Assembly (NCBI GenBank): GCA_002118135.1
Contig: BDIU01000290.1
Coordinates: forward strand, 62,001-126,000
Origin: Trebouxia sp. TZW2008
Lineage: Eukaryota > Chlorophyta > Trebouxiophyceae > Trebouxiales > Trebouxiaceae
Length of the DNA stretch: 64,000 bases
Reading direction: 5' to 3'
The first letter of the stretch is position 1. The number at the start of each line of letters is the position of its first letter. The position numbers and the translations under genes are program-made. The notes under the pieces were generated by a model, which made no database searches, was not told where the DNA came from, and saw nothing but the letters and a program-made list of their open reading frames with translations. Of this stretch, positions 1-64,000 are shown in pieces.

Positions 1-428
1 ATGCTGAGACAACCTTTTCTGTTTGGTTTACTACTTCTGTGGCGTCTCATGGCCAGCTTGCAGGCAAAGCCTCGATCAGACAGACATGACAGCCTCGTGA
101 TGCCTTCCTGACCTGTTTCATGCATGTAAGGGGCTGCTGGGACACATGACTGGCCTGACTAAGCACTGTACTGGCGCTGTACATCTGGTCAGTGCACCTC
201 TTCTTGCAGAAGTGGTTTCAGAGATCTCAATGCATAGCTCGTTTCTTGTAGCCAATTCGTGCTGTTGAGCATGAATATTGAGCGCGGCAAAGCTAATTTG
301 TCAGTGTTGCGAGTTGGCAGGCACCTCTAACAACAGACTGCATACTCATCTTCAGTGTTGGCATGGGGATTCAGTCAGCAGACCTCCCTGAACAGCAAGA
401 TAGCTTCAAATGTCAATATATGGTGCAG

Positions 429-1118
429 ATCTACACACCTGACAAGCTGAACGACCTGATGGCATCAAGTGACTACGTCGTGGCAGCACTACCACACACT
501 GACAAGACAGAGAAGCTCGTGAATGCTGAAGCTATCAGCAGTATGAAAAAGACGGAGGTCTTTGTCAACATCGGCAGAGGTCAGACTGTAGATGAAGATG
601 CTTTGATAAAAGGTGAGAGCCTTGCTGATTTTTTGTTTTCCCAGTGACAGCAATGCAGACATCAAAGAAGTTTATGACACAACACATCTGCACTCCTAGC
701 GGTCAAACTATTTATATACTTGCAGCATGTGCTTGTACCATGAACATAATTTTGCATGAGCACTCCAGCTTGTCTTACAGAGCATTCCTGGCGTCGAGAC
801 AAGCTTGTTTGCAATGCCCACATGGGACTTTTGTTTGCTTTGACTACTCACAGCAGGACTGCTGTGACGTTGCTGATTGAACATGCAGCATTGCAAGAAA
901 AGCGCATCAGGGGAGCTGCATTGGATGTCACGTACACAGAGCCCCTACCTCAAGACAGCGCTCTATGGGACCTAGATAATGTGCTGTTGTCGCCGCACTG
1001 TGCTGATCGCACCACTACCTTCCAAGCAGAAGCTATCCAGCAGTTCACAGATTTGGCAAAGCTGTATGTTGAGGGCAAAGACCTGTACAACGTTGTTGAT
1101 AAGGGTAGTGGGTACTGA
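429..1118 (+). CDS. D-2-hydroxyacid dehydrogenase family protein, C-terminal exons (5' part not resolved)
   Basis: These are the last two exons of an NAD(P)-dependent D-isomer-specific 2-hydroxyacid dehydrogenase (glyoxylate/hydroxypyruvate reductase or phosphoglycerate dehydrogenase-like). Exons are 429-612 and 889-1118; the GT-AG intron 613-888 joins in phase 1. The first exon carries SDYVVAALPHT and then NIGRGQTVDEDALIK, the family's substrate-pocket segment. The second carries RGAALDVTYTEPLP and LLSPHCADRT, the 'GAxLDVxxxEPLP' and 'xxPH' signatures with the active-site His. The Rossmann GxGxxG part must lie in earlier exons in or beyond bases 1-428, and I could not place them. The gene converges with the deubiquitinase gene on the minus strand. 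Family is certain; the exact substrate is not. Confidence 0.85.
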
Positions 1119-1402
1119 CTGCAACTTTACGCTGCAGCAGCTAACAGTATTTCATTTGACTAGCTATTTGGTACTCAATGTCAGTAGGGATAGATTTGAC
1201 AGTCTGTCAGAGCCAAGGATTCGGCCAGCCAGCGTGCCAACGCTGCCATTACTTATGGCAAACGTTGAGCCTTGATAGTCAGCGGGTGCTGTCTACTGCA
1301 TATTGACTACTTTTACTCTTGACAAAGACATTATTGCATTGCAAATTGAGGTTTGCCAAGGCCTGGTTGAAACAATGCTGAACATAGACAGAATGTTCAA
1401 GA

Positions 1403-4400
1403 CTAGAGGATGGGCTCAGAACCATGCCATTGCACTTTGGCTCGAGGCCACTTTGTGTGCAGCACATGCTCAAGAGGAGGTGTCAGTGCATGGCTGTTGA
1501 AACTTGCTGCAAGATCTTGGTCATGTTGGGCTTGATGGTCCAAGTCACCATGCTCAGTCAAGATCAACGAGATGGGCTGCTCTTGATTTGCTAGCCCATC
1601 ATAGTACAGTAATGTCACAATATGTTCATGGCCAGCAGCTGCAGCACTGTTCTGGTCAATACGCTGCTCTTCTGCAAACAATAAGGTGAAATGGCTTTCT
1701 GAGCAGACCACCCAGATTGGCAACAACGGCTCCTTCAAGTTTCTGCAGTGCATTGACACACCGTTAGCAGCGCCTGCATGTTGCATCTTACAATGCAACC
1801 TACTGATCTGCATGTGCCCATACTACCTGACTTTGGCGGGCATGCACCTGCCTAGTTCAGCATAATACAAAGTAGTCACGTCTATTTTGGGCATTACCTG
1901 CCAACCTGAGTGTTGCCATACCACTCAAACAGTGTTAGGAAGCCCAAGCGGGAGCGCTGCTGCACGCCCTTGCACATCGTGCCCGCCACGTCCTTCTGGC
2001 CGTTAAAGCAATTAGTGACGGCAGCACCAAACAACACCAGGTTCACCAGGTCTTGACTGCAGTAGCCGTGCGCAGCTATCAGGCAAGTATCTGGCTCATC
2101 CATGTCTGACTTGACCTGCCTGAACACAGATAGAAGGTCACGTTGTGCCCAAAACGTGTACTGCAGTCAAATCTAGTGGACTTGACCTTGTGTACGAATC
2201 TGCGTTGCTGTCACCAACTGCAGTAATCGTGCGTAGCTATGAGGCAAGCATCTGGCACCGCCATTTCTGACTTGATCTGCCTGTAAGCATGCACAATCAC
2301 ACATTCTCCAAGTCACAGGAGGTTCAATTGATGACAGCAGCACTGGTCAGGACAAGATTCACCAGGTCTTGACTGCAGCAGCCGAGCGCAGCTATCAGGC
2401 ATGTATCTGGCTTGTCCATGTCTGACTTGACCACCCTACATGCACCAGCACAAGGTCAGGACTGACTGCAAGCCCCAGTGCGCAACATTCCTTTTGGAGA
2501 CCAATACAGTTGTATGCCAGCGAAGTCGAGCAGACATCGTATCAACGGAAGTCTGTGACTTGAGTGTGTCACGACGCACAATGCTGCAGCAGACATTTGC
2601 TGTGCAAAGCGCTTGATTGGATCAGGCTTGAGGACTGCGTGATTACACACAGACAGGATCAGACTAGACATCTGCAGGACTTTGAACAGCCATAAGCATG
2701 GTCGACGACGAGTACAATCATAGAAAGCTCCAAAGGGCAGGAGATATGACATGTGTGACATACCTGATGCCACGAGTCATGAGCAGTGAGAACAGAAGCA
2801 GCAGCATGTTAAAGGCCGAATGCTTTTGGAATTGAGACAGGTGCTGCCTGATCTGCAGTTTACAAGCAGCAAGAACAGCAGCAACAGCATGCCAAGGGTC
2901 AAATGCTCCTGAAACTGGCTGAGCCATACACACCTGATGCCACCAGTCATGAGCACTGAGAACAGCAGCAGCAGTATGCCAAAGCCCAAATGCTCCCGAA
3001 TTGAGCCAGACACTGCTTAGACTGTCACATGTACAGCAGGTCTTGCGCCTCCATGTGAGCAGGTGTAAGGCAGCAGGATACCTGATGCCACGGGTCCTGA
3101 GCAGCGAGAACAGCAGCAACAGCATGCCAAAATCAAAGTACTTGTAGAAATGAGCCCAACATACCTAGTGCAACAAGCCATGAGCAGTGATAAGAGGAGT
3201 CACAGCAAGCTAATGCCTCAAAGCTCCTATAACTCAGCCAGACACACCTCCTTTGCAGCGCACAGCAGGTTTGTTGCCTGAATGTGAATAAGTGCAGTAT
3301 ATGGGCATGCCTGATGCCACGGGTCCTGAGCAATGAAACCATCAGCAACAGCATGCCAAAGCCCAGTTGCTCCTGGAACTGAGCCAAATGCTGCCTGAAG
3401 GCGCTTTGCACCTCATCTTGTGTATGACATTGTATCTGCACTGTCGACTGGCACAGCTGCTCAAAGCTGAGCCTGCTGGCAATGCTGTGCTTGCACACCA
3501 CTACTGCTGCTGCTGTTGCGCTTCTTGCCTGCATCATTAACAGACTTTCTCCTAACTTCATTAGCTTTCACAAGCAACCTGCTGGGCGCATCAACACAAC
3601 GTCCCACACAAGCTCTTGGCAAGATGGCAGAGACTGCTGGATAGGCGTCCTCCTGAATCAGACACTCGCTGCGCACTCAGATGCAGAAGATATGATTACA
3701 ACTTGCGGCCAAATTGCTTGTAAGCGAGTCTTAGATGTGGCAGCGTACAGGAGGACAAAAGACATGCATGTAAGATGATCTAGAAGAAACTTGCTGACCT
3801 GCCACACCACGGATGCCAAAGCTGTGACCAGCAACTCCTGCTGCTGATGGGTCGTCAGGTCTGTGCTATAGCCAAGCTGCTTGTCTATCATTGCTGCTAG
3901 GACATGTGTTGCCACTTCAGACAAGATCTCATGGTGTAGCAGCTTCAATTGCAGCAATACATATACATGAATGAGATGTCGTGTGACTGACCTGCCACAA
4001 AATTGATGCCAGAGCTGTGACCAGCAACTCCTGCTGCTGCTGTGTCGTTAGGTCTGTGCTGTAGCCGAGCTGCCTGTCTATCATTGCTGCCATGATGTGA
4101 GCCTGCAAGTAAGGTGCGTCAGATTCATCACAGTCGATGCTATACCGGTGCGGATGCGTCAAGCATGCAAACTGACATCAAGTGGCATCAATGTGCTGGT
4201 GTCGAGCTGCCTGTCTATCATTGCCGCTGTGATGTGAGCCTGCAGGCAGGATCTGCCAAATTTTGATCAATGCTACGCCAATGGAAATGGGTCAATCAGA
4301 CACTGTGCCCAAAACTTGTATCAATGGACACGCATCAAGCGGACAACACACTCCTGAGTGGCACCAATGCTCATGCATATCGTAAATGTCATGCTTGCAA

Positions 4401-6242
4401 TGGGCATAGAGAGCAGGCTGGGGGAGAAAAGCAACCTGCAAAGCAGTGAGAAGGCCACAAGGGCTGCCCTGGCACGGGCTAACAACTTCATGACCTGCCA
4501 CAAAGGGAAGAGGAGTGTAAATTCAAACACTTCACATAAGAAGAAGAATAGGAGCCTCGAAAGAAGATACATACAGGCTGGAAGAAGAAGAGTCACCTGC
4601 AGAGCGGCCAGAAGGCCACAGGGCCCGCCTTGGCGCTGCACCAGCCCAAAAGATAAGCCCGGTCTGTCAGAGAAGAAGAAGCCCTGTTTCCAGGAGGGCC
4701 AGGGCAGTTGGCTGCTCATGCCCTGCTTGCCAAACAGCAGCTGCCGCATGTCTGCCATCTGCAGCAGTGTCACATATTCACCCATCATGATCCTCCACAT
4801 CATGCCTAGCTTGACAAACAGCACATGCTGCATTTCTGCCATCTACGGCACTGTGAGACATAGCAGCCTGGGACCATGAACAAAAGCAAGCATATCTGTT
4901 TTACCATTGATCATCTGTCTCTGTGCTATCAGGTACCAAAGCAGGTACATGATTGGGACACAAACATACCTGACATGCTCAATGCTCAGTTGCAGGGTAG
5001 GGCATCAAGCATTACAGCATGACAGGATTCCAAGCCAAATGCAGCTTACCTCGCTGTGTGGAATTTGTTGCTGCTCAAACTGCACAGTGTCTGCAGGCTG
5101 CTGTGGTTGGCTGCCATCTGGTTGTCTGTGCACTAAGGTTTGGCTTGGTGCATGCTGCTCAGAGGTACTAGCATCGAGCATGTCATCTTCAATGTCTTGC
5201 ACAAACAAATCACTATGCTGCTGCGCAGGCTGGGCAACGCTCTGGGCATGCTGCATTGCTACCTGTACAAAGCAGAAACAGTCAGGTGGCTCATGTCCCA
5301 AGTCGCAATTAGGCATTCCTTGGCTTGCAGGCACACAGGCACAGCTACGATTGTTTACCAGCGTACTTCAAAGTGCCTACAATGACTGGTCAACCCAAGT
5401 TGCTTGAACTGACTGATGCAAGTGTGATCAGTGTAAAGCAAGTTGGTACATACGCAGCATACAATCTGACTGACAAGAGCTTTATCATGACCACAGCTTC
5501 AGCATTGTGGTGGCTTTGTTTGTGCAAATGACAAGCAGGCAGCCAGCATCATCAGCAATTACATCCAAGACTGGGTGGCGCCCCCAATTTGGTACAAGAT
5601 GTTGCGCACATTTTGCAGGCAGACTAGCGTGCGCCAGCTTTTGAACACCTGCCTGAACCATGCCTTGCTCTGAGTTGTGAGACTGCTTGTTCATAGTGTC
5701 AATGTCTTGCTTTGGGAATGAAGCTGCGTTCCTTGGCGCTGCGGTTGTAGAGCTTTGCGCTGATGAGCTGTGGTCAGACTGCTCCGCCAGAGGCTTTATC
5801 CTGTGGTTGTGAGACCATCTGTGCTGTGCGCTGAGGGGTGAAGACAAGCTCTGTGTGGTTGCTGGCTGACTAGAGTTTAATACCGCAGCAGAAATGCCAT
5901 CAGCCGTGACTGTGCTGCTGAGCTCCTGATTGTGAACTGATTGCACCTTGAGTAGCTGGTACTGCACCCAGAGCTCCAGTGTAGCTGTGCCAGCTGGGGC
6001 ACTGACCTTTGCAGCCAGCCTTTCCAGCCCAAGCCCCTTGCGCAGTGCAGATCTTGAAGAGATGGCGCCTGGACCCCTTGGCTGCAAAATTGCGAGGTCT
6101 TCTAAGTCTTGTGTTGCAGAGCCGACGTTCAGCGGAAGAGATAGGACAAAGCCAGAAAGCTTACCCTGTCACTGTCAAATGCTCTGAGAGTACCTTCAAG
6201 GGCATTCCTAGTCAGATACTCCCGCACCAAGCCCTGCAGCAT
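1403..6242 (-). CDS. MINDY4-like: LisH-containing MINDY-4-like (FAM188B) Lys48-type deubiquitinase
   Basis: This is a cysteine deubiquitinase of the MINDY family, which trims Lys48-linked ubiquitin chains. Modelled exons (minus strand) are 6242-6165, 6081-~5563, 5262-5050, 4758-4597, 4102-3992, 3528-3311, 2119-1898 and 1742-1403, about 620 residues. Residues 1-26 form a LisH-like helix (LVREYLTRNALEGTLRAF). A Gln/Ser-rich linker follows, as in human MINDY4. The catalytic cysteine is in QRQGGPCGLLAALQ (about residue 317). The last two exons carry AAHGYCSQDLVNLVL and PIWVVCSESHFTLLF (catalytic His), then YYDGLANQ and the terminal GSEPIL, all hallmarks of MINDY3/4. The end of exon 2 is uncertain (chosen by phase and GTAATT). 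The donor of exon 6 reads GC instead of GT. Several introns hold copies of exon edges. It shares a 5' region with threonine aldolase. Confidence 0.85.
2140..2440 (-). repeat. Diverged copies of the 5' edge of MINDY4-like exon 7
   Basis: Two diverged copies (about 2205-2290 and 2345-2440) repeat the start of the exon at 2119-1898, including the segments encoding AAHGYCSQD and the upstream SDMDEPDT-like stretch. They lie on the acceptor side, that is 5' of the real exon on the minus strand. Confidence 0.75.
2735..3110 (-). repeat. Three downstream copies of the 3' edge of MINDY4-like exon 6
   Basis: Copies ending near 2760, 2935 and 3077 repeat the exon end that encodes LLxxFSLLxTRGIR, each followed by a GT donor-like sequence. 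The full-length exon (3528-3311) instead has a GC dinucleotide at its donor, so the copies have better donor sites than the exon they derive from. Confidence 0.75.
3798..4250 (-). repeat. Tandem copies of MINDY4-like exon 5
   Basis: The exon at 4102-3992 (AAMIDRQLGYSTDLTT...) has a near-full downstream copy at about 3945-3800 that keeps its donor (WQ then GTCAGC) but lacks the acceptor. A short upstream copy at about 4201-4245 keeps the acceptor side only. The phase-compatible complete copy is the middle one. Confidence 0.8.
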
Positions 6243-6753
6243 GAGCTCAGGTTAGCCGGTATAACATCATGCCATCTCAAGACGCTTCTGGCCAGAAAGC
6301 CACTGTTACCTCCACCAGATGGTCCGTGGCGCCCTTCTGATCACTCGACATCAGGTGAACTACTTTTGCTCCAGAGAGGTTCAACATGCATTGATGGGGT
6401 TGCAATACTTGCCATACGCCATGCGGAGCATGCAATCAACAGTGATCTTGTCTCCGCCGCGCACAAACAGTGAAAAAGGTTGGGGCAAAATTGAGGGGTT
6501 GACTAAGGATGATAGTAATGTTTATGTCATGCACGAGCGCACTGATCGCAACTCAGTCGTAGACTATACACGCCGAGACTAGCGCTGTCGACACCGCCGC
6601 ACGCTGCTTGTAGTCTGTGAAAAACGTCATTTGTCGTGTACTGAATCGAGCTTCGGCCTTGCGCACTGATAAATACATCATCTGTCTTGCCCAAGCTTGT
6701 TGACCTGGTCGGCAGTTGCAGCTTGTGTTTGCACAGAGTTGCACTGCGTTGCG
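6243..6753. promoter_or_regulatory. Shared 5' region between divergent MINDY4-like and threonine aldolase genes
   Basis: The two start codons are about 510 bp apart and point away from each other, so both promoters must lie here unless an upstream non-coding exon exists. I see no unambiguous TATA box. Confidence 0.45.
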
Positions 6754-9700
6754 ATGGCCCCGCCAAACCCCCGCAATAGCGGTCGTCTGCTGGATTTTCG
6801 AAGCGACACGGTCACTCGACCAACTGACTCTATGCGTCAAGCCGCTTTTGAGGTAACCGCTACCGGACTGCTCTCTTGTTCCTCGACGTCCGGTCACTGA
6901 ACATCTGATGGCAGGCTGAAGTAGGTGACGATGTTTATGGTGAAGACCCCACAATCAACCGGTTACAAGAGTATGCTGCTGAGCTCATGGGCAAAGAGGC
7001 TGCTCTGTTTGTGCCTACTGGGACAATGGGCAACCTCAGCGCTGTGCTGGCACATTGCCCAGAACGAGGCACAGAGGCAAGCGATCCGTCAATGCTAGCA
7101 AGCTGCCCTGACACAGTGCAGTGACAATGTCATCAGTCATGGTTATCCACATGCTTTGGCATGTACCACGTGATTGATGACTTGCATACAACTTTTCAAA
7201 CCTACAGTATGCGCTGGAACAGAAACAGCAAGGGACAAAGAGAAGAAAGCAAGAAAAGCATGGAAACGTATAGAACATACAACATGCCCAAAATCTAGCG
7301 GCCAAGGCAAGCTGCATTTCCTGCAGGTCCTGCTTGGTGACAACTGCCACATATACAACTATGAAGGTGGCGGCATCTCAGCATTGGGTGGCCTCGCCTT
7401 CCATGTGATTCATAATGAAGCCAATGGCGAGCTGTCTCTGGACGCTTTGAAAGAATCCATAAGGTGCTGCAGATATTGCTTGCTAGTCGTGTGCAACACA
7501 GGCATTTAGTACTCCGTCTGAGCTGGCAATAGCATTGCATGTCATCTATAATGCAGCCAACAGCGGACTGTCTTTTGGACGCTTTGAAGGAATCTATCAG
7601 GTGCTTCGTGTGTCACTTCCTGGTCTGATCCAGCAAGGACACCGGGTCTTCTGTACAAGCTAGCTTCATCAAGAGCATGATACCATGTTCTGCATGCCAT
7701 GAGAAACTGCAAGCAGAGCAGGTTGAATACAATAATCTCTCGATACAAAGACTGCACTGGTTACCAAGAGACATCTCGCTGCATTGAATTGTCCTTACTC
7801 AAAAGTACCACTGTAGTAGTCAGAATGCAGTGCTTGGTTCCCAGTTGCATTGTCCTTGCATCAAGAATGTCTTTATGTTGAGTGTCCTTATATCAAGAGA
7901 TCAGTGTATGTTGCTTAAGCCAGACCTTGGTGTCAAATGATGATATCAGCAGCTGGGCAAAGCTGATGAGTAGGTTATGAGCACTGCATCATTCTGGGGT
8001 TTTCTGGTCCTGATGATGCACACCGTCCTGCTGTTCTTAAAAGGCAGCCACAATTGCTGTGATGGCGCTGCACTTTCTCACATCGCTTCGCACCACTTTT
8101 GTGTCTTCCAGACCACGTTGCCAAGTCCACTTGACCTCATTCTCATACTTTTGAGGCCTGATGATGCACTCTCTCACACCGCTTCACACCATTCTTGTGT
8201 CATCCAGCTGAGACTTTTCGGTAAGACTTGACATCAGTCCCATGTCATGCAGGCCTGGCGATGCACACTGCTCGTGCAGCCTGGAGACTGTGACTGTTCC
8301 TGTCACAATAAATGACAGCGAGTCAATCTCTGGCGTGACTAGAAATCATTGTTCTCTAGGCCTGATGACGCACACTGCCCCATGACATAATGTCCTGGAA
8401 TCATTTGACATTGTTCTTGCGTATTGCAGGCCTGAAGATGCACAATGTCCCCACTTTGGCTTGCTGTGCTTTGAAAACAGCTACAAAGTCGTGCTGGCAC
8501 TGCACTTTCCCTTGGACTATGCAATGGTCTTCGGCACTGTCATTGAGTTAAATGTTTTCTGTGACACGACAACGCACAGCACTTGACATCATTCCCATAT
8601 TGTGCAGGCCTGATGATGGACTCTGCCCTTGCACTGGCTTGCTGTGCTTAGAAAGCAGCCACGACCGCTGTGGTGGTACTGCATTGTCCCTGGACTATAC
8701 AATGTCTGTGGCACTGTTCTTGAATTGTACCTTGTCTGTGACGTGACGACTCACAGCACTTAAGATCATCCCCATGTTTTGCCGGCCAGATGATGCACAC
8801 TGCCCCCATACTGGCTTGCTGTGCTTAGAAAGCAGCCACGACCGCTGTGTTGGTACTGCACTGTCCCTGGACCATACAATGTCTGTGGCACTGTTCTTGA
8901 ATTGTACCTTGTCTGTGTCGTGACGACTCACAGCACTTAAGATCATTCCCATGTTTTGCAGGCCAGATGATGCACACCGCCCCCATACTGGCTTGCTGTG
9001 CTTAGAAAGCAGCCACAACTGCTGCGGTGGCACTGAAATGTCCCTGAGTTTGCTGTCTTTGGCGTCCTTTCTTCACACAAGTTGACCAATTTCCTGTGTG
9101 CTGCAGGCCTGATGACGCACACTGCCCTCGCACGGGATTGCTGTGCTTAGAAAGCAGCCACAACTGCTGTAGTGGCACTGCACTGTCCCTGAGTTTGCTC
9201 TCTTTGACATACTCTTTTCACACAAGTTGACCAATTTCCTGTGTGCTGCAGGCCTGATGATGCACACTGCCCCCGGACCGGATTGCTGTGTTTGGAAAGC
9301 AGCCACAATCGCTGTGGTGGCACTGCACTGTCCCTGGACTACATGTCAGCTGTGAAGCAGTGGGCAGACAGTGTAGGCATTGCGGTGCATTTGGATGGCG
9401 CTAGGATCTTCAACGCTGCACAGGCGCTTGGAGTCAGCGTTGACAAGATAGCTGCCAATGTGACTTCAGTGCAGTTCTGCTTGTCCAAGGTGCACTCAGG
9501 ACAAAGGCTCCATGATAATGACGCTTGATCTCATGCTATGTATGTGGCCTTCCATACACTTGCAGTTGATTTACATGCCAAAACACTGTGAAGCAACTTA
9601 TGTTGCGCACAAACACAACAGGCCATGAAGGAAAGTCTGATGTGCATGTGGTCAGAATGCATGGGTATTGTAGAAATCGCTGTGTCCACAGCTTCAAGTT

Positions 9701-11356
9701 GGCAAGTGTGCTGAGATGGCATACTTGTATGCGCCATCAGCGGTGACTGCAGATAATGCTGTGTCCAGAGCTCAAGCAAGTGTGTTGATCCATGTGTCAT
9801 GTGCTGGCAATTGAGTGCTCAATGTAGTGACTGATGCATTTTGGCAAGCTTGTGAGGTGCCTCTTCTTCTTATTGTGATAGGGATTGGGAGCGCCGGTGG
9901 GCAGTATGGTTGTGGGTTCCAAAACCTTCATTGCCAGGGTGCATAAATACAGGAAAATGCTTGGGGGTGGCATGAGGCAAGCAGGCATCATTGCAGCCCC
10001 AGGTATAGTCATACATCATATTTGTGACAAAGCTGTTCTATTTGTGAGCTGGTGAGACAGCATCTCCAGTTGCAATTGGAGTGTCTGATGCAACGCATCC
10101 TGCTTTTCCGTCATGTCTACACAGATCTGGATACGCTACAGACAGTCTAGCCTTCATATCTGCAGAGCTGTAGCTCAATTTTGTGCATGGCTGCATGATG
10201 GTGCTGATGCTACACTGGCAGAGCTTGACCTTATTCAGTTGGCAGCTGTGCTTGTTACAATGTCAGTCACCCTGGAGTGGATTGCCCTGCTTGACCTGAC
10301 AGAGCTGCACCATGCTCAAGCAAGCTGCCTTAGAAGCATCACAACGTGTGATTCCTGGTTTCATCTTTCTGACATGCTGAGGATCAGTCAACTGCTGCTC
10401 ACTTCACAAGAGCAGAAGTTTCCCAAACTCACATTCATGTATTCATGTATGTATAGTGATCGACTGCATGAGATGGTGCATGCCACTGCTGTGGAAATTG
10501 CATCCAGAACTCCTGTTGAGAAAATTGTGAGAGAGCCTCAAGGCATGATGCAATTGATTGACTGAATTTGCAGGCATGGTGGCACTGAAACGGACTTTGG
10601 CTCAGCTCCCGCAAGATCATTCCAACGCAAGACTTCTTGCAGAAGGTGAAGGACTGCCCATGTTGCACTGCTGCATGTTGAGAATCTGCTCTTGAAATGT
10701 GTTGGTGCCAATCTCAGTGCAATGATGGCCTTCCCTGAATTTGCTTGCTGCACAGTCAGATTTGGCCATGACAGTTGTCATGACATCTTGCCCATACCCT
10801 GTTTTTGCATGCAAATTGGAGCCCTGGCGGCCTGCCATTGGTTTTTCAACTCATTTGTATTGCTAAGCCACACACGCTGTGTCTGCCTGCCCATCGTCGT
10901 CTCGAAGCATCAGAAGCGTTCCCTCTCAAGCTTGGGTTCCATTTGCCTGGCCAGAAACTTGCTCAGCACACGTTAGCCTTCGCTGGAAAACACACATTGT
11001 CAATGTAGCTGGTTCTTGACTGTACTACAGGTCTGGCGCAGCTCCCGCGCATTTATGTGAATCTGGACACAGTCCACACAAACATCATTATCTTCCAGTT
11101 GACAGAAGGCGCACCTGACAAGGCAGTTTTCCTACGCAACCTACGAGAAAGGCACGGGGTCTTGATGTCAGGTTTCCTCAAAGGCGTCAGAGCTGTGACG
11201 CATTTCGATGTCACGACTGAGGACTGCAAGTATGCACTGGAAGCAGTCAGGGATTGCTTACAGCTTGAGGATGTCAGCAGCAACGGCAAAGTGTCTGGCA
11301 AGGCTAAGACAGAGCTACATGAGCATATCAATGGAACGCTGAAAGGATATGAGTAG
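6754..11356 (+). CDS. THA1-like: L-threonine aldolase (low-specificity, PLP-dependent)
   Basis: This enzyme cleaves L-threonine/L-allo-threonine to glycine and acetaldehyde. Exons are 6754-6852, 6915-7076, 7327-7463, 9252-9489, 9882-10002, 10574-10645 and 11031-11356. All phases agree and give 384 residues, close to the family's usual length. Early signatures are [21 protein letters not shown] and [24 protein letters not shown] and [11 protein letters not shown] follow. The PLP-binding lysine sits in [11 protein letters not shown] (about residue 212, the last codon of exon 4). Intron 2 begins GCAAGC, a GC-AG intron. Intron 3 (7464-9251) holds about nine diverged copies of the start of exon 4. 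A copy of the gene's last ~150 bp, stop included, follows the true stop. Probably cytosolic, as no clear targeting peptide is visible. Confidence 0.95.
7539..7612 (+). repeat. Downstream copy of the 3' edge of threonine aldolase exon 3
   Basis: This repeats the segment encoding [20 protein letters not shown] and its donor region, about 75-80 bp after the original, inside intron 3. Confidence 0.75.
8008..9190 (+). repeat. Ladder of ~9 diverged copies of the 5' edge of threonine aldolase exon 4
   Basis: Copies start near 8008, 8153, 8246, 8357, 8427, 8607, 8785, 8960 and 9104, immediately before the real exon at 9252. Each covers up to ~100 bp: the acceptor (usually GCAG), then codons like RPDDAHCP...GLLCLESSH. 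Similarity rises towards the real exon. Several rungs stay open in frame; the rung at 8785 has lost its AG. None shows an obvious good donor at its far end. Confidence 0.9.
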
Positions 11357-12671
11357 TTGAGGAGTTCAGGCAGTGATGTTCTGCAGCTGCAGCACTGTCA
11401 TGTATACTATGCAAGCGGTGTGCTTGACTGCACTGGAAGCAGTCAGAGATTGCTTGCAGCTTGAGCGCTGTCAGCAGCAACGGCAAAGCGTCTGGCAAGG
11501 CTAAGACTGAGCTACATGAGCATATCAGTGGCACCCTGAAAGGCTACGAGTAGTTGAGGACTGCAGGCAGTGATATTTTGCAGCTTCAGCGCTGCCATGT
11601 ACAATATGGGTTGTCTGATTGCTTTTGTCATCTATGTTGGCAAAATGCACATCTACACAGGCTGAAATCAGGTATCGATGTTGCAAGAACTTTACAGACA
11701 GACTCGGCATTCTCAGCTTGTTATGATGTAGTATCAGACTGGACAGCATCACACTGCAATTCTGCATAATCCTTGTTCTGATGCTGAGCACTGCAGCAAT
11801 CCCCGTGTTATATTTTGCGCCACAGCTTGCATCACAGCAGAAATGACAGCCTCCTCAGGTGACAGAGATGTCAGTCACGGCGCAATTTGTGACAGGACAT
11901 CTTGACAAACATCGACTGTTTGACCAAAAGCAGAAACTGCCTAAGGGTAAGTGCAGCAAAAGCTGAGCGCATCAAACAGCGCCTGACCATCTTGCATCTC
12001 TGCTAGACTTTCACAAAGAGCAAACATGCTTGCTGTCATGCTACCTACACGCCAGCATTCAACCTGCCAAAAACTGCCACAGTGCACATCATGACATGCC
12101 AGAAGATTGCTGTCTGCAAAATTTGCTGCTGCACCTGACATCAAATCTGATCCAGACATACTAGTTCAATTCAATGAATCAATAAATTGCCCTACTAATG
12201 TATGTTTGTGGGCTGAGACCATCAATCCCAGCCAGCAAGCTCACTGCTTTGCTGCCAGGCTGTTTGCAATGCCTGCCATTGATTGTGTAGCCCAACTTTG
12301 TATGCGGCGTGTACTAGCCAAAGTCCTTCTCACAATGATGCTGCAGACTCGCATCTCTGGTGTTGGGTCAATACACCAGCTTGTGACACTTGCAACCTGA
12401 CCTGGTCTGCGGGTATGTGCCACAGCATGGCTGTGCATTGAATTCAACTGCATCAAGGCTAGGAGGCATTTGGGCAAAACCCACATCACAGCTGTTGCCA
12501 AAATCAACCTCTCATTTAGGTCACCCCAGCTTACGACACTTGCTGCAGTCTGACTTGCTTTGCTGGCATGTGTCATAGCATGGCTGTTCATTGCCCTCAT
12601 CTGTATCAAGACTAGGAGGCATTTGAGCGGACTCATGTCACAGCTGATGCCAAATCAGCCTTGAATGTAGG
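11357..12671. other. Intergenic: duplicated 3' ends of both flanking genes, rest featureless
   Basis: About 11425-11585 repeats the last ~150 bp of threonine aldolase including the stop codon and following bases. About 12365-12465 and 12530-12640 repeat the end of the D27-like gene. I see no convincing coding exon between about 11600 and 12350. Confidence 0.7.
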
Positions 12672-14706
12672 TCATGCCAGTTTGTGACACTTGCTGCAGT
12701 CTGACTTGCTTTGTGGGCATGTGTCATAGCATGGTTGTGCATTGACTTCATCTGTATCAAGACTAGGAGGCACTTCACCAAAGACCATGTCACAGCTGTA
12801 GTCATCAAAATTGGGTTTCATGGTCAGAGGCATTCCCAGCTCCTCGGTGAAGAAGGTCTGGGTTGGCGTTTTGCATAGGTTGACGCACATACCCACACAC
12901 CCACTCTCTGCCAGATACCTGCATTGCCGCACATGCTGCAAATTAAACAGAAAACAAAAGAATGCGGCTAATTCAGACATCAGTGCTGCATCCCTAGTTT
13001 GCATAGGTTGACGCACATACCCACACACCCAATCTCTGCCAGATACCTGCAATGCTGCAAAATCCGACAGGAAACAAAAGTTTGGGGCGATTTCCAGATA
13101 TCAGTGCTGCAACCCTGGTTTGGATTGACACACATGCCAACACCTCCACTCTCTTGCCAAATACCTGCAATGCCACACATGCTCTGAGTACCTGACATCA
13201 TAAATGGTTACACGTTCCAGCACATGTGCTAGGTGTGTGTGGCCCAAGTCCTATCCCGCCAGGCCGGCTTGTTCTGGTCGTCACAATAAGCACGGTTGAT
13301 GTTCAACATGCGAAAGTCAGACAAAACAATGTCAGTCCATATCTTCCTAGGCTGACCCCTTGGGTTTGGGGCGAATACCTTGCTTTGTAACAATCCTGTT
13401 AACGCGCATGCTCACATGCCCACTCTCTGCCAGGTAGATAACTACAGTATTGCATCACCTGTTGATATCATTACTTGCATGCTTGCTAGCAAGGTCTTGA
13501 GGTTCATTGGCCCTGCTACGGGCATACAGAAGCAATACACTGCCTGCAAACCGGTGTTTTGGACATTGATGCTAAAAGTAAAACCCCCATGAAGACATGC
13601 CACTACATTCAAGCCATCATGGGGACTCTTAATTCCTATGCTGTTGGCTTCTAAGGTCTCAATGCATGATCAGCAACATGCTATTGACATGCTCTGCTCT
13701 GTATTGATCCTTGCAGCAAACAGTGAAGGTTGCAAATGTCAATGGACTTCACAGAAAGCACCTGCACAGGTTGACGTGAAGCACAAGAGTTGCCTGCAAG
13801 CCTGCCATGCTGAATGACGTTCTGCCCCTCGCTATGTATAGCTTTGGATGTGAAAGAGCATACAAGCATCGCAGGATGGACCATTGTGCTTGCAACCTGT
13901 GCAAGCGCGTCATTGACATGAGCAACACACAGGCAGGAATGTACCTCAAGCAGTAGACCGTACCTGCAGCGCTTGATGTGCACAGAGCTGCGTTGCTCAA
14001 CTCCATTGATCTCAGCAGTTTCTGTGTTCATGGGGCCAACCAGCCATGTGAAAAAAGCTGGAGTGATGCGTGCATTGAGCTCTGCACCCCACTTGGAGTA
14101 TGGGAAGACTTTCCTAAACCATGCAGGGACTTTTGGAAAGCCCTTGATGACTGCATCCCGCTGCTCTGTAGCAGACTTGCCCTACAGCATGACACCCCTA
14201 TGTAATTGCAGCAAAGCAGCAGCAGACTTATTTAGCCCAGCATGCAAAATGGTGCTTGCGGACTTTTGGAGCAGCAATTGCTTGCGGACTATAGCTGCCA
14301 TTTGAACTAACAGGCTTTAAAGGTCAAATTTTCAGGCGTGTGTCAGGGAGGATGTAGGGACAGTCAAGCAGCACCTGTCGCACACCTTCATAAGGGCCCT
14401 GGAAACCTCGATCATCCCCTGATAAGTCTCAGGGCCGTCCTGCCATTCTCTCGGGCTCTGCCATCCTGCTAAGTTGCCGTAAGCTTTCCGGCACACGTTG
14501 ATAAACTGCACATCGCTCCAGCTGTCTTTATATTCGACTTGCTCCTGCTGCTTCTCGGCTGGCGATGCCTGCGCTCTAAATGACCTCCTGCGCCGGTTGC
14601 TGATCTGAGGGACGCGTCGCAAACAGCGCTGCGAGGTGAGGCCCCGAGCTTGACTCGATAAACGATCACTGCGAAAGGTCGGAGAGCGTATCCACTGGCT
14701 TTGCAT
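12672..14706 (-). CDS. D27-like: D27-like beta-carotene isomerase (DUF4033), plastid-targeted
   Basis: This is a member of the DWARF27 family of iron-containing all-trans/9-cis carotenoid isomerases; in land plants D27 starts strigolactone synthesis. Exons are 14706-14386, 14181-13964 and 12918-12672, giving about 261 residues, the usual family length. The first ~50 residues are Arg/Ser-rich and acidic-poor, typical of a transit peptide. The core contains VFPYSKWGAELNARITP and FFTWLVGP, then HIKRCRYLAESGCVGMCVNL, and LTMKPNFDDYSCDMVFG with the C-terminal Cys-rich CPQSKSDCSKCHKLA. Diverged copies of the exon 3 start lie in intron 2 and copies of the gene's end lie beyond the stop. The substrate in an alga is unproven, because D27-like paralogues differ in specificity. 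Confidence 0.93.
13000..13175 (-). repeat. Two upstream copies of the 5' edge of D27-like exon 3
   Basis: Copies near 13010-13055 and 13125-13170 repeat the acceptor and the codons for RYLAESGCVGMCVN. The real exon starts at 12918. Part of the same edge can also be seen near 13420. Confidence 0.85.
13211..13276 (-). repeat. Dispersed repeat family B, copy 1 (reverse orientation)
   Basis: The reverse complement contains AACAAGCCGGCCTGGCGGGA, then GGACTTGGGCCACACACACC and a GCACATGTGCT end. It matches copies near 29709, 32530 and 53949. No ORF or target-site duplication is evident. Confidence 0.7.
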
Positions 14707-14994
14707 GCAGAAGTGCGCTTATATATCCAGACGAGCAAAGCACTAGCTGACGAGACCGGCAGTCAGCTTGCTATGCTCACATACGCAACACACTCATAGC
14801 CTTGCATGGTCAAACGAAGTGGCAGCTGCACAAGAAGCTGAGCAGTATGAGCTTTGAACGACGAGCTCTGCGGCCAAGTGCATCCGACACACCGCGTTCT
14901 GCTCCCTGCGGGGATGTTGACGTTCGCATCCTCACCTCAATGCTTAGATCGAAGCTCTGCCTTTCGGCAACATACCCCGGCACTCAAACGGCCT
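14707..14994. promoter_or_regulatory. Shared 5' region between divergent D27-like and NAA50 genes
   Basis: Only ~290 bp separate the two start codons. An in-frame upstream ATG at 14854 could extend NAA50 into this region, but the family has a short N-terminus, so I use 14995. Confidence 0.45.
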
Positions 14995-15720
14995 ATGCCT
15001 TCTACACCAAAGATCAAGTTTGATATCGTGCGAGACAGCAATGTTGAGCAGTTGAAGATGCTGAATAGAGCGATTTTTCCGATTAAGTATCAGGTACGCT
15101 TGGAGACGGCCTTGGTTCCTGCTCAACAGTCGAATACTACCTGTGTCAGTGAGCAGTCTGCTGCAACAGTGCTGCTGGACAGGATCATGTATACCTTCAA
15201 ATGATAGCCTCTGGCCCCGTTTCTCAGCTGGGTACGAGATGTCTCATATCTTCAAACGTCATGCACATCAGGAACCGGGAGTAATATTCTGACAGGCCCC
15301 TCTTCATGCTGGTGCAGCATACTGCAATGATGGATTAGTTGGCGCAATTGGCTGTCGCCTTGAAGCATACTTGCCAGGCACAGCCAAGCTGTACATTGCC
15401 AGTCTTGGCGTGTTGGCGCCATACAGAGGCATGGGAATAGGTTTGCCGTGATACTGCCAAACAGAAAGCATGCGGTTGGTCAGCAGCTGCTCTTACATGC
15501 AAGCTGTGATATAGGTAGCAAGCTACTAGAGCAGTGTTTATCAGAAGCCAGGCAGGACAAGAACATCAAGGAGGCATATCTACATGTTCAAAGCAATAAT
15601 GAAGATGCCATGCGGTTCTATCAGCGCTTTGGCTTTGAAGTAGGGAAGACTGTGGCGAATTACTACAGAAAGTTGGACCCACCTGATGCAGTCATTTTGA
15701 GACGAGAGCTTGTTGCATAG
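14995..15720 (+). CDS. NAA50: N-alpha-acetyltransferase 50 (NatE catalytic subunit)
   Basis: This GNAT-fold enzyme acetylates protein N-termini and associates with NatA at the ribosome. Exons are 14995-15093, 15183-15231, 15318-15440 and 15515-15720; phases agree and give 158 residues, close to human NAA50 (169). Family signatures in order are LKMLNRAIFPIKYQ, then LGVLAPYRGMGIGSKLL with the acetyl-CoA R/QxxGxG motif, YLHVQSNNEDAMRFYQRFGF, and NYYRKLDPPDA near the C-terminus. The 49 bp exon 2 encodes DHVYLQMIASGPVSQL, matching the human DKFYKDVLE region. Start at 14995 is chosen by family length; an upstream ATG at 14854 is in frame. Confidence 0.95.
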
Positions 15721-16785
15721 TGAAAGCTCCTGTTCGTGATGAGTCATTCCAGATGCACGTGAATCTTTTGTTTGTGGCACGCGTATGCATGCATTGCATC
15801 TTAAGGTGCTTGCGTGGTACGGCGATTCCATGATGATTCTGGAAATTGCTGAAAGTGTGTCAGATATTTGATGTCATTTTGTTGTATTCATGTTGTGAAT
15901 ACATACACATGACCTCAGCAGCCAGATTTGTGCCATGGTCATGCTTCACTAGCACAAGCTGAACAGACCTTTGTGCTCATATTCAAAAGCACATTCGTTG
16001 TGAGCATCAAGTATAGCTGAATCAGACATTATTGAACACTTCCTAGCGTGCATTGTTGTATCACGGGTGCTGGCCTGTACCTGAATGCCGCTGCTTTAGC
16101 TGGCACTGTGACATCTTTTCCTCATTGGACTGCTGAAGTTGCGTTGTACGCACTGCTTCATTGCACACATTGTCATGTGGCAACAACATAGATCAGCACC
16201 ACAAGCGATGCTGATACAACCTACAGCAGTATTGCGCATTGTTGTAAGCCTGAGCCTTTTCCGTCTGCACTGGCGAGTTCGCACTATATATACATGTATA
16301 CACATGCAGGAGGCAGTGCATCGTGGCTGTCAGTACATGGATATAGCTGAGGCTCATCAACACATCTTTAATGTGAAAGATTGGAGCAAGACTGGACTGC
16401 TTGAACATTCAAGTGAACGTGATCAACTGCTCTAGCAGGCCCTACTTCAATGACTGATAGCCAAAACACTGGGTCATGCACATTGTCTTGCTGGCAGCTT
16501 GAACACGAACAGAGACATTGAGCTGACACTTGCAGCAGTAACACAAGCAAAACCATGTGACACAATATGGCTGCAACCTGCAGGGGTTTGAATGTCTGAA
16601 CAGCTGGAACAGATTGTTGGCAAGGCTGCATTGCAGTTGCCAACAGCAAAAAGTGTTCTCTGAAGGCAATACCATGACAGCATTTGGCCTTGGGCTGCTT
16701 TTGCTATGACAACTGATGGCACAGGTGTTCGCTGTGATCGTCTCTCCAATCCGTCAACCTTGAGCATCAAGCGTGTCAGCAATCC
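15721..16785. other. Intergenic region without a recognisable gene
   Basis: This 1.1 kb lies between the convergent NAA50 and disordered-protein genes. No open frame here shows recognisable protein similarity or convincing splice structure. Confidence 0.5.
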
Positions 16786-16787
16786 CG

Positions 16788-16840
16788 GGCTGCCTCTCTA
16801 GACAGAGGCTCCCGCTATGGCACCTAACGGCGTAGATTTT
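16788..16840 (+). repeat. Dispersed hairpin element A, copy 1
   Basis: The element has a 6-bp inverted repeat GCCTCT/AGAGGC around a 6-base loop, followed by TCCCGCTATGGCACCTAACG. Other copies are near 17158, 40966 and 49667, with a half copy near 39741. Confidence 0.65.
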
Positions 16841-16858
16841 CCTGTTCTTGAGCATCAG

Positions 16859-19800
16859 TCAGCAGGCGTAAACACGTGTCTTTGATGCAGCTGCAAATGT
16901 TACAGGCTGCAGATCCTGTTCAGTTGCCAGGATGCGTCGGTGAGCTGTGCGCAAATCAACCTCCACGCTCTGAAAGTGCTTCTTGGCTGAGCCTTGCGCA
17001 AGGCTTTTGAGGTATGCCCTGTTTGGGTTGATTGCTGGCACGCGCTGGGTTGCTGCAGACAGCAGACACCAAAGCTCAGACAAATCTTGCCTTCTGTACA
17101 CATCATGCCTCTCCTGCCCCTGTCTCTGCTTGCAAGTGCAGCTGGCTGGACAGATCCTGGGCTGCCTCTTTGAGCAGAGGCTCCCATCATGACGCCTAAT
17201 GGTGCTTTTCTTCTGTTGTATGTATAGTAGAACAGTGATGCAGCATGTGAATGTATCAATGAGCTCGCAGAGAAAGGACTGAGCATGTCAGTCAGTGACT
17301 GAGGCCGATGCTGCTGAACGGATGACTGATCCTTACAAATGAGGCATGACTCAGCACGACTAACCTGCATTTGGCGCATCCAAGGAGTCGTCCCAGACCA
17401 TGGCCTTCATGTTGGTCTGCATGCGCATCTTGTAAGACGCCCCAGGACTTGTGACTGGCCTCCCAAGGGTTCTGCAAAAGCAGCCTTGATGAGTGATTGC
17501 ATGTTGGTTCTAGACTCTTGTGGTAATATCAGCCTCATGTACAAGCAGAGCAAGTTTCTGTCACTGTGATTTGAGCAGCTGTTTGGAGACAGTTGATTGC
17601 TCCAGTATATACCTAGCTGGGCCTGCTGAGCCTGTCCAGCACGCGCCATGAATGACATTGAGAAATAGTTTGAGTCAAATGCATATCAAGGGAGCCAGGG
17701 CGCTGTTGCCCACGTACAGTATTTTAAGAGGAAATTGAAAACTGGAGCTTTGATGGTTGGTTATTGGGAGCATCTCAAGAGCAGCTCAGAAGCATGTCTA
17801 ACAAGTGCTTACGTGCTGGGATTCAATCTGCTTGTGATGTAGAGCTACTTGATGCCCTGTACAGACTACTCATGGTGCGTGCATCGCTGCATGCACGGCC
17901 AAGAAGTGTACACATCAACACCAGAGACTTGGCAGTCTGATTGCTTAGCTCCATGCGTTGCAAAGAGATAGTCAGCATCTCACTGCACATTTGTGGTGTA
18001 GATATCAACAACAGTGACTTTACAGTCTCATTGCTTAGCTCCATGCGCTGCAAAGAGATAGTCAGCATCTCACTGCGCAATTGTGGTGTAGATATCAACA
18101 ACAGTGACTTGACAGCCTCATTGCTTAGCTCCATGCGTTGCAAAGAGATAGTCAGGATCCCTCTAGGCGTTTGCGATGTGGGTGCGAACATGAGAGACTT
18201 GACAGTCTGATTGCCCAACTGCATGCATGGCCAGTTTGTGGTCAGCAAGTCACTGGGAGCTTACAATGTGGGTAGAATTTTGAGAATTTGGCTGCTCAAT
18301 CACATGCATAGCGGACAAATCGTCGGCAGCTCACTGGGCGTTGGTATTGTGGGAATCAACACCAGCAACTTGACAGTCTGGCTGCTTAGTTGCATGCCAG
18401 TCCATCTTCTAGCATACATGGCTAGGTGCGTGTGGCATGCACAGAGATAGGCAGCAACTCACTGGGCATTTGTTGTGTGGGTGTCAACACCAGCAGCCTC
18501 TGCAGCCAAGGCTTCCAGCACTGCAGCATTCAGCTCCTCAGGCAGCACATGCAGGCCAGTTTTGTACCAACTGCCCTGCCCTATCACAGGCCTGAGCCCC
18601 GCAGTCCCTGCCACGCTCAAACCCAAACCCTCTGTAACAGCCCCTGCCAAGGGCAGTCCCAAAAAGCCCTCTATTCCAGCCAGCTGCCCTGCAGTCTCAG
18701 CGGATTGGCCTTGCCCGCTCACAGCAGGGGCTGTTCCAGGACGCCCTGATGTGTCAGCACCTAGGGTAGCAGTCGTGGGCCGGGTGAGGGTTGCAGGTAG
18801 GGCTGCAAACCCTAGTTGTTCTGCGCGTAGCCTGTTGGTCATCATTGTTCTGCAAAACAAGAACCAAGCTGGAGTCAAGTACTCATTATGCTGCTAGCAT
18901 TTCTGTCATCACAGTCAGCAATTGAGAGATCTGTCAGTGAGTTCTGTGTCAAGATAGAAAAAGAATTGTGGGCCATCAGCGAGTTCCTGGTCATTCAGAA
19001 GCATTGCTGTACTAGCGGCAACAACATTCAACGACAAAAATTTGACATGGGATTCGGTGAGCTTGTGGCCTTCACACAAGCATCACGAAACAATGCTTAT
19101 TGTCATGGACAACACGGCATAAGCATCCCCAGTCAATGCACATCGTCATAAATATCATGACAGCAATACGCTCAGTACAGATTTGGCTTGCACCTGTGAG
19201 AAGGACGCTTGATGTGCAAACGCTTTCATTTCTCATTGCTATGCTCATGACAGCAATAAATTTGATACAGCTTTGGCTTGCACCTAGGAGATGCCCGCTT
19301 GATATGCACATGCTTCAGTATCTGTAAATGCTCCTCCACATGCGCCATGGCCACCTCCTTCCCCCTTTTCTTCTTCCTCCTCTTCCCTCCCTTGTCTCCC
19401 GCCAGCCGTTCAGGATCCTGTGGCAGTGGAGCATCTGCATGTAAGTGCCCTCCTTCCTCTTGATGAGTCAAAGGGCTTGGCTGCAAACTTCTGTTTTGCT
19501 GCTGCTGCTGCTGCTGCTGCTGCTGAAGCTGCAGTTGATGCTGGTACCGCTCTTGCAACAGCTGATGCTGCAGCAAGGACAGCGCACTTTTTGGTACAGC
19601 TGGCGCTTGACTCATCCCAGCGCTGTCATGCTGAGGCAAAGCAGCTGCCAGTATGGCACTCTTTGCAGCAGCTGCATGAGTCACTGGTCCTGCTGCAGGG
19701 GAAGCTGCTGCAACAGCTGCATGAGGCAATAGTCCTGCTGCAGGGGAAGCTGCTGCAACAGCTGCATGAGGTACTAGTCCTGCTGCAGGGGAAGCTGCTG

Positions 19801-22800
19801 TGGCAGCTGCATGAGTTGGCACTTTGACTACTGCCGCAGGTGCTGCAGAAGCTGCACTGGCCAAAGATGAGGCTGCTGACAAAGGTGCCACAGCAGCTGC
19901 ATGTGTAATGGGCGTGGGTAGAGAGGAAGCTGCTGCAGAAGCTGCACCCGTCATGGGAGAAGCCAGGGAGGAAGTCTGACGGCTGGAGGAGACAAGCTGA
20001 TGACCACCAGCTGCTGTGTCAGGTCTGGAGGGAAAGTGCAGCTGAGGTACAGATGCATCTGCAGCACAACAGAGCCACATGTTCACAACATGCACAAGGT
20101 TTAAAAGTAAATTGACCAACACACTGTCATGACACGCTTACAAAGGCAGGTAGCTGTGCTTGCGCTGCAGAATGCTGTTGCGGAATATAACAGTTGTTTT
20201 GCAAAGCATGATTTGTTCATGCTGTGCACATAAGCAACGAAGCTAGCCATGTCAGAGGGTGCAGACCAGACTGCTCTGTCTGACAATATCTGTCATGCAA
20301 TGTGGGCTAAAATGCTTGGTAAAAACTCCACTTTGAAAATCAGCAACAGCGCCGGTCATGACCATCGTTACATTGATACAACAGTTACAGCGAATGTGAG
20401 GGTAAAACGTGCTGCGTCAAGATGTTGCAAATTTGTTTTTGTTAGTTGCAGTTTGCGCTCACCTGAAACATAACCAGTGACAACAGTGGCAGCTGTGCTA
20501 CTCTGCCTAGACTGAACACGTTACATGTTGAGAGTGCCAACAACATCATGATGTCATGCTTAGACAATCAGGTCTGAGCACAGCAGGTGTTTCACAGGCT
20601 GTACGCACCATGTAAACTTACACCAGTGGCAGCTGTGCTCATCTGCTGACATATGCTCAGAGAAGACAACAGCGCAACAGGACGAGACTCAAATTCTCAG
20701 AACATTGGATTTGCCTCAGGCTGTACGCACCTGAGCCATGTGCAGTGACAACTGTGGCATCTGTGCTGATCTGCCTAGACTGCCCACGCGCGATATTGAG
20801 AATGCAAATAGCGTGATGATTAGGCTTAGATCAATTAGGCCTCGACACGGCAATTGTATCACAGGCTGTACTCACCATGTGAAGTTACACCAGTGGCAGC
20901 TGTGCTCATCTGCCTAGACTGCCCACGCTTGATGTTGAGAATCTCAGGCGTGAATGGCGTCATGAAGCCTGAGTTCTGCCATATCAACCCAGGTGGTTCT
21001 GCCATGCCAATCTCCTGCCCTGCTGGCATGAAGCTGGCCTGCTGCAGCTTACCAAGCGGCCTCAGGCACCTGTCAGAGAGCTGCTCCGGTGACTCATCCA
21101 GCGCATCTGACTGTTTGGAATTTGAACGCGCTGAGCTGTCCTGTCTCGAGCTGTCAATTGCGGATGATGGATCAGAGCTTGAGCTCGAGTCAGGCTCATC
21201 TGAGTCAGACTCATCTGAGTCTGAGCTGGTACTTGAGTCTGATCCAGACAGGTTGCCCACGCTGCGGTTGGCATGTGAAGGGCGCTTTAATAAGGCTCTG
21301 GTTTCAGAGCCATTGGGGGCTGTGAAGGGGCGAGGGGGGCGCATTGACCCGCCCCTCTGCAGAGAGGTGGGTGAGGGCCTTGCAAGCGGCTGGCGCACCA
21401 TGTTACTGTCCCAGTGCACTGATGTCCAGTGCTTGGCATCCTCACCTGCATCACCGAGGAGGGCTCTACGACTGTGTGACCATTGCAAAGCTGTGCACCA
21501 CTGCATTAGGGAGTGTTACCAGAATGCATGTCATCAAAATTGGCGTACCATGTTGCTGTCCCAATGCACTGATGGCAAGTGCTTTGCATCATCGCCTGCA
21601 ATACAGCTAAGAGCTGCAGGCTGAGACATCCTGACATTGCAGAACTGTGTTTCAGAAATGAATTCAGCCATTTCTGCATGACGCATCTGACCACCATGAC
21701 AAACTGGGCTTTATGGTGGGCTTGCTCAGAAAGCCCTTTGATGTACTCTGGCATTGCCCTCTGATGCTGAAAATCAGTGAACACATGAAACTTCTGCATA
21801 CAAGGCTAGAATCACCTGTCCTATCAGAGCTTCCTGGCGCAGCTGAGCGGGGACTCAGGCTGTCTCTGCCAGCCAAAGCAGATCGTGGACTGACACTCCC
21901 CCTGGCCGACTGGGGACTATTGCTCCCCCTGCCAACCATTGCGGAGCGAGGACTGATGCTCTCCCGGCCCATTGTTGCTGTCCTAGGGCTCACGCTTTCC
22001 CTACCCAACATAGCTGATCGTGGACTTGCACTGTCTCTGCCCTGATCCCTGCTGGTTCTGGCTGCCATGACTGCGCCTAAATGTAAGGTGGTTGATGGGT
22101 CTTGCCCCTTGTCTGCTGTGTTTGCACGGCGCAGTGTTGTGCCTGCTGTGGTGCTGAACATGTCAGGTGCAGTGGTGCGGCTGAGGATGTCTGTTGGGCT
22201 TGCACGGCTGAGCATTGAGCGCCTAGGGGTGGGGCTGATGGCAGATGCCCTGGGACTTGAGCCATCTTGCCCTTGACTGCAGCCAAGGAAACATACAAGC
22301 AGGTTGGTAGCTTGTGTCACAGACAGCCAGAGCAACACTGGCCTTTGAGCTGCAGACCTATGGTGTCTTGGACAGAGCTGAAGCACATGCTTCACAGTCA
22401 AATGCCTCATTGCGGTGCAATCTAAGCAGGGTAGAGCATTCACAATGAGGTGACTTGGTCTGAGCTCAGCCTGGAGTGACATTTGATGACGAGACACCAG
22501 TGCAGACATCATCTGGTAACGCTCCAGCAGCATGTGGTCTTGCTGAGATGATGTTGGATCCCATGCAAGTCCCACCTGGGATTTGAATGCAAAGGGCATT
22601 GGCCACATACAAAAATGCCTGACGAGAATCGTGTGCAATGCCAATGCACATACGCCCAACTGTGTGATACATGCTGAAAGCAGTAGCATACAGATGCACA
22701 GGACAAAGTGAGCAGAGTTGTCAAACATTTGACTCACAGTTCACTGCGCCTCAGCCTTGGTGAATTGCTACTGCGCCCGTGCTCTGCTGAGGGATTCACT

Positions 22801-23315
22801 GGGGAATAGTACAACACCTGTGAAACAGACAGCAACTTGCTTGACGCTATCTGAAGATGTGTAGAAGATGCAGAGCACGGAATGTACTGACATTGGTGTA
22901 GGAAAGCATATATCTACATACATCTATCGACATCAGCACCAGTGACAAGAGGGTGGCAAACTGTAGCTGACCTCAGAAGGGGTGGTGAATGCGCTGCGAT
23001 CACCAGGTCTTTGAGGCTCATACTTGATCGTCGATTTGATGATTGGACTCCTATGCGGAACCTCGGGCTCTTCTGAGTAAACGGTGGAGTACGGATCTTT
23101 AGCAAGGGCAGCATGCGCTTGCTTCCGGTACTCTTCCAAGAAAGCCTCATCCCGTTTCGCCTGTAAGCACACAGAAGCAGGTCACAAGACTGATTTGAGC
23201 ACTATTGTGCGCGGTCCTGCGCACGCAGATGAGCTAGCTCATCAGTCCACAAAGGGCTCACTTGTAGCTTGTCACCAAGGAATGCCAAAGCATTTCGTGG
23301 CGAGCTGCTCCGCAT
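16859..23315 (-). CDS. Large intrinsically disordered protein, function unknown
   Basis: I do not recognise this protein. Nine exons join in consistent phase: 23315-23262, 23160-22972, 22817-22738, 22276-21816, 21445-20876, 20058-19284, 18849-18463, 17471-17365 and 17052-16859, giving 938 residues. Exons 1-2 encode a charged, possibly helical start (AKRDEAFLEEYRKQAHAAL). Exon 4 holds at least six repeats of the type GRESxSPRSAM, suggesting proline-directed phosphorylation sites. Exon 5 has a Ser/Asp-rich acidic tract (SDSDESDSDEPDSSSSS). Exon 6 has Ala/Ser/Pro-rich ~15-residue repeats, a run of ten Gln and a basic GGKRRKKKRGKE stretch resembling a nuclear or basic targeting signal. The C-terminal exons are more ordered-looking. 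Edge-copy ladders surround exons 5, 6 and 7. It is divergent from the release factor gene. Confidence 0.75.
17158..17220 (+). repeat. Dispersed hairpin element A, copy 2
   Basis: GCCTCT, TTGAGC loop and AGAGGC are followed by TCCCATCATGACGCCTAATG. It lies in the last intron of the disordered-protein gene, ~370 bp from copy 1, so the two may be a local duplication. Confidence 0.65.
17820..18462 (-). repeat. ~90 bp ladder copying the 3' edge of exon 7 of the disordered-protein gene
   Basis: At least six tandem units of about 90 bp follow the true exon end at 18463. Each repeats the last codons (GVDTHTTNAQ-like), the donor GTGAGT or a variant, and the intron bases after it. The three units at about 17935-18210 are nearly identical to each other; units nearer the exon are more diverged. 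Confidence 0.9.
19505..19540 (+). repeat. CTG/CAG repeat coding for polyglutamine
   Basis: This trinucleotide run encodes ten glutamines on the minus strand within exon 6 of the disordered-protein gene. Confidence 0.85.
20450..20790 (-). repeat. Three downstream copies of the 3' edge of exon 5 of the disordered-protein gene
   Basis: Copies near 20740-20800, 20590-20660 and 20455-20515 repeat the exon end coding KRGQSRQMSTAATGVTSHG. The real exon ends at 20876. Donor-like GT bases remain after some copies. Confidence 0.8.
21535..21605 (-). repeat. Upstream copy of the 5' edge of exon 5 of the disordered-protein gene
   Basis: This repeats the acceptor and the codons for GEDAKHWTSVHWDSNMVRQ about 100 bp before the real exon start (21445). 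Exon 5 is therefore bracketed by edge copies on both sides. Confidence 0.85.
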
Positions 23316-23533
23316 GTCGCGCGAGAGCCAGAGCGCTGGAAGAAATGGCTGAGGTTTCAAATCCTGCCTGTGCCCCGCACAGCTGTTGGATTGACCTGAA
23401 TGTGCTGCAACCAGGGAGGAACAGTAAAGCGTTTCAAACAGGCGTTACGGACCAGTTGCACCAGCCAGTTGTGGATGTCCCTCTGTTGCCAGTGGAGTTC
23501 AAAGTTGCAATCATGAGCTTGCTGCAGGGCGTT
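23316..23533. promoter_or_regulatory. Shared 5' region between the disordered-protein gene and the release factor gene
   Basis: About 220 bp separate the two divergent start codons, the shortest such spacer in the window. Confidence 0.45.
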
Positions 23534-26500
23534 ATGACTCGCACATGCGCTGCCAGGCCCTTGCTTCGTTGTCTGCCCGGTCACAAACCACAGCAGCTTG
23601 TAAGTCTGAAACAGTGGCCCAGCTCCAACAGCGCTTCTCGTGAGTGCGACTCCGCCAGATGCATCGCGACTCGAGTCGTCAGCACACCCGAGCCTGCGGA
23701 AACAGACAGCATTGCCGGCGCTGGGGTTCTCAAGGCACAGGTGCAGAGTAAGCTACCCAGCTGCGCTGCCGTACTCGATGCACTTCCCAGTGAATTGAGT
23801 CTGTTTTCCTCTGTTTTCGCAGTTGCCAGGCATCAGCAAACGCGTGCAGCAAATGCTATCAGCCGCAGACCCCGCCAGCCAGCGTGCAAAGCTGATCAAG
23901 CTGGAAAACCAAGCATCAGCTGAGGGATTTTGGGACAGACAGGAAGAGGCTGCAGCGGTCAGCCAAGAAATGTCTGACATCAATGAGCTACTGCGCCTTA
24001 CATCCAGAATGCAGCTGCAACTTGAAGATGTCCAGACTGCTATTGAGCTGATAGACCTAGAGGTACTTTTCGGCTGACCAATACCTGTCACTTGTGCCTG
24101 CTTTGCATTGTAAACAGCAATCTTGATTGTTCTGTCTGATTCTCAACAGCTGAAGCAGTGCTTACTGCAACGCTCAGGATAAGCCAGCTTGACAAGACAG
24201 GACTTGTGTCACACGTGCCAAGCACCTCTGCTGCAGAGTCTCACATATCAACATCGTATTAGGTCAAAGCTACAATGTTGATGCGGCTGTTGCTAAAAGT
24301 AACACTAGCAGCAATGCCAACAGCATTTCAAGCAGCAATGCAAGCAGAACATCTGCTGTTCATCAGAGCATCAACTTGACGATGTGTGCAACTATTCATT
24401 TTCAAATTCGCCTATGGATGTGTCAGGAGGCGAACAGCAAAGATGAGCAGAATTTCAAGGCTGAAGCTTCCAACACCCTGCAGCAGCTAGCAAAGGCTCT
24501 GGAGCAGTGGGAAACACAGCAATTGCTTGGTGGTCAGTATGACAAGCTGGGCGCCACATTGTGTATACAGGTCATTCTTGATGAGTCTGCTTTTCCATTG
24601 AAATGCCCTTACCGCTCAAAGAGAAACAAACCAGAATTGCTCAGCTTAAACGCAATCAGAATGGAGCGATTAATCCCCAGTTGCATTGCCCTCTCAAGAG
24701 GTTGGCCTGGTTTGAACGTCCTTGTGCTTCCTGGCCTCTACTTCAAAGCTTGAGCATTGCTCACAAAATTCTCCTTTGTTTGAACCCTTGAGCACAACTA
24801 CTGCGCAGAATCAACATCTGCCCCACAGGAGCAAGTTGACACTCGTGTCAAGTGCAAAGTTAGGACCGCAGCGAATATCCACTCAACCACCCCTCCCAAC
24901 CCCAGCGTCTGCTGTAGATTGCATGTTATGTACAGTCAGTACGCAAACAACATATGAAAGAGATGCTTGCAATTGCATTACTCTTAAATCCCATCACATG
25001 CGCCTTTGTTGATAATCATACTGATTCACCTTGCACCTGGTGGAGTCTTTGTGCAATGTCTCAAGCGATGCATGATGCGGGGACATCATTCCATTACGCA
25101 AGAGGCGGGGCTGCTTAGCTATGCAGCAAAGATGCCTTTGGCGGGACTTTTTACACCGTCACTCTTCTATGTGCAGTGAAGGCCTCATTGCGTGCAAGAA
25201 CCAGCACAGGCAACTTGACTTGCTTGACCCTGCAGCAAAGAATCCTTGAACCCAAGTGCATGCACTGTTGACTTTTTGCACAGTGAAGGACTTGCTGCAT
25301 GCAAGAAATGCCAAAGGCAACTTGGATTGTGACTGTTGACTGTTGTGAAACGCACGCGCAGGACTCGGCTAAGATGCTGTTGCGCATACACACCTGCTAG
25401 GCTGACAAGCAGACAAAGCCCATGCTCACTCAAACTTTTGGTACAAAGTATGTTTGTTGTGGCACAGGCAGGTGCAGGCGGCACAGATGCTCAGGATTGG
25501 GCTGAGATGCTGCTACGCATGTACACCCGCTGGGCAGACAAGCAGGGGTTCACAGCACATGTGCTGTCCCAAACTGCAGGTACGTGCTCTGACCTATATG
25601 TATTGTATCTGACGTCCATAATATATATATTGCTGCTAAGGCATGTAACTTATCCCTGAAATATAAGCTTGCCAACTTTATACAGAGCTGGGATCCCAAG
25701 TAGCCAGGGCCATCTCAAGACTATCATATCCTGCCCTTCTGTCAGCTCCAAATACTGAAGCCATGATCATGCATTGCTGCTTCTTTTGACAGTCTGCGTT
25801 TGGGCCTGGTCACAATGTTATCCTGCTGCATGATGGCTGTCACAAATTGCCAGAACAGTGCAGCACATTGGTTGTACTGAAGCTGTTGAGCCTAACAAGC
25901 ATCCAAATGCCCATCAATCATCTCCTGACGCGCACAAGGTTGATTGTGCCTACCAGCGTCTATAATCGCAGCATCTATAATTGTATGTCAGTTTCAAGAC
26001 ACGTGTTTGTGGTGCAGCAGCTCGCTGCTTTAAGCACGCTAAATTGCAACCATTCCAGCCTGTTGATGAATTTGTGGCACTGTAGCAGGCGTCAGTCAAG
26101 GCTCAAGAGCTGCCCTTGGCTCACCATGCAGCACCTGCTGATGCATTGAGCTGCTGGCAGCCCTAAAGCCTTGGCTGATGCCTGCCACAGTGCACAGCGC
26201 CCATTTCCTGACAGTCACATACACAAGGCTTGCAAGCTCTGCTGCCTCAAATGCACACAGAGCAGAGGTCTGCCCTGGGTCAGCTCATGCCATGAGGAGC
26301 ATCAGCTGTGTCGTCGCTGCTTTATGTTCATGTGTGCAGCTGGTGCAGTAGCAACCTGCTCAACTCAGGTTGACTGGCAATCACTGCCAGCTTGTCTGTC
26401 AGATGTGGCACTTTAGCAGGCGCCAATCAAGCCCGGGAGGGTGCCTGAAGCTCGCTGCACAGCACCTGCTGTGGCATTGCGCTGCTGACGACCCTCAAGC

Positions 26501-29500
26501 CTTGCCTGACGCCATGGGTTTGCTGTCTCAGTGCTCATGTTCACTATGTATGCAGCTTGCGCAGTAGAGCGCTGCACCAAGCAGGCTTGATAGCAGGTTT
26601 TGTCAGCATGCCCATCAGCTGCATTACTGCACCAGGCGTTAGCCAAAGCTGAGGAGGGGCTGTTGGTGCATTGCCTCTGGTAGGGCATTGAGCTGCTGGC
26701 AGCCCTTGAGCCCTGGCTGCCTTCCTAAGTGTGCAGCGACCATGCATGTGTACAGTAGGGCCAGAAAGTCCTGTCCGAGTGCTCTACCCATGCTGCTTGC
26801 AGTCCATGCTGACAGCGCATTGTTGCAATTGCGCGGCAATGCAACTCAGCATAGAAGGTTCAACAACACAGCTTGCTGAATGCGGAGTCACAGATGTCGA
26901 AAGCAGTCGCAGCGCAAGATATGCATCAATGAAGCGTGCAGTCCTATTTCACAAAAAGCAGTGACGTCAGGAGTTGCCTGACTTATCAGCTGTATCGTGC
27001 GCTAAACGAGAGTCAGAGATACCTGACTTTTGTCAATGTCACTGTGCAAAAATGACAGCTAACAAACTTAGTATCCATTTTTGTCAGCAAAGCAGCATAC
27101 AACCAGCTGCAGCTGTTTGCCCAGAAAGCTACAAAGGCATGCTGCCTGCAAAAGCTCGCCTGTGAACAAATAGAGTCTGTGGAGTCAGCATAACTTTGTT
27201 TTCTGTCAAGCACTTGCATGGCACTCGTGAGCAAAGTGCACTGCCACACAGAAAATTTTGCCAGCGTTTGGCTCACCTTTTGACTTTGGAGACGGTGACG
27301 GTGGCACTTCGCTGGCGCAAACAACTTGTACCTGCTCATATGCAACTGTAAGCATGCGCCAGAATCCTGGGCTGTTCAATTCAAAATTGAGCATGTGTGC
27401 TCAGGAGCGTGCTGAGTTGTACTAATGTGTTGGTTGAGTCTGAGTCACGTTGCTACAGCTGTGACTCATGCAAATGTCCTGATCGAGAATTTCCGGCTCC
27501 CCTGTATATCCGCTGCCAAGAAAATCTAGCCTGCTTGACAGTGTGTTACCTGCTGCGTCAGATAACTACAATAACAACTAAGCTGAGCTTTGCTATGCAT
27601 CATAGCAGGCACAGGCCTGTCGGCATATCTGTGGCTAGACAACAAAACATGTAGCAAGCTGAAGAGCCATGCTGTAGGTTGCACTGGCAAGGTGCAAGGC
27701 TTGACCATCTCGCTGCACAAGCTGCATACAGAATAAAGATCAGCCTTGCGCCAGCTCATGCCATGACGAGCATCAGCTGTGTCGTTGCTAGTTTCTGTTC
27801 CTGTGTGCAGCTAGTGCAGTAGCATGCTGCCTCAAGCAGGCTTGCCTACAGTCATTGTCAGCTTGCTAATCAGCCGTGGCACTGAAGCAGATCTCAGTCA
27901 AGGCTTCAAGGCTGCGCTCAGCTCACACTTCAGCACGTCCTGGTGCACTGAGCTGCTGGCAGCCCTTGAGAATTGGCTGCTGCCTGCAGTGGACAGCGCC
28001 TATGCTGTGGGTTACTGTTACACCATGCAAGGCTTGATGATGCTGCTGCACAAGCTGCCTACAGAACAGAGATCAGTCTTGAGACAGCTGATGCTCCTCT
28101 TGGCAGCACAGCTTTTGCCATGAGAAGCATCGGCTGTCTTTTGAGGCTGTCTGCTTTCTGTGCAGCTGATGCAGTAGCATGCTGCCTCAAGCAGGGTTAC
28201 TAGCAATCATTACCAGCTTGTCCATCAGCCGCTACACTGGGCAGACGCCAGCCAAACAAGGCTCAGGAGCTGCCCTTAGCTCACTGCACGGAACCTGCTG
28301 ATGCATTGAGCTGCTGGCAGCCCTCAAGCCTTCATGTGCCTGGCATTGTCCTTTGTGCCTTGTGACAGAGTCTTGACTGCACTTTTGTGTGTGCAGGTGA
28401 TATGGCTGGAATAAAGTCAGCCGAAATTGAGGTCCAGGGGCGTTACGCTTTTGGGTATCTGTCTGCTGAAAAGGGCACCCATCGCCTTGTGCGCCAGTCT
28501 CCTTTCAACGCAAAGGGCATGCGACAAACCAGCTTTGCTGCTGTAGATGTCACTCCTATGCTAGGTGAGGCCTTTGCTTTTGCATGTAAGAGGCAAGACT
28601 GGGTGCCCACGTGACATGCTGATCCTGCTATGTGCTGGAAAAGCACAATTGCTGAGTCCATGTTGCTCGTATTGCAAACACTGGTTGCCTACGTGACATG
28701 CTGCTCCTGCTATGCACTGCAAAAGCACATTTGCTTGATCCACAACACATCTGTAGCAGAGACTGGTTGCCTGCCTCACAGGCTGATCTCGCTGTGTGTC
28801 CAGAAGGCAATTTGCTAAGCCCTTGCTGCATTCAAAGCATGCAGCTGCCAAGAGGCATCATAAATCAACAAGTGCCTATCTGCATGGTAATTGTTGTTCC
28901 TTACAATGCCTTCCTGAGCTGGACAAAGGAAGGAGGGGAAAGCTCTACATCTTTAGGAGTCGAGACTTCACCATAAATAGTCAGGGCAATATAACATGGC
29001 CTTTGCATGCAGGGGAACAGGTCAAAACCATTGAGGTACCAGAAAGTGATCTAGAAATTACCACAATGAGGTCAGGAGGTGCCGGCGGACAGCATGTCAA
29101 CAAGACAGAGTCTGCAGTACGGGTCAAGCACATTCCTACCGGTCTCACCGTCAGATGTGATGCTGAACGCTCCCAGACCATGAACAAGGTACATAGCTAC
29201 ACACGTGCAGCATGCTCGTGTGAGGTGTGATGCTGGTAATCGCTTTGAAAGCATGTGCAGCATGGGTGTGTGAAGTGTGATGCTGGTGCTGGCTTGCAAA
29301 AAACGTGCAGCATGGACGTGTGGTGCTGGTGATGGCTTGCAAAAGATGTGCAGCATGGATATGTGACCTGTGGTGCTGGTGTCGGCTTTCAATGCATATG
29401 CAGCGTTAATGCTTGATACGTGGTGCTGGTGATGGTGTTCAAAGCAGGTGCAGCATAAACTTGTAACGTGTTGTGCTGGTGATTGCTTTCAAAGCATGCG

Positions 29501-30193
29501 CAGCATGCAATGTGTGATGTGTCGTGCTGGTGATGGTTTTCAAAGCATGCCCAGCATTGATTTTTGGTCGATGGTGCTGATGTTGGCTTCATGATCATGT
29601 CTGTGCAGCATATGACTTTCGGTTGTGGTGTTGCATCTGCAGCACTGATGGTGGGATGCCTCTACATGAATCCAGGCATGTCTTTGTGGTGCTCTCCGTC
29701 ATCCTCAAAACAAGCTAGCCTGGCAAGACGGGACTTGGGCAACACACACCCACGCCCTGTGCTAGCGCGTGTACACTGTAATCAGTACAACATGATCTGT
29801 GAGGTTCTGTGAGATTCACTCACAAGCTGTGTGGCAGTGCGTAGACAACCAACGAGGTGTATAGCTATGCATGTGCTGCATGGCATGTGGTGGCGATGGT
29901 TGACAATTTTTGGTTCGCTGCAGAGCAGGGCCATTGACCTGTTGAAGAGCAGGCTGCTTGTGATTGCACAAGAGCAACAACTGAAAGACATTGCTGACAT
30001 CAAGGGAGATGCTGTCAAGGCAGAATGGGGTCAGCAAATACGCAACTATGTGTTCCACCCATACAAGATGGTCAAGGACATCCGATCAGGTCATGAAACA
30101 TCAAACATAGGTGCAGTTATGGATGGTGAAATTCTGAATGATTTCATTGAAGCCCAATTGAGGCATAGGAGCCTCTCTGCTGATCAAATGTGA
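23534..30193 (+). CDS. prfB: Peptide chain release factor 2, plastid type
   Basis: A class I release factor that reads UGA/UAA stop codons; eukaryotic RF2 of this bacterial type acts in plastids. Exons are 23534-23740, 23823-24062, 24427-24570, 25468-25579, 28397-28564, 29013-29188 and 29924-30193, all phases consistent, 438 residues. Residues 1-69 are Arg/Ser/Ala-rich, like a transit peptide. RF2 features are the early [12 protein letters not shown] segment, [20 protein letters not shown], the stop-codon recognition tripeptide SPF (about 269-271) and the peptide-hydrolysis motif GGQ (about 315-317, in [10 protein letters not shown]). The C-terminal part has [19 protein letters not shown]. 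The bacterial autoregulatory frameshift has no counterpart in this N-terminus. Intron 4 is ~2.8 kb and full of repeats. Start could also be the ATG 21 bp upstream. Confidence 0.95.
24181..24230 (+). repeat. Dispersed repeat family B, degenerate copy 2
   Basis: It contains AGCTTGACAAGACAGGACTT followed by GTGTCACACGTGCC, a shorter and more diverged match to the family. Confidence 0.45.
25365..25440 (+). repeat. Upstream copy of part of release factor exon 4
   Basis: Repeats the segment coding for [16 protein letters not shown] about 130 bp before its counterpart in the real exon (25468-25579). It is broken by a stop codon. Confidence 0.75.
26070..28345 (+). repeat. Array of ~200-350 bp intronic repeats in release factor intron 4
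   Basis: Units with similar order recur near 26070-26300, 26335-26560, 26570-26760, 27790-28010 and 28140-28345. Shared pieces include GTGCAGCTGGTGCAGTAGC-like and GCATTGAGCTGCTGGCAGCC strings. Unlike other ladders here I cannot match the unit to a flanking exon. Confidence 0.7.
29200..29560 (+). repeat. ~60 bp ladder from the 3' edge of release factor exon 6
   Basis: About six or seven units follow the true donor at 29189. Each has a TGTGATGCTG-like start, corresponding to exon codons for CDAE, and a GTGCAGCATG-like end, corresponding to intron bases. Another match to the intron start lies near 29855-29890, just before exon 7. Confidence 0.8.
29709..29785 (+). repeat. Dispersed repeat family B, copy 3
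   Basis: Contains CTAGCCTGGCAAGACGGGAC, then TTGGGCAACACACACCCACG and a TGTGCTAGCGCGTGTACA end. It lies in the last intron of the release factor gene. Confidence 0.7.
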
Positions 30194-30780
30194 GCTTTCA
30201 AATGTAGTGATGCTGATTTTGCTGTGCGATGAAGGCGGATGTATGTGTCACAGCGGACTGCAATGAAAGGTTGGAACAGTTGCTGCAACACATTTTTAGA
30301 TCGTATGTCAGAGCAGCAGAGCATGTAAGTGTTGCAACACCTGACATTTAATCCCCAGCCAAGTCTGCCTGTTGCCACCAAGGTGTATCAAGAGCTGTGA
30401 CAGCAACACAAGACGGCGATAGCTGTTGCATGTTTCTGCCAGAGCAGCGCTGTGAATGGTTCTTTGGCAGCGATTTTGGTGTCTGCAATCTGGATCACGA
30501 ACACATGCTTCTGGACACGAGACCTCACGTGCCGCAGTCCAACATTGTTGTTTACTGCCGAAACGACTGCAGCGCTGTGCCTTGGAAGGCCGAACCTGAC
30601 CCGCAGGTAAACACATTTGCAGCAAGTCATGCACCTTGCTTTCGCCCGGCCAGAGTTGCAAAAGCTGACTTCTTAAGCGAGGTTACTGACATGTTCGACC
30701 CAAGGAGCAATCCTGTGGGCGGACGTTCTGTGCTGCTTCTGCAGGCCGACTGAGACAAGAACTCACGTGTATCGCTCGTC
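30194..30780. other. Intergenic between release factor 2 and MBL-fold genes
   Basis: This ~590 bp holds overlapping open frames of ~117 codons on both strands (plus 30397-30753; minus 30308-30661). Neither resembles a known family, so I do not call a gene. Confidence 0.5.
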
Positions 30781-33700
30781 ATGCGCGCCGGTATTTTCCT
30801 TGTGGCGCTCAGCGTCGGGCTTGCTGTGGCGCACGCTGAAGTGACAGAAGGGCCGTGGCTGATCAATGGCTCGCCTGTCATTAAAGAGGGCCTTCGGATC
30901 ACAACGTTGGGTTCCGGAACACCAGACGTTCGCAAGGACCAGGTCTCGTCTGGTTTCTTGCTGGAATTGGGCAACGGTGACAAGTTTATCTGGGACTTGG
31001 GGACGGGATCTTACCAAAACTTGCTGGCAACAGCAACGCCCCTGAAAGACTTGACCAAGGTCAGAAACTGCATCTGTTGCTGCCACATCTGTGATGTGCA
31101 TGCCATGCCGACTTGAGCTGTAAATTTGAAGCTGCATCACATGTGTTCGGCACATGACCTGCAGCAGGCTCTGCAGCATGAACAAATGCTGCAAACTTTC
31201 CAATTTTGTTGGAATTGTGCTGAGCTGTGCTGGTGTTGACCACAAAACAGGTGTTCCTGATCATCGTGCAGACCTGGCCACTCTGTACTTTGCCCTTTTT
31301 CATGGCATGCAAGCTGTGCTGAGCTGGTCTGCTGAGTTGTTTCATTGCTTGTGCTAACATGTGCTGGTGTCAACAGGTTTTCCTGACCCATCTGCATTCA
31401 GACCACCATGCAGATCTGGCCACTCTGTATGCTGGGGCCATGTTTGGCCGTACAGAACCTTGGGAGGTGTGGGGACCTTCTTCAGAACAGCCTGAGCTTG
31501 GGCTGAATGCTTCCATTGCTGGCCTACGTCAGGTGCCTTTTCCACCATCCATTGTTTCTGTATACCTTCTTGTGTTGATTGCTGTATGCATACTCAAAGC
31601 TTTTGATTGCTCAGTCTGACACTTCCTTACTGTGCTGTGCTGTGCTGTGCTGTGCTGTGCTGTGCTGTGCTGCGGGGTGTTTGGTTTTGCCTAAATTTTG
31701 TCAGGGGTTGATCAAGCAAGTTGTTGGTCCTGACTGTGGACTTTATTTACATGCAGTTTATGGCATGGGATGCTTTCTCATGCTGCTGCATTGACCTGAT
31801 TCAGCGCAGGGCGTATAATATCGTTTAATTTGTTGCATTTGTTTGCATTCGAAGCCAAACTTGTTTCCATGCAGTTTATGGCATGGGATACTTTCTCACG
31901 CCGCCGCATTGACCTGGTTGGGCGCAAGGACGATGGTGACAAAGTCATTGCTCACGAGTTTGACTTCTCCATTCCAGACCAGCTGATCTACTCACGCAAT
32001 GGCGTCAACATCACAAGCACCCCAGTCAGGCACTACAAGACTGATGGGCCAGTTGCTTTGCGTCTGGACTGGAATGGCCTGTCCGTCACTTATTCAGGTC
32101 AGTGAGCTCACTACAGTAAATCATTACATGAATCACAAGGGACAAGACGAGAGTCGACTTTGCGCAACTCATGATTATGACGAAGTATTTTGTGCCTGTG
32201 CGTTGAGCATTGTTCAAGCTGAAGTTGCAGCTAGATTTGCATGGCTTGTCTTTCACTTCACTCAGGGTGTTATGCTCAGTGGGCCCACATTCTGTCCTGA
32301 CGGCTTACTGCATGCCTTTGCAACATTCATGATTGAGAGAAATGCTGTTTGTCTACGCATCAGTTGTCCAACTTGAAGTTGCACGCTTGGCAGATGCTTG
32401 GGAGTGTCAGCTTTCCAGGCCCAATGACAGCAAACTGCACTCATTCTTGAGGCAACAGGTGCAATGCAGTTCAGGGTCTTATGCAGTCTTGTTGTAGAGC
32501 ACAGGTGTCACACAATATATGTTCACACATGATGGCAAGACAGGACTCGGGCCACACAACCCCAGTGCCTGTGCTAGAATGCATAATCTAATTTGGTTAT
32601 TGTTATCATCACAGGTGACACACATCCAGTAGACAGCCTGCTGACCCTTGGCGCTGGCAGTGACATCTTCATTGAGCAATGCATGGGGCCAATCAAGGAT
32701 TTTGACGCCTTGCCAAACAACAGCCAGTATCTACTCAATGTACGCGCTGACTTACCATTTGTTGCGATAATTCAGTCTGCATTGCAAGGTGCTTCTGTTT
32801 TACGTATGTTCATAAGCAGAGGTTTGCTGCATTACCATGTGCTTGCTAGCATACTGCTGTTGCAGAAGCTAGTCAGAATGTGTTCATAACGTGCTTGGTG
32901 CTCTCAGAATGTACACAACACCAGCTTTGGATTTGTTGAAGCGCATGGACTGTGATCAGTGCTGTTTGAGAATGTTATCATGCACAGCATTTAGCACAAG
33001 GACGCAGCATCCAACTGTTTGTTACTTTGCTGCAGCCAAGCCATATGACACCAGAGCAAGCAGGCCACATCTTCAAGGCTGTTCAACCCAAGTTGGCCGT
33101 CTTGCATCACCTGCTTGTCAACGATGCAAGCCGTCCAGCCACTGTGTCATGATCTTCACACACGTGAGCGCAAACATGCAGTTGCTGACGTGATTATCTC
33201 TGTGCTGCAGACAAGTCATGTGACACCGGAGCAAGCAGGCCACATCTTTAAGGCTGTTCAACCCAAGTTGGGCGTCTTGCATCACCTGCTTCTGAATGAT
33301 GCAAGCCGTTCAGCCATTGCGTCATGACCTGTACACACATGGGCACAAACATGCAGTACTGAAGTGATCATCTCCGTGCTGCAGACAAGTCATGTGACAC
33401 CGGAGCAAGCAGGCCACATCTTCAAGGCTGTTCAACCCAAGTTGGGCATCTTGCATCACCTGCTTGTGAATGACGCAGGCCGTCCAGCCAATGCGTCATG
33501 ACACATGAGTGCAAACATGCAGTACTGAAGTGATTATCTCTCTGCTGCAGACAAGTCATGTGACACCCAAACAAGCAGGCCATATCTTCAAGGCTGTTCA
33601 ACCCAAGTTGGGCGTGTTGCATCACCTGCTTGTGAATGACGCAAGCCGTCCAGCCATTGTGTCAGCTGTCAGGCAAAGCTATGATGGACCCATCATCATC

Positions 33701-33862
33701 AATGAAGACTTGATGGCTTTTGACGTTTCTAAAAATGACATTGTGATTCGCAAGAGGCTGGTGCCCACACGCAGCTGGGGCTACTGGCATGCTGAGTTGA
33801 ATGTGGATATAGATGTGAGCGGCCACAGTGGTGCTTACCCGCTCCAGACTGCTTTTGTCTGA
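30781..33862 (+). CDS. Secreted metallo-beta-lactamase-fold hydrolase (RNase Z-like subgroup)
   Basis: Zinc-dependent hydrolase of the MBL superfamily; the substrate cannot be told from sequence. Exons are 30781-31059, 31377-31532, 31875-32097, 32615-32739 and 33551-33862, phases consistent, 364 residues. A hydrophobic signal peptide spans about residues 1-19, ending AHA, so the protein enters the secretory route. The metal-binding motif THLHSDH is at about 97-103. VTYSGDTHPVDSL supplies the conserved SGDT aspartate. The TSHVTPxQAGxIFxxVxPKLGVLHH region near the C-terminus provides a further His cluster. The signal peptide argues against a role as nuclear or organellar tRNase Z. Decoy copies of exons 2, 3 and 5 precede the real ones, and the last exon's tail is duplicated after the stop. 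Confidence 0.88.
31230..31305 (+). repeat. Upstream copy of the 5' edge of MBL exon 2
   Basis: It repeats GGTGTTGACC-like intron end, ACAG acceptor and the codons for VFL...HADLATLY. The real exon starts at 31377. The stretch coding for HLHSD is reduced, so an mRNA using this copy would lack the metal site. Confidence 0.85.
31631..31672 (+). repeat. (TGTGC)n pentanucleotide microsatellite
   Basis: About eight perfect TGTGC units lie in MBL intron 2. Confidence 0.95.
31741..31812 (+). repeat. Upstream copy of the 5' edge of MBL exon 3
   Basis: It repeats CATGCAG acceptor plus codons for FMAWDxFS...RRIDL, ~130 bp before the real exon at 31875. Confidence 0.85.
32530..32590 (+). repeat. Dispersed repeat family B, copy 4
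   Basis: Contains GATGGCAAGACAGGACTCGG, GCCACACAACCCCAGTGCC and TGTGCTAGAATGC. It sits just before exon 4 of the MBL gene. Confidence 0.7.
33035..33505 (+). repeat. Three ~170 bp copies of the start of MBL exon 5
   Basis: Copies begin near 33040, 33212 and 33385; the real exon begins at 33551. Each keeps the coding sequence for THVTPEQAGHIFKAVQPKLG-like residues through NDASRPA. The second and third keep a perfect CTGCAG acceptor. Where the real exon reads on (VSAVRQ), each copy has TCATGA giving an in-frame TGA, so use of any copy would end the protein early. Confidence 0.95.
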
Positions 33863-34653
33863 CTGCTTGCTGGAACCTACCACAGCAGGAACTAGAGAAG
33901 ACAAGAGGCAGAAACAGAAAGTCTACGCTGTCTTGTGTCATAAGGGGAGTCTCTGTGAGTATGCTGCGTTGAATGTGGATCCAGATGTGAGCAGACACAG
34001 TGCTGCATACTCTTGCTGGCTACAGTGGCTTGATTTCCTATGCTGGAAACTACAGAAGAAAGGAAACAGAAAAGATATAAGGCAAACAAGCAAAGTCTTT
34101 GCTGTTAGGCATATAGCAGGAGCCTTGTGAGCAGGAGAGATCTGGGAGCAGGAGTTGGAAACATGTCATACGATAACGGTACTATGCTGTTGGTCCTCTC
34201 GCTAAGTCACAGTGCAACATATTTATTTCTTTCTGGCCGCTGTTAGTTGTGTGCAGATTCTGAAGCACGATGAAGTGACTGAAGTCTATGGTCAGTCAAA
34301 TGCAAACACCAAATGTATTATGTATAGTAGCAACACAATTTAAAAGCTGTCAAGGCCCCATAGCTAGGCCTGATCAATGTTTGAAACGTCTTATTTAGAG
34401 CGAACTGCGCAAGTGCATTGCATGCTGCATGCATTGCAGTACTCAATTGTGGTGTGTGACCAGGCTGCTGAAGCACAAACGCTCCAAGGTACCGCAATAA
34501 ATATCACTAAATCTTAGAAGATTGCACGACATTGCTTCTGTGTGCGTTGCAGCAGCAATTGAGCGCTTCAAGACCTCTTTCAACGTCTCGCACATTAGTC
34601 ACCTGGGATAATACTTGCGCACATGGTAGACACGTGAGACTGCCAGAAATCGG
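33863..34653. other. Intergenic: duplicated MBL tail, then promoter-side sequence of the HIRAN-like gene
   Basis: About 33955-34125 repeats ~33785-33945, that is the last codons (AELNVDIDVSGHSGAY-like) and the 3' flank of the MBL gene. The remainder (34130-34653) shows no gene. Confidence 0.7.
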
Positions 34654-37600
34654 TTGCGCTTGCGCATCTGCTGTCGGGCAGCGGCGAAAGCTTTTTTACC
34701 AGCCCTTGACGCTGTTGTTTCGAGTTCAGTTGGCGCTGTCAAGCCGCGTGTGATCAACAGCGCTGGTGCTGTGGGAGATCACTTCTGCCTAGTCAGCTTC
34801 GACAGTGATATTGACACAGCAAGCCCTCGCAAACGCCAACTGCAGTCCCGCCTCTGCAATTGGATTGCGAGCACTGGTTGCAACAATCACGAACCCAGTG
34901 TAGCGCTCGGCGTCTGTGGCGGGTGTTCGCTCGTCATGCGGACTCTCTGCTGGATATTTTTTGTTAACCCCGGGCTTCTAGCTCACATGGCAGGGGTACG
35001 CTGCAAACGCATTAATGTAAGCAGCACACACTTGAGCGTGCGGTCTGCAGCACACCCCACTGATCTCAGGCCTGACTTAAGTCATGCCTTGTGTGTGCCT
35101 TACACAGTTCTCACTTCACCTGCAGGCTGCAAAGAGTGCAACCAGCTGAGCCTTGCAGAGCGCTCAAACATAATTTCTCACCTGCTTCCAACCAACCACA
35201 GCGCGCACAGCATGCCTCACAGTCTTGCTCAAACAGAGGAGCGTCAAGCAGCAGCACGAGCTAGCGCAAGCGAACAGCCAGATGCAATAGTTGAGTCTAA
35301 GCACAAGTTGAAGGCCCTTATGGCTGACAGCATCAGCACAGTACAAGTGCATGGCCTCACTGCAGTCAGTGGCAGGCAAGCGGTGAAAGGAGATCTTGCA
35401 GTTGAAAGTTTCAAGTGCCAACTTTGGAAGCCTGCTAGCTCTGTCCCAGATTTAGAGCCAGGTACAGTACTTTCTCATCACATCAACTGCCTTGGCTACA
35501 AAGCACAATGGACTTGTTTTGATATGTTGCTGTGCAGAGGTATCAATGCAATGAATCTTTCCCAGTTGTATTGTCTTGAAGAGGAGCAGTTGCATTGTTA
35601 CAAGCAGGGTATGCCCATGTCGAGTGTCTGTAGAAGCTCAGGTCATTGTATTGTCAGTGCCACAGAAATCTGCTGCCTCTTTGCAGTGCATAAATGCAAA
35701 GAGCTCCATGCAGTGACCGCTCTTGTTACAGCAGATTCTGCCACATAATTCTGCAGCATGACAGCAGCCAGCTGTTTGATTGTTCCAGACGAATTTGGAT
35801 GCAGCACTTTGTTGGCGTTTAGGTGGCAGACACAAAGACTGTTGTCCATGTGATTGCAGATGAGGCAGTGACAATGGGGAGCAATTTGACAGCATGCATG
35901 TGGCAGACTCATTGGCTGATTCTGTGCTGCAGACAAGTTTGTCATGACAGTGTGCAGCAGCATTTGCCAAATGCAGCAACACAGCAGCTTTCGTGTGTTT
36001 GATTGCTGCAGATGAGGCAGTCATGATAGTGAAGCAATTTGACAGCATGTATGTGACAGCCTCAGTGGCTGTTTGTGTATAGAATGGTTGATGGTGTATG
36101 TTAGCATTTGCCAAATGCATTGCAAAAGCAGCTTTCTCTTCTCTTGGTGTTGTAGATGAGGCAGTTATGATGGTGAAGCAGTTTGACAGCATGTATGTGG
36201 CAGACTCAGTAGCTGTCATGAACCTAAAAGGGGAGTTGTTGGGCTATGTGCCAAGGCGGCACATTTCCAGGTTCCCACATGACACCAATTTTGGCCATGT
36301 GTATGCCATCAATCAGGATGCTGCATCCCTTTGGCGGCTCACAGTAAGTCTCAACCTGCACCACATTCTGGTGTATACTCCACGACATCAACGTCGGCCA
36401 TGTGCGCCATCAACCCGGCTAATGGTGGGAATCTCATTTGTACCAGGGTTGTGAAGCTCTCATGACATTAACTTTGGCCATGTGTGTGCCATCAATCAGG
36501 CATACAGTCGGTTCATGTTGCACCGCTATCTGTGCATCTCTCATGACACCGTTTTGAGCCATGTGTGTAGCATCAATCAGGCGTACAGAGGGTTCATGTT
36601 GTACTGCTGTCTTGTGCACCCCTCGTGATACCTTCTTGAATCGTGTGTATGCTGTCAATCCCAACGCAGCGTCCCTTTGAGGCTTGCCATGACTTTCCCT
36701 ATGCTTGATGGATCTGTAGCTTCAAGCAGATGGCAAAATATATCGTTGTGTTCATGCAGCGGCCACTGCATGCTATGCTTACAGGTAGCATGAACAAGTA
36801 AAGGCAGCAAGCATGACAATATGATCACAGCACTTGACTCTACTCGTGCTTTTGCTGACACAGCTCAATCAGGCATTGAAAGATTCACCATAGCTAAAAT
36901 TCCCATCCTCAGAACAAGTTTGGGCATCACTGCATTCTTAACATAATTGCTCACCGTCATTGCACTGCCTCAATAACACGTTGATCAATGTCATACATCA
37001 CTGTCATTTAGTGTTTTCACATGCATATTTGTCACTGTAGGTGGCTTGCCGCCCTAGCTTGGCGCCATTGACTGTCAACTCCATTCCCGCCAATTTAGTG
37101 GCCCATGCCTGCATCAGCGAAGCCCTGGACCCGCGAGAGTGGGAAACCATTGAGACTGCTGCCTACCAGGAAGCTGGCTTCAAGTGAGTCAGGCTCATGT
37201 GGCTACTTATGCTTGAGTTGTCAAAAAAGGTGTCATGCTTAGAACTGCATTCTTCAAGCTGGCTTCAAGTCAGTCAGACCCACATGGCTGATCATTACGG
37301 AACTGTCAATGCAATGTCATACCTAGAACTGCCCTGATCAGCAAGAATGTGTCAAGACCATTGAGACTGCTGCATATCAGGAAGCTGATTTCAAGTAAGT
37401 CAGGCCCATATGGCTAGTCTTGCTTTAGTCGTTGATGTGCATGCAATTGTCTGCTGAAACCAATCCTGTCTCAAGCAATGCAAACTATACATTAAGATTT
37501 AGGGTTTATGCAGTCAAATTGCAGTCAAAAACCTGTTGTCAACAAGTCGGCCCGCCACGTGCCCTTGCTGCAGATGTGAGGTGTCTTGTGCTGTTGCACA

Positions 37601-40121
37601 GCCGCAACACTATCAAGCATGACGCTTCATTGAGGCAATAGCATGTCACTCAATCTCCTCATCTGACCCTGTTCTGATTGCATCTGTTCATGTTTTGACT
37701 GTAGGTGTGAAGTGTCTGGCCCTGTAGCACAATTGCAGTGCCATGAGGTGTGGCGCTTCTTTGAGGCCTACAGGATCATGAAGCTCATAGGCTTTTTGGC
37801 AGCGCACCCAGATGTGTGCTTAGTTAAGCATTTAGACCCCTGCTGCCCCCCCGACCATCCCCAGAGACAGGAGTGCCTCCCTATACTGCAATACATGAAT
37901 GAGTAAGCTCCTGTCTTAGTCAGCACCTGCATGCAGCACAGGAATGAGCAAGCCTGTATCTGAGTCAAGCATTTGGACCCCTGCTGTTCCCCTGACCACC
38001 CTCAGAGACAGGAGTGCCCGCTCATGCTGCATGAATGACTAAGCAATCTAGGTCAATCAGCATCTGTGTGGAATGCATGCATGAGTGGGAGCCTTTCTTA
38101 GCCAAGTATTTAGACTCCTGCTGCTGGCCCCCCTACCACCTCTGGAGACAGAAGTGCTGCCCTATACTGCAGTATGGGAATAAGTCACCAACCCAAGTCA
38201 GTCAGCATCTATGTGCAGTACGTAGATGAGTAGGAGCTGATCTTAGCCAAGCATTTAGACTCCTGCTGGCCCCTTGATCACCTCAGAGACAGAAGTGCCG
38301 CCCCATACTACAGTACATGAATGAGTGAGCTTTTGTCCTAGTCAGCATCCTGTTGGAGCACCTGAATGAGTAAGCCTGTATCTTACTCAAGCACTGGGAC
38401 CACTGCTGGCCCACTGACCACCCCCAGAGACAAGAGTGCCTCCCCATACTGCACTACTTGAGAAAGCAATCTAAGTCAGTCAGCATCTATGTGCAAAACC
38501 TGCCTGAATAAATCTGTATCTGAGTCAAGCACTGGAAATCCTGACGCCCCCCCCTCCCCCAGCCACCCCAGAGGCAGTAGTGCCTCCCCATACTGCAGTA
38601 CATGCATGAGGAAGCTCGTGTCCCAGTCAGCGCCCTGTTGGAGTACCTGAATGAGTAAGCCCGTATCTTAGTCAAGCACTTGGACCACTGCTGGCCCACT
38701 GACCACCCCAAGAGACAAGAGTGTCTCCCTATACTGTACACGAATGAGTAAGCTTTTGTCCTAGTCAGCATCTATGTGCGGCGGGACATGCATGAGCCAA
38801 TCTTAGCCAAGCATTTAGACTTCTGCTGCCTGCCTGAATGAACAGACTCGTCAGGCTGCACAGTGAGGCTGCAAGTAACGCAACATTGCCCAAGTTGCAG
38901 AGCTGACACACGCTTTGTGAAGGAGCGCAGGACAAAGGCAGAATACACGGCAGCGAGAGCAGTAAGTCTTGATTTGCACAAGAGTTCTCAACGAGAAAAG
39001 ATGTTGTTCAAATCGACGACTTCTGCTCTCATTGCTGCGTATTTCGCCTTCGTCCTGCGCTTCTCCAGAAAGTTTGTGTCAACTCGGCAAACTGGGCAAC
39101 AGTGCGCCGCTTGCTGTGCAGTCTGATGGGTCTGTTGCCCCCTGTCAGGCTTCTGACCCCTGCCACCTGGATGGGGGAGGCCCCCTTACCCCTATTGCTT
39201 TTGCTGGTGATAAAAGTGTTAGGGGCCATGAACCTGAGCAGCCTGATGAACCCACTGCCCTCGTCAGGCTTCTGACCCCTGCCACCGGGATGGGGGAGCG
39301 CCCCTTACCCCTGGCCCTATTGCTTTTGTTTGTGATACAAGTGATAGGGGCCATGACCCTGCTCTTTGGTGGCAACACCCACTGAGGGGGGATGCCGACT
39401 TGGCAAAAATGATGATCTGAACTTCCATATTGATGACAGCACCAATCAGGGGTCTTGGCAGGGGCTTACCAAAACTTGGGGATCACGCCACATTACGTGC
39501 ACAGTTTTGTGGGGATGACAGGGCGATTTGGGTGGGCAAACTTGTGATATGTTGATATTGAGGTAACGTTGTGTGGGCTCCGGCCGTGTGCAGATTTGGG
39601 GTTGTACCCCTGGGGCTGAGTGGGGCTGTAGAAATGTGAAAGTGGCATCAATGGCCAATTCGTTAATGTCATGCACGGTTGCGATAAATTCATTCTCGAT
39701 GTAACAAATTCATGCATGTGCTGATCTTAGGTTGTTTTGATTTAAAGAGGCTCTCGTTATGACGCTTGACAAGTGCCCCTCCTCCTTTCTTCTCCTTCTA
39801 GCTTTCCAGTTCTTCTTCTTAGTTCTCTTCTTGAAATTTCTCTTGTTTGTTCATTTTCAACGTATATGCTGCTGATGCAGATGGGATTTACAAGAAGCAG
39901 AGGACTACCTTAAATACACAAAGGAACTTGCGCAAAAGCGCAGCACTGAAGGTTGGACAATGGATCTGAGTTGGCTACGACAGCGAGGGTACACAGTACC
40001 TCCCAAGTTGCAACACCTGTGTGCGACAGGCGTTCCTAGAAAGATTGAAAGCAAAACCTTGACCAAAGACATTTCAGACAGGCGAAGTCAGTTTGTGAAG
40101 GGCAATTGCTGTTTTCAGTGA
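34654..40121 (+). CDS. HIRAN-like domain protein
   Basis: Probable DNA-end-binding HIRAN-type protein. Exons are 34654-35461, 36156-36343, 37041-37183, 37705-37902 and 39881-40121, phases consistent, 525 residues. The HIRAN-like part spans the exon 1/2 junction: VHGLTAVSGRQAVKGDL, then DEAVMMVKQFDSMYVADSVA and NLKGELLGYVPRRHISRF, matching the family's 'xxVxREPxNxxDxxAxxVxNxxGxxxGYxPR' pattern. No SNF2 helicase or RING motif follows. The C-terminal exons (WRFFEAYRIMKLIGFLA, QEAEDYLKYTKELAQKR) are unrecognised. The long exon 1 is open without introns, but its first ~150 residues are of uncertain reality. A GTCAGT donor at 40087 could instead join to 40871-40929, giving a basic tail ending SRKRPYI. 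Introns 1-4 carry edge-copy ladders. Confidence 0.65.
35850..36070 (+). repeat. Two upstream copies of the 5' edge of HIRAN-like exon 2
   Basis: Copies near 35855-35920 and 36005-36070 repeat the acceptor and codons for DEAVMMVKQFDSMYVADS. The real exon starts at 36156; spacing is ~150 bp. Confidence 0.9.
36375..36685 (+). repeat. Four downstream copies of the 3' edge of HIRAN-like exon 2
   Basis: Copies begin near 36378, 36460, 36538 and 36608. They repeat codons for HDTNFGHVYAINQDAAS. With the two upstream copies they bracket exon 2 exactly as the exon-edge model predicts. Confidence 0.9.
37240..37640 (+). repeat. Copies of the exon 3 end and of the exon 4 start in HIRAN-like intron 3
   Basis: Near 37255-37300 and 37355-37420 the end of exon 3 (TIETAAYQEAGFK plus donor and intron start) is repeated. 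Near 37572-37640 the start of exon 4 is repeated. One intron thus shows 3' copies of its left exon followed by a 5' copy of its right exon. Confidence 0.85.
37915..38830 (+). repeat. ~100-140 bp ladder of ~7 copies of the 3' edge of HIRAN-like exon 4
   Basis: Units near 37950, 38090, 38250, 38380, 38525, 38680 and 38790 repeat codons for KHLDPCCPPDHPQRQECLPI, the ILQYMNE end and the GTAAGC donor region that follows the true exon end at 37902. CCCC runs have drifted in length between units. Confidence 0.92.
38840..39137. repeat. ~120 bp imperfect inverted repeat (foldback) with ~50 bp loop
   Basis: The left arm (about 38840-38963) reverse-complemented matches the right arm (about 39015-39137) along its length. 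Shared strings include TGCTCTC, TTTGTCCTGCGCT/TTCGTCCTGCGCT, GTGTGTCA/TTGTGTCAA, CTTGGGCAA/CTGGGCAAC and CAGCCTGA/CAGTCTGA. It lies in the 2 kb intron 4 of the HIRAN-like gene, so the pre-mRNA would fold into a long hairpin. Confidence 0.85.
39138..39385 (+). repeat. ~118 bp GC-rich direct tandem duplication
   Basis: The string GTCAGGCTTCTGACCCCTGC and following TGGGGGAGGCCCC-like bases recur once, ending in AGTG(T/A)TAGGGGCCATGA in both units. It abuts the foldback repeat. Its origin is not clear. Confidence 0.85.
39741..39790 (+). repeat. Dispersed hairpin element A, half copy
   Basis: AAAGAGGCTCTCGTTATGACGC matches the right part of element A but the left hairpin arm is missing. Confidence 0.4.
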
Positions 40122-41562
40122 AGTTTTTTGAATATGTTTTCTCACAGCATGCAGTTGCTTGACTGAGTGCACATGTTGCCACAGCGCTGTGTTAGTCATG
40201 TTTGTGTGTGGAACTGCACAGCAGCTTTTGCATGCTTAGCTGTAAATGTGTACCAGTTGCTAGGGGGTCAAAATCTTTTGACACAATTTGCAGGTGATCA
40301 TGTCTGGTCTGACATTGTTGATGTATGTATGGTAGAAGTGCAGCGTACTGATCACGGGCAGTCTGCTGTTTGACCCAGACTGTTTCAATTTTTGGATCAT
40401 CAAAATTTTGGTTCAGCAGAATGTACAAGAGTGCAGATTGAAATGAGTTTCAAAGGCTTTGCTGTTGACACCTGTACTCAGGAGCTAGCTCGGATCATAA
40501 CAGTATTACATTCAGCTCCTCGAGCTTGAGAAGTCGAGATGCGTTCATCAAACGCTGAATTGCACGAGTACTTGCAGACTAATTCGTTTCTAGAAACATA
40601 ATAAAGCTTGTCCTATAATGTAGAGGACCTCAGCAAAGGAGTCGAGTTGAGCCATACAGGGGCAATCACCATGGTGAAATGCTTATTGCAATCAAACATG
40701 CTCAGCCCCTAAAGTTAGAAAGATGTGTGCTGACATGAAATGCAAGTGCAGCTGGATGATTGACGCAAGTCCAATGTAGGCTACAAACTATACCAGTTTG
40801 CGCAGCGCATCCAACGCAAGTGTTGCCTAGACCTTGACACGCGAATGTCTTGAAGATGATGACCCCACAGGTACAAGGCCAAAGAGCAAGTTTTCAAAGA
40901 CGCCTTCCAGAAAGAGACCTTACATATGATGTCCAGTAAGTAGAGCTTTCTACTTCAAGATGTCCTGTCTCTATAAACAGAGGCTCCTGTTATGGCGCCT
41001 GACGGCAAAGACTCTTCTTCAAGGTGTTTAGCCATGCAGTTGCCTGACTTCAGGTATATTGATTGTGGGGCCTGATGCACTCTGCATGTGTCTGCTGACC
41101 CCATGACCAGCTTTTGCCTCCACTTCCAGCAACGACTCAGATTGCACACTTGCAGCTCACTGACAGCATTAGCTCAGCTCGTTCAGCTCAGCCATCAGCA
41201 TCAGCAACAGCTTGTTTTGTCTCTTTGTTGAGTTCTCTGTGTTTCTGCAAGGGCATCATTGCATACTGCCAGGTTTGTCACATCTGCTATGCTTGTTGAC
41301 GTTCCTCGTAGTTGGTAGTGATGAGTAGGCTGATTGTGAGTGAGCAACGTGTGAAAGTCCCATGCCTGCTCCAAGCACACACTTGCAGTTTGGACATGGC
41401 CCGACATGGTGCATTCCTGCAGCAAGGCACGCTGAAGCCTGCTGGAGAGGTATAGCATTTGGCTGACAGTGCAACGAACTGCAATCAAAGGTGTGCTACA
41501 ACAATTGTGTGACCTTTGAGCAGAGCTCTGTACAATCTAGACAGGGATAGTACTCCACATTC
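40122..41562. other. Intergenic; possible alternative last HIRAN-like exon and an element A copy
   Basis: A possible short exon lies at 40871-40929 (CAG acceptor, open to a stop). Element A is at 40966-41020. No other convincing gene is seen in about 41030-41560. Confidence 0.5.
40966..41020 (+). repeat. Dispersed hairpin element A, copy 3
   Basis: GTCTCT, ATAAAC loop and AGAGGC are followed by TCCTGTTATGGCGCCTGACG. The left arm has one G:T-type mismatch position relative to copies 1 and 2. Confidence 0.65.
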
Positions 41563-42228
41563 TCAATCAGTGTCACTATCCTCCTCCCTGTAATCAGATG
41601 CAGTGAAACGAATGCCAAGGTGATTGTAAACTGACGATGTATGGCACACAGACCTGTACGCCTTCTGACGAAACTCGTGTGCTTTGGTAGTCCAGTTTTG
41701 TATCCAGTCTGTGCTGCCAAGGTACCAATTTGGTGCAGTAAAGCTGACGTGGTGCTTCAGCATATCTTGCAGCTCCTGTTCAGGAAGCAACGCTGGAAGA
41801 TAGTTGCCAGCAAGATCGATATATGTCGCCTTGGTCAAGAGTTGTCTGACCAGAGGAAGCACCTCAGGCCAGGTGGCTGCAAACATGCGGTTCCAAGAGA
41901 GATCCAACGCGTAAAGGTGCACAGGGCTTGCGAGTAGTTCGACTGTCAAATACTTCAGGTGTTCATAGGTGAGGTTGTTGTGGGACAGATCACAAACAAA
42001 CCTTGCTTCGTTTCCGGGATTTTGCTTAAGCTGTAGATACATAGCGTTGAGACATTCAAGTGTCTGGGCCATCTCAGTCCTAGACTGCTCAGGGCTTGAC
42101 AAGGATGGAAAGTTGGTGTTTGACTTCGACAAATAGTACAACTGTACGTCAGCCATGCCCATTTCCTTGTGGCACAGGTGTATCAACGGGACACCCTGGC
42201 TTCCTACATTGCAGCAAGAGCCAGGCAA
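41563..42228 (-). CDS. Leucine-rich-repeat protein, single open exon
   Basis: An uninterrupted 221-codon frame. LRR-like segments are seen at FVCDLSHNNLTYEHLKYL, LYALDLSWNRMFAATWPEVL and ATYIDLAGNYLPALLP. The C-terminus is acidic and ends DYREEDSDTD. A TAG acceptor-like site lies just inside the frame's start (near 42208), so it may be the last exon of a longer gene whose 5' part lies at about 42280-42520, where another protein-like frame occurs. No edge-copy ladder is attached to it, unlike most genes here. Binding partner unknown; LRRs mediate protein interaction. Confidence 0.65.
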   Translation of the reverse strand: MPGSCCNVGSQGVPLIHLCHKEMGMADVQLYYLSKSNTNFPSLSSPEQSRTEMAQTLECLNAMYLQLKQNPGNEARFVCDLSHNNLTYEHLKYLTVELLASPVHLYALDLSWNRMFAATWPEVLPLVRQLLTKATYIDLAGNYLPALLPEQELQDMLKHHVSFTAPNWYLGSTDWIQNWTTKAHEFRQKAYRSVCHTSSVYNHLGIRFTASDYREEDSDTD

Positions 42229-42792
42229 CAGTTCTTAGCGTTACGAAGAGATTACAACTTCGCGGTGACATTCAACCCCTGCTAGAGATGTGAGGGTCTG
42301 CTCTCAACGCAAATTTTGGTTTCGGCTTGCGGTCTCGACCTGCTATGTGTACATTTGAGATGCGCAAGCGATGTTGCAAGTCGGGGATAGATGGCAAGCT
42401 ATTGACCGTCATAAAAATAACGCATGCCGTGGCGTTGGAACGCTCTGCGCTCATCCTGTCTTGCTGCATGCAACATGCCCTTTGCCCTGCAACGTCGTTG
42501 ATCACACGCATCTGCTCGCGTGATACCGCGCGTGTGTGCAGTCACATCCTGCTCGCGTGCCCTGCTTGATCTGGCCAGGCTGTTATTGCCGCGCTGCTGG
42601 TGTAGCAGTGTCTGATAAAAGGTCCTTTCAACCGAACCTCGCTTGCTCAGCCCCAGCTTTGCGCTACACTGAGCGACACAGACGACCGCAAAGTTTGTGA
42701 GTGGCTTCTGACCGGTTCTCTGCATCTTCTGAAGTGCTGAGACGCTGTCTTACAGAAGTCCTAACCCACGTCGATCAGCGACATAAACTGAT
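42229..42792. promoter_or_regulatory. 5' region between divergent LRR gene and V-ATPase subunit d gene
   Basis: About 560 bp. It may contain an upstream exon of the LRR gene at about 42280-42520 on the minus strand. The promoter of V-ATPase subunit d must lie in its right part. Confidence 0.4.
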
Positions 42793-45700
42793 ATGTGGAG
42801 TCAGGAGGGCTTGTACTTCAATGTCAAGCATGGCTATCTTGGTAAATAAACGACATACACGCCTTTCACCTCCACGCAAATTGTTCGCGCCTCGCGAGAC
42901 GGTGTTGACGGTTTCTGCAGAAGCTGTAGTCCGTGGGCACAAATCAGGGTTGTTTACATCAGCAGACTACAACAATCTGTGCCAATGCGAGAGTCTTGAA
43001 GACATCAAGCTTCATCTTGTGAGTGTTTTGCTCGTCTGTTGAGCCAGACACGTCTCTGTGCTGCTGTGCTGGCAGTCAGTGTTTGCCTGACATTGCAGAG
43101 TGGCTCTGACTATGGCCCTTACCTGGCAAATGAAGCGTCTCCTCTGCACACGACAACAATTGTGGAGAGGTGCACTGAGAAGCTTGTTGACGACTGGACG
43201 CGCATGCGTGCAAATGTAAGTTATGGCCTGTCCACAGTGGCTGTGCAACCATTGCACACCTGGCCATATTACAAATCTTTTGTCTGCACAATGTCAGTAG
43301 TGTCTGTAGTCAACGAAGTCATGTCAGCAGTGGCTTGAGAAAATAAATATATGACTGCAATCAACATGATCCTTGCTTGCTCGCATGTCTTGCATGCATG
43401 TGCATGGTCTGAGCAACACCTTATGATGCATATACTGTGCCGCTGCAGCCATGCAAGCTTCTGTGGCTGTCCCTCTGTCCAGCAATCAAAGTACCTTCCC
43501 TGTGAATAAGACGCTATTGCACTGGCTACCGAAAGACGCTATTTTGCTGGCCACCAGAAAATGCGTTCTCACATCAAATCGCCCCTATGCTGACAAACCT
43601 TTGCAATGCACTGATCAGTTCCCTGGCTGTCCTGACGTCACAAATTTTGCATTTGGGGCGTGTTTTGAGGAGAGCTTACTGTACTCCTGTCATTTAACTT
43701 TTGCAGGCAGACGAGCCCTTGGCAACATTCATGGATTACTGCACCTATGGGCACATGATAGACAATGTGGTGCTGCTTGTGACTGGCACCCTGCACGAGC
43801 GAGATGTCACAGTAAGCCCTGAACCTATCCGCTTGACACACAGGTCTCCCTGCATGTCACAGTCTCAGCTTTTTGCATCTAGTCATTCAAGCTCAAACCT
43901 GCTTGTGTCTGGCTGTTTGTTCAATCGGGATGTCACAGCAAGGTCAAGACCTATCTGCTTGCTGAAAGAATCGTCCCCTCTTGCAAGATTGTCATGTACA
44001 CTGCAGCATGTCGTCGTTCCAGCTTCTTGCATTTCAGTCATCAAGCTCAAATATGAGCCTGCATTCTTTGTCTTTCTTTTCAGCGACTTCTGGAAACCTG
44101 TTTGAATTTCGTCTGAAGCAGTTTCTGCAGTACTGGAGGGCTTTGTGTTGATGCTAAGTAGCTGATGCTGCCATGCCTAGGAGTCTGTACAGTGACTTCT
44201 CTTTGTAACGACTGCTTTGGTTAGCAGGCAAGGGTGTAGGTCGCGCTTCCACTGAACGCTTTTGGAGGCACTTAACTCCTGCGTGCACCGAGCAGGGTCA
44301 TGCAGTTTCCTCATCAAGCATGCAATTGGTAAAGAAATGTGACATCTCGTGTCGTGCTGATTTGCAGGAGCTGTTGGACAAATGCCACCCACTGGGGATG
44401 TTTGACAGCATCAGCACGTTGGCTGTGGCATCCAACATGCGCGAGCTGTACAGGCTGGTCCTGGTGGACACCCCTTTGGCGCCCTACTTTGTTGAGAGTC
44501 TCACCTCAGGTAATCTTCAGTCAGTCAGTCAGGCAGTCAGTCAGTCAGTCAGCCCCATACTTGATGCTCAGGATGAATGGCAGTCACAGATGCATTGCTG
44601 CACAATTAGCATTTGGCATGCTCAGCATACGCTATAGACTCACTGAGTGTAGTGCAACACATTCAGCAAAGCATACAGCACCACATGTATGGGCTCTGTC
44701 CCAGATCACCTTCTGTCAGTGGCCATGTTGGTACTTGACTACTGCTTACATCTTGCATACTTACATATGCTGATTCAGCTGTTGGTGGTGTTCAAAAAGA
44801 CACTTTGGGGTTGCAGGTAACTGTTCCTGTTGCCTGTGGCAGCACTGTGTGTCCAGATTCAGTTTTTCCAGTATCTATTGCGCCATGCCTGCTTGCATAT
44901 GCTAACTCATGCATCAGCAGTGTCCAGCTGGACTCAGGCACTACATTCATTGCTTTTGCCAGTCTGATCAAACAGATGCTGTCTATGCAGAGGATTTGGA
45001 TGAGATGAACATTGAGATCATGCGTAACACTCTGTACAAGGCCTACTTGGACGACTTTGCCAAGTACTGCAACAAAATGGGCGGCAGCACAGCAGCAGTC
45101 ATGGGCGATCTCCTGAGCTTTGAGGTGATTGCTCTTCTCCTACCCCTGTGATGCGCCTTGAGCACACCTCACATGCTTACCTCATAAGGAAAGTCTATGA
45201 TGCAGTGCATGCACAGCTTATAATCAGAGTCAAACCCTGGTGCATCTGACACGCACTCAAAGTAAGTGCTCCATGTGTAACGCCTGAATTTGTGTGCCCT
45301 TGAATAGTATGAGTTCATAGCTGCAGAGCAATGCGCCTGTGCCTGCTATTAGTACTCTGCTTTGTCATGATGGCATGATCTGAGCTGCCCTGATGTTCTT
45401 GTATGTCAAATTGGTCAGCTTGTGCATCTGCTGCAGTATACACACTTCACCACTTGGCTCTATATGACTCCCCTGCATGCTAATACAGTTGAGCACCTGA
45501 GATTCTTCCCATCACTGATGCAAACTTGGCTGTTATGGCATTCACTTTGCCAGCTAGATAATCAACCAGCTTTTCCCGCAGTACTCATGCAACTACTGCT
45601 CTACAGGCTGATAGGCGCGCTTTGAACATCACCCTGAACAGTATTGGGACTGAACTAACTCGGGACGACAGGCGCAAGCTGTACAGCAACTTTGGGCTGT

Positions 45701-46583
45701 TGTATCCCCACGGACACTATGAGCTAGCTGGCGCTGAGGACTTTGACCAAATCAGAAGTGCCATGGAGAAGTGCCCACCCTATCAAGCTATCTTCACAAA
45801 GGTCAGCTTCAGCTGCGCCTTTGCTTTCACCACATGTACCCTGTCTCTTCTTCAAACACACCGGTCTTGCCTAACATGACTTCAGCCAGACACACCTCTA
45901 AAGCTGCGCCTAAATGTGTTATGTGTCTTGGGCTGTTGATGTCAGCACAAGGTATGAGCATCACTGATATGATGTGCCCTGAAGGCATACAGGCACACTA
46001 TCATGCAATGTTTCCATCTTGCTGCTCCTTTTCTGAGCAGCAGCTTGACTTACAGCTGTCTGTTTCACTCTGGCGCAGACCATTGCCTCAACATTTTGCT
46101 ATGCAACCTGCCGCTATAAGTTGTCACAGCTTGCCACACATAAGTGGCAGCAGCAAGCAGCAATGGCTGATTGAACAGGCTGTCAGCTGCAGTCAAACGA
46201 GCTTAAGACGTTAGACCCGTCACACATGTCAGTCAGTGAATTGAACACATTCTGGCTGTCACCCATGCTGTCTGCAAGCAGGTAAAGTCAACTAGGTCAA
46301 TGGAACTGAACACATTGGGGGTATTTGGCATGCGGACCAATTGTCACAACCTGCAGTTGCTGTGCAGATGGGATTGGGAGAAAGCCAAATGCTAGACAAG
46401 ATCCTGTATGAGGAGGAGGTCCGCCGATGCATTTTCACTTTTGACCAACAATTTCATTTTGCTGTGTTCTTCGCATACATGAGATTACGAGAGCAAGAAA
46501 TCAGGAATGTCATGTGGGTCTCAGAGTGTGTTGCACAAGACCAGAAGGCTCGTATCACTGATGGAATTGTCTACTTGTTCTGA
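42793..46583 (+). CDS. VMA6/ATP6V0D: V-type proton ATPase subunit d (V0 sector)
   Basis: This subunit couples the central stalk to the V0 ring of the vacuolar H+-ATPase on endomembranes. Exons are 42793-42841, 42921-43018, 43099-43215, 43707-43811, 44368-44509, 44991-45124, 45607-45801 and 46368-46583. All phases agree, giving 351 residues, the length typical of plant subunit d. It is highly conserved: [113 protein letters not shown] and [20 protein letters not shown]. Start rests on the 49 bp first exon, whose phase and sequence ([10 protein letters not shown]) fit the family. It converges with the F-box gene. Confidence 0.97.
43915..43965 (+). repeat. Downstream copy of the 3' edge of V-ATPase d exon 4
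   Basis: It repeats the end coding for ERDVT and the following intron bases (ACCTATC(C/T)GCTTG), ~110 bp after the true exon end at 43811. The donor GT has become GC. Confidence 0.7.
44517..44553 (+). repeat. (CAGT)n tetranucleotide microsatellite
   Basis: About nine CAGT units with one interruption, starting right after the donor of V-ATPase d exon 5. Confidence 0.9.
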
Positions 46584-47078
46584 ACAGTGCTCATGTATTT
46601 AGTATATTCTCACAAGTATAGGCAACAGAAATCTGCAAACACCTCATCTGGTATTGTGCGCCTGGAGCTTGTAATTTGTGCTTGCATTCTTGATCGTTTG
46701 ACAAGCTGTAGAGTATTTCAGCACAAATGCATCGTCTCATGAGTTGGCATCATGTCATTTGTTTTGATAATCATTATGAACCTAAATATAAAAAAAGTGG
46801 ACTCAAAGTAACATCGGGCTTTGAACCTTGGCCGTGCATCTGCCACTGAATCCCAAGTCACTGTCGATGCAAATTGATATGCCTATTACTATGTTGAGCT
46901 GCTTGTGCCATACTTGACTCATCAGTCAACTTGCATGCTCAGGACAACCCGACAACCCTCTAACACCCGAAATGGCAAGAATAGCTTCAGCACTGCATTG
47001 CAGCAACTCGCAGTGTGACATAAATATTCCCTCTTCCGTCTTCTCCCCTAATGACGTCAATTCACACGACTAGATGCC
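46584..47078. other. Short intergenic region between convergent genes
   Basis: About 495 bp separating the V-ATPase d and F-box stop codons. A TGTAA motif near 46668 could serve as an algal-type polyadenylation signal. No gene seen. Confidence 0.4.
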
Positions 47079-48839
47079 TCATAACCAAGCAGGGCGCAAG
47101 TGGATCGGTTCATCGTCAATTTCAAAACACCAGTAAAGGTCCTGGACGACTTTCTCGTTGAACATCACAAGTCGTTTATCTAGTGGGTCTGTCCGAGTGG
47201 CAAGCGCATGCTCAAGGTTGTCAAGATTGTGCTTTTCTTCTGGGGAGTAGTGTGGGTAGGCTAAACCTGTGTCAACATCATAATGCCCTTGCCAGCCCAA
47301 GTCCAGCGATATGAGCAAAGGCAAGCCAGCCAGTTGTACTATATTATCAGACCAGAACATTGGTTTCTCGAAGATCCAAAGTTGCCAACTGAGTCAGTAA
47401 CAGCAGCAAATCCCAGAACCCTTGAGAGATTGCCCTACATAGCTCAAGCTGTCGTAAATGCTGCAAGCTGCAAAGCCATTCTGGGAGAGCAGTTTGCGAA
47501 AGCCCAGGGACGCGAATCTTTTCCAACTGACTGTAGTATTGCCATGCAGCTGGCAATGGGGCATGAACCTCAGCATGAGGCGCAACTTGGCTCAGACCTA
47601 GTTGATGTCTTGCCTGAGCCTCTGCAACGCGGTCGTAAAAGTAAAGAAACCTCAGATTGCGTAAGGTGGTTGGCCAAGCAATCTGCTGCACCTGGCAAGG
47701 ATGTAGCTTCAGGCTCGTCAGCGCAGTTGCAAACCCCAGATTGTGAATGCTTCTTTGTGTGTCCGTCTGACAACTTTGCAGCAGCACAGCATCCCCAACT
47801 GGAAGAAAGATGTCAACATGTACATTGCATGCTGTCCAAATGTTCAGCTTGGACAGGTATGCAAATGCCGACAAGTCAACTGTTGCATTGTGCGAGAAGC
47901 TCAAATGTACTTTGTGTAGATTTGTCAAGCTGGACATTTGCAGTGACATGTTGAGATTGACTGTATCCAGATGCCGCAGCTTGCATAGCTGAGAGAAGCT
48001 CTCTGGCAGCATATACACCGCCTTGGCCAACCCTGATCTAGACTCGCTAGCAAGCTTGAGCCTGGTGAGATTGGGCAGAAAAGCAATAGGTTCCAAATGC
48101 TGGGCTCCTGCACAATCAGGCTCGGTGTACAGTGCAAGATCAAGCCTTTGCAGCTGAGGAAAGTATAGGGCCCCTGCTGTTGGCAGTGCAGGCATGGTAA
48201 CATGGGCGCTGAGGGACTTGAGTTGAGGCAGTGATCCAAGCTTTGACCACTGATCAGGTGAGATCTTGAAACAGGATTCGATGGTTGCGTGCTTGGTCTC
48301 TTGTAGGTAGGGGATGCACTGCGCTCCCAAAGCACGTTCTGTAGCTGCACAAGAGCAAATGCTGAAGCAGAGGCGGATACATGCTGGTGCTGTTTGGCAT
48401 CTTGTCAACCGCGTATTGTGTCAAACAGCCCGGACCTACCTGGGCCACGCTCCCCAACTCTCAGGTCTATTTCAAGGCTGTTGCCAAAGCCCTTCAGGAA
48501 GTGAAGCAAGTAATCCATCTCACAACTCCGTCCAAATCCCAAATCAAGCGTCAACCTACTGAACCCACCGAGCCGCTGAAAGAACCACCCTCCGAGGGCA
48601 TAACTTTGCTCAGCTGTTGACGGAAGCACCAAAGACATGCAGTCGTGGCCTCTGTAGATGTGTTGGTCGGATGGTACACTCTGGCCCACGTCCCGGCCGT
48701 ACGTGCCAGGAGCTGAACGATTCCGCAGCAAGCTTCGCCAAGCCTTACATACGGACTCGCAACAGACGGTGCTCCGGAAAGGCAGGAGCTCAAAGATCTC
48801 ATTGAGCAGACACTCGTCGACGCTTTCCCACAAAGCCAT
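47079..48839 (-). CDS. F-box/leucine-rich-repeat protein with an apparent frameshift
   Basis: Probable substrate-recognition subunit of an SCF ubiquitin ligase. Exon 1 is 48839-48440; a GTAGGT donor joins in phase 1 to an acceptor at 48344. An F-box lies at about residues 5-45 (VDECLLNEIFELLPFRSTVC...SVCKAWRSLLRN). Exon 2 encodes LRRs such as LPNLTRLKLASE, TALTSLKLHPC, LRNLRFLYFYD and LRQLELCRAI. At about 47350-47385 the frame meets a stop just after LATLDLRETNV, while the next frame continues the LRR (VQLAGLPLLISLDLGW) to a stop at 47079. No plausible intron fits, so it is a one-base frameshift: an assembly error, or a recent mutation that truncates the protein. Confidence 0.75.
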
Positions 48840-49876
48840 GTTGTACGACGGTTCTCAGCAACAGCAGCTCCGCATCGAAGATTGCATCCCTGACTGGCTC
48901 TGAAACCAAGTGGTTGCTAGGGGTTGAGTCATGACATATCAGATGGCAGGAAGAACTGTATGGTAAGCACTGTCTGGCACATGCCATCAGCGGTGTTGGC
49001 TGGCTCAAGCATGCAAGCAACTTCGTTTCTTTTGCCAACCAGCTTGCCACACCAGTTCAGACACGGGGGCTCCAAATCCAGGCATCCAGGCAAACCATGA
49101 CACACTGGAACATCCTGACATCGACTTGCTAAACAACTTGGCAAACAATTATATAATATATTTCATTTGGCATGGCAATCGACATTGCTGACAAGTTTGG
49201 CAGGATTGTCCCTGACACCGCCAAAGATCTAGAGCAGCACACTTGCAAGTTCATCTGTCACCAGCAGCATCAAAGGCATGCGCTGTGCAAAGCCTCTGCA
49301 GACAGGCTTTCTGCAGCTGTAGCGATGTGAGGAAGCAGCACCTCGACATCTAGCTAGCAAGGCATTTTATCCCATACGTGCTCTGTAACACCTCCCGCCT
49401 GTGCTGTTGCCAGAGCATGCCAACAGCCAGCCTCAACAGCAAGCTCAGAACAGCGTGAAACAATTGAAAAAAGCGCTCTAAGTTTCCAGCAGGCGTAGGG
49501 AACCAACAACACCTCCTCCTCAAACAAAAACAAAAGCAACAACAGCAAGAACAAGAGAAGAAAAGAAGAACAGGTCGTTCTCGCTTGAGAGAAAGCTATC
49601 TCCTGCAACTGCCAGTACTCTGCATGCCAGCCTGATATACAATAGTCAGCTATAGCTTGTTCCCAGGCTGCTTCTTTCAACAGAGGCTCCAAATATAATG
49701 CCTAATGGCAAACATTTCCCCTTGTTCTTTCTATATGTAACAGTCTGTAGCGTTGAGTAGTCATCCTGAGCCACGTGAGGAAAAGGAATGCTGCCGGCGG
49801 CGGCTATGTTTACAAGGGACCATTGCAACAGTGTGATGTACACGCTGCCTGCTGAGGTTATGACTAGTCCTTTACA
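48840..49876. other. Intergenic; partial copy of the CPBP-like gene's 3' end
   Basis: About 49580-49635 repeats 49885-49935 (shared CTCCTGCAACTGCCAGTA), the end of the minus-strand gene's last exon. Element A copy 4 lies at 49667-49730. The rest shows no convincing gene. Confidence 0.55.
49667..49730 (+). repeat. Dispersed hairpin element A, copy 4
   Basis: GCTTCT, TTCAAC loop and AGAGGC are followed by TCCAAATATAATGCCTAATG, a more diverged copy. Confidence 0.6.
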
Positions 49877-52800
49877 CTATATCTTGCGCAAGAAAGTTGT
49901 CTCCTGCAACTGCCAGTATTTTGCGCGGCACATTAAGGTCAAAAACAGCTCGCATGACGCTTTAGCCGAGACAGGCGCCAACAGATTTCCTGTGAGGACA
50001 AAGCTACTGCCCACACAAACAGTTTCCAGAATAGCCCCAGAACCCATCAAAATGACTTGATACTTCTCCCGGAGACCCTCTTTCTGCAAGACAATCAGCT
50101 AATTGCAGTATTTGCAGAACACACAAGCTGCAAGCGTTTCTGCACGGACATCAGTCGATGTCGCAAGACATGCATACTATGCAGTATCCTTTGCAAGCTG
50201 CTCATTGAGATGAGTCACCATCTGCTGGTAAGTGTTGTTTTGTTCAGAATGCAAGGCATGCAACTCTTTCTGCAAGGAAATCAGTCAATTTAGCATTTGC
50301 TAAAGCAGAGGCTTGCAATTCTTACCACATGGGCATCAGTCGATAAAGCACATCAAAGGGCTGCAAAACTAGAACAACAATTCTGCCTTTACTGGACGTG
50401 TTCATCCACAATTTGAGACTCAAGATGCAAAGGGGGGCAGACACAATATGATGGTGTCAGTTGTGATGGATAAATGCATGCACAACATGAGACTTACAAA
50501 ACAGTGATTGCACACCAAGTAGCATACGCAGCGCCTCGCACATGCTTCAGCTTTTGCATATCAATCAGGTTATGGTTATGTGTTAGGCTCGTTGAATGGG
50601 TTGGTGCGTTTATTGATGTTAGTTTAAACTGTTAGTGTTGATGCAGTATTCACTGTTAGTATCGATGCATTGCTGGCAAAGGGACAATAGAACAAACTTG
50701 CAGGTACTTTGCGATCATGTCCACCAGGTCATCCAGAGCGGCTTGTCTAGTTGTCGGACCGTAGGCTAAGCTATCCTTTGCATTCAAAGCATCACGAGGA
50801 TTTGAGGGAGACGTGATGTAAAACCATCTACAACATTGAAATCGCTGAACATTTTCACACATCATGCTCTTGTGTAGCAACTTTGGTGCATTGCTGGCAA
50901 AGGGGCGATAGAACAAACCTCCAGGTAATTTGCGATCATTTCTGCTGGGTTGTCCAGAGCGGCTTGTCTGGTTGCAGGATCGTAGGCTAAGCTATCCTTG
51001 GCGTTCAAGATGTCACGAGAATTTGTGACGGCTGAAAGGTAGAACGTTCCAAGATTGGACAAGATTTGGTAGATGACCAACAGCAGTATTGCCCCCCATT
51101 TGCCATCAGCGGCCGGTGACAGTGTTGGGTTCAGGAGTGACGGCACCAAGTTCAGCCCTTGCGTTTGTAGGATCCTATCTGTCAAGGCGCCAGACAACCC
51201 TACAGCACAAGCAGGCTCAAGTCGTTGGTCGGAATCTCTGAGACAGAGGATGTCAGCAGCAGGCAACAGTGTCGGACTGAGGAGTAACAGGATCAGGTCG
51301 AGCCCTTGCGTTTGTAGGATCCTATCTGTCAAGACGCCAGACAAGCCTATAGGACAAACACAGCCGTTTTGTTGCTTTGGACCACTATTTGTGCAGATTT
51401 ACAGGCCATCAGCAGCTTCCAGCAGTGATGGTTCAAGGGGTATGGTGGGATGGTGTCTGTCAGGATGCCAGACAATTTTTCTGGACAAGCAGTTTTGCTT
51501 TGTTGCTTTGCACCTCTACTTGTGCAGAAACACAGGCTGGTCAGCAGCTCGTGGCAGTAGTGAGTTGAGGACTGACGGCACCAGATTGAGTCCTTGTGAC
51601 TGCAGAGTTGCTGTCTGCCAGAACGCCAGACAAAGCCCCATGACAAGCAGGTTTGTTTGTGGTGCATAAGGAGTGTAAGCACTAGGTAGAGCTCTCACGG
51701 TATAAGCATCCTGACGATTTGTCAGGATGTCAGACGTGCCTACAAGAAAGGCAAGCATGACTATATTGAGAAGGCAGGGGGAGAAAGTGTACAAATGAAC
51801 AATAACAAACACTGCTTCCTAACAAGAGCAGTGAATCAGCATTGCAAGTATGCTTGACATGGATTATAGCCATGGACCCTTTGCGCATGCTGGACATGAC
51901 AAAGAAACAATCATTGAACTGTTTTGCTGATTGGGCAAAACTTGAGCAAGGCAAAATAAAAGGCACGCGTGTTGAAGCTGTTGTGAACAATCAATAGTTT
52001 TCTGACACACAAGACATGTTTACCAGAATGCACAAGGCTTGGTCTGCTAAGATTCTAAAAAGTAAACCCACCTGCCACTCAACTGATTTGCTGAGGCGTA
52101 GATCGTTTGCAACTTACATCACGGGACATCAACAAACCCACCTGTTAGCAGGATTCCTGAGGTCAGCATCTGCATAGCTAGACTCTGCAGCAGGATTGTT
52201 ACTGCTTCTCGGGGCAGAAGCAAGGTAGAGCTGGGGTTGACCAGAGCCATGTTTTTTACCAGAATGCACAAGATCTCACCTGCCAAGATTGTGAAAGGCA
52301 AACCCACCTATTAGCAGGACTCCTGAGGTTAGCATCTGCATGGCTAGACTCTGCAGGAGGATTGTGACTGCTTCTCGGGGTAGAAGCAAGGTAAAGCCGG
52401 GGTTCACCAGAGCCGGACGTTTTAACAAAATGCAAAAGACTTCATCTGCTAAGATTGTGAAAGGCACACCCACCTATTAGCAAAATTCCTGAGGTTAGCA
52501 TCTGCATGGCTAGACTCTGTAGGAGGATTGTGACTGCCTCTAGGGGTAGAAGCAAGGTAAAGCCGGGGTTGACCAGAGCGTGCACCACTTGCCAACTCCT
52601 CAGCGCCTCTGCAGGGCAAGTGTGTTACGGCAAAGCTCTTTGTTGTCAAAGGACATGCTTTCTGAAGATATGTAAAGCTGGTGTTGACCAGAGCGTGCAC
52701 CACTTGCCAACTCCTCAGCGCCTCTGAAGGGCAACTTTGTTATAGCAAAGCAGTTTGCAATTGAAAGACATGGTTTCTGAATATATGTATAGCGGGGGTT

Positions 52801-55800
52801 GACCAGAGCGTGCACCACTTGCCAACTCCTGAGCGTCCCTGCAGGGCAAGTTTGTGATAGGACAGCAAATTTGCTGTCAACAGGCATTGTTTCTGAAGAT
52901 ACGTAATGCCAAGGTTGACCAGAGCATGCACCACTTGCCAACTCCCCAGAGCCTCTGCAGGGCAAGTTCGTCATAGCAAAGCTATTTGCTGTTGAAAGAT
53001 ATTTTGTGGATGCAGTGCATCACCAGACGCAAAACTTAATGCGCAATATATAACACACATTACATAGTATTTGCGAATACGCATCAATGAGATACAGTGT
53101 AGGTCGTGAAATACGCAGCACCCTGGCGTCAATATATGTCTTACAATAAGTAGTAAGTGTTTGGAAGTATCAATCACTGAAGATAAAGGTATGGTGATTC
53201 ACTTAAAATACGTATTGCTAAGCGACCACGTGTTACATAGCGCTTGCTCATCAGAACAAAGCATGCTGGCTGATGGGTTCAGCAATAATTTTGCAACAGC
53301 AGGGCCGCTTGTACAACATGTTGATTTTGACCGTGCTATTGTCCAAAAATGGGATGACACACCTCGTACAACATCCCACTGCCGCCCAGATTCATCATAG
53401 CTGTACCTTGGCAAGACCCCAGGTTCTGGATGAGGTTCACCAGAGAACGCAGGCGTATCAGTCGCATTCTGCAACTTGTGCTGGTCCACAGCCCGAAGAG
53501 TCAGAAAGCTTAGTAAGCTGCTGGGGGTCTGCTCTTTGGGGTTCTGTTGGGGCTGCTGCTGGGGTTGCTGGTGGGCTGGCGAGGGGCTGGGTGCTAGACT
53601 GTCTTTTGGTGATGTGGAGTTGCTTCTGGATTCCTCCCTCATCCCCTGGATTGAGAACTTGGGCAACATAAGAGCAAGGTCTGCACATGCATCAGCACTT
53701 GTTCACCAAGGGCTTAGACAGCATGAGAGCAAGGTCTGCACATGCATCAGCACTTGCTCACCAAGACCATGGGCAGCATGAGAGCAAGGTCTGCACAAGC
53801 ATCAGCACTTGTCCACCCTGGGATTAACCAAAATGGTTTGGTCAGGTCAAAGATTCAAACCCTCCAGGTCGGCCGAGGAAAATCAGAAATGACATTGTTT
53901 TGTTTGACTTTTCACAGTTGAACATCAGACCTCCCTACAACGACGCCCAGAACAAGCCTGCCTGGCAAGACAGGACTTGGGCCACAAACACTCAACACAT
54001 GTGCTAAATTGTGTAATTGGTATCATGAGCACTATTGTGATTGATAGCTGTCTCATCAAATGGGCTCACAAGCCACAATCATTCACTAAGACCAGATCTC
54101 AATACGATACCGATGCAAAATGCAAAATCATGGCGGGACTGTACACCAATGCTGCGACATCAAAGTAATGTTGAGCTGCATATGTTGGGTGATGCATGCA
54201 CTGATTGTCACCAGTCACTTTTCTGCTGATTGCTACTGGTGGAGGCAGCAATGAAGCTGCTGGTATTCACAAAATCTCTCATTATGATGTTTCACAATGT
54301 AGACGTTTTACTCCTTTGCCTCTATTGATATTCAATGGTGGTGCATAACCTGCGATGTTCATGTTGGCCAACATGCACTGACATCTGCCTGACAATCTAG
54401 TTGATGTGCCCATGGAACAGCGCTAAATTCATAGCAACACTTGTAAATTACTTTTGCCAGTCTGCAAAAGCTGCCATCAACTTAGCCTTGCTGGGAGGGC
54501 ACAACACTCAGACTGTCAGAAAGCGCTGGCGAATCTACTAAACCTGTCTTTCTGGTGCTTCAATTAGAAATACTGTAAAGACAGGTGGCACATGGAGACT
54601 CATATGGCATTGCTTACTGTGACCTTCAGTGACCTTCTATGAACCTAGCTGGTGCACAATGCAGGGAACTTATGCAGATGAAACAGTCTGAATTGCCAAG
54701 GACTCACTACACATACAAGTGGAATGGCGGATGTCAGACCCGTGCGCAGGTCAAGTGTGCTCCATTTTGAACAATGCAGATGATCAATGCACATGCACAA
54801 TGCAGATAAAGTATGCAGATGAAACAGTCTGAATTGCCAGGTACTCACTATATAAAACCAGTGGAATCGCACATGTCAGACCCGTACGCAGGTCAAGCGG
54901 GCTCCAGTGAAAATTGGCGTAAGGATCCATATGCAAAATGAAGCCAAGGGACACAGCCACGCAGCCTGGCAGCGCAACAGACCTGCATTAGATAACAGAA
55001 AATTGTGTCGAGTTGTTTTCTCAACTATGATACGCCTTAATGAAGTGTGAGCAAGCCTTGTGCTTGCGCTAGCAACACAGCCACGCGGCCTGTCAGATGC
55101 ACTTGTCTGAACATCAATCAACTGTAGCAGATGACTACAGCAGATGTTTTCTTTGGAGTCTGATTGTCTATATTCCCAACTGCATGTTTGCTTTGCAACA
55201 GATAGGTATGCACGAAATCAGCTAACTGCTAGCCTGCGTCATGAACACAGAAAAGTACGTCAGAAGTGGTTCTCACAGTGCTATGCATTTGATTGGCTGA
55301 ACCATCAGCCTGCACAATACCAGCAGAAGCTATATTCACTCCTGACAGTGTTACGCTTGGTTGGTTGAGCATTGTGTTTGTGCAGACAATTGTCGGCAAA
55401 AATCTGCCCTGTGTTTGAGGGCCAATCAGGATGCATTGCTATGTATTTGTGACAACTAGGGCCTGGCAGCAAGAATTCTTCATTACTTCTGAATGTAGGG
55501 TGCATTGCTATACAGTCACGTCCATTTTGACATTGCCAACAGGGACTGACTGTGGCTGAACGCAGGGTGGTCCAAGCAGAGCCTGGATAATGAGCACTGT
55601 TCGACAACATGAGTCAAAAGCAACAGCCACAGCAATAGCAACAGCAATAGGAACAAAAGCAGCACTAGCAACAGCAACAGGAGCCGGAAAAGCAGCAGCA
55701 GCAGCAGTCAACAGCAACAGCAACATCCACAGCAACAGCAACAGCACCGATCTGCTCAATAGCAGCAGCAACAGCAAGGGCAACAGCAAAATCAACAGCA

Positions 55801-56351
55801 AGGGCAACAGCAAGGGGCAATAGCAAAAGCAAAAGCAAAAGCAACAGCCACAGCAACAGCAACAGCAGTAGCAACAGTCTGGTGAACAGCAGCAGTAACA
55901 GCAACAGCAAGAGCAGCAGCAACGGCGCTTGGACAAAGGCTGCAAGTTGTTCTGCTGCTTACGTGATGAGAGGTTCGCCAAACTCTTGCCAATCTTGTTC
56001 TGCAGACAGCTCCTGCTTCAGTGCGCGAAGGTTTGTCAGAGTACTCCAATAACTCAGAAGCTGTGGTACAACGTCCTGGTTGTCATCTGGCTGTCCACTG
56101 TTGAAGCTACGCCTTGTGTTGCTCTCATTGGGCGTTTGGAAGCGCTTGCTTTTGCCGGAATCTTTGTGTTTGCTGGCTTCAGTCTGTTTGTCAGCAGACT
56201 TGTCCTCGTTCTGACAGCAAGTCACGGTGCTGAGATATTTCCGCTTTTGCTGTCCGGTGAAAGCGCTGTGTGAAGTTGCAGGGCGCACTGCTGACTGCAA
56301 ACCCCTTGAGGACGCTGACACCTTCGCACAGACAAGTCTGTCTGACTTCAA
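49877..56351 (-). CDS. Putative plastid membrane protein, CPBP (CAAX protease)-like, catalytic residues not visible
   Basis: Exons with consistent phase are 56351-55963, 54982-54882 (or 54888), 53680-53363, 52608-52474, 51199-50919 and 50083-49877, about 476 residues. The first ~45 residues look like a transit peptide, and a hydrophilic linker follows. Membrane-type segments are VALPGCVAVSLGFILHMDPY, FTLLLPLEAVTILLQSLAM, GAILLLVIYQILSNLGTFYL and VILMGSGAILETVCVGSSFV. Order and spacing recall plant plastid CPBP-family proteins (for example HWSPLDL and TGNLLAPVSAK compared with the family's HWS and ILAPIxxH), but the EExxxR and downstream His are replaced (SLAMQMLTSG; APVSAK). The family link is an inference at low confidence. 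Ladders of edge copies flank four of the exons. Confidence 0.6.
50700..50830 (-). repeat. Downstream copy of the 3' edge of CPBP-like exon 5
   Basis: It repeats codons for NAKDSLAYDPATRQAALD through MIANYL at ~85% by eye, ~210 bp beyond the real exon end (50919). Confidence 0.9.
51240..51680 (-). repeat. Three upstream copies of the 5' edge of CPBP-like exon 5
   Basis: Copies near 51240-51355, 51400-51490 and 51540-51655 repeat the acceptor (often CTATAG or GTCATGGG variant) and codons for GLSGALTDRILQTQGLNLVP. The real exon starts at 51199. Confidence 0.9.
52137..52400 (-). repeat. Two downstream copies of the 3' edge of CPBP-like exon 4
   Basis: Copies of about 165-170 bp period repeat codons for LVNPGFTLLLPxEAVTILLQ and SLAMQMLTSGILLIG plus the GTGGGT donor. 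The real exon is 52608-52474. Confidence 0.92.
52640..52975 (-). repeat. Three ~116 bp upstream copies of the 5' edge of CPBP-like exon 4
   Basis: Copies near 52680-52740, 52797-52860 and 52915-52975 repeat the CCTGCAG acceptor and codons for EALRSWQVVHALVNPG. With the two downstream copies, exon 4 is bracketed on both sides. Confidence 0.92.
53690..53815 (-). repeat. ~56 bp upstream copies of the 5' edge of CPBP-like exon 3
   Basis: Two further units after the real edge at 53680 repeat TGTGCAG acceptor and ACCTTGCTCTCATG-like codons. Confidence 0.85.
53949..54022 (+). repeat. Dispersed repeat family B, copy 5
   Basis: Contains AACAAGCCTGCCTGGCAAGA, CAGGACTTGGGCCACAAACA and ACATGTGCTAAATTGTGTAA. 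It is the most complete copy together with that at 29709. Confidence 0.7.
55604..55932 (+). repeat. Degenerate (AACAGC)n / (CAG/CAA)n microsatellite
   Basis: About 330 bp of AACAGC-type hexamers with point variation, in intron 1 of the CPBP-like gene. The long low-complexity open frames on both strands here are by-products of the repeat. Confidence 0.92.
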
Positions 56352-57570
56352 AGGACAGTGATGGTGGATTAAAAGTAACCACCATTTAGGGGTGTGAGCT
56401 GCTGGTCAAGCAGCAAGCTCAACATCCCATAGAGCACTGAAAGCTCGTTTACCTGGCGAAGCGGAGGAGTCTGCGCGCTACAGCGGACGCATGGAACGGT
56501 CTGCATCGGGTCTGAAGGCTTTTGCGTCACTACTGTCTGTCCCAAATTTTGTCCTCGTGGTGTTGGTCACTCAACAGGGGCAGTTATGAGCAAATAGAAC
56601 TCGCCAAGAGGTACGAGAGTGATGCAAACCCTAATCAAACAGGTTCACTGGCTGCTACGAAAGCACCGTCACAGATACTTCGCAGCGGCAACACAGAGGA
56701 TTTGGTGCTCGTTGCGAGGTCGAATTTGCTCTCAACGGCATCCACCAAAGCCAGGCGTGTCTACCCAGGCAGATCCAAACCCCAGCTGGTTTCGGAGCGT
56801 GTATCACAGCAGAAAAGCATAGCAGCTCAAGGAGTTGCTGTGCCCGACCAATAAATGTGTTAGTGAGTGGGCAGATCACAACTGAGCGACGCATCGGCAT
56901 TCCAGTAAATCCTCACATGTGCGGGCTGTGTACACCGATGCACCGCAGCAGTAGGTATTTGGCAGCGCTTGTTGGAGCTTTGATCAATTTCAAGAAATTC
57001 AAGCGTTGCAAGTTCAACACGACGTGTGCACAAATGCGCAGCCTGCAAATACATGAATTAAAACACGTTACACTTCCTGTGTTGCGCTCATGCTCACTAC
57101 ATGCCACAGCCTTGCAAGCTACTTGCATGACATGCAAAGGCAGCATGATATTGCCTTGCAATTGCTTGCATTGCCAAGTTGTGAGCTGCCTGCTGCTAGG
57201 CTAGCGTAGAGTCAATATAAGCTTACATACAAGTTGTGTTTCCATCGCAATAATTTTCAGCTGCAGATGTCACAAGAAGTCGAGTGAAATTCAGCTTGAC
57301 TTGCAACAAAATCATGAAAGTGCCTATACTACAATTTCAGATTTGACACAGCTGCACCTGCGTCCTGATGTATCAAAAGTTTTTCAGAACTGCTTAGCTG
57401 TACAGTCAAGCCATGTCTGTACTGACTTGCTTAACGAAATCTTGCTACATCTGCATGGCATGCTACCGTACCATGTCACAGTAATCATACTTCTTCCACC
57501 GTGAACATTGTGACTGCTTGATCTTACACTTCATCAGTGGGACTCTATGACAACAGAATATTGCATGAAG
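56352..57570. other. Intergenic between two minus-strand genes
   Basis: About 1.2 kb. A plus-strand frame of 110 codons (56522-56854) and one of 115 codons (56857-57204) occur, but neither resembles a known protein nor shows splice support. The promoter of the CPBP-like gene should be in the left part. Confidence 0.5.
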
Positions 57571-60500
57571 CTACTCCTCCAGCTCAGCAGGTGACTCGCC
57601 AAGCCCATCATGCCTTGAGTAAGGGTAGAATGGCAGGCGGATTTTGGAATCCTGGGGCACCTTGAACCCCCCAGTGGCTTGCACATTGGACCTTGGGGCA
57701 AAGTGGGGTGGGATGGGCCTCTTGTTGCCGTCACTTGCAATCGACCAGCGCAGCAAGTGGCGCTTCTCTCTTGGGGTCTGCATACAGCAGCAGAAGCTTA
57801 GGCCTCTGTGATCTGGACTTGCAAGTCAGCGGCCTGGACATTAGATTTGGGTGCAACGTGGGGTGAGGGATGGGCTTCTTGTTGCAATCACCTGCAAGTG
57901 GTGTTTCTCCCTTGGGGTCTGTACAAGCTCAGACCTTCCTGCCGTGAAGCTACGACAAGCAGTGAATCTCTGTTCATCAATGCAAGTCTGTGTGCCTGAC
58001 CCGGTGTTTATCAGGTGCATATGTTGAATGTCAGGGCTAGCAGCCACTACAGAGCATGTGAGTGCCAGAGTCAGCAGGTACCACAGAGCAAATGGTGAGC
58101 ATCAGTGACGACCAGAGAGTATGCGATGAGCATAAGTGCTAGCCATTGTCACAGAGAATCCTTTGAGCATCAGTGCTGGGACCATCTCAGAGCATGTGTT
58201 GACATACCTCGCCATCAAAGACATCTCCTCTGGAGTGGAAGATGGTGGCGTTGTGCACAATCTCAATGTCTCCTGGAATCAATTTCTTGGAAAAGTGGAA
58301 CTCTGGGCTCTCAGCCAACTTAGCTACAGCCCTGCAGTATAGCAAAGCAAAATCTGATGGTGTCTTGTAACCGCAACTACAAGTGATCGCTTTGAACCGA
58401 GTTTGTCTATAGCACAATCTCATTCCAAGGATGGCTGCTTCTGTATGCACCTAGCAGTGTAATGGGACCTCACTGGGGAAGCATGTCCATAATTGTGTTG
58501 TGTCACAGCAAGAACAGATGACTCAAGGATTAGTCAAGCTTGCATGAATCAACCTGGCACAGACACCCAAATCATGAGTGTAGTATGCATACTTGCAACC
58601 TGTTGAACACATGCGTATGTACAACTGCAGCCCGTTGAACACAGGCGCGTGTTCCCAGGCAAAAGCTCACAAACTGCTTAGACAGTATCTGATGATGGGG
58701 CGCAAGCAAAAACAAGCTGACTGTGACTGCTGTGGACATTGGGCGCAAACAATAACAAGCTGACTGTACCTGCTGTGGATGTTGCTCGGAAATGAATGCT
58801 GCAACAATAATTTTGATTTTGACTCACCAGACAGCCTCTTCTTGCAGAGGGGTGAGCTTGATGTCTTGATACTTGTTGGCCTCAAAGTGCACTGACAGGT
58901 AGCCGTCATGGTAGGAGAATGGCACCTGAGCAACACACCTATGTGTCATGCAAGCATCATAGACAATCATGCAAACGCTTCTGTGTTGTTACTGCAGAGC
59001 AATGAGCATTTGTTGCAGAACAGCAAAGGTACTGCAACAGCACACAAACAGACACATGCCAGCACGGCAACGCAGCAGCTACCTAACTCAGACGTCTGCA
59101 ATGTGTTTGCAGAATGGCAGCTTGAATCTACCAGCATAGCGCTTGCTACAGAATGTAGAGACATAGGACAGCATACCTCTTCTTCAAAGCCTGCAAACTC
59201 GCCCTGCTCATTGCGGTCGTAGGACTGCTGGGAAGTCTTGTTGGGCGTCCACCAAGTCTTCTTGCGGCTCAGCTCCTCAACCAAATCCTGCATCAGCAAC
59301 AGCAATTGTCGATCATTTGGTGTTTTGAAAGCTCGGCCTTCAAACAATTTTTTTACTTGTCAACAACAGAAACGACATCTTACACATTCCGGCACAGCAA
59401 CAGCATCTGTCAAGGCTTCATGCTGTGTGCAACTGTGCTCCACAGCCGTAAGCCAAGGTGTGCATTGTGTGTCACACACAGTCATGTCCAAGTGGCTTTG
59501 AATGTCAAACAAGCTTTGCAATATTAGAGCAACTGATCCACAGCAACTGCTGATCAGAAGGTCAGGGATTGATGTGACAGCTGAGACTTGAGCATGCAAA
59601 GGATTTCGCACTGTCCAAGTGTGCATCAGACCAAGGATCGACAGTGACAACAACAATCACAGTGCATTGATGTTGGCCCAAAGACATCTTCCTGTTGCAA
59701 CACGCCAGCTCAAGGTGGATGCCAACAGCACACATCAAATCTGCAAACAGCTGCTGCTAGAGCAGTGAGCTGATGTCACTGTGTGAGATAGTTGCTCACA
59801 TGGAACTGTGTTGTTTTGCCGCTCACGTGTAATTGCAACAAAGTGCTGCTCACCTTTCTACCTCTGCGCAGCAGCTCATTGTGGATGGCAACAGCAGACA
59901 CCCACTTGCTCTCCCCGCCTTCTGGTGCAGCAGTGACTGACAGCAGTGCAATCAAGTCTGTGGCGCCTTGGTCAGTGTGGAAGGCCAAACGTGACTTGTT
60001 GATGCTGTTGATGTCCCTTCGGGCGTCCTTCTTTTGAGCTTCGGCGCTCTGCTGCTTGGTGCCTACAAGCACAAACATGTTTGGTCGACACAGCCACAAA
60101 AGCCATGCAGTGGTGGTGCAGCCAGTTCTTATTCTGAAAATCAGCACTCTGCTGCTTGGTGCCTATGAAACCCAACGCAAGTCAGCAAACTGGATCCTGG
60201 CAGTGACTGACAGCAATGCACTGAAGTCATCTGTTGCTTGATTCCTGCAATCACATAAGCACTGTTGGCAGACTGACTTATGGCAGTGACTGACAGCCGT
60301 GCAGTGAGGTAAATGTGGAAATGCAACTTGTTGATGCTGTTGATGCTTTGGGCATCCTTCTTCTTGGATTGAGCGCTCTGCTGCTTGGTGCCTGCAAGCA
60401 CAACTACTGTTGGCAAACTGACTCACGAAGGGACTAACAGCAGTGCAATGAGGCTGATATGGAATGCCTAGCAGAACTTGTTGATGCTACTGATGTCCCT

Positions 60501-63500
60501 TTGGCCATCTTTCTTTAGAGCTTCAACACTCTGCTGCTTGGTGCCTGCAAACACAAATGCTGTTGGCCAACATAGTCACAGAACACATGCAAGGCCCATG
60601 ACTTTACCAAAGCTTCTTCTGAGCGTCTGCGCTGATCTGCTTGGTGCATTCAAGCACAAACAGTATTGGCAGACTGAACACACAACCATGGCTGACAGCA
60701 GCGCAATGAGGCTGATTTGGAATGCCAGGAAGAATTGTTCATGCTGTTGTCTCTTCTGGCATCCTTTTTCTGAGCCTCAGCACTCTGCTACTTGGTGCCT
60801 GCAAGCACGATCACTGTTGGCAAATTGACTCATGGCAGTGACTAACAGCAGCGCAATGAGGTTCAATGTGGAATGCCAGTAAGAATTGTCGATGCTGTTG
60901 ACGTCCCTTTAGGCATCCTTCTACTTGGATTCAGCACTCTGCTGCTTGGTGCCTGTGAACACACATGCTGTTGGCAAACTTACTCATAGAAGTGACTAAC
61001 AGCAGCGCAATGAGGCTGATGTGGATTGCCTAGCAGAACTTGATGTCCCTTTAGACACCCTTCCTTTCAGCCTCAGCACTCTGCTGCTTGGTGCCTGTGA
61101 CTGTTGGCACATTCAACCACAGCGTGCATTCATCAATGGTCATAGACATGCTAATCTGTTCAATTGATAGATCAATGCCTGATCGATCGATCAAGCAATC
61201 AATCAATGAGGTCAATCTTACATCCTCGGGACCAAACATGGGGCCCAGCAAACAGTGTCAGTCATGTGCGTTGTGTTTGAAACAGACACTCAAGCAGAAT
61301 GAGCGTCAACTCTTGATCACATTGTATGAACAAAGCACCTGTTGTCCATCTGCCCTCAGTCACATGGTTCAGCACAGAGCCAAAGAGGCTACCGTCCTCC
61401 TTGTAGTCAGTCTGAGAAATGAGGGGGCGGCCCAAGTGGATCCCCACCCCCCAGAAAGCCAGGACCAGCCCCAACCGGTCCTCCCTGTATTGCTCAACAG
61501 GAAAGCCCCTGCATCACAAATTGCTATCAGTAAAGCCACACTGCCGCAGCAATTTGAAGGAGAGATGAGGGGGCGGCCTAGGCGGAGCCCCACACCCTAG
61601 AACGCCAGCACCAGCCCCAACCGGTCTTCTCTGTACTGCTCAATAGGGAAGCCCCTGCACCACAATGTAATAAACTGACTACTGCATCATTTTGAGGGAA
61701 AGTGGGAGAAGGGGGGGTGGTAGTTAGTGGACCCCCAAACCCCAGAAAGCCAGGACCAGACCCAACCGGTCCTCTCTGTACTGCTCGACAGGGAAACCCC
61801 TGCATCACAAAGTGCCTGTTGGGTACTGCATCTACCAGCAGCATCTATGCTGCCAGATGCCAATTAGTAGGGATGCCTTGCAGCAGCTATACCAACATGC
61901 AGTCAAAGCTTGGTCAACCTTGTGGCGTGAAGTGAGCAGCACTGACTGTATGACTCACATCAGGGAACACTTGCCACGCCATGATCCTATGCTGTGGAAG
62001 CAAGCGCAAGACAATGCCAAATGCACTGAGATTGGTTTCGGCTTGAATATGTCTCCAAAGACCATAACTATGATGGCTCTGTATTCTGAAAGGCTTCAGC
62101 CAACAACGCACACCCACAGCATCTGCATCAGCAACAGTTCACTTGACGACCTTGAAGCCACTGCCAGCATTGACTTCCTTGCCAATCTCGACAAACTTGG
62201 GGCCAAGGGTTGGCAAGGGGAACTGCTCCTTAGTCAGCTGCAGCACCAAAACAACATCAGTAGCAGCTTGCATACAGATGTGCTGTTTACTCTGTTGAAA
62301 ATGTAACAGGATGCAAGCACATCCTTGAAGCAATGACTTTCATGTGCTGTTGGGTTTGCGCCGCTGCACCTAGTACTTCAAGACCTTGCATGCACAGCAT
62401 CAGGACTCATGGCTGATGCTAGATGTATGTCTTGACAGCACTTTGCCAGCACAATATAATACTCTGCCCTGCTAGCATGGAAAACTTGCAGCAAAGTGGA
62501 TCAGTTGTGATGCTGCAAGGGCAGCAGCACAGTGGACATGCAGAGCAAAGCACAACCAGGATACATCATGCAACCATGGCGTAAATCTGCAAGCTACAAA
62601 TGTGAGCGGAGTCAGCAATTCGACCGTTATCAAGTGCATCATCGTAGCTGTGTGTCAGCACTGACGCGGAACTCAAGTGGTTCAGTATATTGTATGCAGT
62701 GTACAGAACATTCACTGACTGTGCGGGATTGAAAAGTCTGACTGCAGTCGTACGTTCATGTGCACTGCAAATACCACAACCTGAGACAGGAGGCTTGCAT
62801 GGCATTGATCAATTGTGTGTGGCCGCATATGCTGACTGCAGTCATAAGCCCGAGCACATTGTAAGCGTCATGACCTTGGACAAGAGGCTTACGAAAGCTT
62901 GGCCAATTGCTTGTCACTGCATGTAATGACTGCAGCGTTATGTGATGTGCTTTGTAAGTGTTATTACCTTGAGGACATCCCCTTCAGTCTTGATACCAGC
63001 TGCCTTTGCCTTCTTCACTGCAGCTCCCAGCTCACTCACATCGCTCTCAGTGAAGTGGTAGGTGTACTCAGCCTCACGCCCCTGCATAGGAGAAGAAGAA
63101 GTATGTTACGTGATGCAGCCGACCAAAAAGGCTGATTGCGTCAGTGCTGTCATGTGGCAATGTGAGCAGCAGTACTGGTGCATATGTGTCCACCAGATTC
63201 AGTCAATTTGCAAGGGGTACATTGCCTAGCACTTTTTTTGCTATGAGACCACTGCCAGTGAAAGACACTGGCAAGTGTACTTTCTAAACAAGACATGATT
63301 TGAAGGTGCAGCAACGTGAGAATGACTGACACATGATTGCGAATTTGTGGCAGTGGCATAACATCATGGAGTAAGAGTGAGTATTCTGCTGTTTGCACTT
63401 GCAAGCAGCAATGTATGCACTTCAGTCAATGCGGGCTTGAAACATTGTCCTTGCATGTTGACAGGCAAGTTGCAGAACAAGATGTTGCCAAATGTAATCA

Positions 63501-63689
63501 ACATCACCCATGTCTGATCATCATTGCAAGCATTGCACTGGCAAAGCCGATAATACAGCCAGCGTTGCCACAAATTCAGATGTTGCAAAGCAGGCAGGAG
63601 TGCAGTGTACCTTCAAGTCAGCAGCTTTCCAGTCAGCTGGGTCGTCAATGATGGTCAGAGGTTCCACCTTGCCTTGTGGGCCTGAGTGC
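57571..63689 (-). CDS. TauD/TfdA-family Fe(II)/2-oxoglutarate dioxygenase (N-terminus outside the resolved exons)
   Basis: Non-haem iron oxygenase; substrate unknown. Nine exons join in consistent phase: 63689-63611, 63081-62968, 62237-62143, 61508-61339, 60062-59854, 59287-59177, 58925-58828, 58331-58208 and 57777-57571, about 402 residues plus a missing start. Early part: LTIIDDPADWKAADL and FPLPTLGPKFVEIGKEVN, GSGFKVVKGFPVEQYRED. The HxD iron ligands are in RLAFHTDQGATDLIALL. VSAVAIHNELLRRG and SYHDGYLSVHFEANKYQ follow. The distal His is in IPGDIEIVHNATIFHSR and the 2-oxoglutarate-binding Arg in EKRHLLRWS. The first exon starts with a split codon, so at least one more exon lies upstream, perhaps beyond base 64000. 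Introns before exons 4, 5 and 9 carry edge copies. Confidence 0.9.
57850..57935 (-). repeat. Upstream copy of the 5' edge of dioxygenase exon 9
   Basis: It repeats the ACAG acceptor and codons for TPREKRHLL ~130 bp before the real exon start (57777). Confidence 0.85.
60130..61100 (-). repeat. Ladder of ~7 copies of the 5' edge of dioxygenase exon 5
   Basis: Rungs carrying the acceptor and GCACCAAGCAGCAGAGTGC-like start recur near 60150, 60380, 60535, 60640, 60790, 60945 and 61085; the real exon starts at 60062. Some rungs also keep the part coding for RDINSINKSRLAFH. Confidence 0.92.
61560..61800 (-). repeat. Two upstream copies of the 5' edge of dioxygenase exon 4
   Basis: Copies near 61570-61660 and 61725-61805 repeat the GATGCAG acceptor and codons for GFPVEQYREDRLGLVLAFWG. 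The real exon starts at 61508. Confidence 0.92.
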
Positions 63690-64000
63690 CTGTAGTCAGC
63701 AGCTTGTTGTGATACCAAGTAAGACAAAACATCATGATCATTGATCCACGATGTGGCTGACAACATCAAAAGCAGTCAACGACAGTGTACAAGAAGTTGT
63801 AATGAGCTGCATGCATGCACAAGCTGCATTGTTCCTTCTGTTGAAGGACAGGGTGCAGCCAAAGTAAGCAGGCTAAATGCAGAGTCGTACTTCAATGTAT
63901 ACAAATGTGTGTGTAGCCTCACTTGAAAGCTCTGCAGTTGACTAGTGTTGGTGCCTGGAGGCTAGTACTTGATGGCAAGCGAGCAATGCAGCGAAACGTG
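63690..64000. other. Right edge of the window, upstream of the first resolved dioxygenase exon
   Basis: The missing first exon of the dioxygenase gene may lie here or beyond. I could not identify a start codon with a donor in the required phase. Confidence 0.4.

Follow-up and report, generated by a model that had tools for sequence, protein, structure and literature searches.

The genome of this Trebouxia species, a lichen alga, probably carries the remains of an ancient wave of short tandem duplications, whose copies have decayed about neutrally and have lengthened the introns that harbor them. The window studied here, a stretch of 64,000 nucleotides analysed at its full length, is part of this 68.5 Mb genome. 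We propose that very many short local tandem duplications would have arisen across the nuclear genome, in introns, at exon edges, at gene ends and in intergenic DNA. Where the unit lay over a splice junction, splicing would continue to use the copy joined to the exon body, and the other would turn intronic; each such event would extend the intron by one unit and add one unused, working-looking splice site. Early copies would then have been amplified to arrays, presumably via slippage or unequal exchange. With the exon under selection and the copies free, exon-derived parts should remain recognisable for roughly double the time of intron-derived ones, and this would be the reason why exon edges are so conspicuous.

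The threonine aldolase gene displays the pattern in the following features:
7999..9251, forward strand: nine detected copies, arranged as a ladder in intron 3 (7464-9251), of the 5' edge of exon 4 (acceptor and first codons).
9252..9489, forward strand: the real exon 4 of threonine aldolase (PF01212), identical to the same-species protein P0001.
7532..7605, forward strand: copy of the 3' edge of exon 3 (last codons and donor), downstream of the real donor after 7463; GT kept, 84% identity.
11233..11608, forward strand: tandem duplication, listed with its source, in which the unit takes in the last exon's end, the stop codon and some 55 bp further on; splice sites are not involved.
The ladder copies that cover the acceptor lie at -145, -290, -467, -644, -822, -892, -999 and -1096 from the real acceptor, with the ninth copy at about -1243; the junction is spanned by at least 5 bp in seven of the nine, and AG is kept at seven of the eight covered sites. 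The stop-codon duplication extends over 180 aligned columns with 88.9% identity at an offset of 196. P0001 reads through all seven exons of the gene, with the ladder copies absent. Its source label is lgn, and as its longest contig (3,495 nt) is shorter than the gene (4.6 kb), it would represent a spliced transcript. At the protein level, P0001 thus shows that the mature threonine aldolase mRNA skips the nine-copy ladder.

Beyond this locus, we used a verified set of 13 homology-supported gene entries with 70 introns and 140 splice edges (70 donors and 70 acceptors), and an ab initio set of 836 edges from models of our own small gene finder. The verified set was drawn up without loci L011 and L012 and without six of the 14 window models (four without a Pfam scan, one without a Pfam match and one with a weak GNAT match); it takes only two chaperonin genes, leaving aside the proteasome, AAA and remaining chaperonin matches. 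The naming of the entries ARP4, CCTz, CCTd and D27-like is in part our presumption. Edges were scanned for same-strand copies within 2 kb at a score threshold of 30, the null being 840 unrelated-locus scans, whose scores reached 28.8 at the 99.5th percentile and never exceeded 31. A local copy was detected at 20 of the 140 verified edges (7 of 70 donors and 13 of 70 acceptors), and opposite-strand matches at two of the 140; the exon-edge copies reported by the first-pass annotation are thus genuine. The polarity it had described was likewise recovered in this set, with copies solely on the intron side at all 20 edges, downstream of all seven donors and upstream of all 13 acceptors. However, in the entry MINDY34b the two 'exons' are mutual copies, so that a single repeat is scored twice, and hence 18 of 18 without this entry is the cleaner figure. 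Polarity is weaker in the 836-edge set, where donors have copies downstream only in 49 cases, upstream only in 9 and on both sides in 16, and acceptors upstream only in 52, downstream only in 26 and on both sides in 15. Tandem geometry accounts for the polarity, since after a junction-spanning duplication the exon-attached copy is always the outer one; being forced in this way, it holds little information on how splicing chooses its sites. The earlier tally of nine affected genes in fourteen was not reproduced: a strict BLAST criterion gave 7 of the 14 ab initio models, and a more sensitive scan 6 of the 8 homology-supported window genes, the V-ATPase being a weak member (score 34, 72% identity).

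Comparable features elsewhere in the window are:
33025..33550, forward strand: three 5'-edge copies in a metallo-beta-lactamase-fold (MBL) gene, upstream of the real exon 33551-33814.
31743..31811, forward strand: acceptor-edge copy of the MBL-gene exon 31875-32097; 88% identity, AG kept.
61552..61801, reverse strand: two 5'-edge copies upstream of the TauD-gene exon 61339-61508; single copy in the orthologue P0146.
60063..61100, reverse strand: ladder of seven detected 5'-edge copies of the TauD-gene exon 59854-60062.
12998..13440, reverse strand: three 5'-edge copies of exon 12706-12918 of the D27-like gene.
3794..4244, reverse strand: local duplication in a MINDY-3/4-like gene, the predicted exons 3799-3865 and 3992-4102 being mutual copies.
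4716..4854, reverse strand: acceptor edge of the MINDY-3/4-like exon 4597-4758, together with its copy.
26010..28332, forward strand: diverged local repeats wholly within the PrfB-like intron (25580-28396), with no exon edges.
37819..38829, strand not assigned: array of about seven periods, each near 141 bp, without a homology-supported exon edge.
52019..53002, reverse strand: two arrays side by side, one of period 166 and one of period 115, within an ab initio gene outside the family-library scan.
The repeats in the PrfB-like intron form three clusters that are entirely intronic. The related Trebouxia proteins P0121 and P0132 have a single copy of the MBL segment, and the MBL and TauD orthologues are single-copy where ab initio models chained two or three copies. 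Since our own gene finder chained copies as exons in TauD and MBL, Trebouxia annotations may contain spurious repeated exons.

Local direct repeats are abundant in the window, with 126 direct pairs, 122 of them with a start-to-start distance below 3 kb, and six inverted pairs at any distance. In 306,069 bases, we counted 372 direct versus 6 inverted pairs within 3 kb, and duplications of this type make up 17% of the sampled genome. The claim that the unit is local to its own exon agrees with the finding that a distance above 3 kb separates only 4 of the 126 direct pairs of the window. Three first-order Markov sequences of window length yielded no direct and no inverted pairs, copies were found in unrelated contigs, and most copies differ by 10–30% and therefore are not misassembled duplicates; an assembly artefact or chance similarity, in favor of which we find nothing save that the sequencing method of the assembly is unstated, thus has a negligible probability. 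A scan of the window with Rfam at gathering thresholds returned no matches. Units are mostly about 80–220 bp long with a median of 150; simulated detection was poor below 60 bp (0 of 40 recovered at 40 bp), and hence the lower bound of this range has no evidential weight. Nucleosome-sized units were considered and dropped, as the periods centre on 150 bp yet their distribution is broad.

At identities of at least 85%, repeats cover predicted introns (2.9%) and intergenic DNA (2.8%) to the same extent, which speaks for the explanation that we favor and against a pattern centred on exon edges. When no identity limit is set, intergenic DNA is covered to 9.6%, but predicted introns to twice that (19.1%) and exons to 19.3%, which counts against it. 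The description of introns as filled with copies suits few of them, such as 7464-9251: 21 of the 70 verified introns contain any local repeat, and repeats constitute 20.5% of their 31,896 bases. Repeat-bearing verified introns are longer, with a median of 462 versus 304 bp (n = 21 versus 49; Mann-Whitney p = 0.0003). Together with P0001 and the single-copy MBL and TauD orthologues, this difference upholds the view that junction duplication lengthens introns.

Are the exon edges themselves the target? In the verified genes, 21 repeat clusters were distributed as 13 at edges, 3 within introns only and 5 in exons, where the numbers expected if clusters fell at random inside these genes are 11.2, 7.1 and 2.8, respectively. 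There is no clear edge excess over random placement inside these genes, and the duplication process does not seem to be aimed at exon edges; the deficit of purely intronic clusters (3 versus 7.1) counts against the explanation that we favor. Of the 836 ab initio edges, 167 were observed to have copies, whereas 200 circular shifts of whole loci, which lose pairs crossing the wrap point, gave 120 ± 10 and at most 153. This excess also counts against our explanation; we tentatively ascribe it to exon-biased detection and to circularity of the gene finder. Targeting of exon edges, suggested by these shifts and by the alignment ends, was given up, as within-gene placement lent it no support. What stands of the earlier proposal is tandem duplication over junctions, with use of the outermost sites and lengthening of introns; exon edges as its essence do not. 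A splice-linked or RNA-mediated process, such as reverse splicing or repair from spliced RNA, would deposit edge copies directly and make the edges the target. The excess over whole-locus shifts would fit such a process, as would alignments that end 5–15 bp inside the intron in 25 of 88 acceptor cases and 5–10 bp in 7 of 66 donor cases, and intron tails with little homology, found for 21 of the 81 acceptors and 10 of the 62 donors. However, for 49 of the 62 donors and 58 of the 81 acceptors the tail identity past the junction is 0.6–0.9, where the null is mostly 0.45–0.55; the number of edge clusters in verified genes is accounted for by random placement, and like duplications occur over a stop codon and within introns, making this process very improbable.

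The decay of the copies was assessed against intron-intron pairs, from which a neutral expectation of 0.092 one-sided and 0.184 two-sided was obtained. Between real exon and copy, non-CpG differences are 108/1460 (0.074) at 0-fold, 93/452 (0.206) at 2-fold and 64/358 (0.179) at 4-fold sites, where copies within one array are not independent; the 0-fold value is slightly under the one-sided neutral value and the 2-fold value above the two-sided one. CpG dinucleotides are kept in 33% of aligned cases, versus 49–76% for twelve other dinucleotides. For the codon-position, indel and degeneracy counts of copies, exons were framed singly where the joined frame had stops; the intron-length and first codon-position analysis leaves out D27like, CCTd and ARP4, which have stops in the joined frame, as well as MINDY34b. 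We observed that copies decay roughly neutrally. Coding constraint on them, at which codon positions had hinted, was rejected, since with CpG and degeneracy separated the hint is largely explained as a neutral copy beside a constrained exon. Across the ab initio edges that have copies (62 donors and 81 acceptors), identity 10–40 bp from the junction is 0.80–0.85 on the exon side and 0.67–0.74 on the intron side (null 0.50–0.54), a contrast near a factor of two in corrected distance. It exceeds two-fold in the 31 least diverged cases (0.93, 0.75) and is gone in the 36 most diverged (0.69, 0.69). Young copies are nearly absent, with one of 195 pairs reaching 94% identity, and most duplications appear to date to an older period.

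If the copies were instead functional alternative exon edges under selection, in alternative or mutually exclusive use, their splice sites should matter. In verified genes, 26 of the 29 acceptor copies with a covered site retain AG; among all 35 covered copies the core is retained in 29, versus 25.8 expected from identity, and 13 score at least as high as the real site. In the ab initio set, which is biased, acceptors keep both core bases at 0.94 versus 0.62 expected, and TGCAG is kept at 0.83 at predicted acceptors (n = 188) versus 0.57 antisense, 0.59 intergenic and 0.65 sense elsewhere. Copy-versus-copy differences are in excess at the third position (0.229 versus 0.163 and 0.126). The ab initio AG retention is partly circular because predicted exons include copies, and both partners may be predicted exons. 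Selection on decoy acceptors was therefore set aside as a finding, the verified 26 of 29 alone being indecisive. Donors, however, have no excess retention (GT kept in 3 of 6 covered copies; 0.69 versus 0.65 expected in the ab initio set), the 0-fold and 4-fold rates are near those of a neutrally decaying copy, and 11 of 44 copies contain frame-breaking indels. P0001 lacks the threonine aldolase copies, the MBL and TauD orthologues have no extra ones, and protein comparison in these three genes revealed no inclusion of copies in the mature product. We thus regard functional use as improbable.

At the DNA level, the favored tandem duplications might have arisen, for example, when long staggered breaks were filled in and their ends joined, or by replication slippage. 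In 51 isolated two-copy pairs the aligned part has a median of 0.50–0.66 of the period in four identity bins from 75% up, whereas simulated perfect tandem duplications align over 0.96–1.03. Either intron parts decay faster than modelled, through larger indels, or a clean head-to-tail duplication was not what took place in many of the events. The latter would be expected if copies were pasted at a short distance by templated insertion in break repair, with arrays arising later from spaced pairs. Many array copy numbers listed by Tandem Repeats Finder are not close to whole numbers, and among the 31 of 51 isolated pairs open to a spacer test (the remainder having a spacer below 30 bp or too little flank), 24 spacers resemble neither flank and 7 resemble one, with 1.6 expected by chance. 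On the other hand, the 20 of 20 polarity is what tandem geometry would give, whereas copies pasted in either direction should at times lie past the exon, in the next intron, and intron-side homology is detectable on average; we consider pasting unlikely, if less so than the other alternatives. As a bolder form of the tandem-duplication account, we tentatively suggest that a genome-wide pulse of ~150-bp duplications, now nearly stopped, might have left junction-spanning copies at roughly a seventh of the splice edges and become a main route of intron lengthening, with a decoy site per step and duplicated edges serving as a neutral clock.

Such a route of intron growth is simple and measurable, as a junction duplication goes unseen in the protein while the outer site is used. 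Introns with near-perfect decoy sites offer a natural setting in which to test how such sites are passed over by splicing, and exon and copy pairs provide a neutral reference within genes. The scarcity of young copies raises the question of when and why duplication slowed.

Several known systems invite comparison. Introners are genome-wide intron-related insertions, found in algae among others, in which one element is copied between genes, whereas within the window the Trebouxia units match their own locus only (4 of 126 direct pairs beyond 3 kb). Tandemly duplicated alternative exons are constrained and enter the mature mRNA; in Trebouxia, copies are absent from P0001 and single in the MBL and TauD orthologues (three genes), and the 0-fold (0.074) and 4-fold (0.179) differences are near those of a neutral copy, with 2-fold sites higher (0.206). 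Head-to-tail filling of the whole period, as in minisatellites, is seen in the multi-copy arrays, whereas isolated pairs fill about half to two thirds. A word search of the main text of the Trebouxia genome papers (New Phytologist 2025, GBE 2024) found no such duplications described, nor did the wider literature among the matches listed, which is not proof of absence. Fill-in of staggered breaks with end joining, according to the relevant part of one report, yields small tandem duplications directly observed in cultured cells (PMC8355091); these are likewise short, local and direct and need no homology, whereas the Trebouxia process is known from old, diverged products, from which its cause is surmised. 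Portions of the reports on potato RdRp and ATP2A1 (PMC4974935, PMC3443670) describe tandem duplication within a gene that similarly supplies new splice signals while the protein can stay the same; the outcome in that case is a new intron, in the classical form derived from an AGGT segment of an exon, whereas in Trebouxia existing introns are lengthened by junction-spanning units. Chlamydomonas and Volvox are likewise green algae, and their tandem repeats, in the sections of the survey concerned, are also enriched in introns and near intron-exon junctions (PMC3887541). Those sections deal mostly with short motifs and stress possible regulation, whereas the Trebouxia repeats are ~150 bp units in few, strongly diverged copies, which carry exon sequence and decay in a near-neutral manner.

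Edge copies, that is, diverged local duplicates of an exon end together with the adjoining splice site, were scored on a verified set of 13 homology-supported entries (12 genes) located in the window, its left flank and the sampled loci L009, L010, L037 and L038, which provides 140 internal splice edges, half of them donors and half acceptors. Each edge was represented by a probe of at most 50 exon and 20 intron bases, which was scanned over 2 kb on either side. Copies were detected for 13 of the 70 acceptor edges, every one of them upstream, and for 7 of the 70 donor edges, every one of them downstream, and opposite-strand matches were found at two of the 140 edges. The polarity proposed in the first-pass annotation, with acceptor copies upstream and donor copies downstream, is thus borne out in the verified set, and it is weaker but still holds among the edges predicted ab initio. 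One entry, MINDY34b, in which two 'exons' of a MINDY-3/4-like gene are copies of each other, represents a single repeat counted from each of its ends; excluding it leaves 6/69 donors and 12/69 acceptors with copies. The clearest ladder (row of edge copies) lies in intron 3 of the threonine-aldolase gene, where nine copies of the edge of exon 4 were detected. The same pattern was seen beyond the window in two chaperonin genes and in an ARP4-like gene, where a donor edge has downstream copies. Outside the scored set, an actin-related gene on contig C4 (locus L011, 3019–3421) has another upstream edge ladder, with tandem copies, at an offset of 116, of a segment coding GTVVDSGDGVTHIV.

The assembly comprises 68,541,624 bases in 527 contigs, and the window, part of contig C275, has a GC content of about 49% and a CpG observed/expected ratio of 0.42. 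Ab initio models came from a small gene finder, for which actin-family and chaperonin exons located by Pfam search served as the training set; it returned 72 genes, comprising 404 exons with a median length of 114 bp (introns about 320 bp), and a predicted acceptor consensus of TGCAG. Pfam matches were obtained for 9 of the 10 window proteins scanned. The threonine-aldolase model is 100% identical over shared columns to the same-species protein P0001, the next named relatives among the matches listed being from Trebouxia C0010, Coccomyxa and Myrmecia. Matches to the metallo-beta-lactamase fold (MBL) and TauD genes include proteins of Trebouxia C0004, C0005, C0006 and C0009. Individual features of the window are:

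10573–10645: short threonine-aldolase exon, absent from the ab initio model
20859–23315, minus strand: predicted 456-aa protein with many SPRSA-type repeats
47350–48420, minus strand: open frame of 357 aa, leucine-rich-repeat-like by eye, overlapped on the opposite strand by the doubtful last exons of a V-ATPase model
55615–55923: tract of about 300 bp of imperfect CAACAG/AGC-type repeat

Self-comparison of the window yielded 126 direct repeat pairs, 122 of them spaced by less than 3 kb, and, irrespective of spacing, 6 inverted pairs, while three Markov control sequences gave no repeat pairs by the same procedure. The contigs were also sampled at regular intervals: in 19 additional stretches (184,163 bases in total, two of the stretches being short), local repeats account for 17.0% of the sequence, versus 22.8% in the window. 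Over all 306,069 bases analysed, the pairs within 3 kb are 372 direct versus 6 inverted. The median period is 150 bp (216 primary pairs), with a 10th–90th percentile range of 88–256 bp for periods below 600 bp. Since detection of simulated repeats was near complete at 80–800 bp and failed at 40 bp, the scarcity of periods above about 260 bp is real, whereas the lower size limit is not.

The verified genes hold 21 repeat clusters, of which 13 touch an edge, 3 lie only in introns and 5 in exons; random relocation inside the same genes would give 11.2, 7.1 and 2.8, respectively. At 85% identity or more, repeats cover 2.9% of introns, 2.8% of predicted intergenic sequence and twice as much (5.9%) of exons; the equality of introns and intergenic sequence is limited to these younger repeats, because without an identity limit the coverage is 19.1% and 9.6%, respectively, with exons at 19.3%. 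The unit at window positions 11233–11608 is a duplicated coding end including the stop codon. In 200 circular shifts over whole loci, 120 ± 10 edges had copies versus 167 of 836 observed, a cruder control that we weight less because it combines genic with non-genic DNA, loses pairs at the wrap point and relies on ab initio exons, some of which are copies.

In isolated two-copy pairs the alignment covers about half to two thirds of the period, unlike simulated tandem duplications, which align over the full period; among 31 spacers, only 7 are similar to a flank. Either intron indels are larger than the model assumed, or the initial events were templated insertions over a short range that later expanded into arrays, and the latter we regard as rather unlikely.

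Few of the duplications are young. Among the 195 primary pairs whose alignments span 50 bases or more, over all bases analysed, the modal identity is 75–85%, and 10 pairs reach 90%, three 92% and one 94%; with shorter alignments included, 9 of 216 reach 92% and two reach 95%, over 26 and 28 bases. Steady formation would make young pairs no rarer than old ones at any loss rate, and thus does not explain their near-absence. Assembly collapse could conceal copies that are nearly identical but would scarcely affect those at 90–96% identity. We therefore infer, with moderate confidence, that duplication formation was higher in the past.

Among ab initio edges with copies, identity at 10–40 bp from the junction is 0.80–0.85 on the exon side and 0.67–0.74 on the intron side (null 0.50–0.54); this contrast disappears among the 36 most diverged cases and widens among the 31 with the least divergence. 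Intron-intron pairs differ by 0.184 in non-CpG columns, and therefore by about 0.092 per single lineage. Between real exon and copy, the non-CpG difference is 0.074 at 0-fold, 0.179 at 4-fold and 0.206 at 2-fold sites, copies of one array being non-independent. The 0-fold and 4-fold rates are those given when the copy evolves freely and the exon is under constraint; the 2-fold rate exceeds expectation. Frame-breaking indels occur in 11 of 44 copies, and copies in general lose CpG sites. The exon half of a duplication thus stays readable longer than the intron half, as a free copy decays beside a constrained exon.

Evidence that copies are skipped in splicing covers three genes. P0001 spans all seven threonine-aldolase exons uninterrupted and without any ladder copy, and must derive from spliced RNA, because the gene is longer than the longest contig behind it (3,495 nt). 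An MBL segment present once in the related Trebouxia proteins P0121 and P0132 is chained twice in the ab initio model, and a TauD segment present once in the orthologue P0146 is chained three times. The same-species MBL protein P0122 joins four exons and then continues into the beginning of the ladder-bearing intron (window 32740–32886), which suggests that one transcript retains it. An AG is kept in 26 of 29 acceptor copies in verified genes, slightly above expectation, which leaves room for some splice use.

Two published Trebouxia genome papers give repeat contents of 9–16% and 12.7%, and the word 'tandem' is absent from their main text. We did not find described in the literature the combination seen here, namely diverged units of about 150 bp that occupy 17% of the sampled genome, lie across splice junctions at roughly one verified edge in seven and show a near-neutral signature. 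Its elements have precedents: tandem duplication is an established source of introns (PMC4974935, PMC3443670), tandem repeats near the junctions of green-algal introns have been published (PMC3887541), and a repair pathway that yields small tandem duplications is known (PMC8355091).
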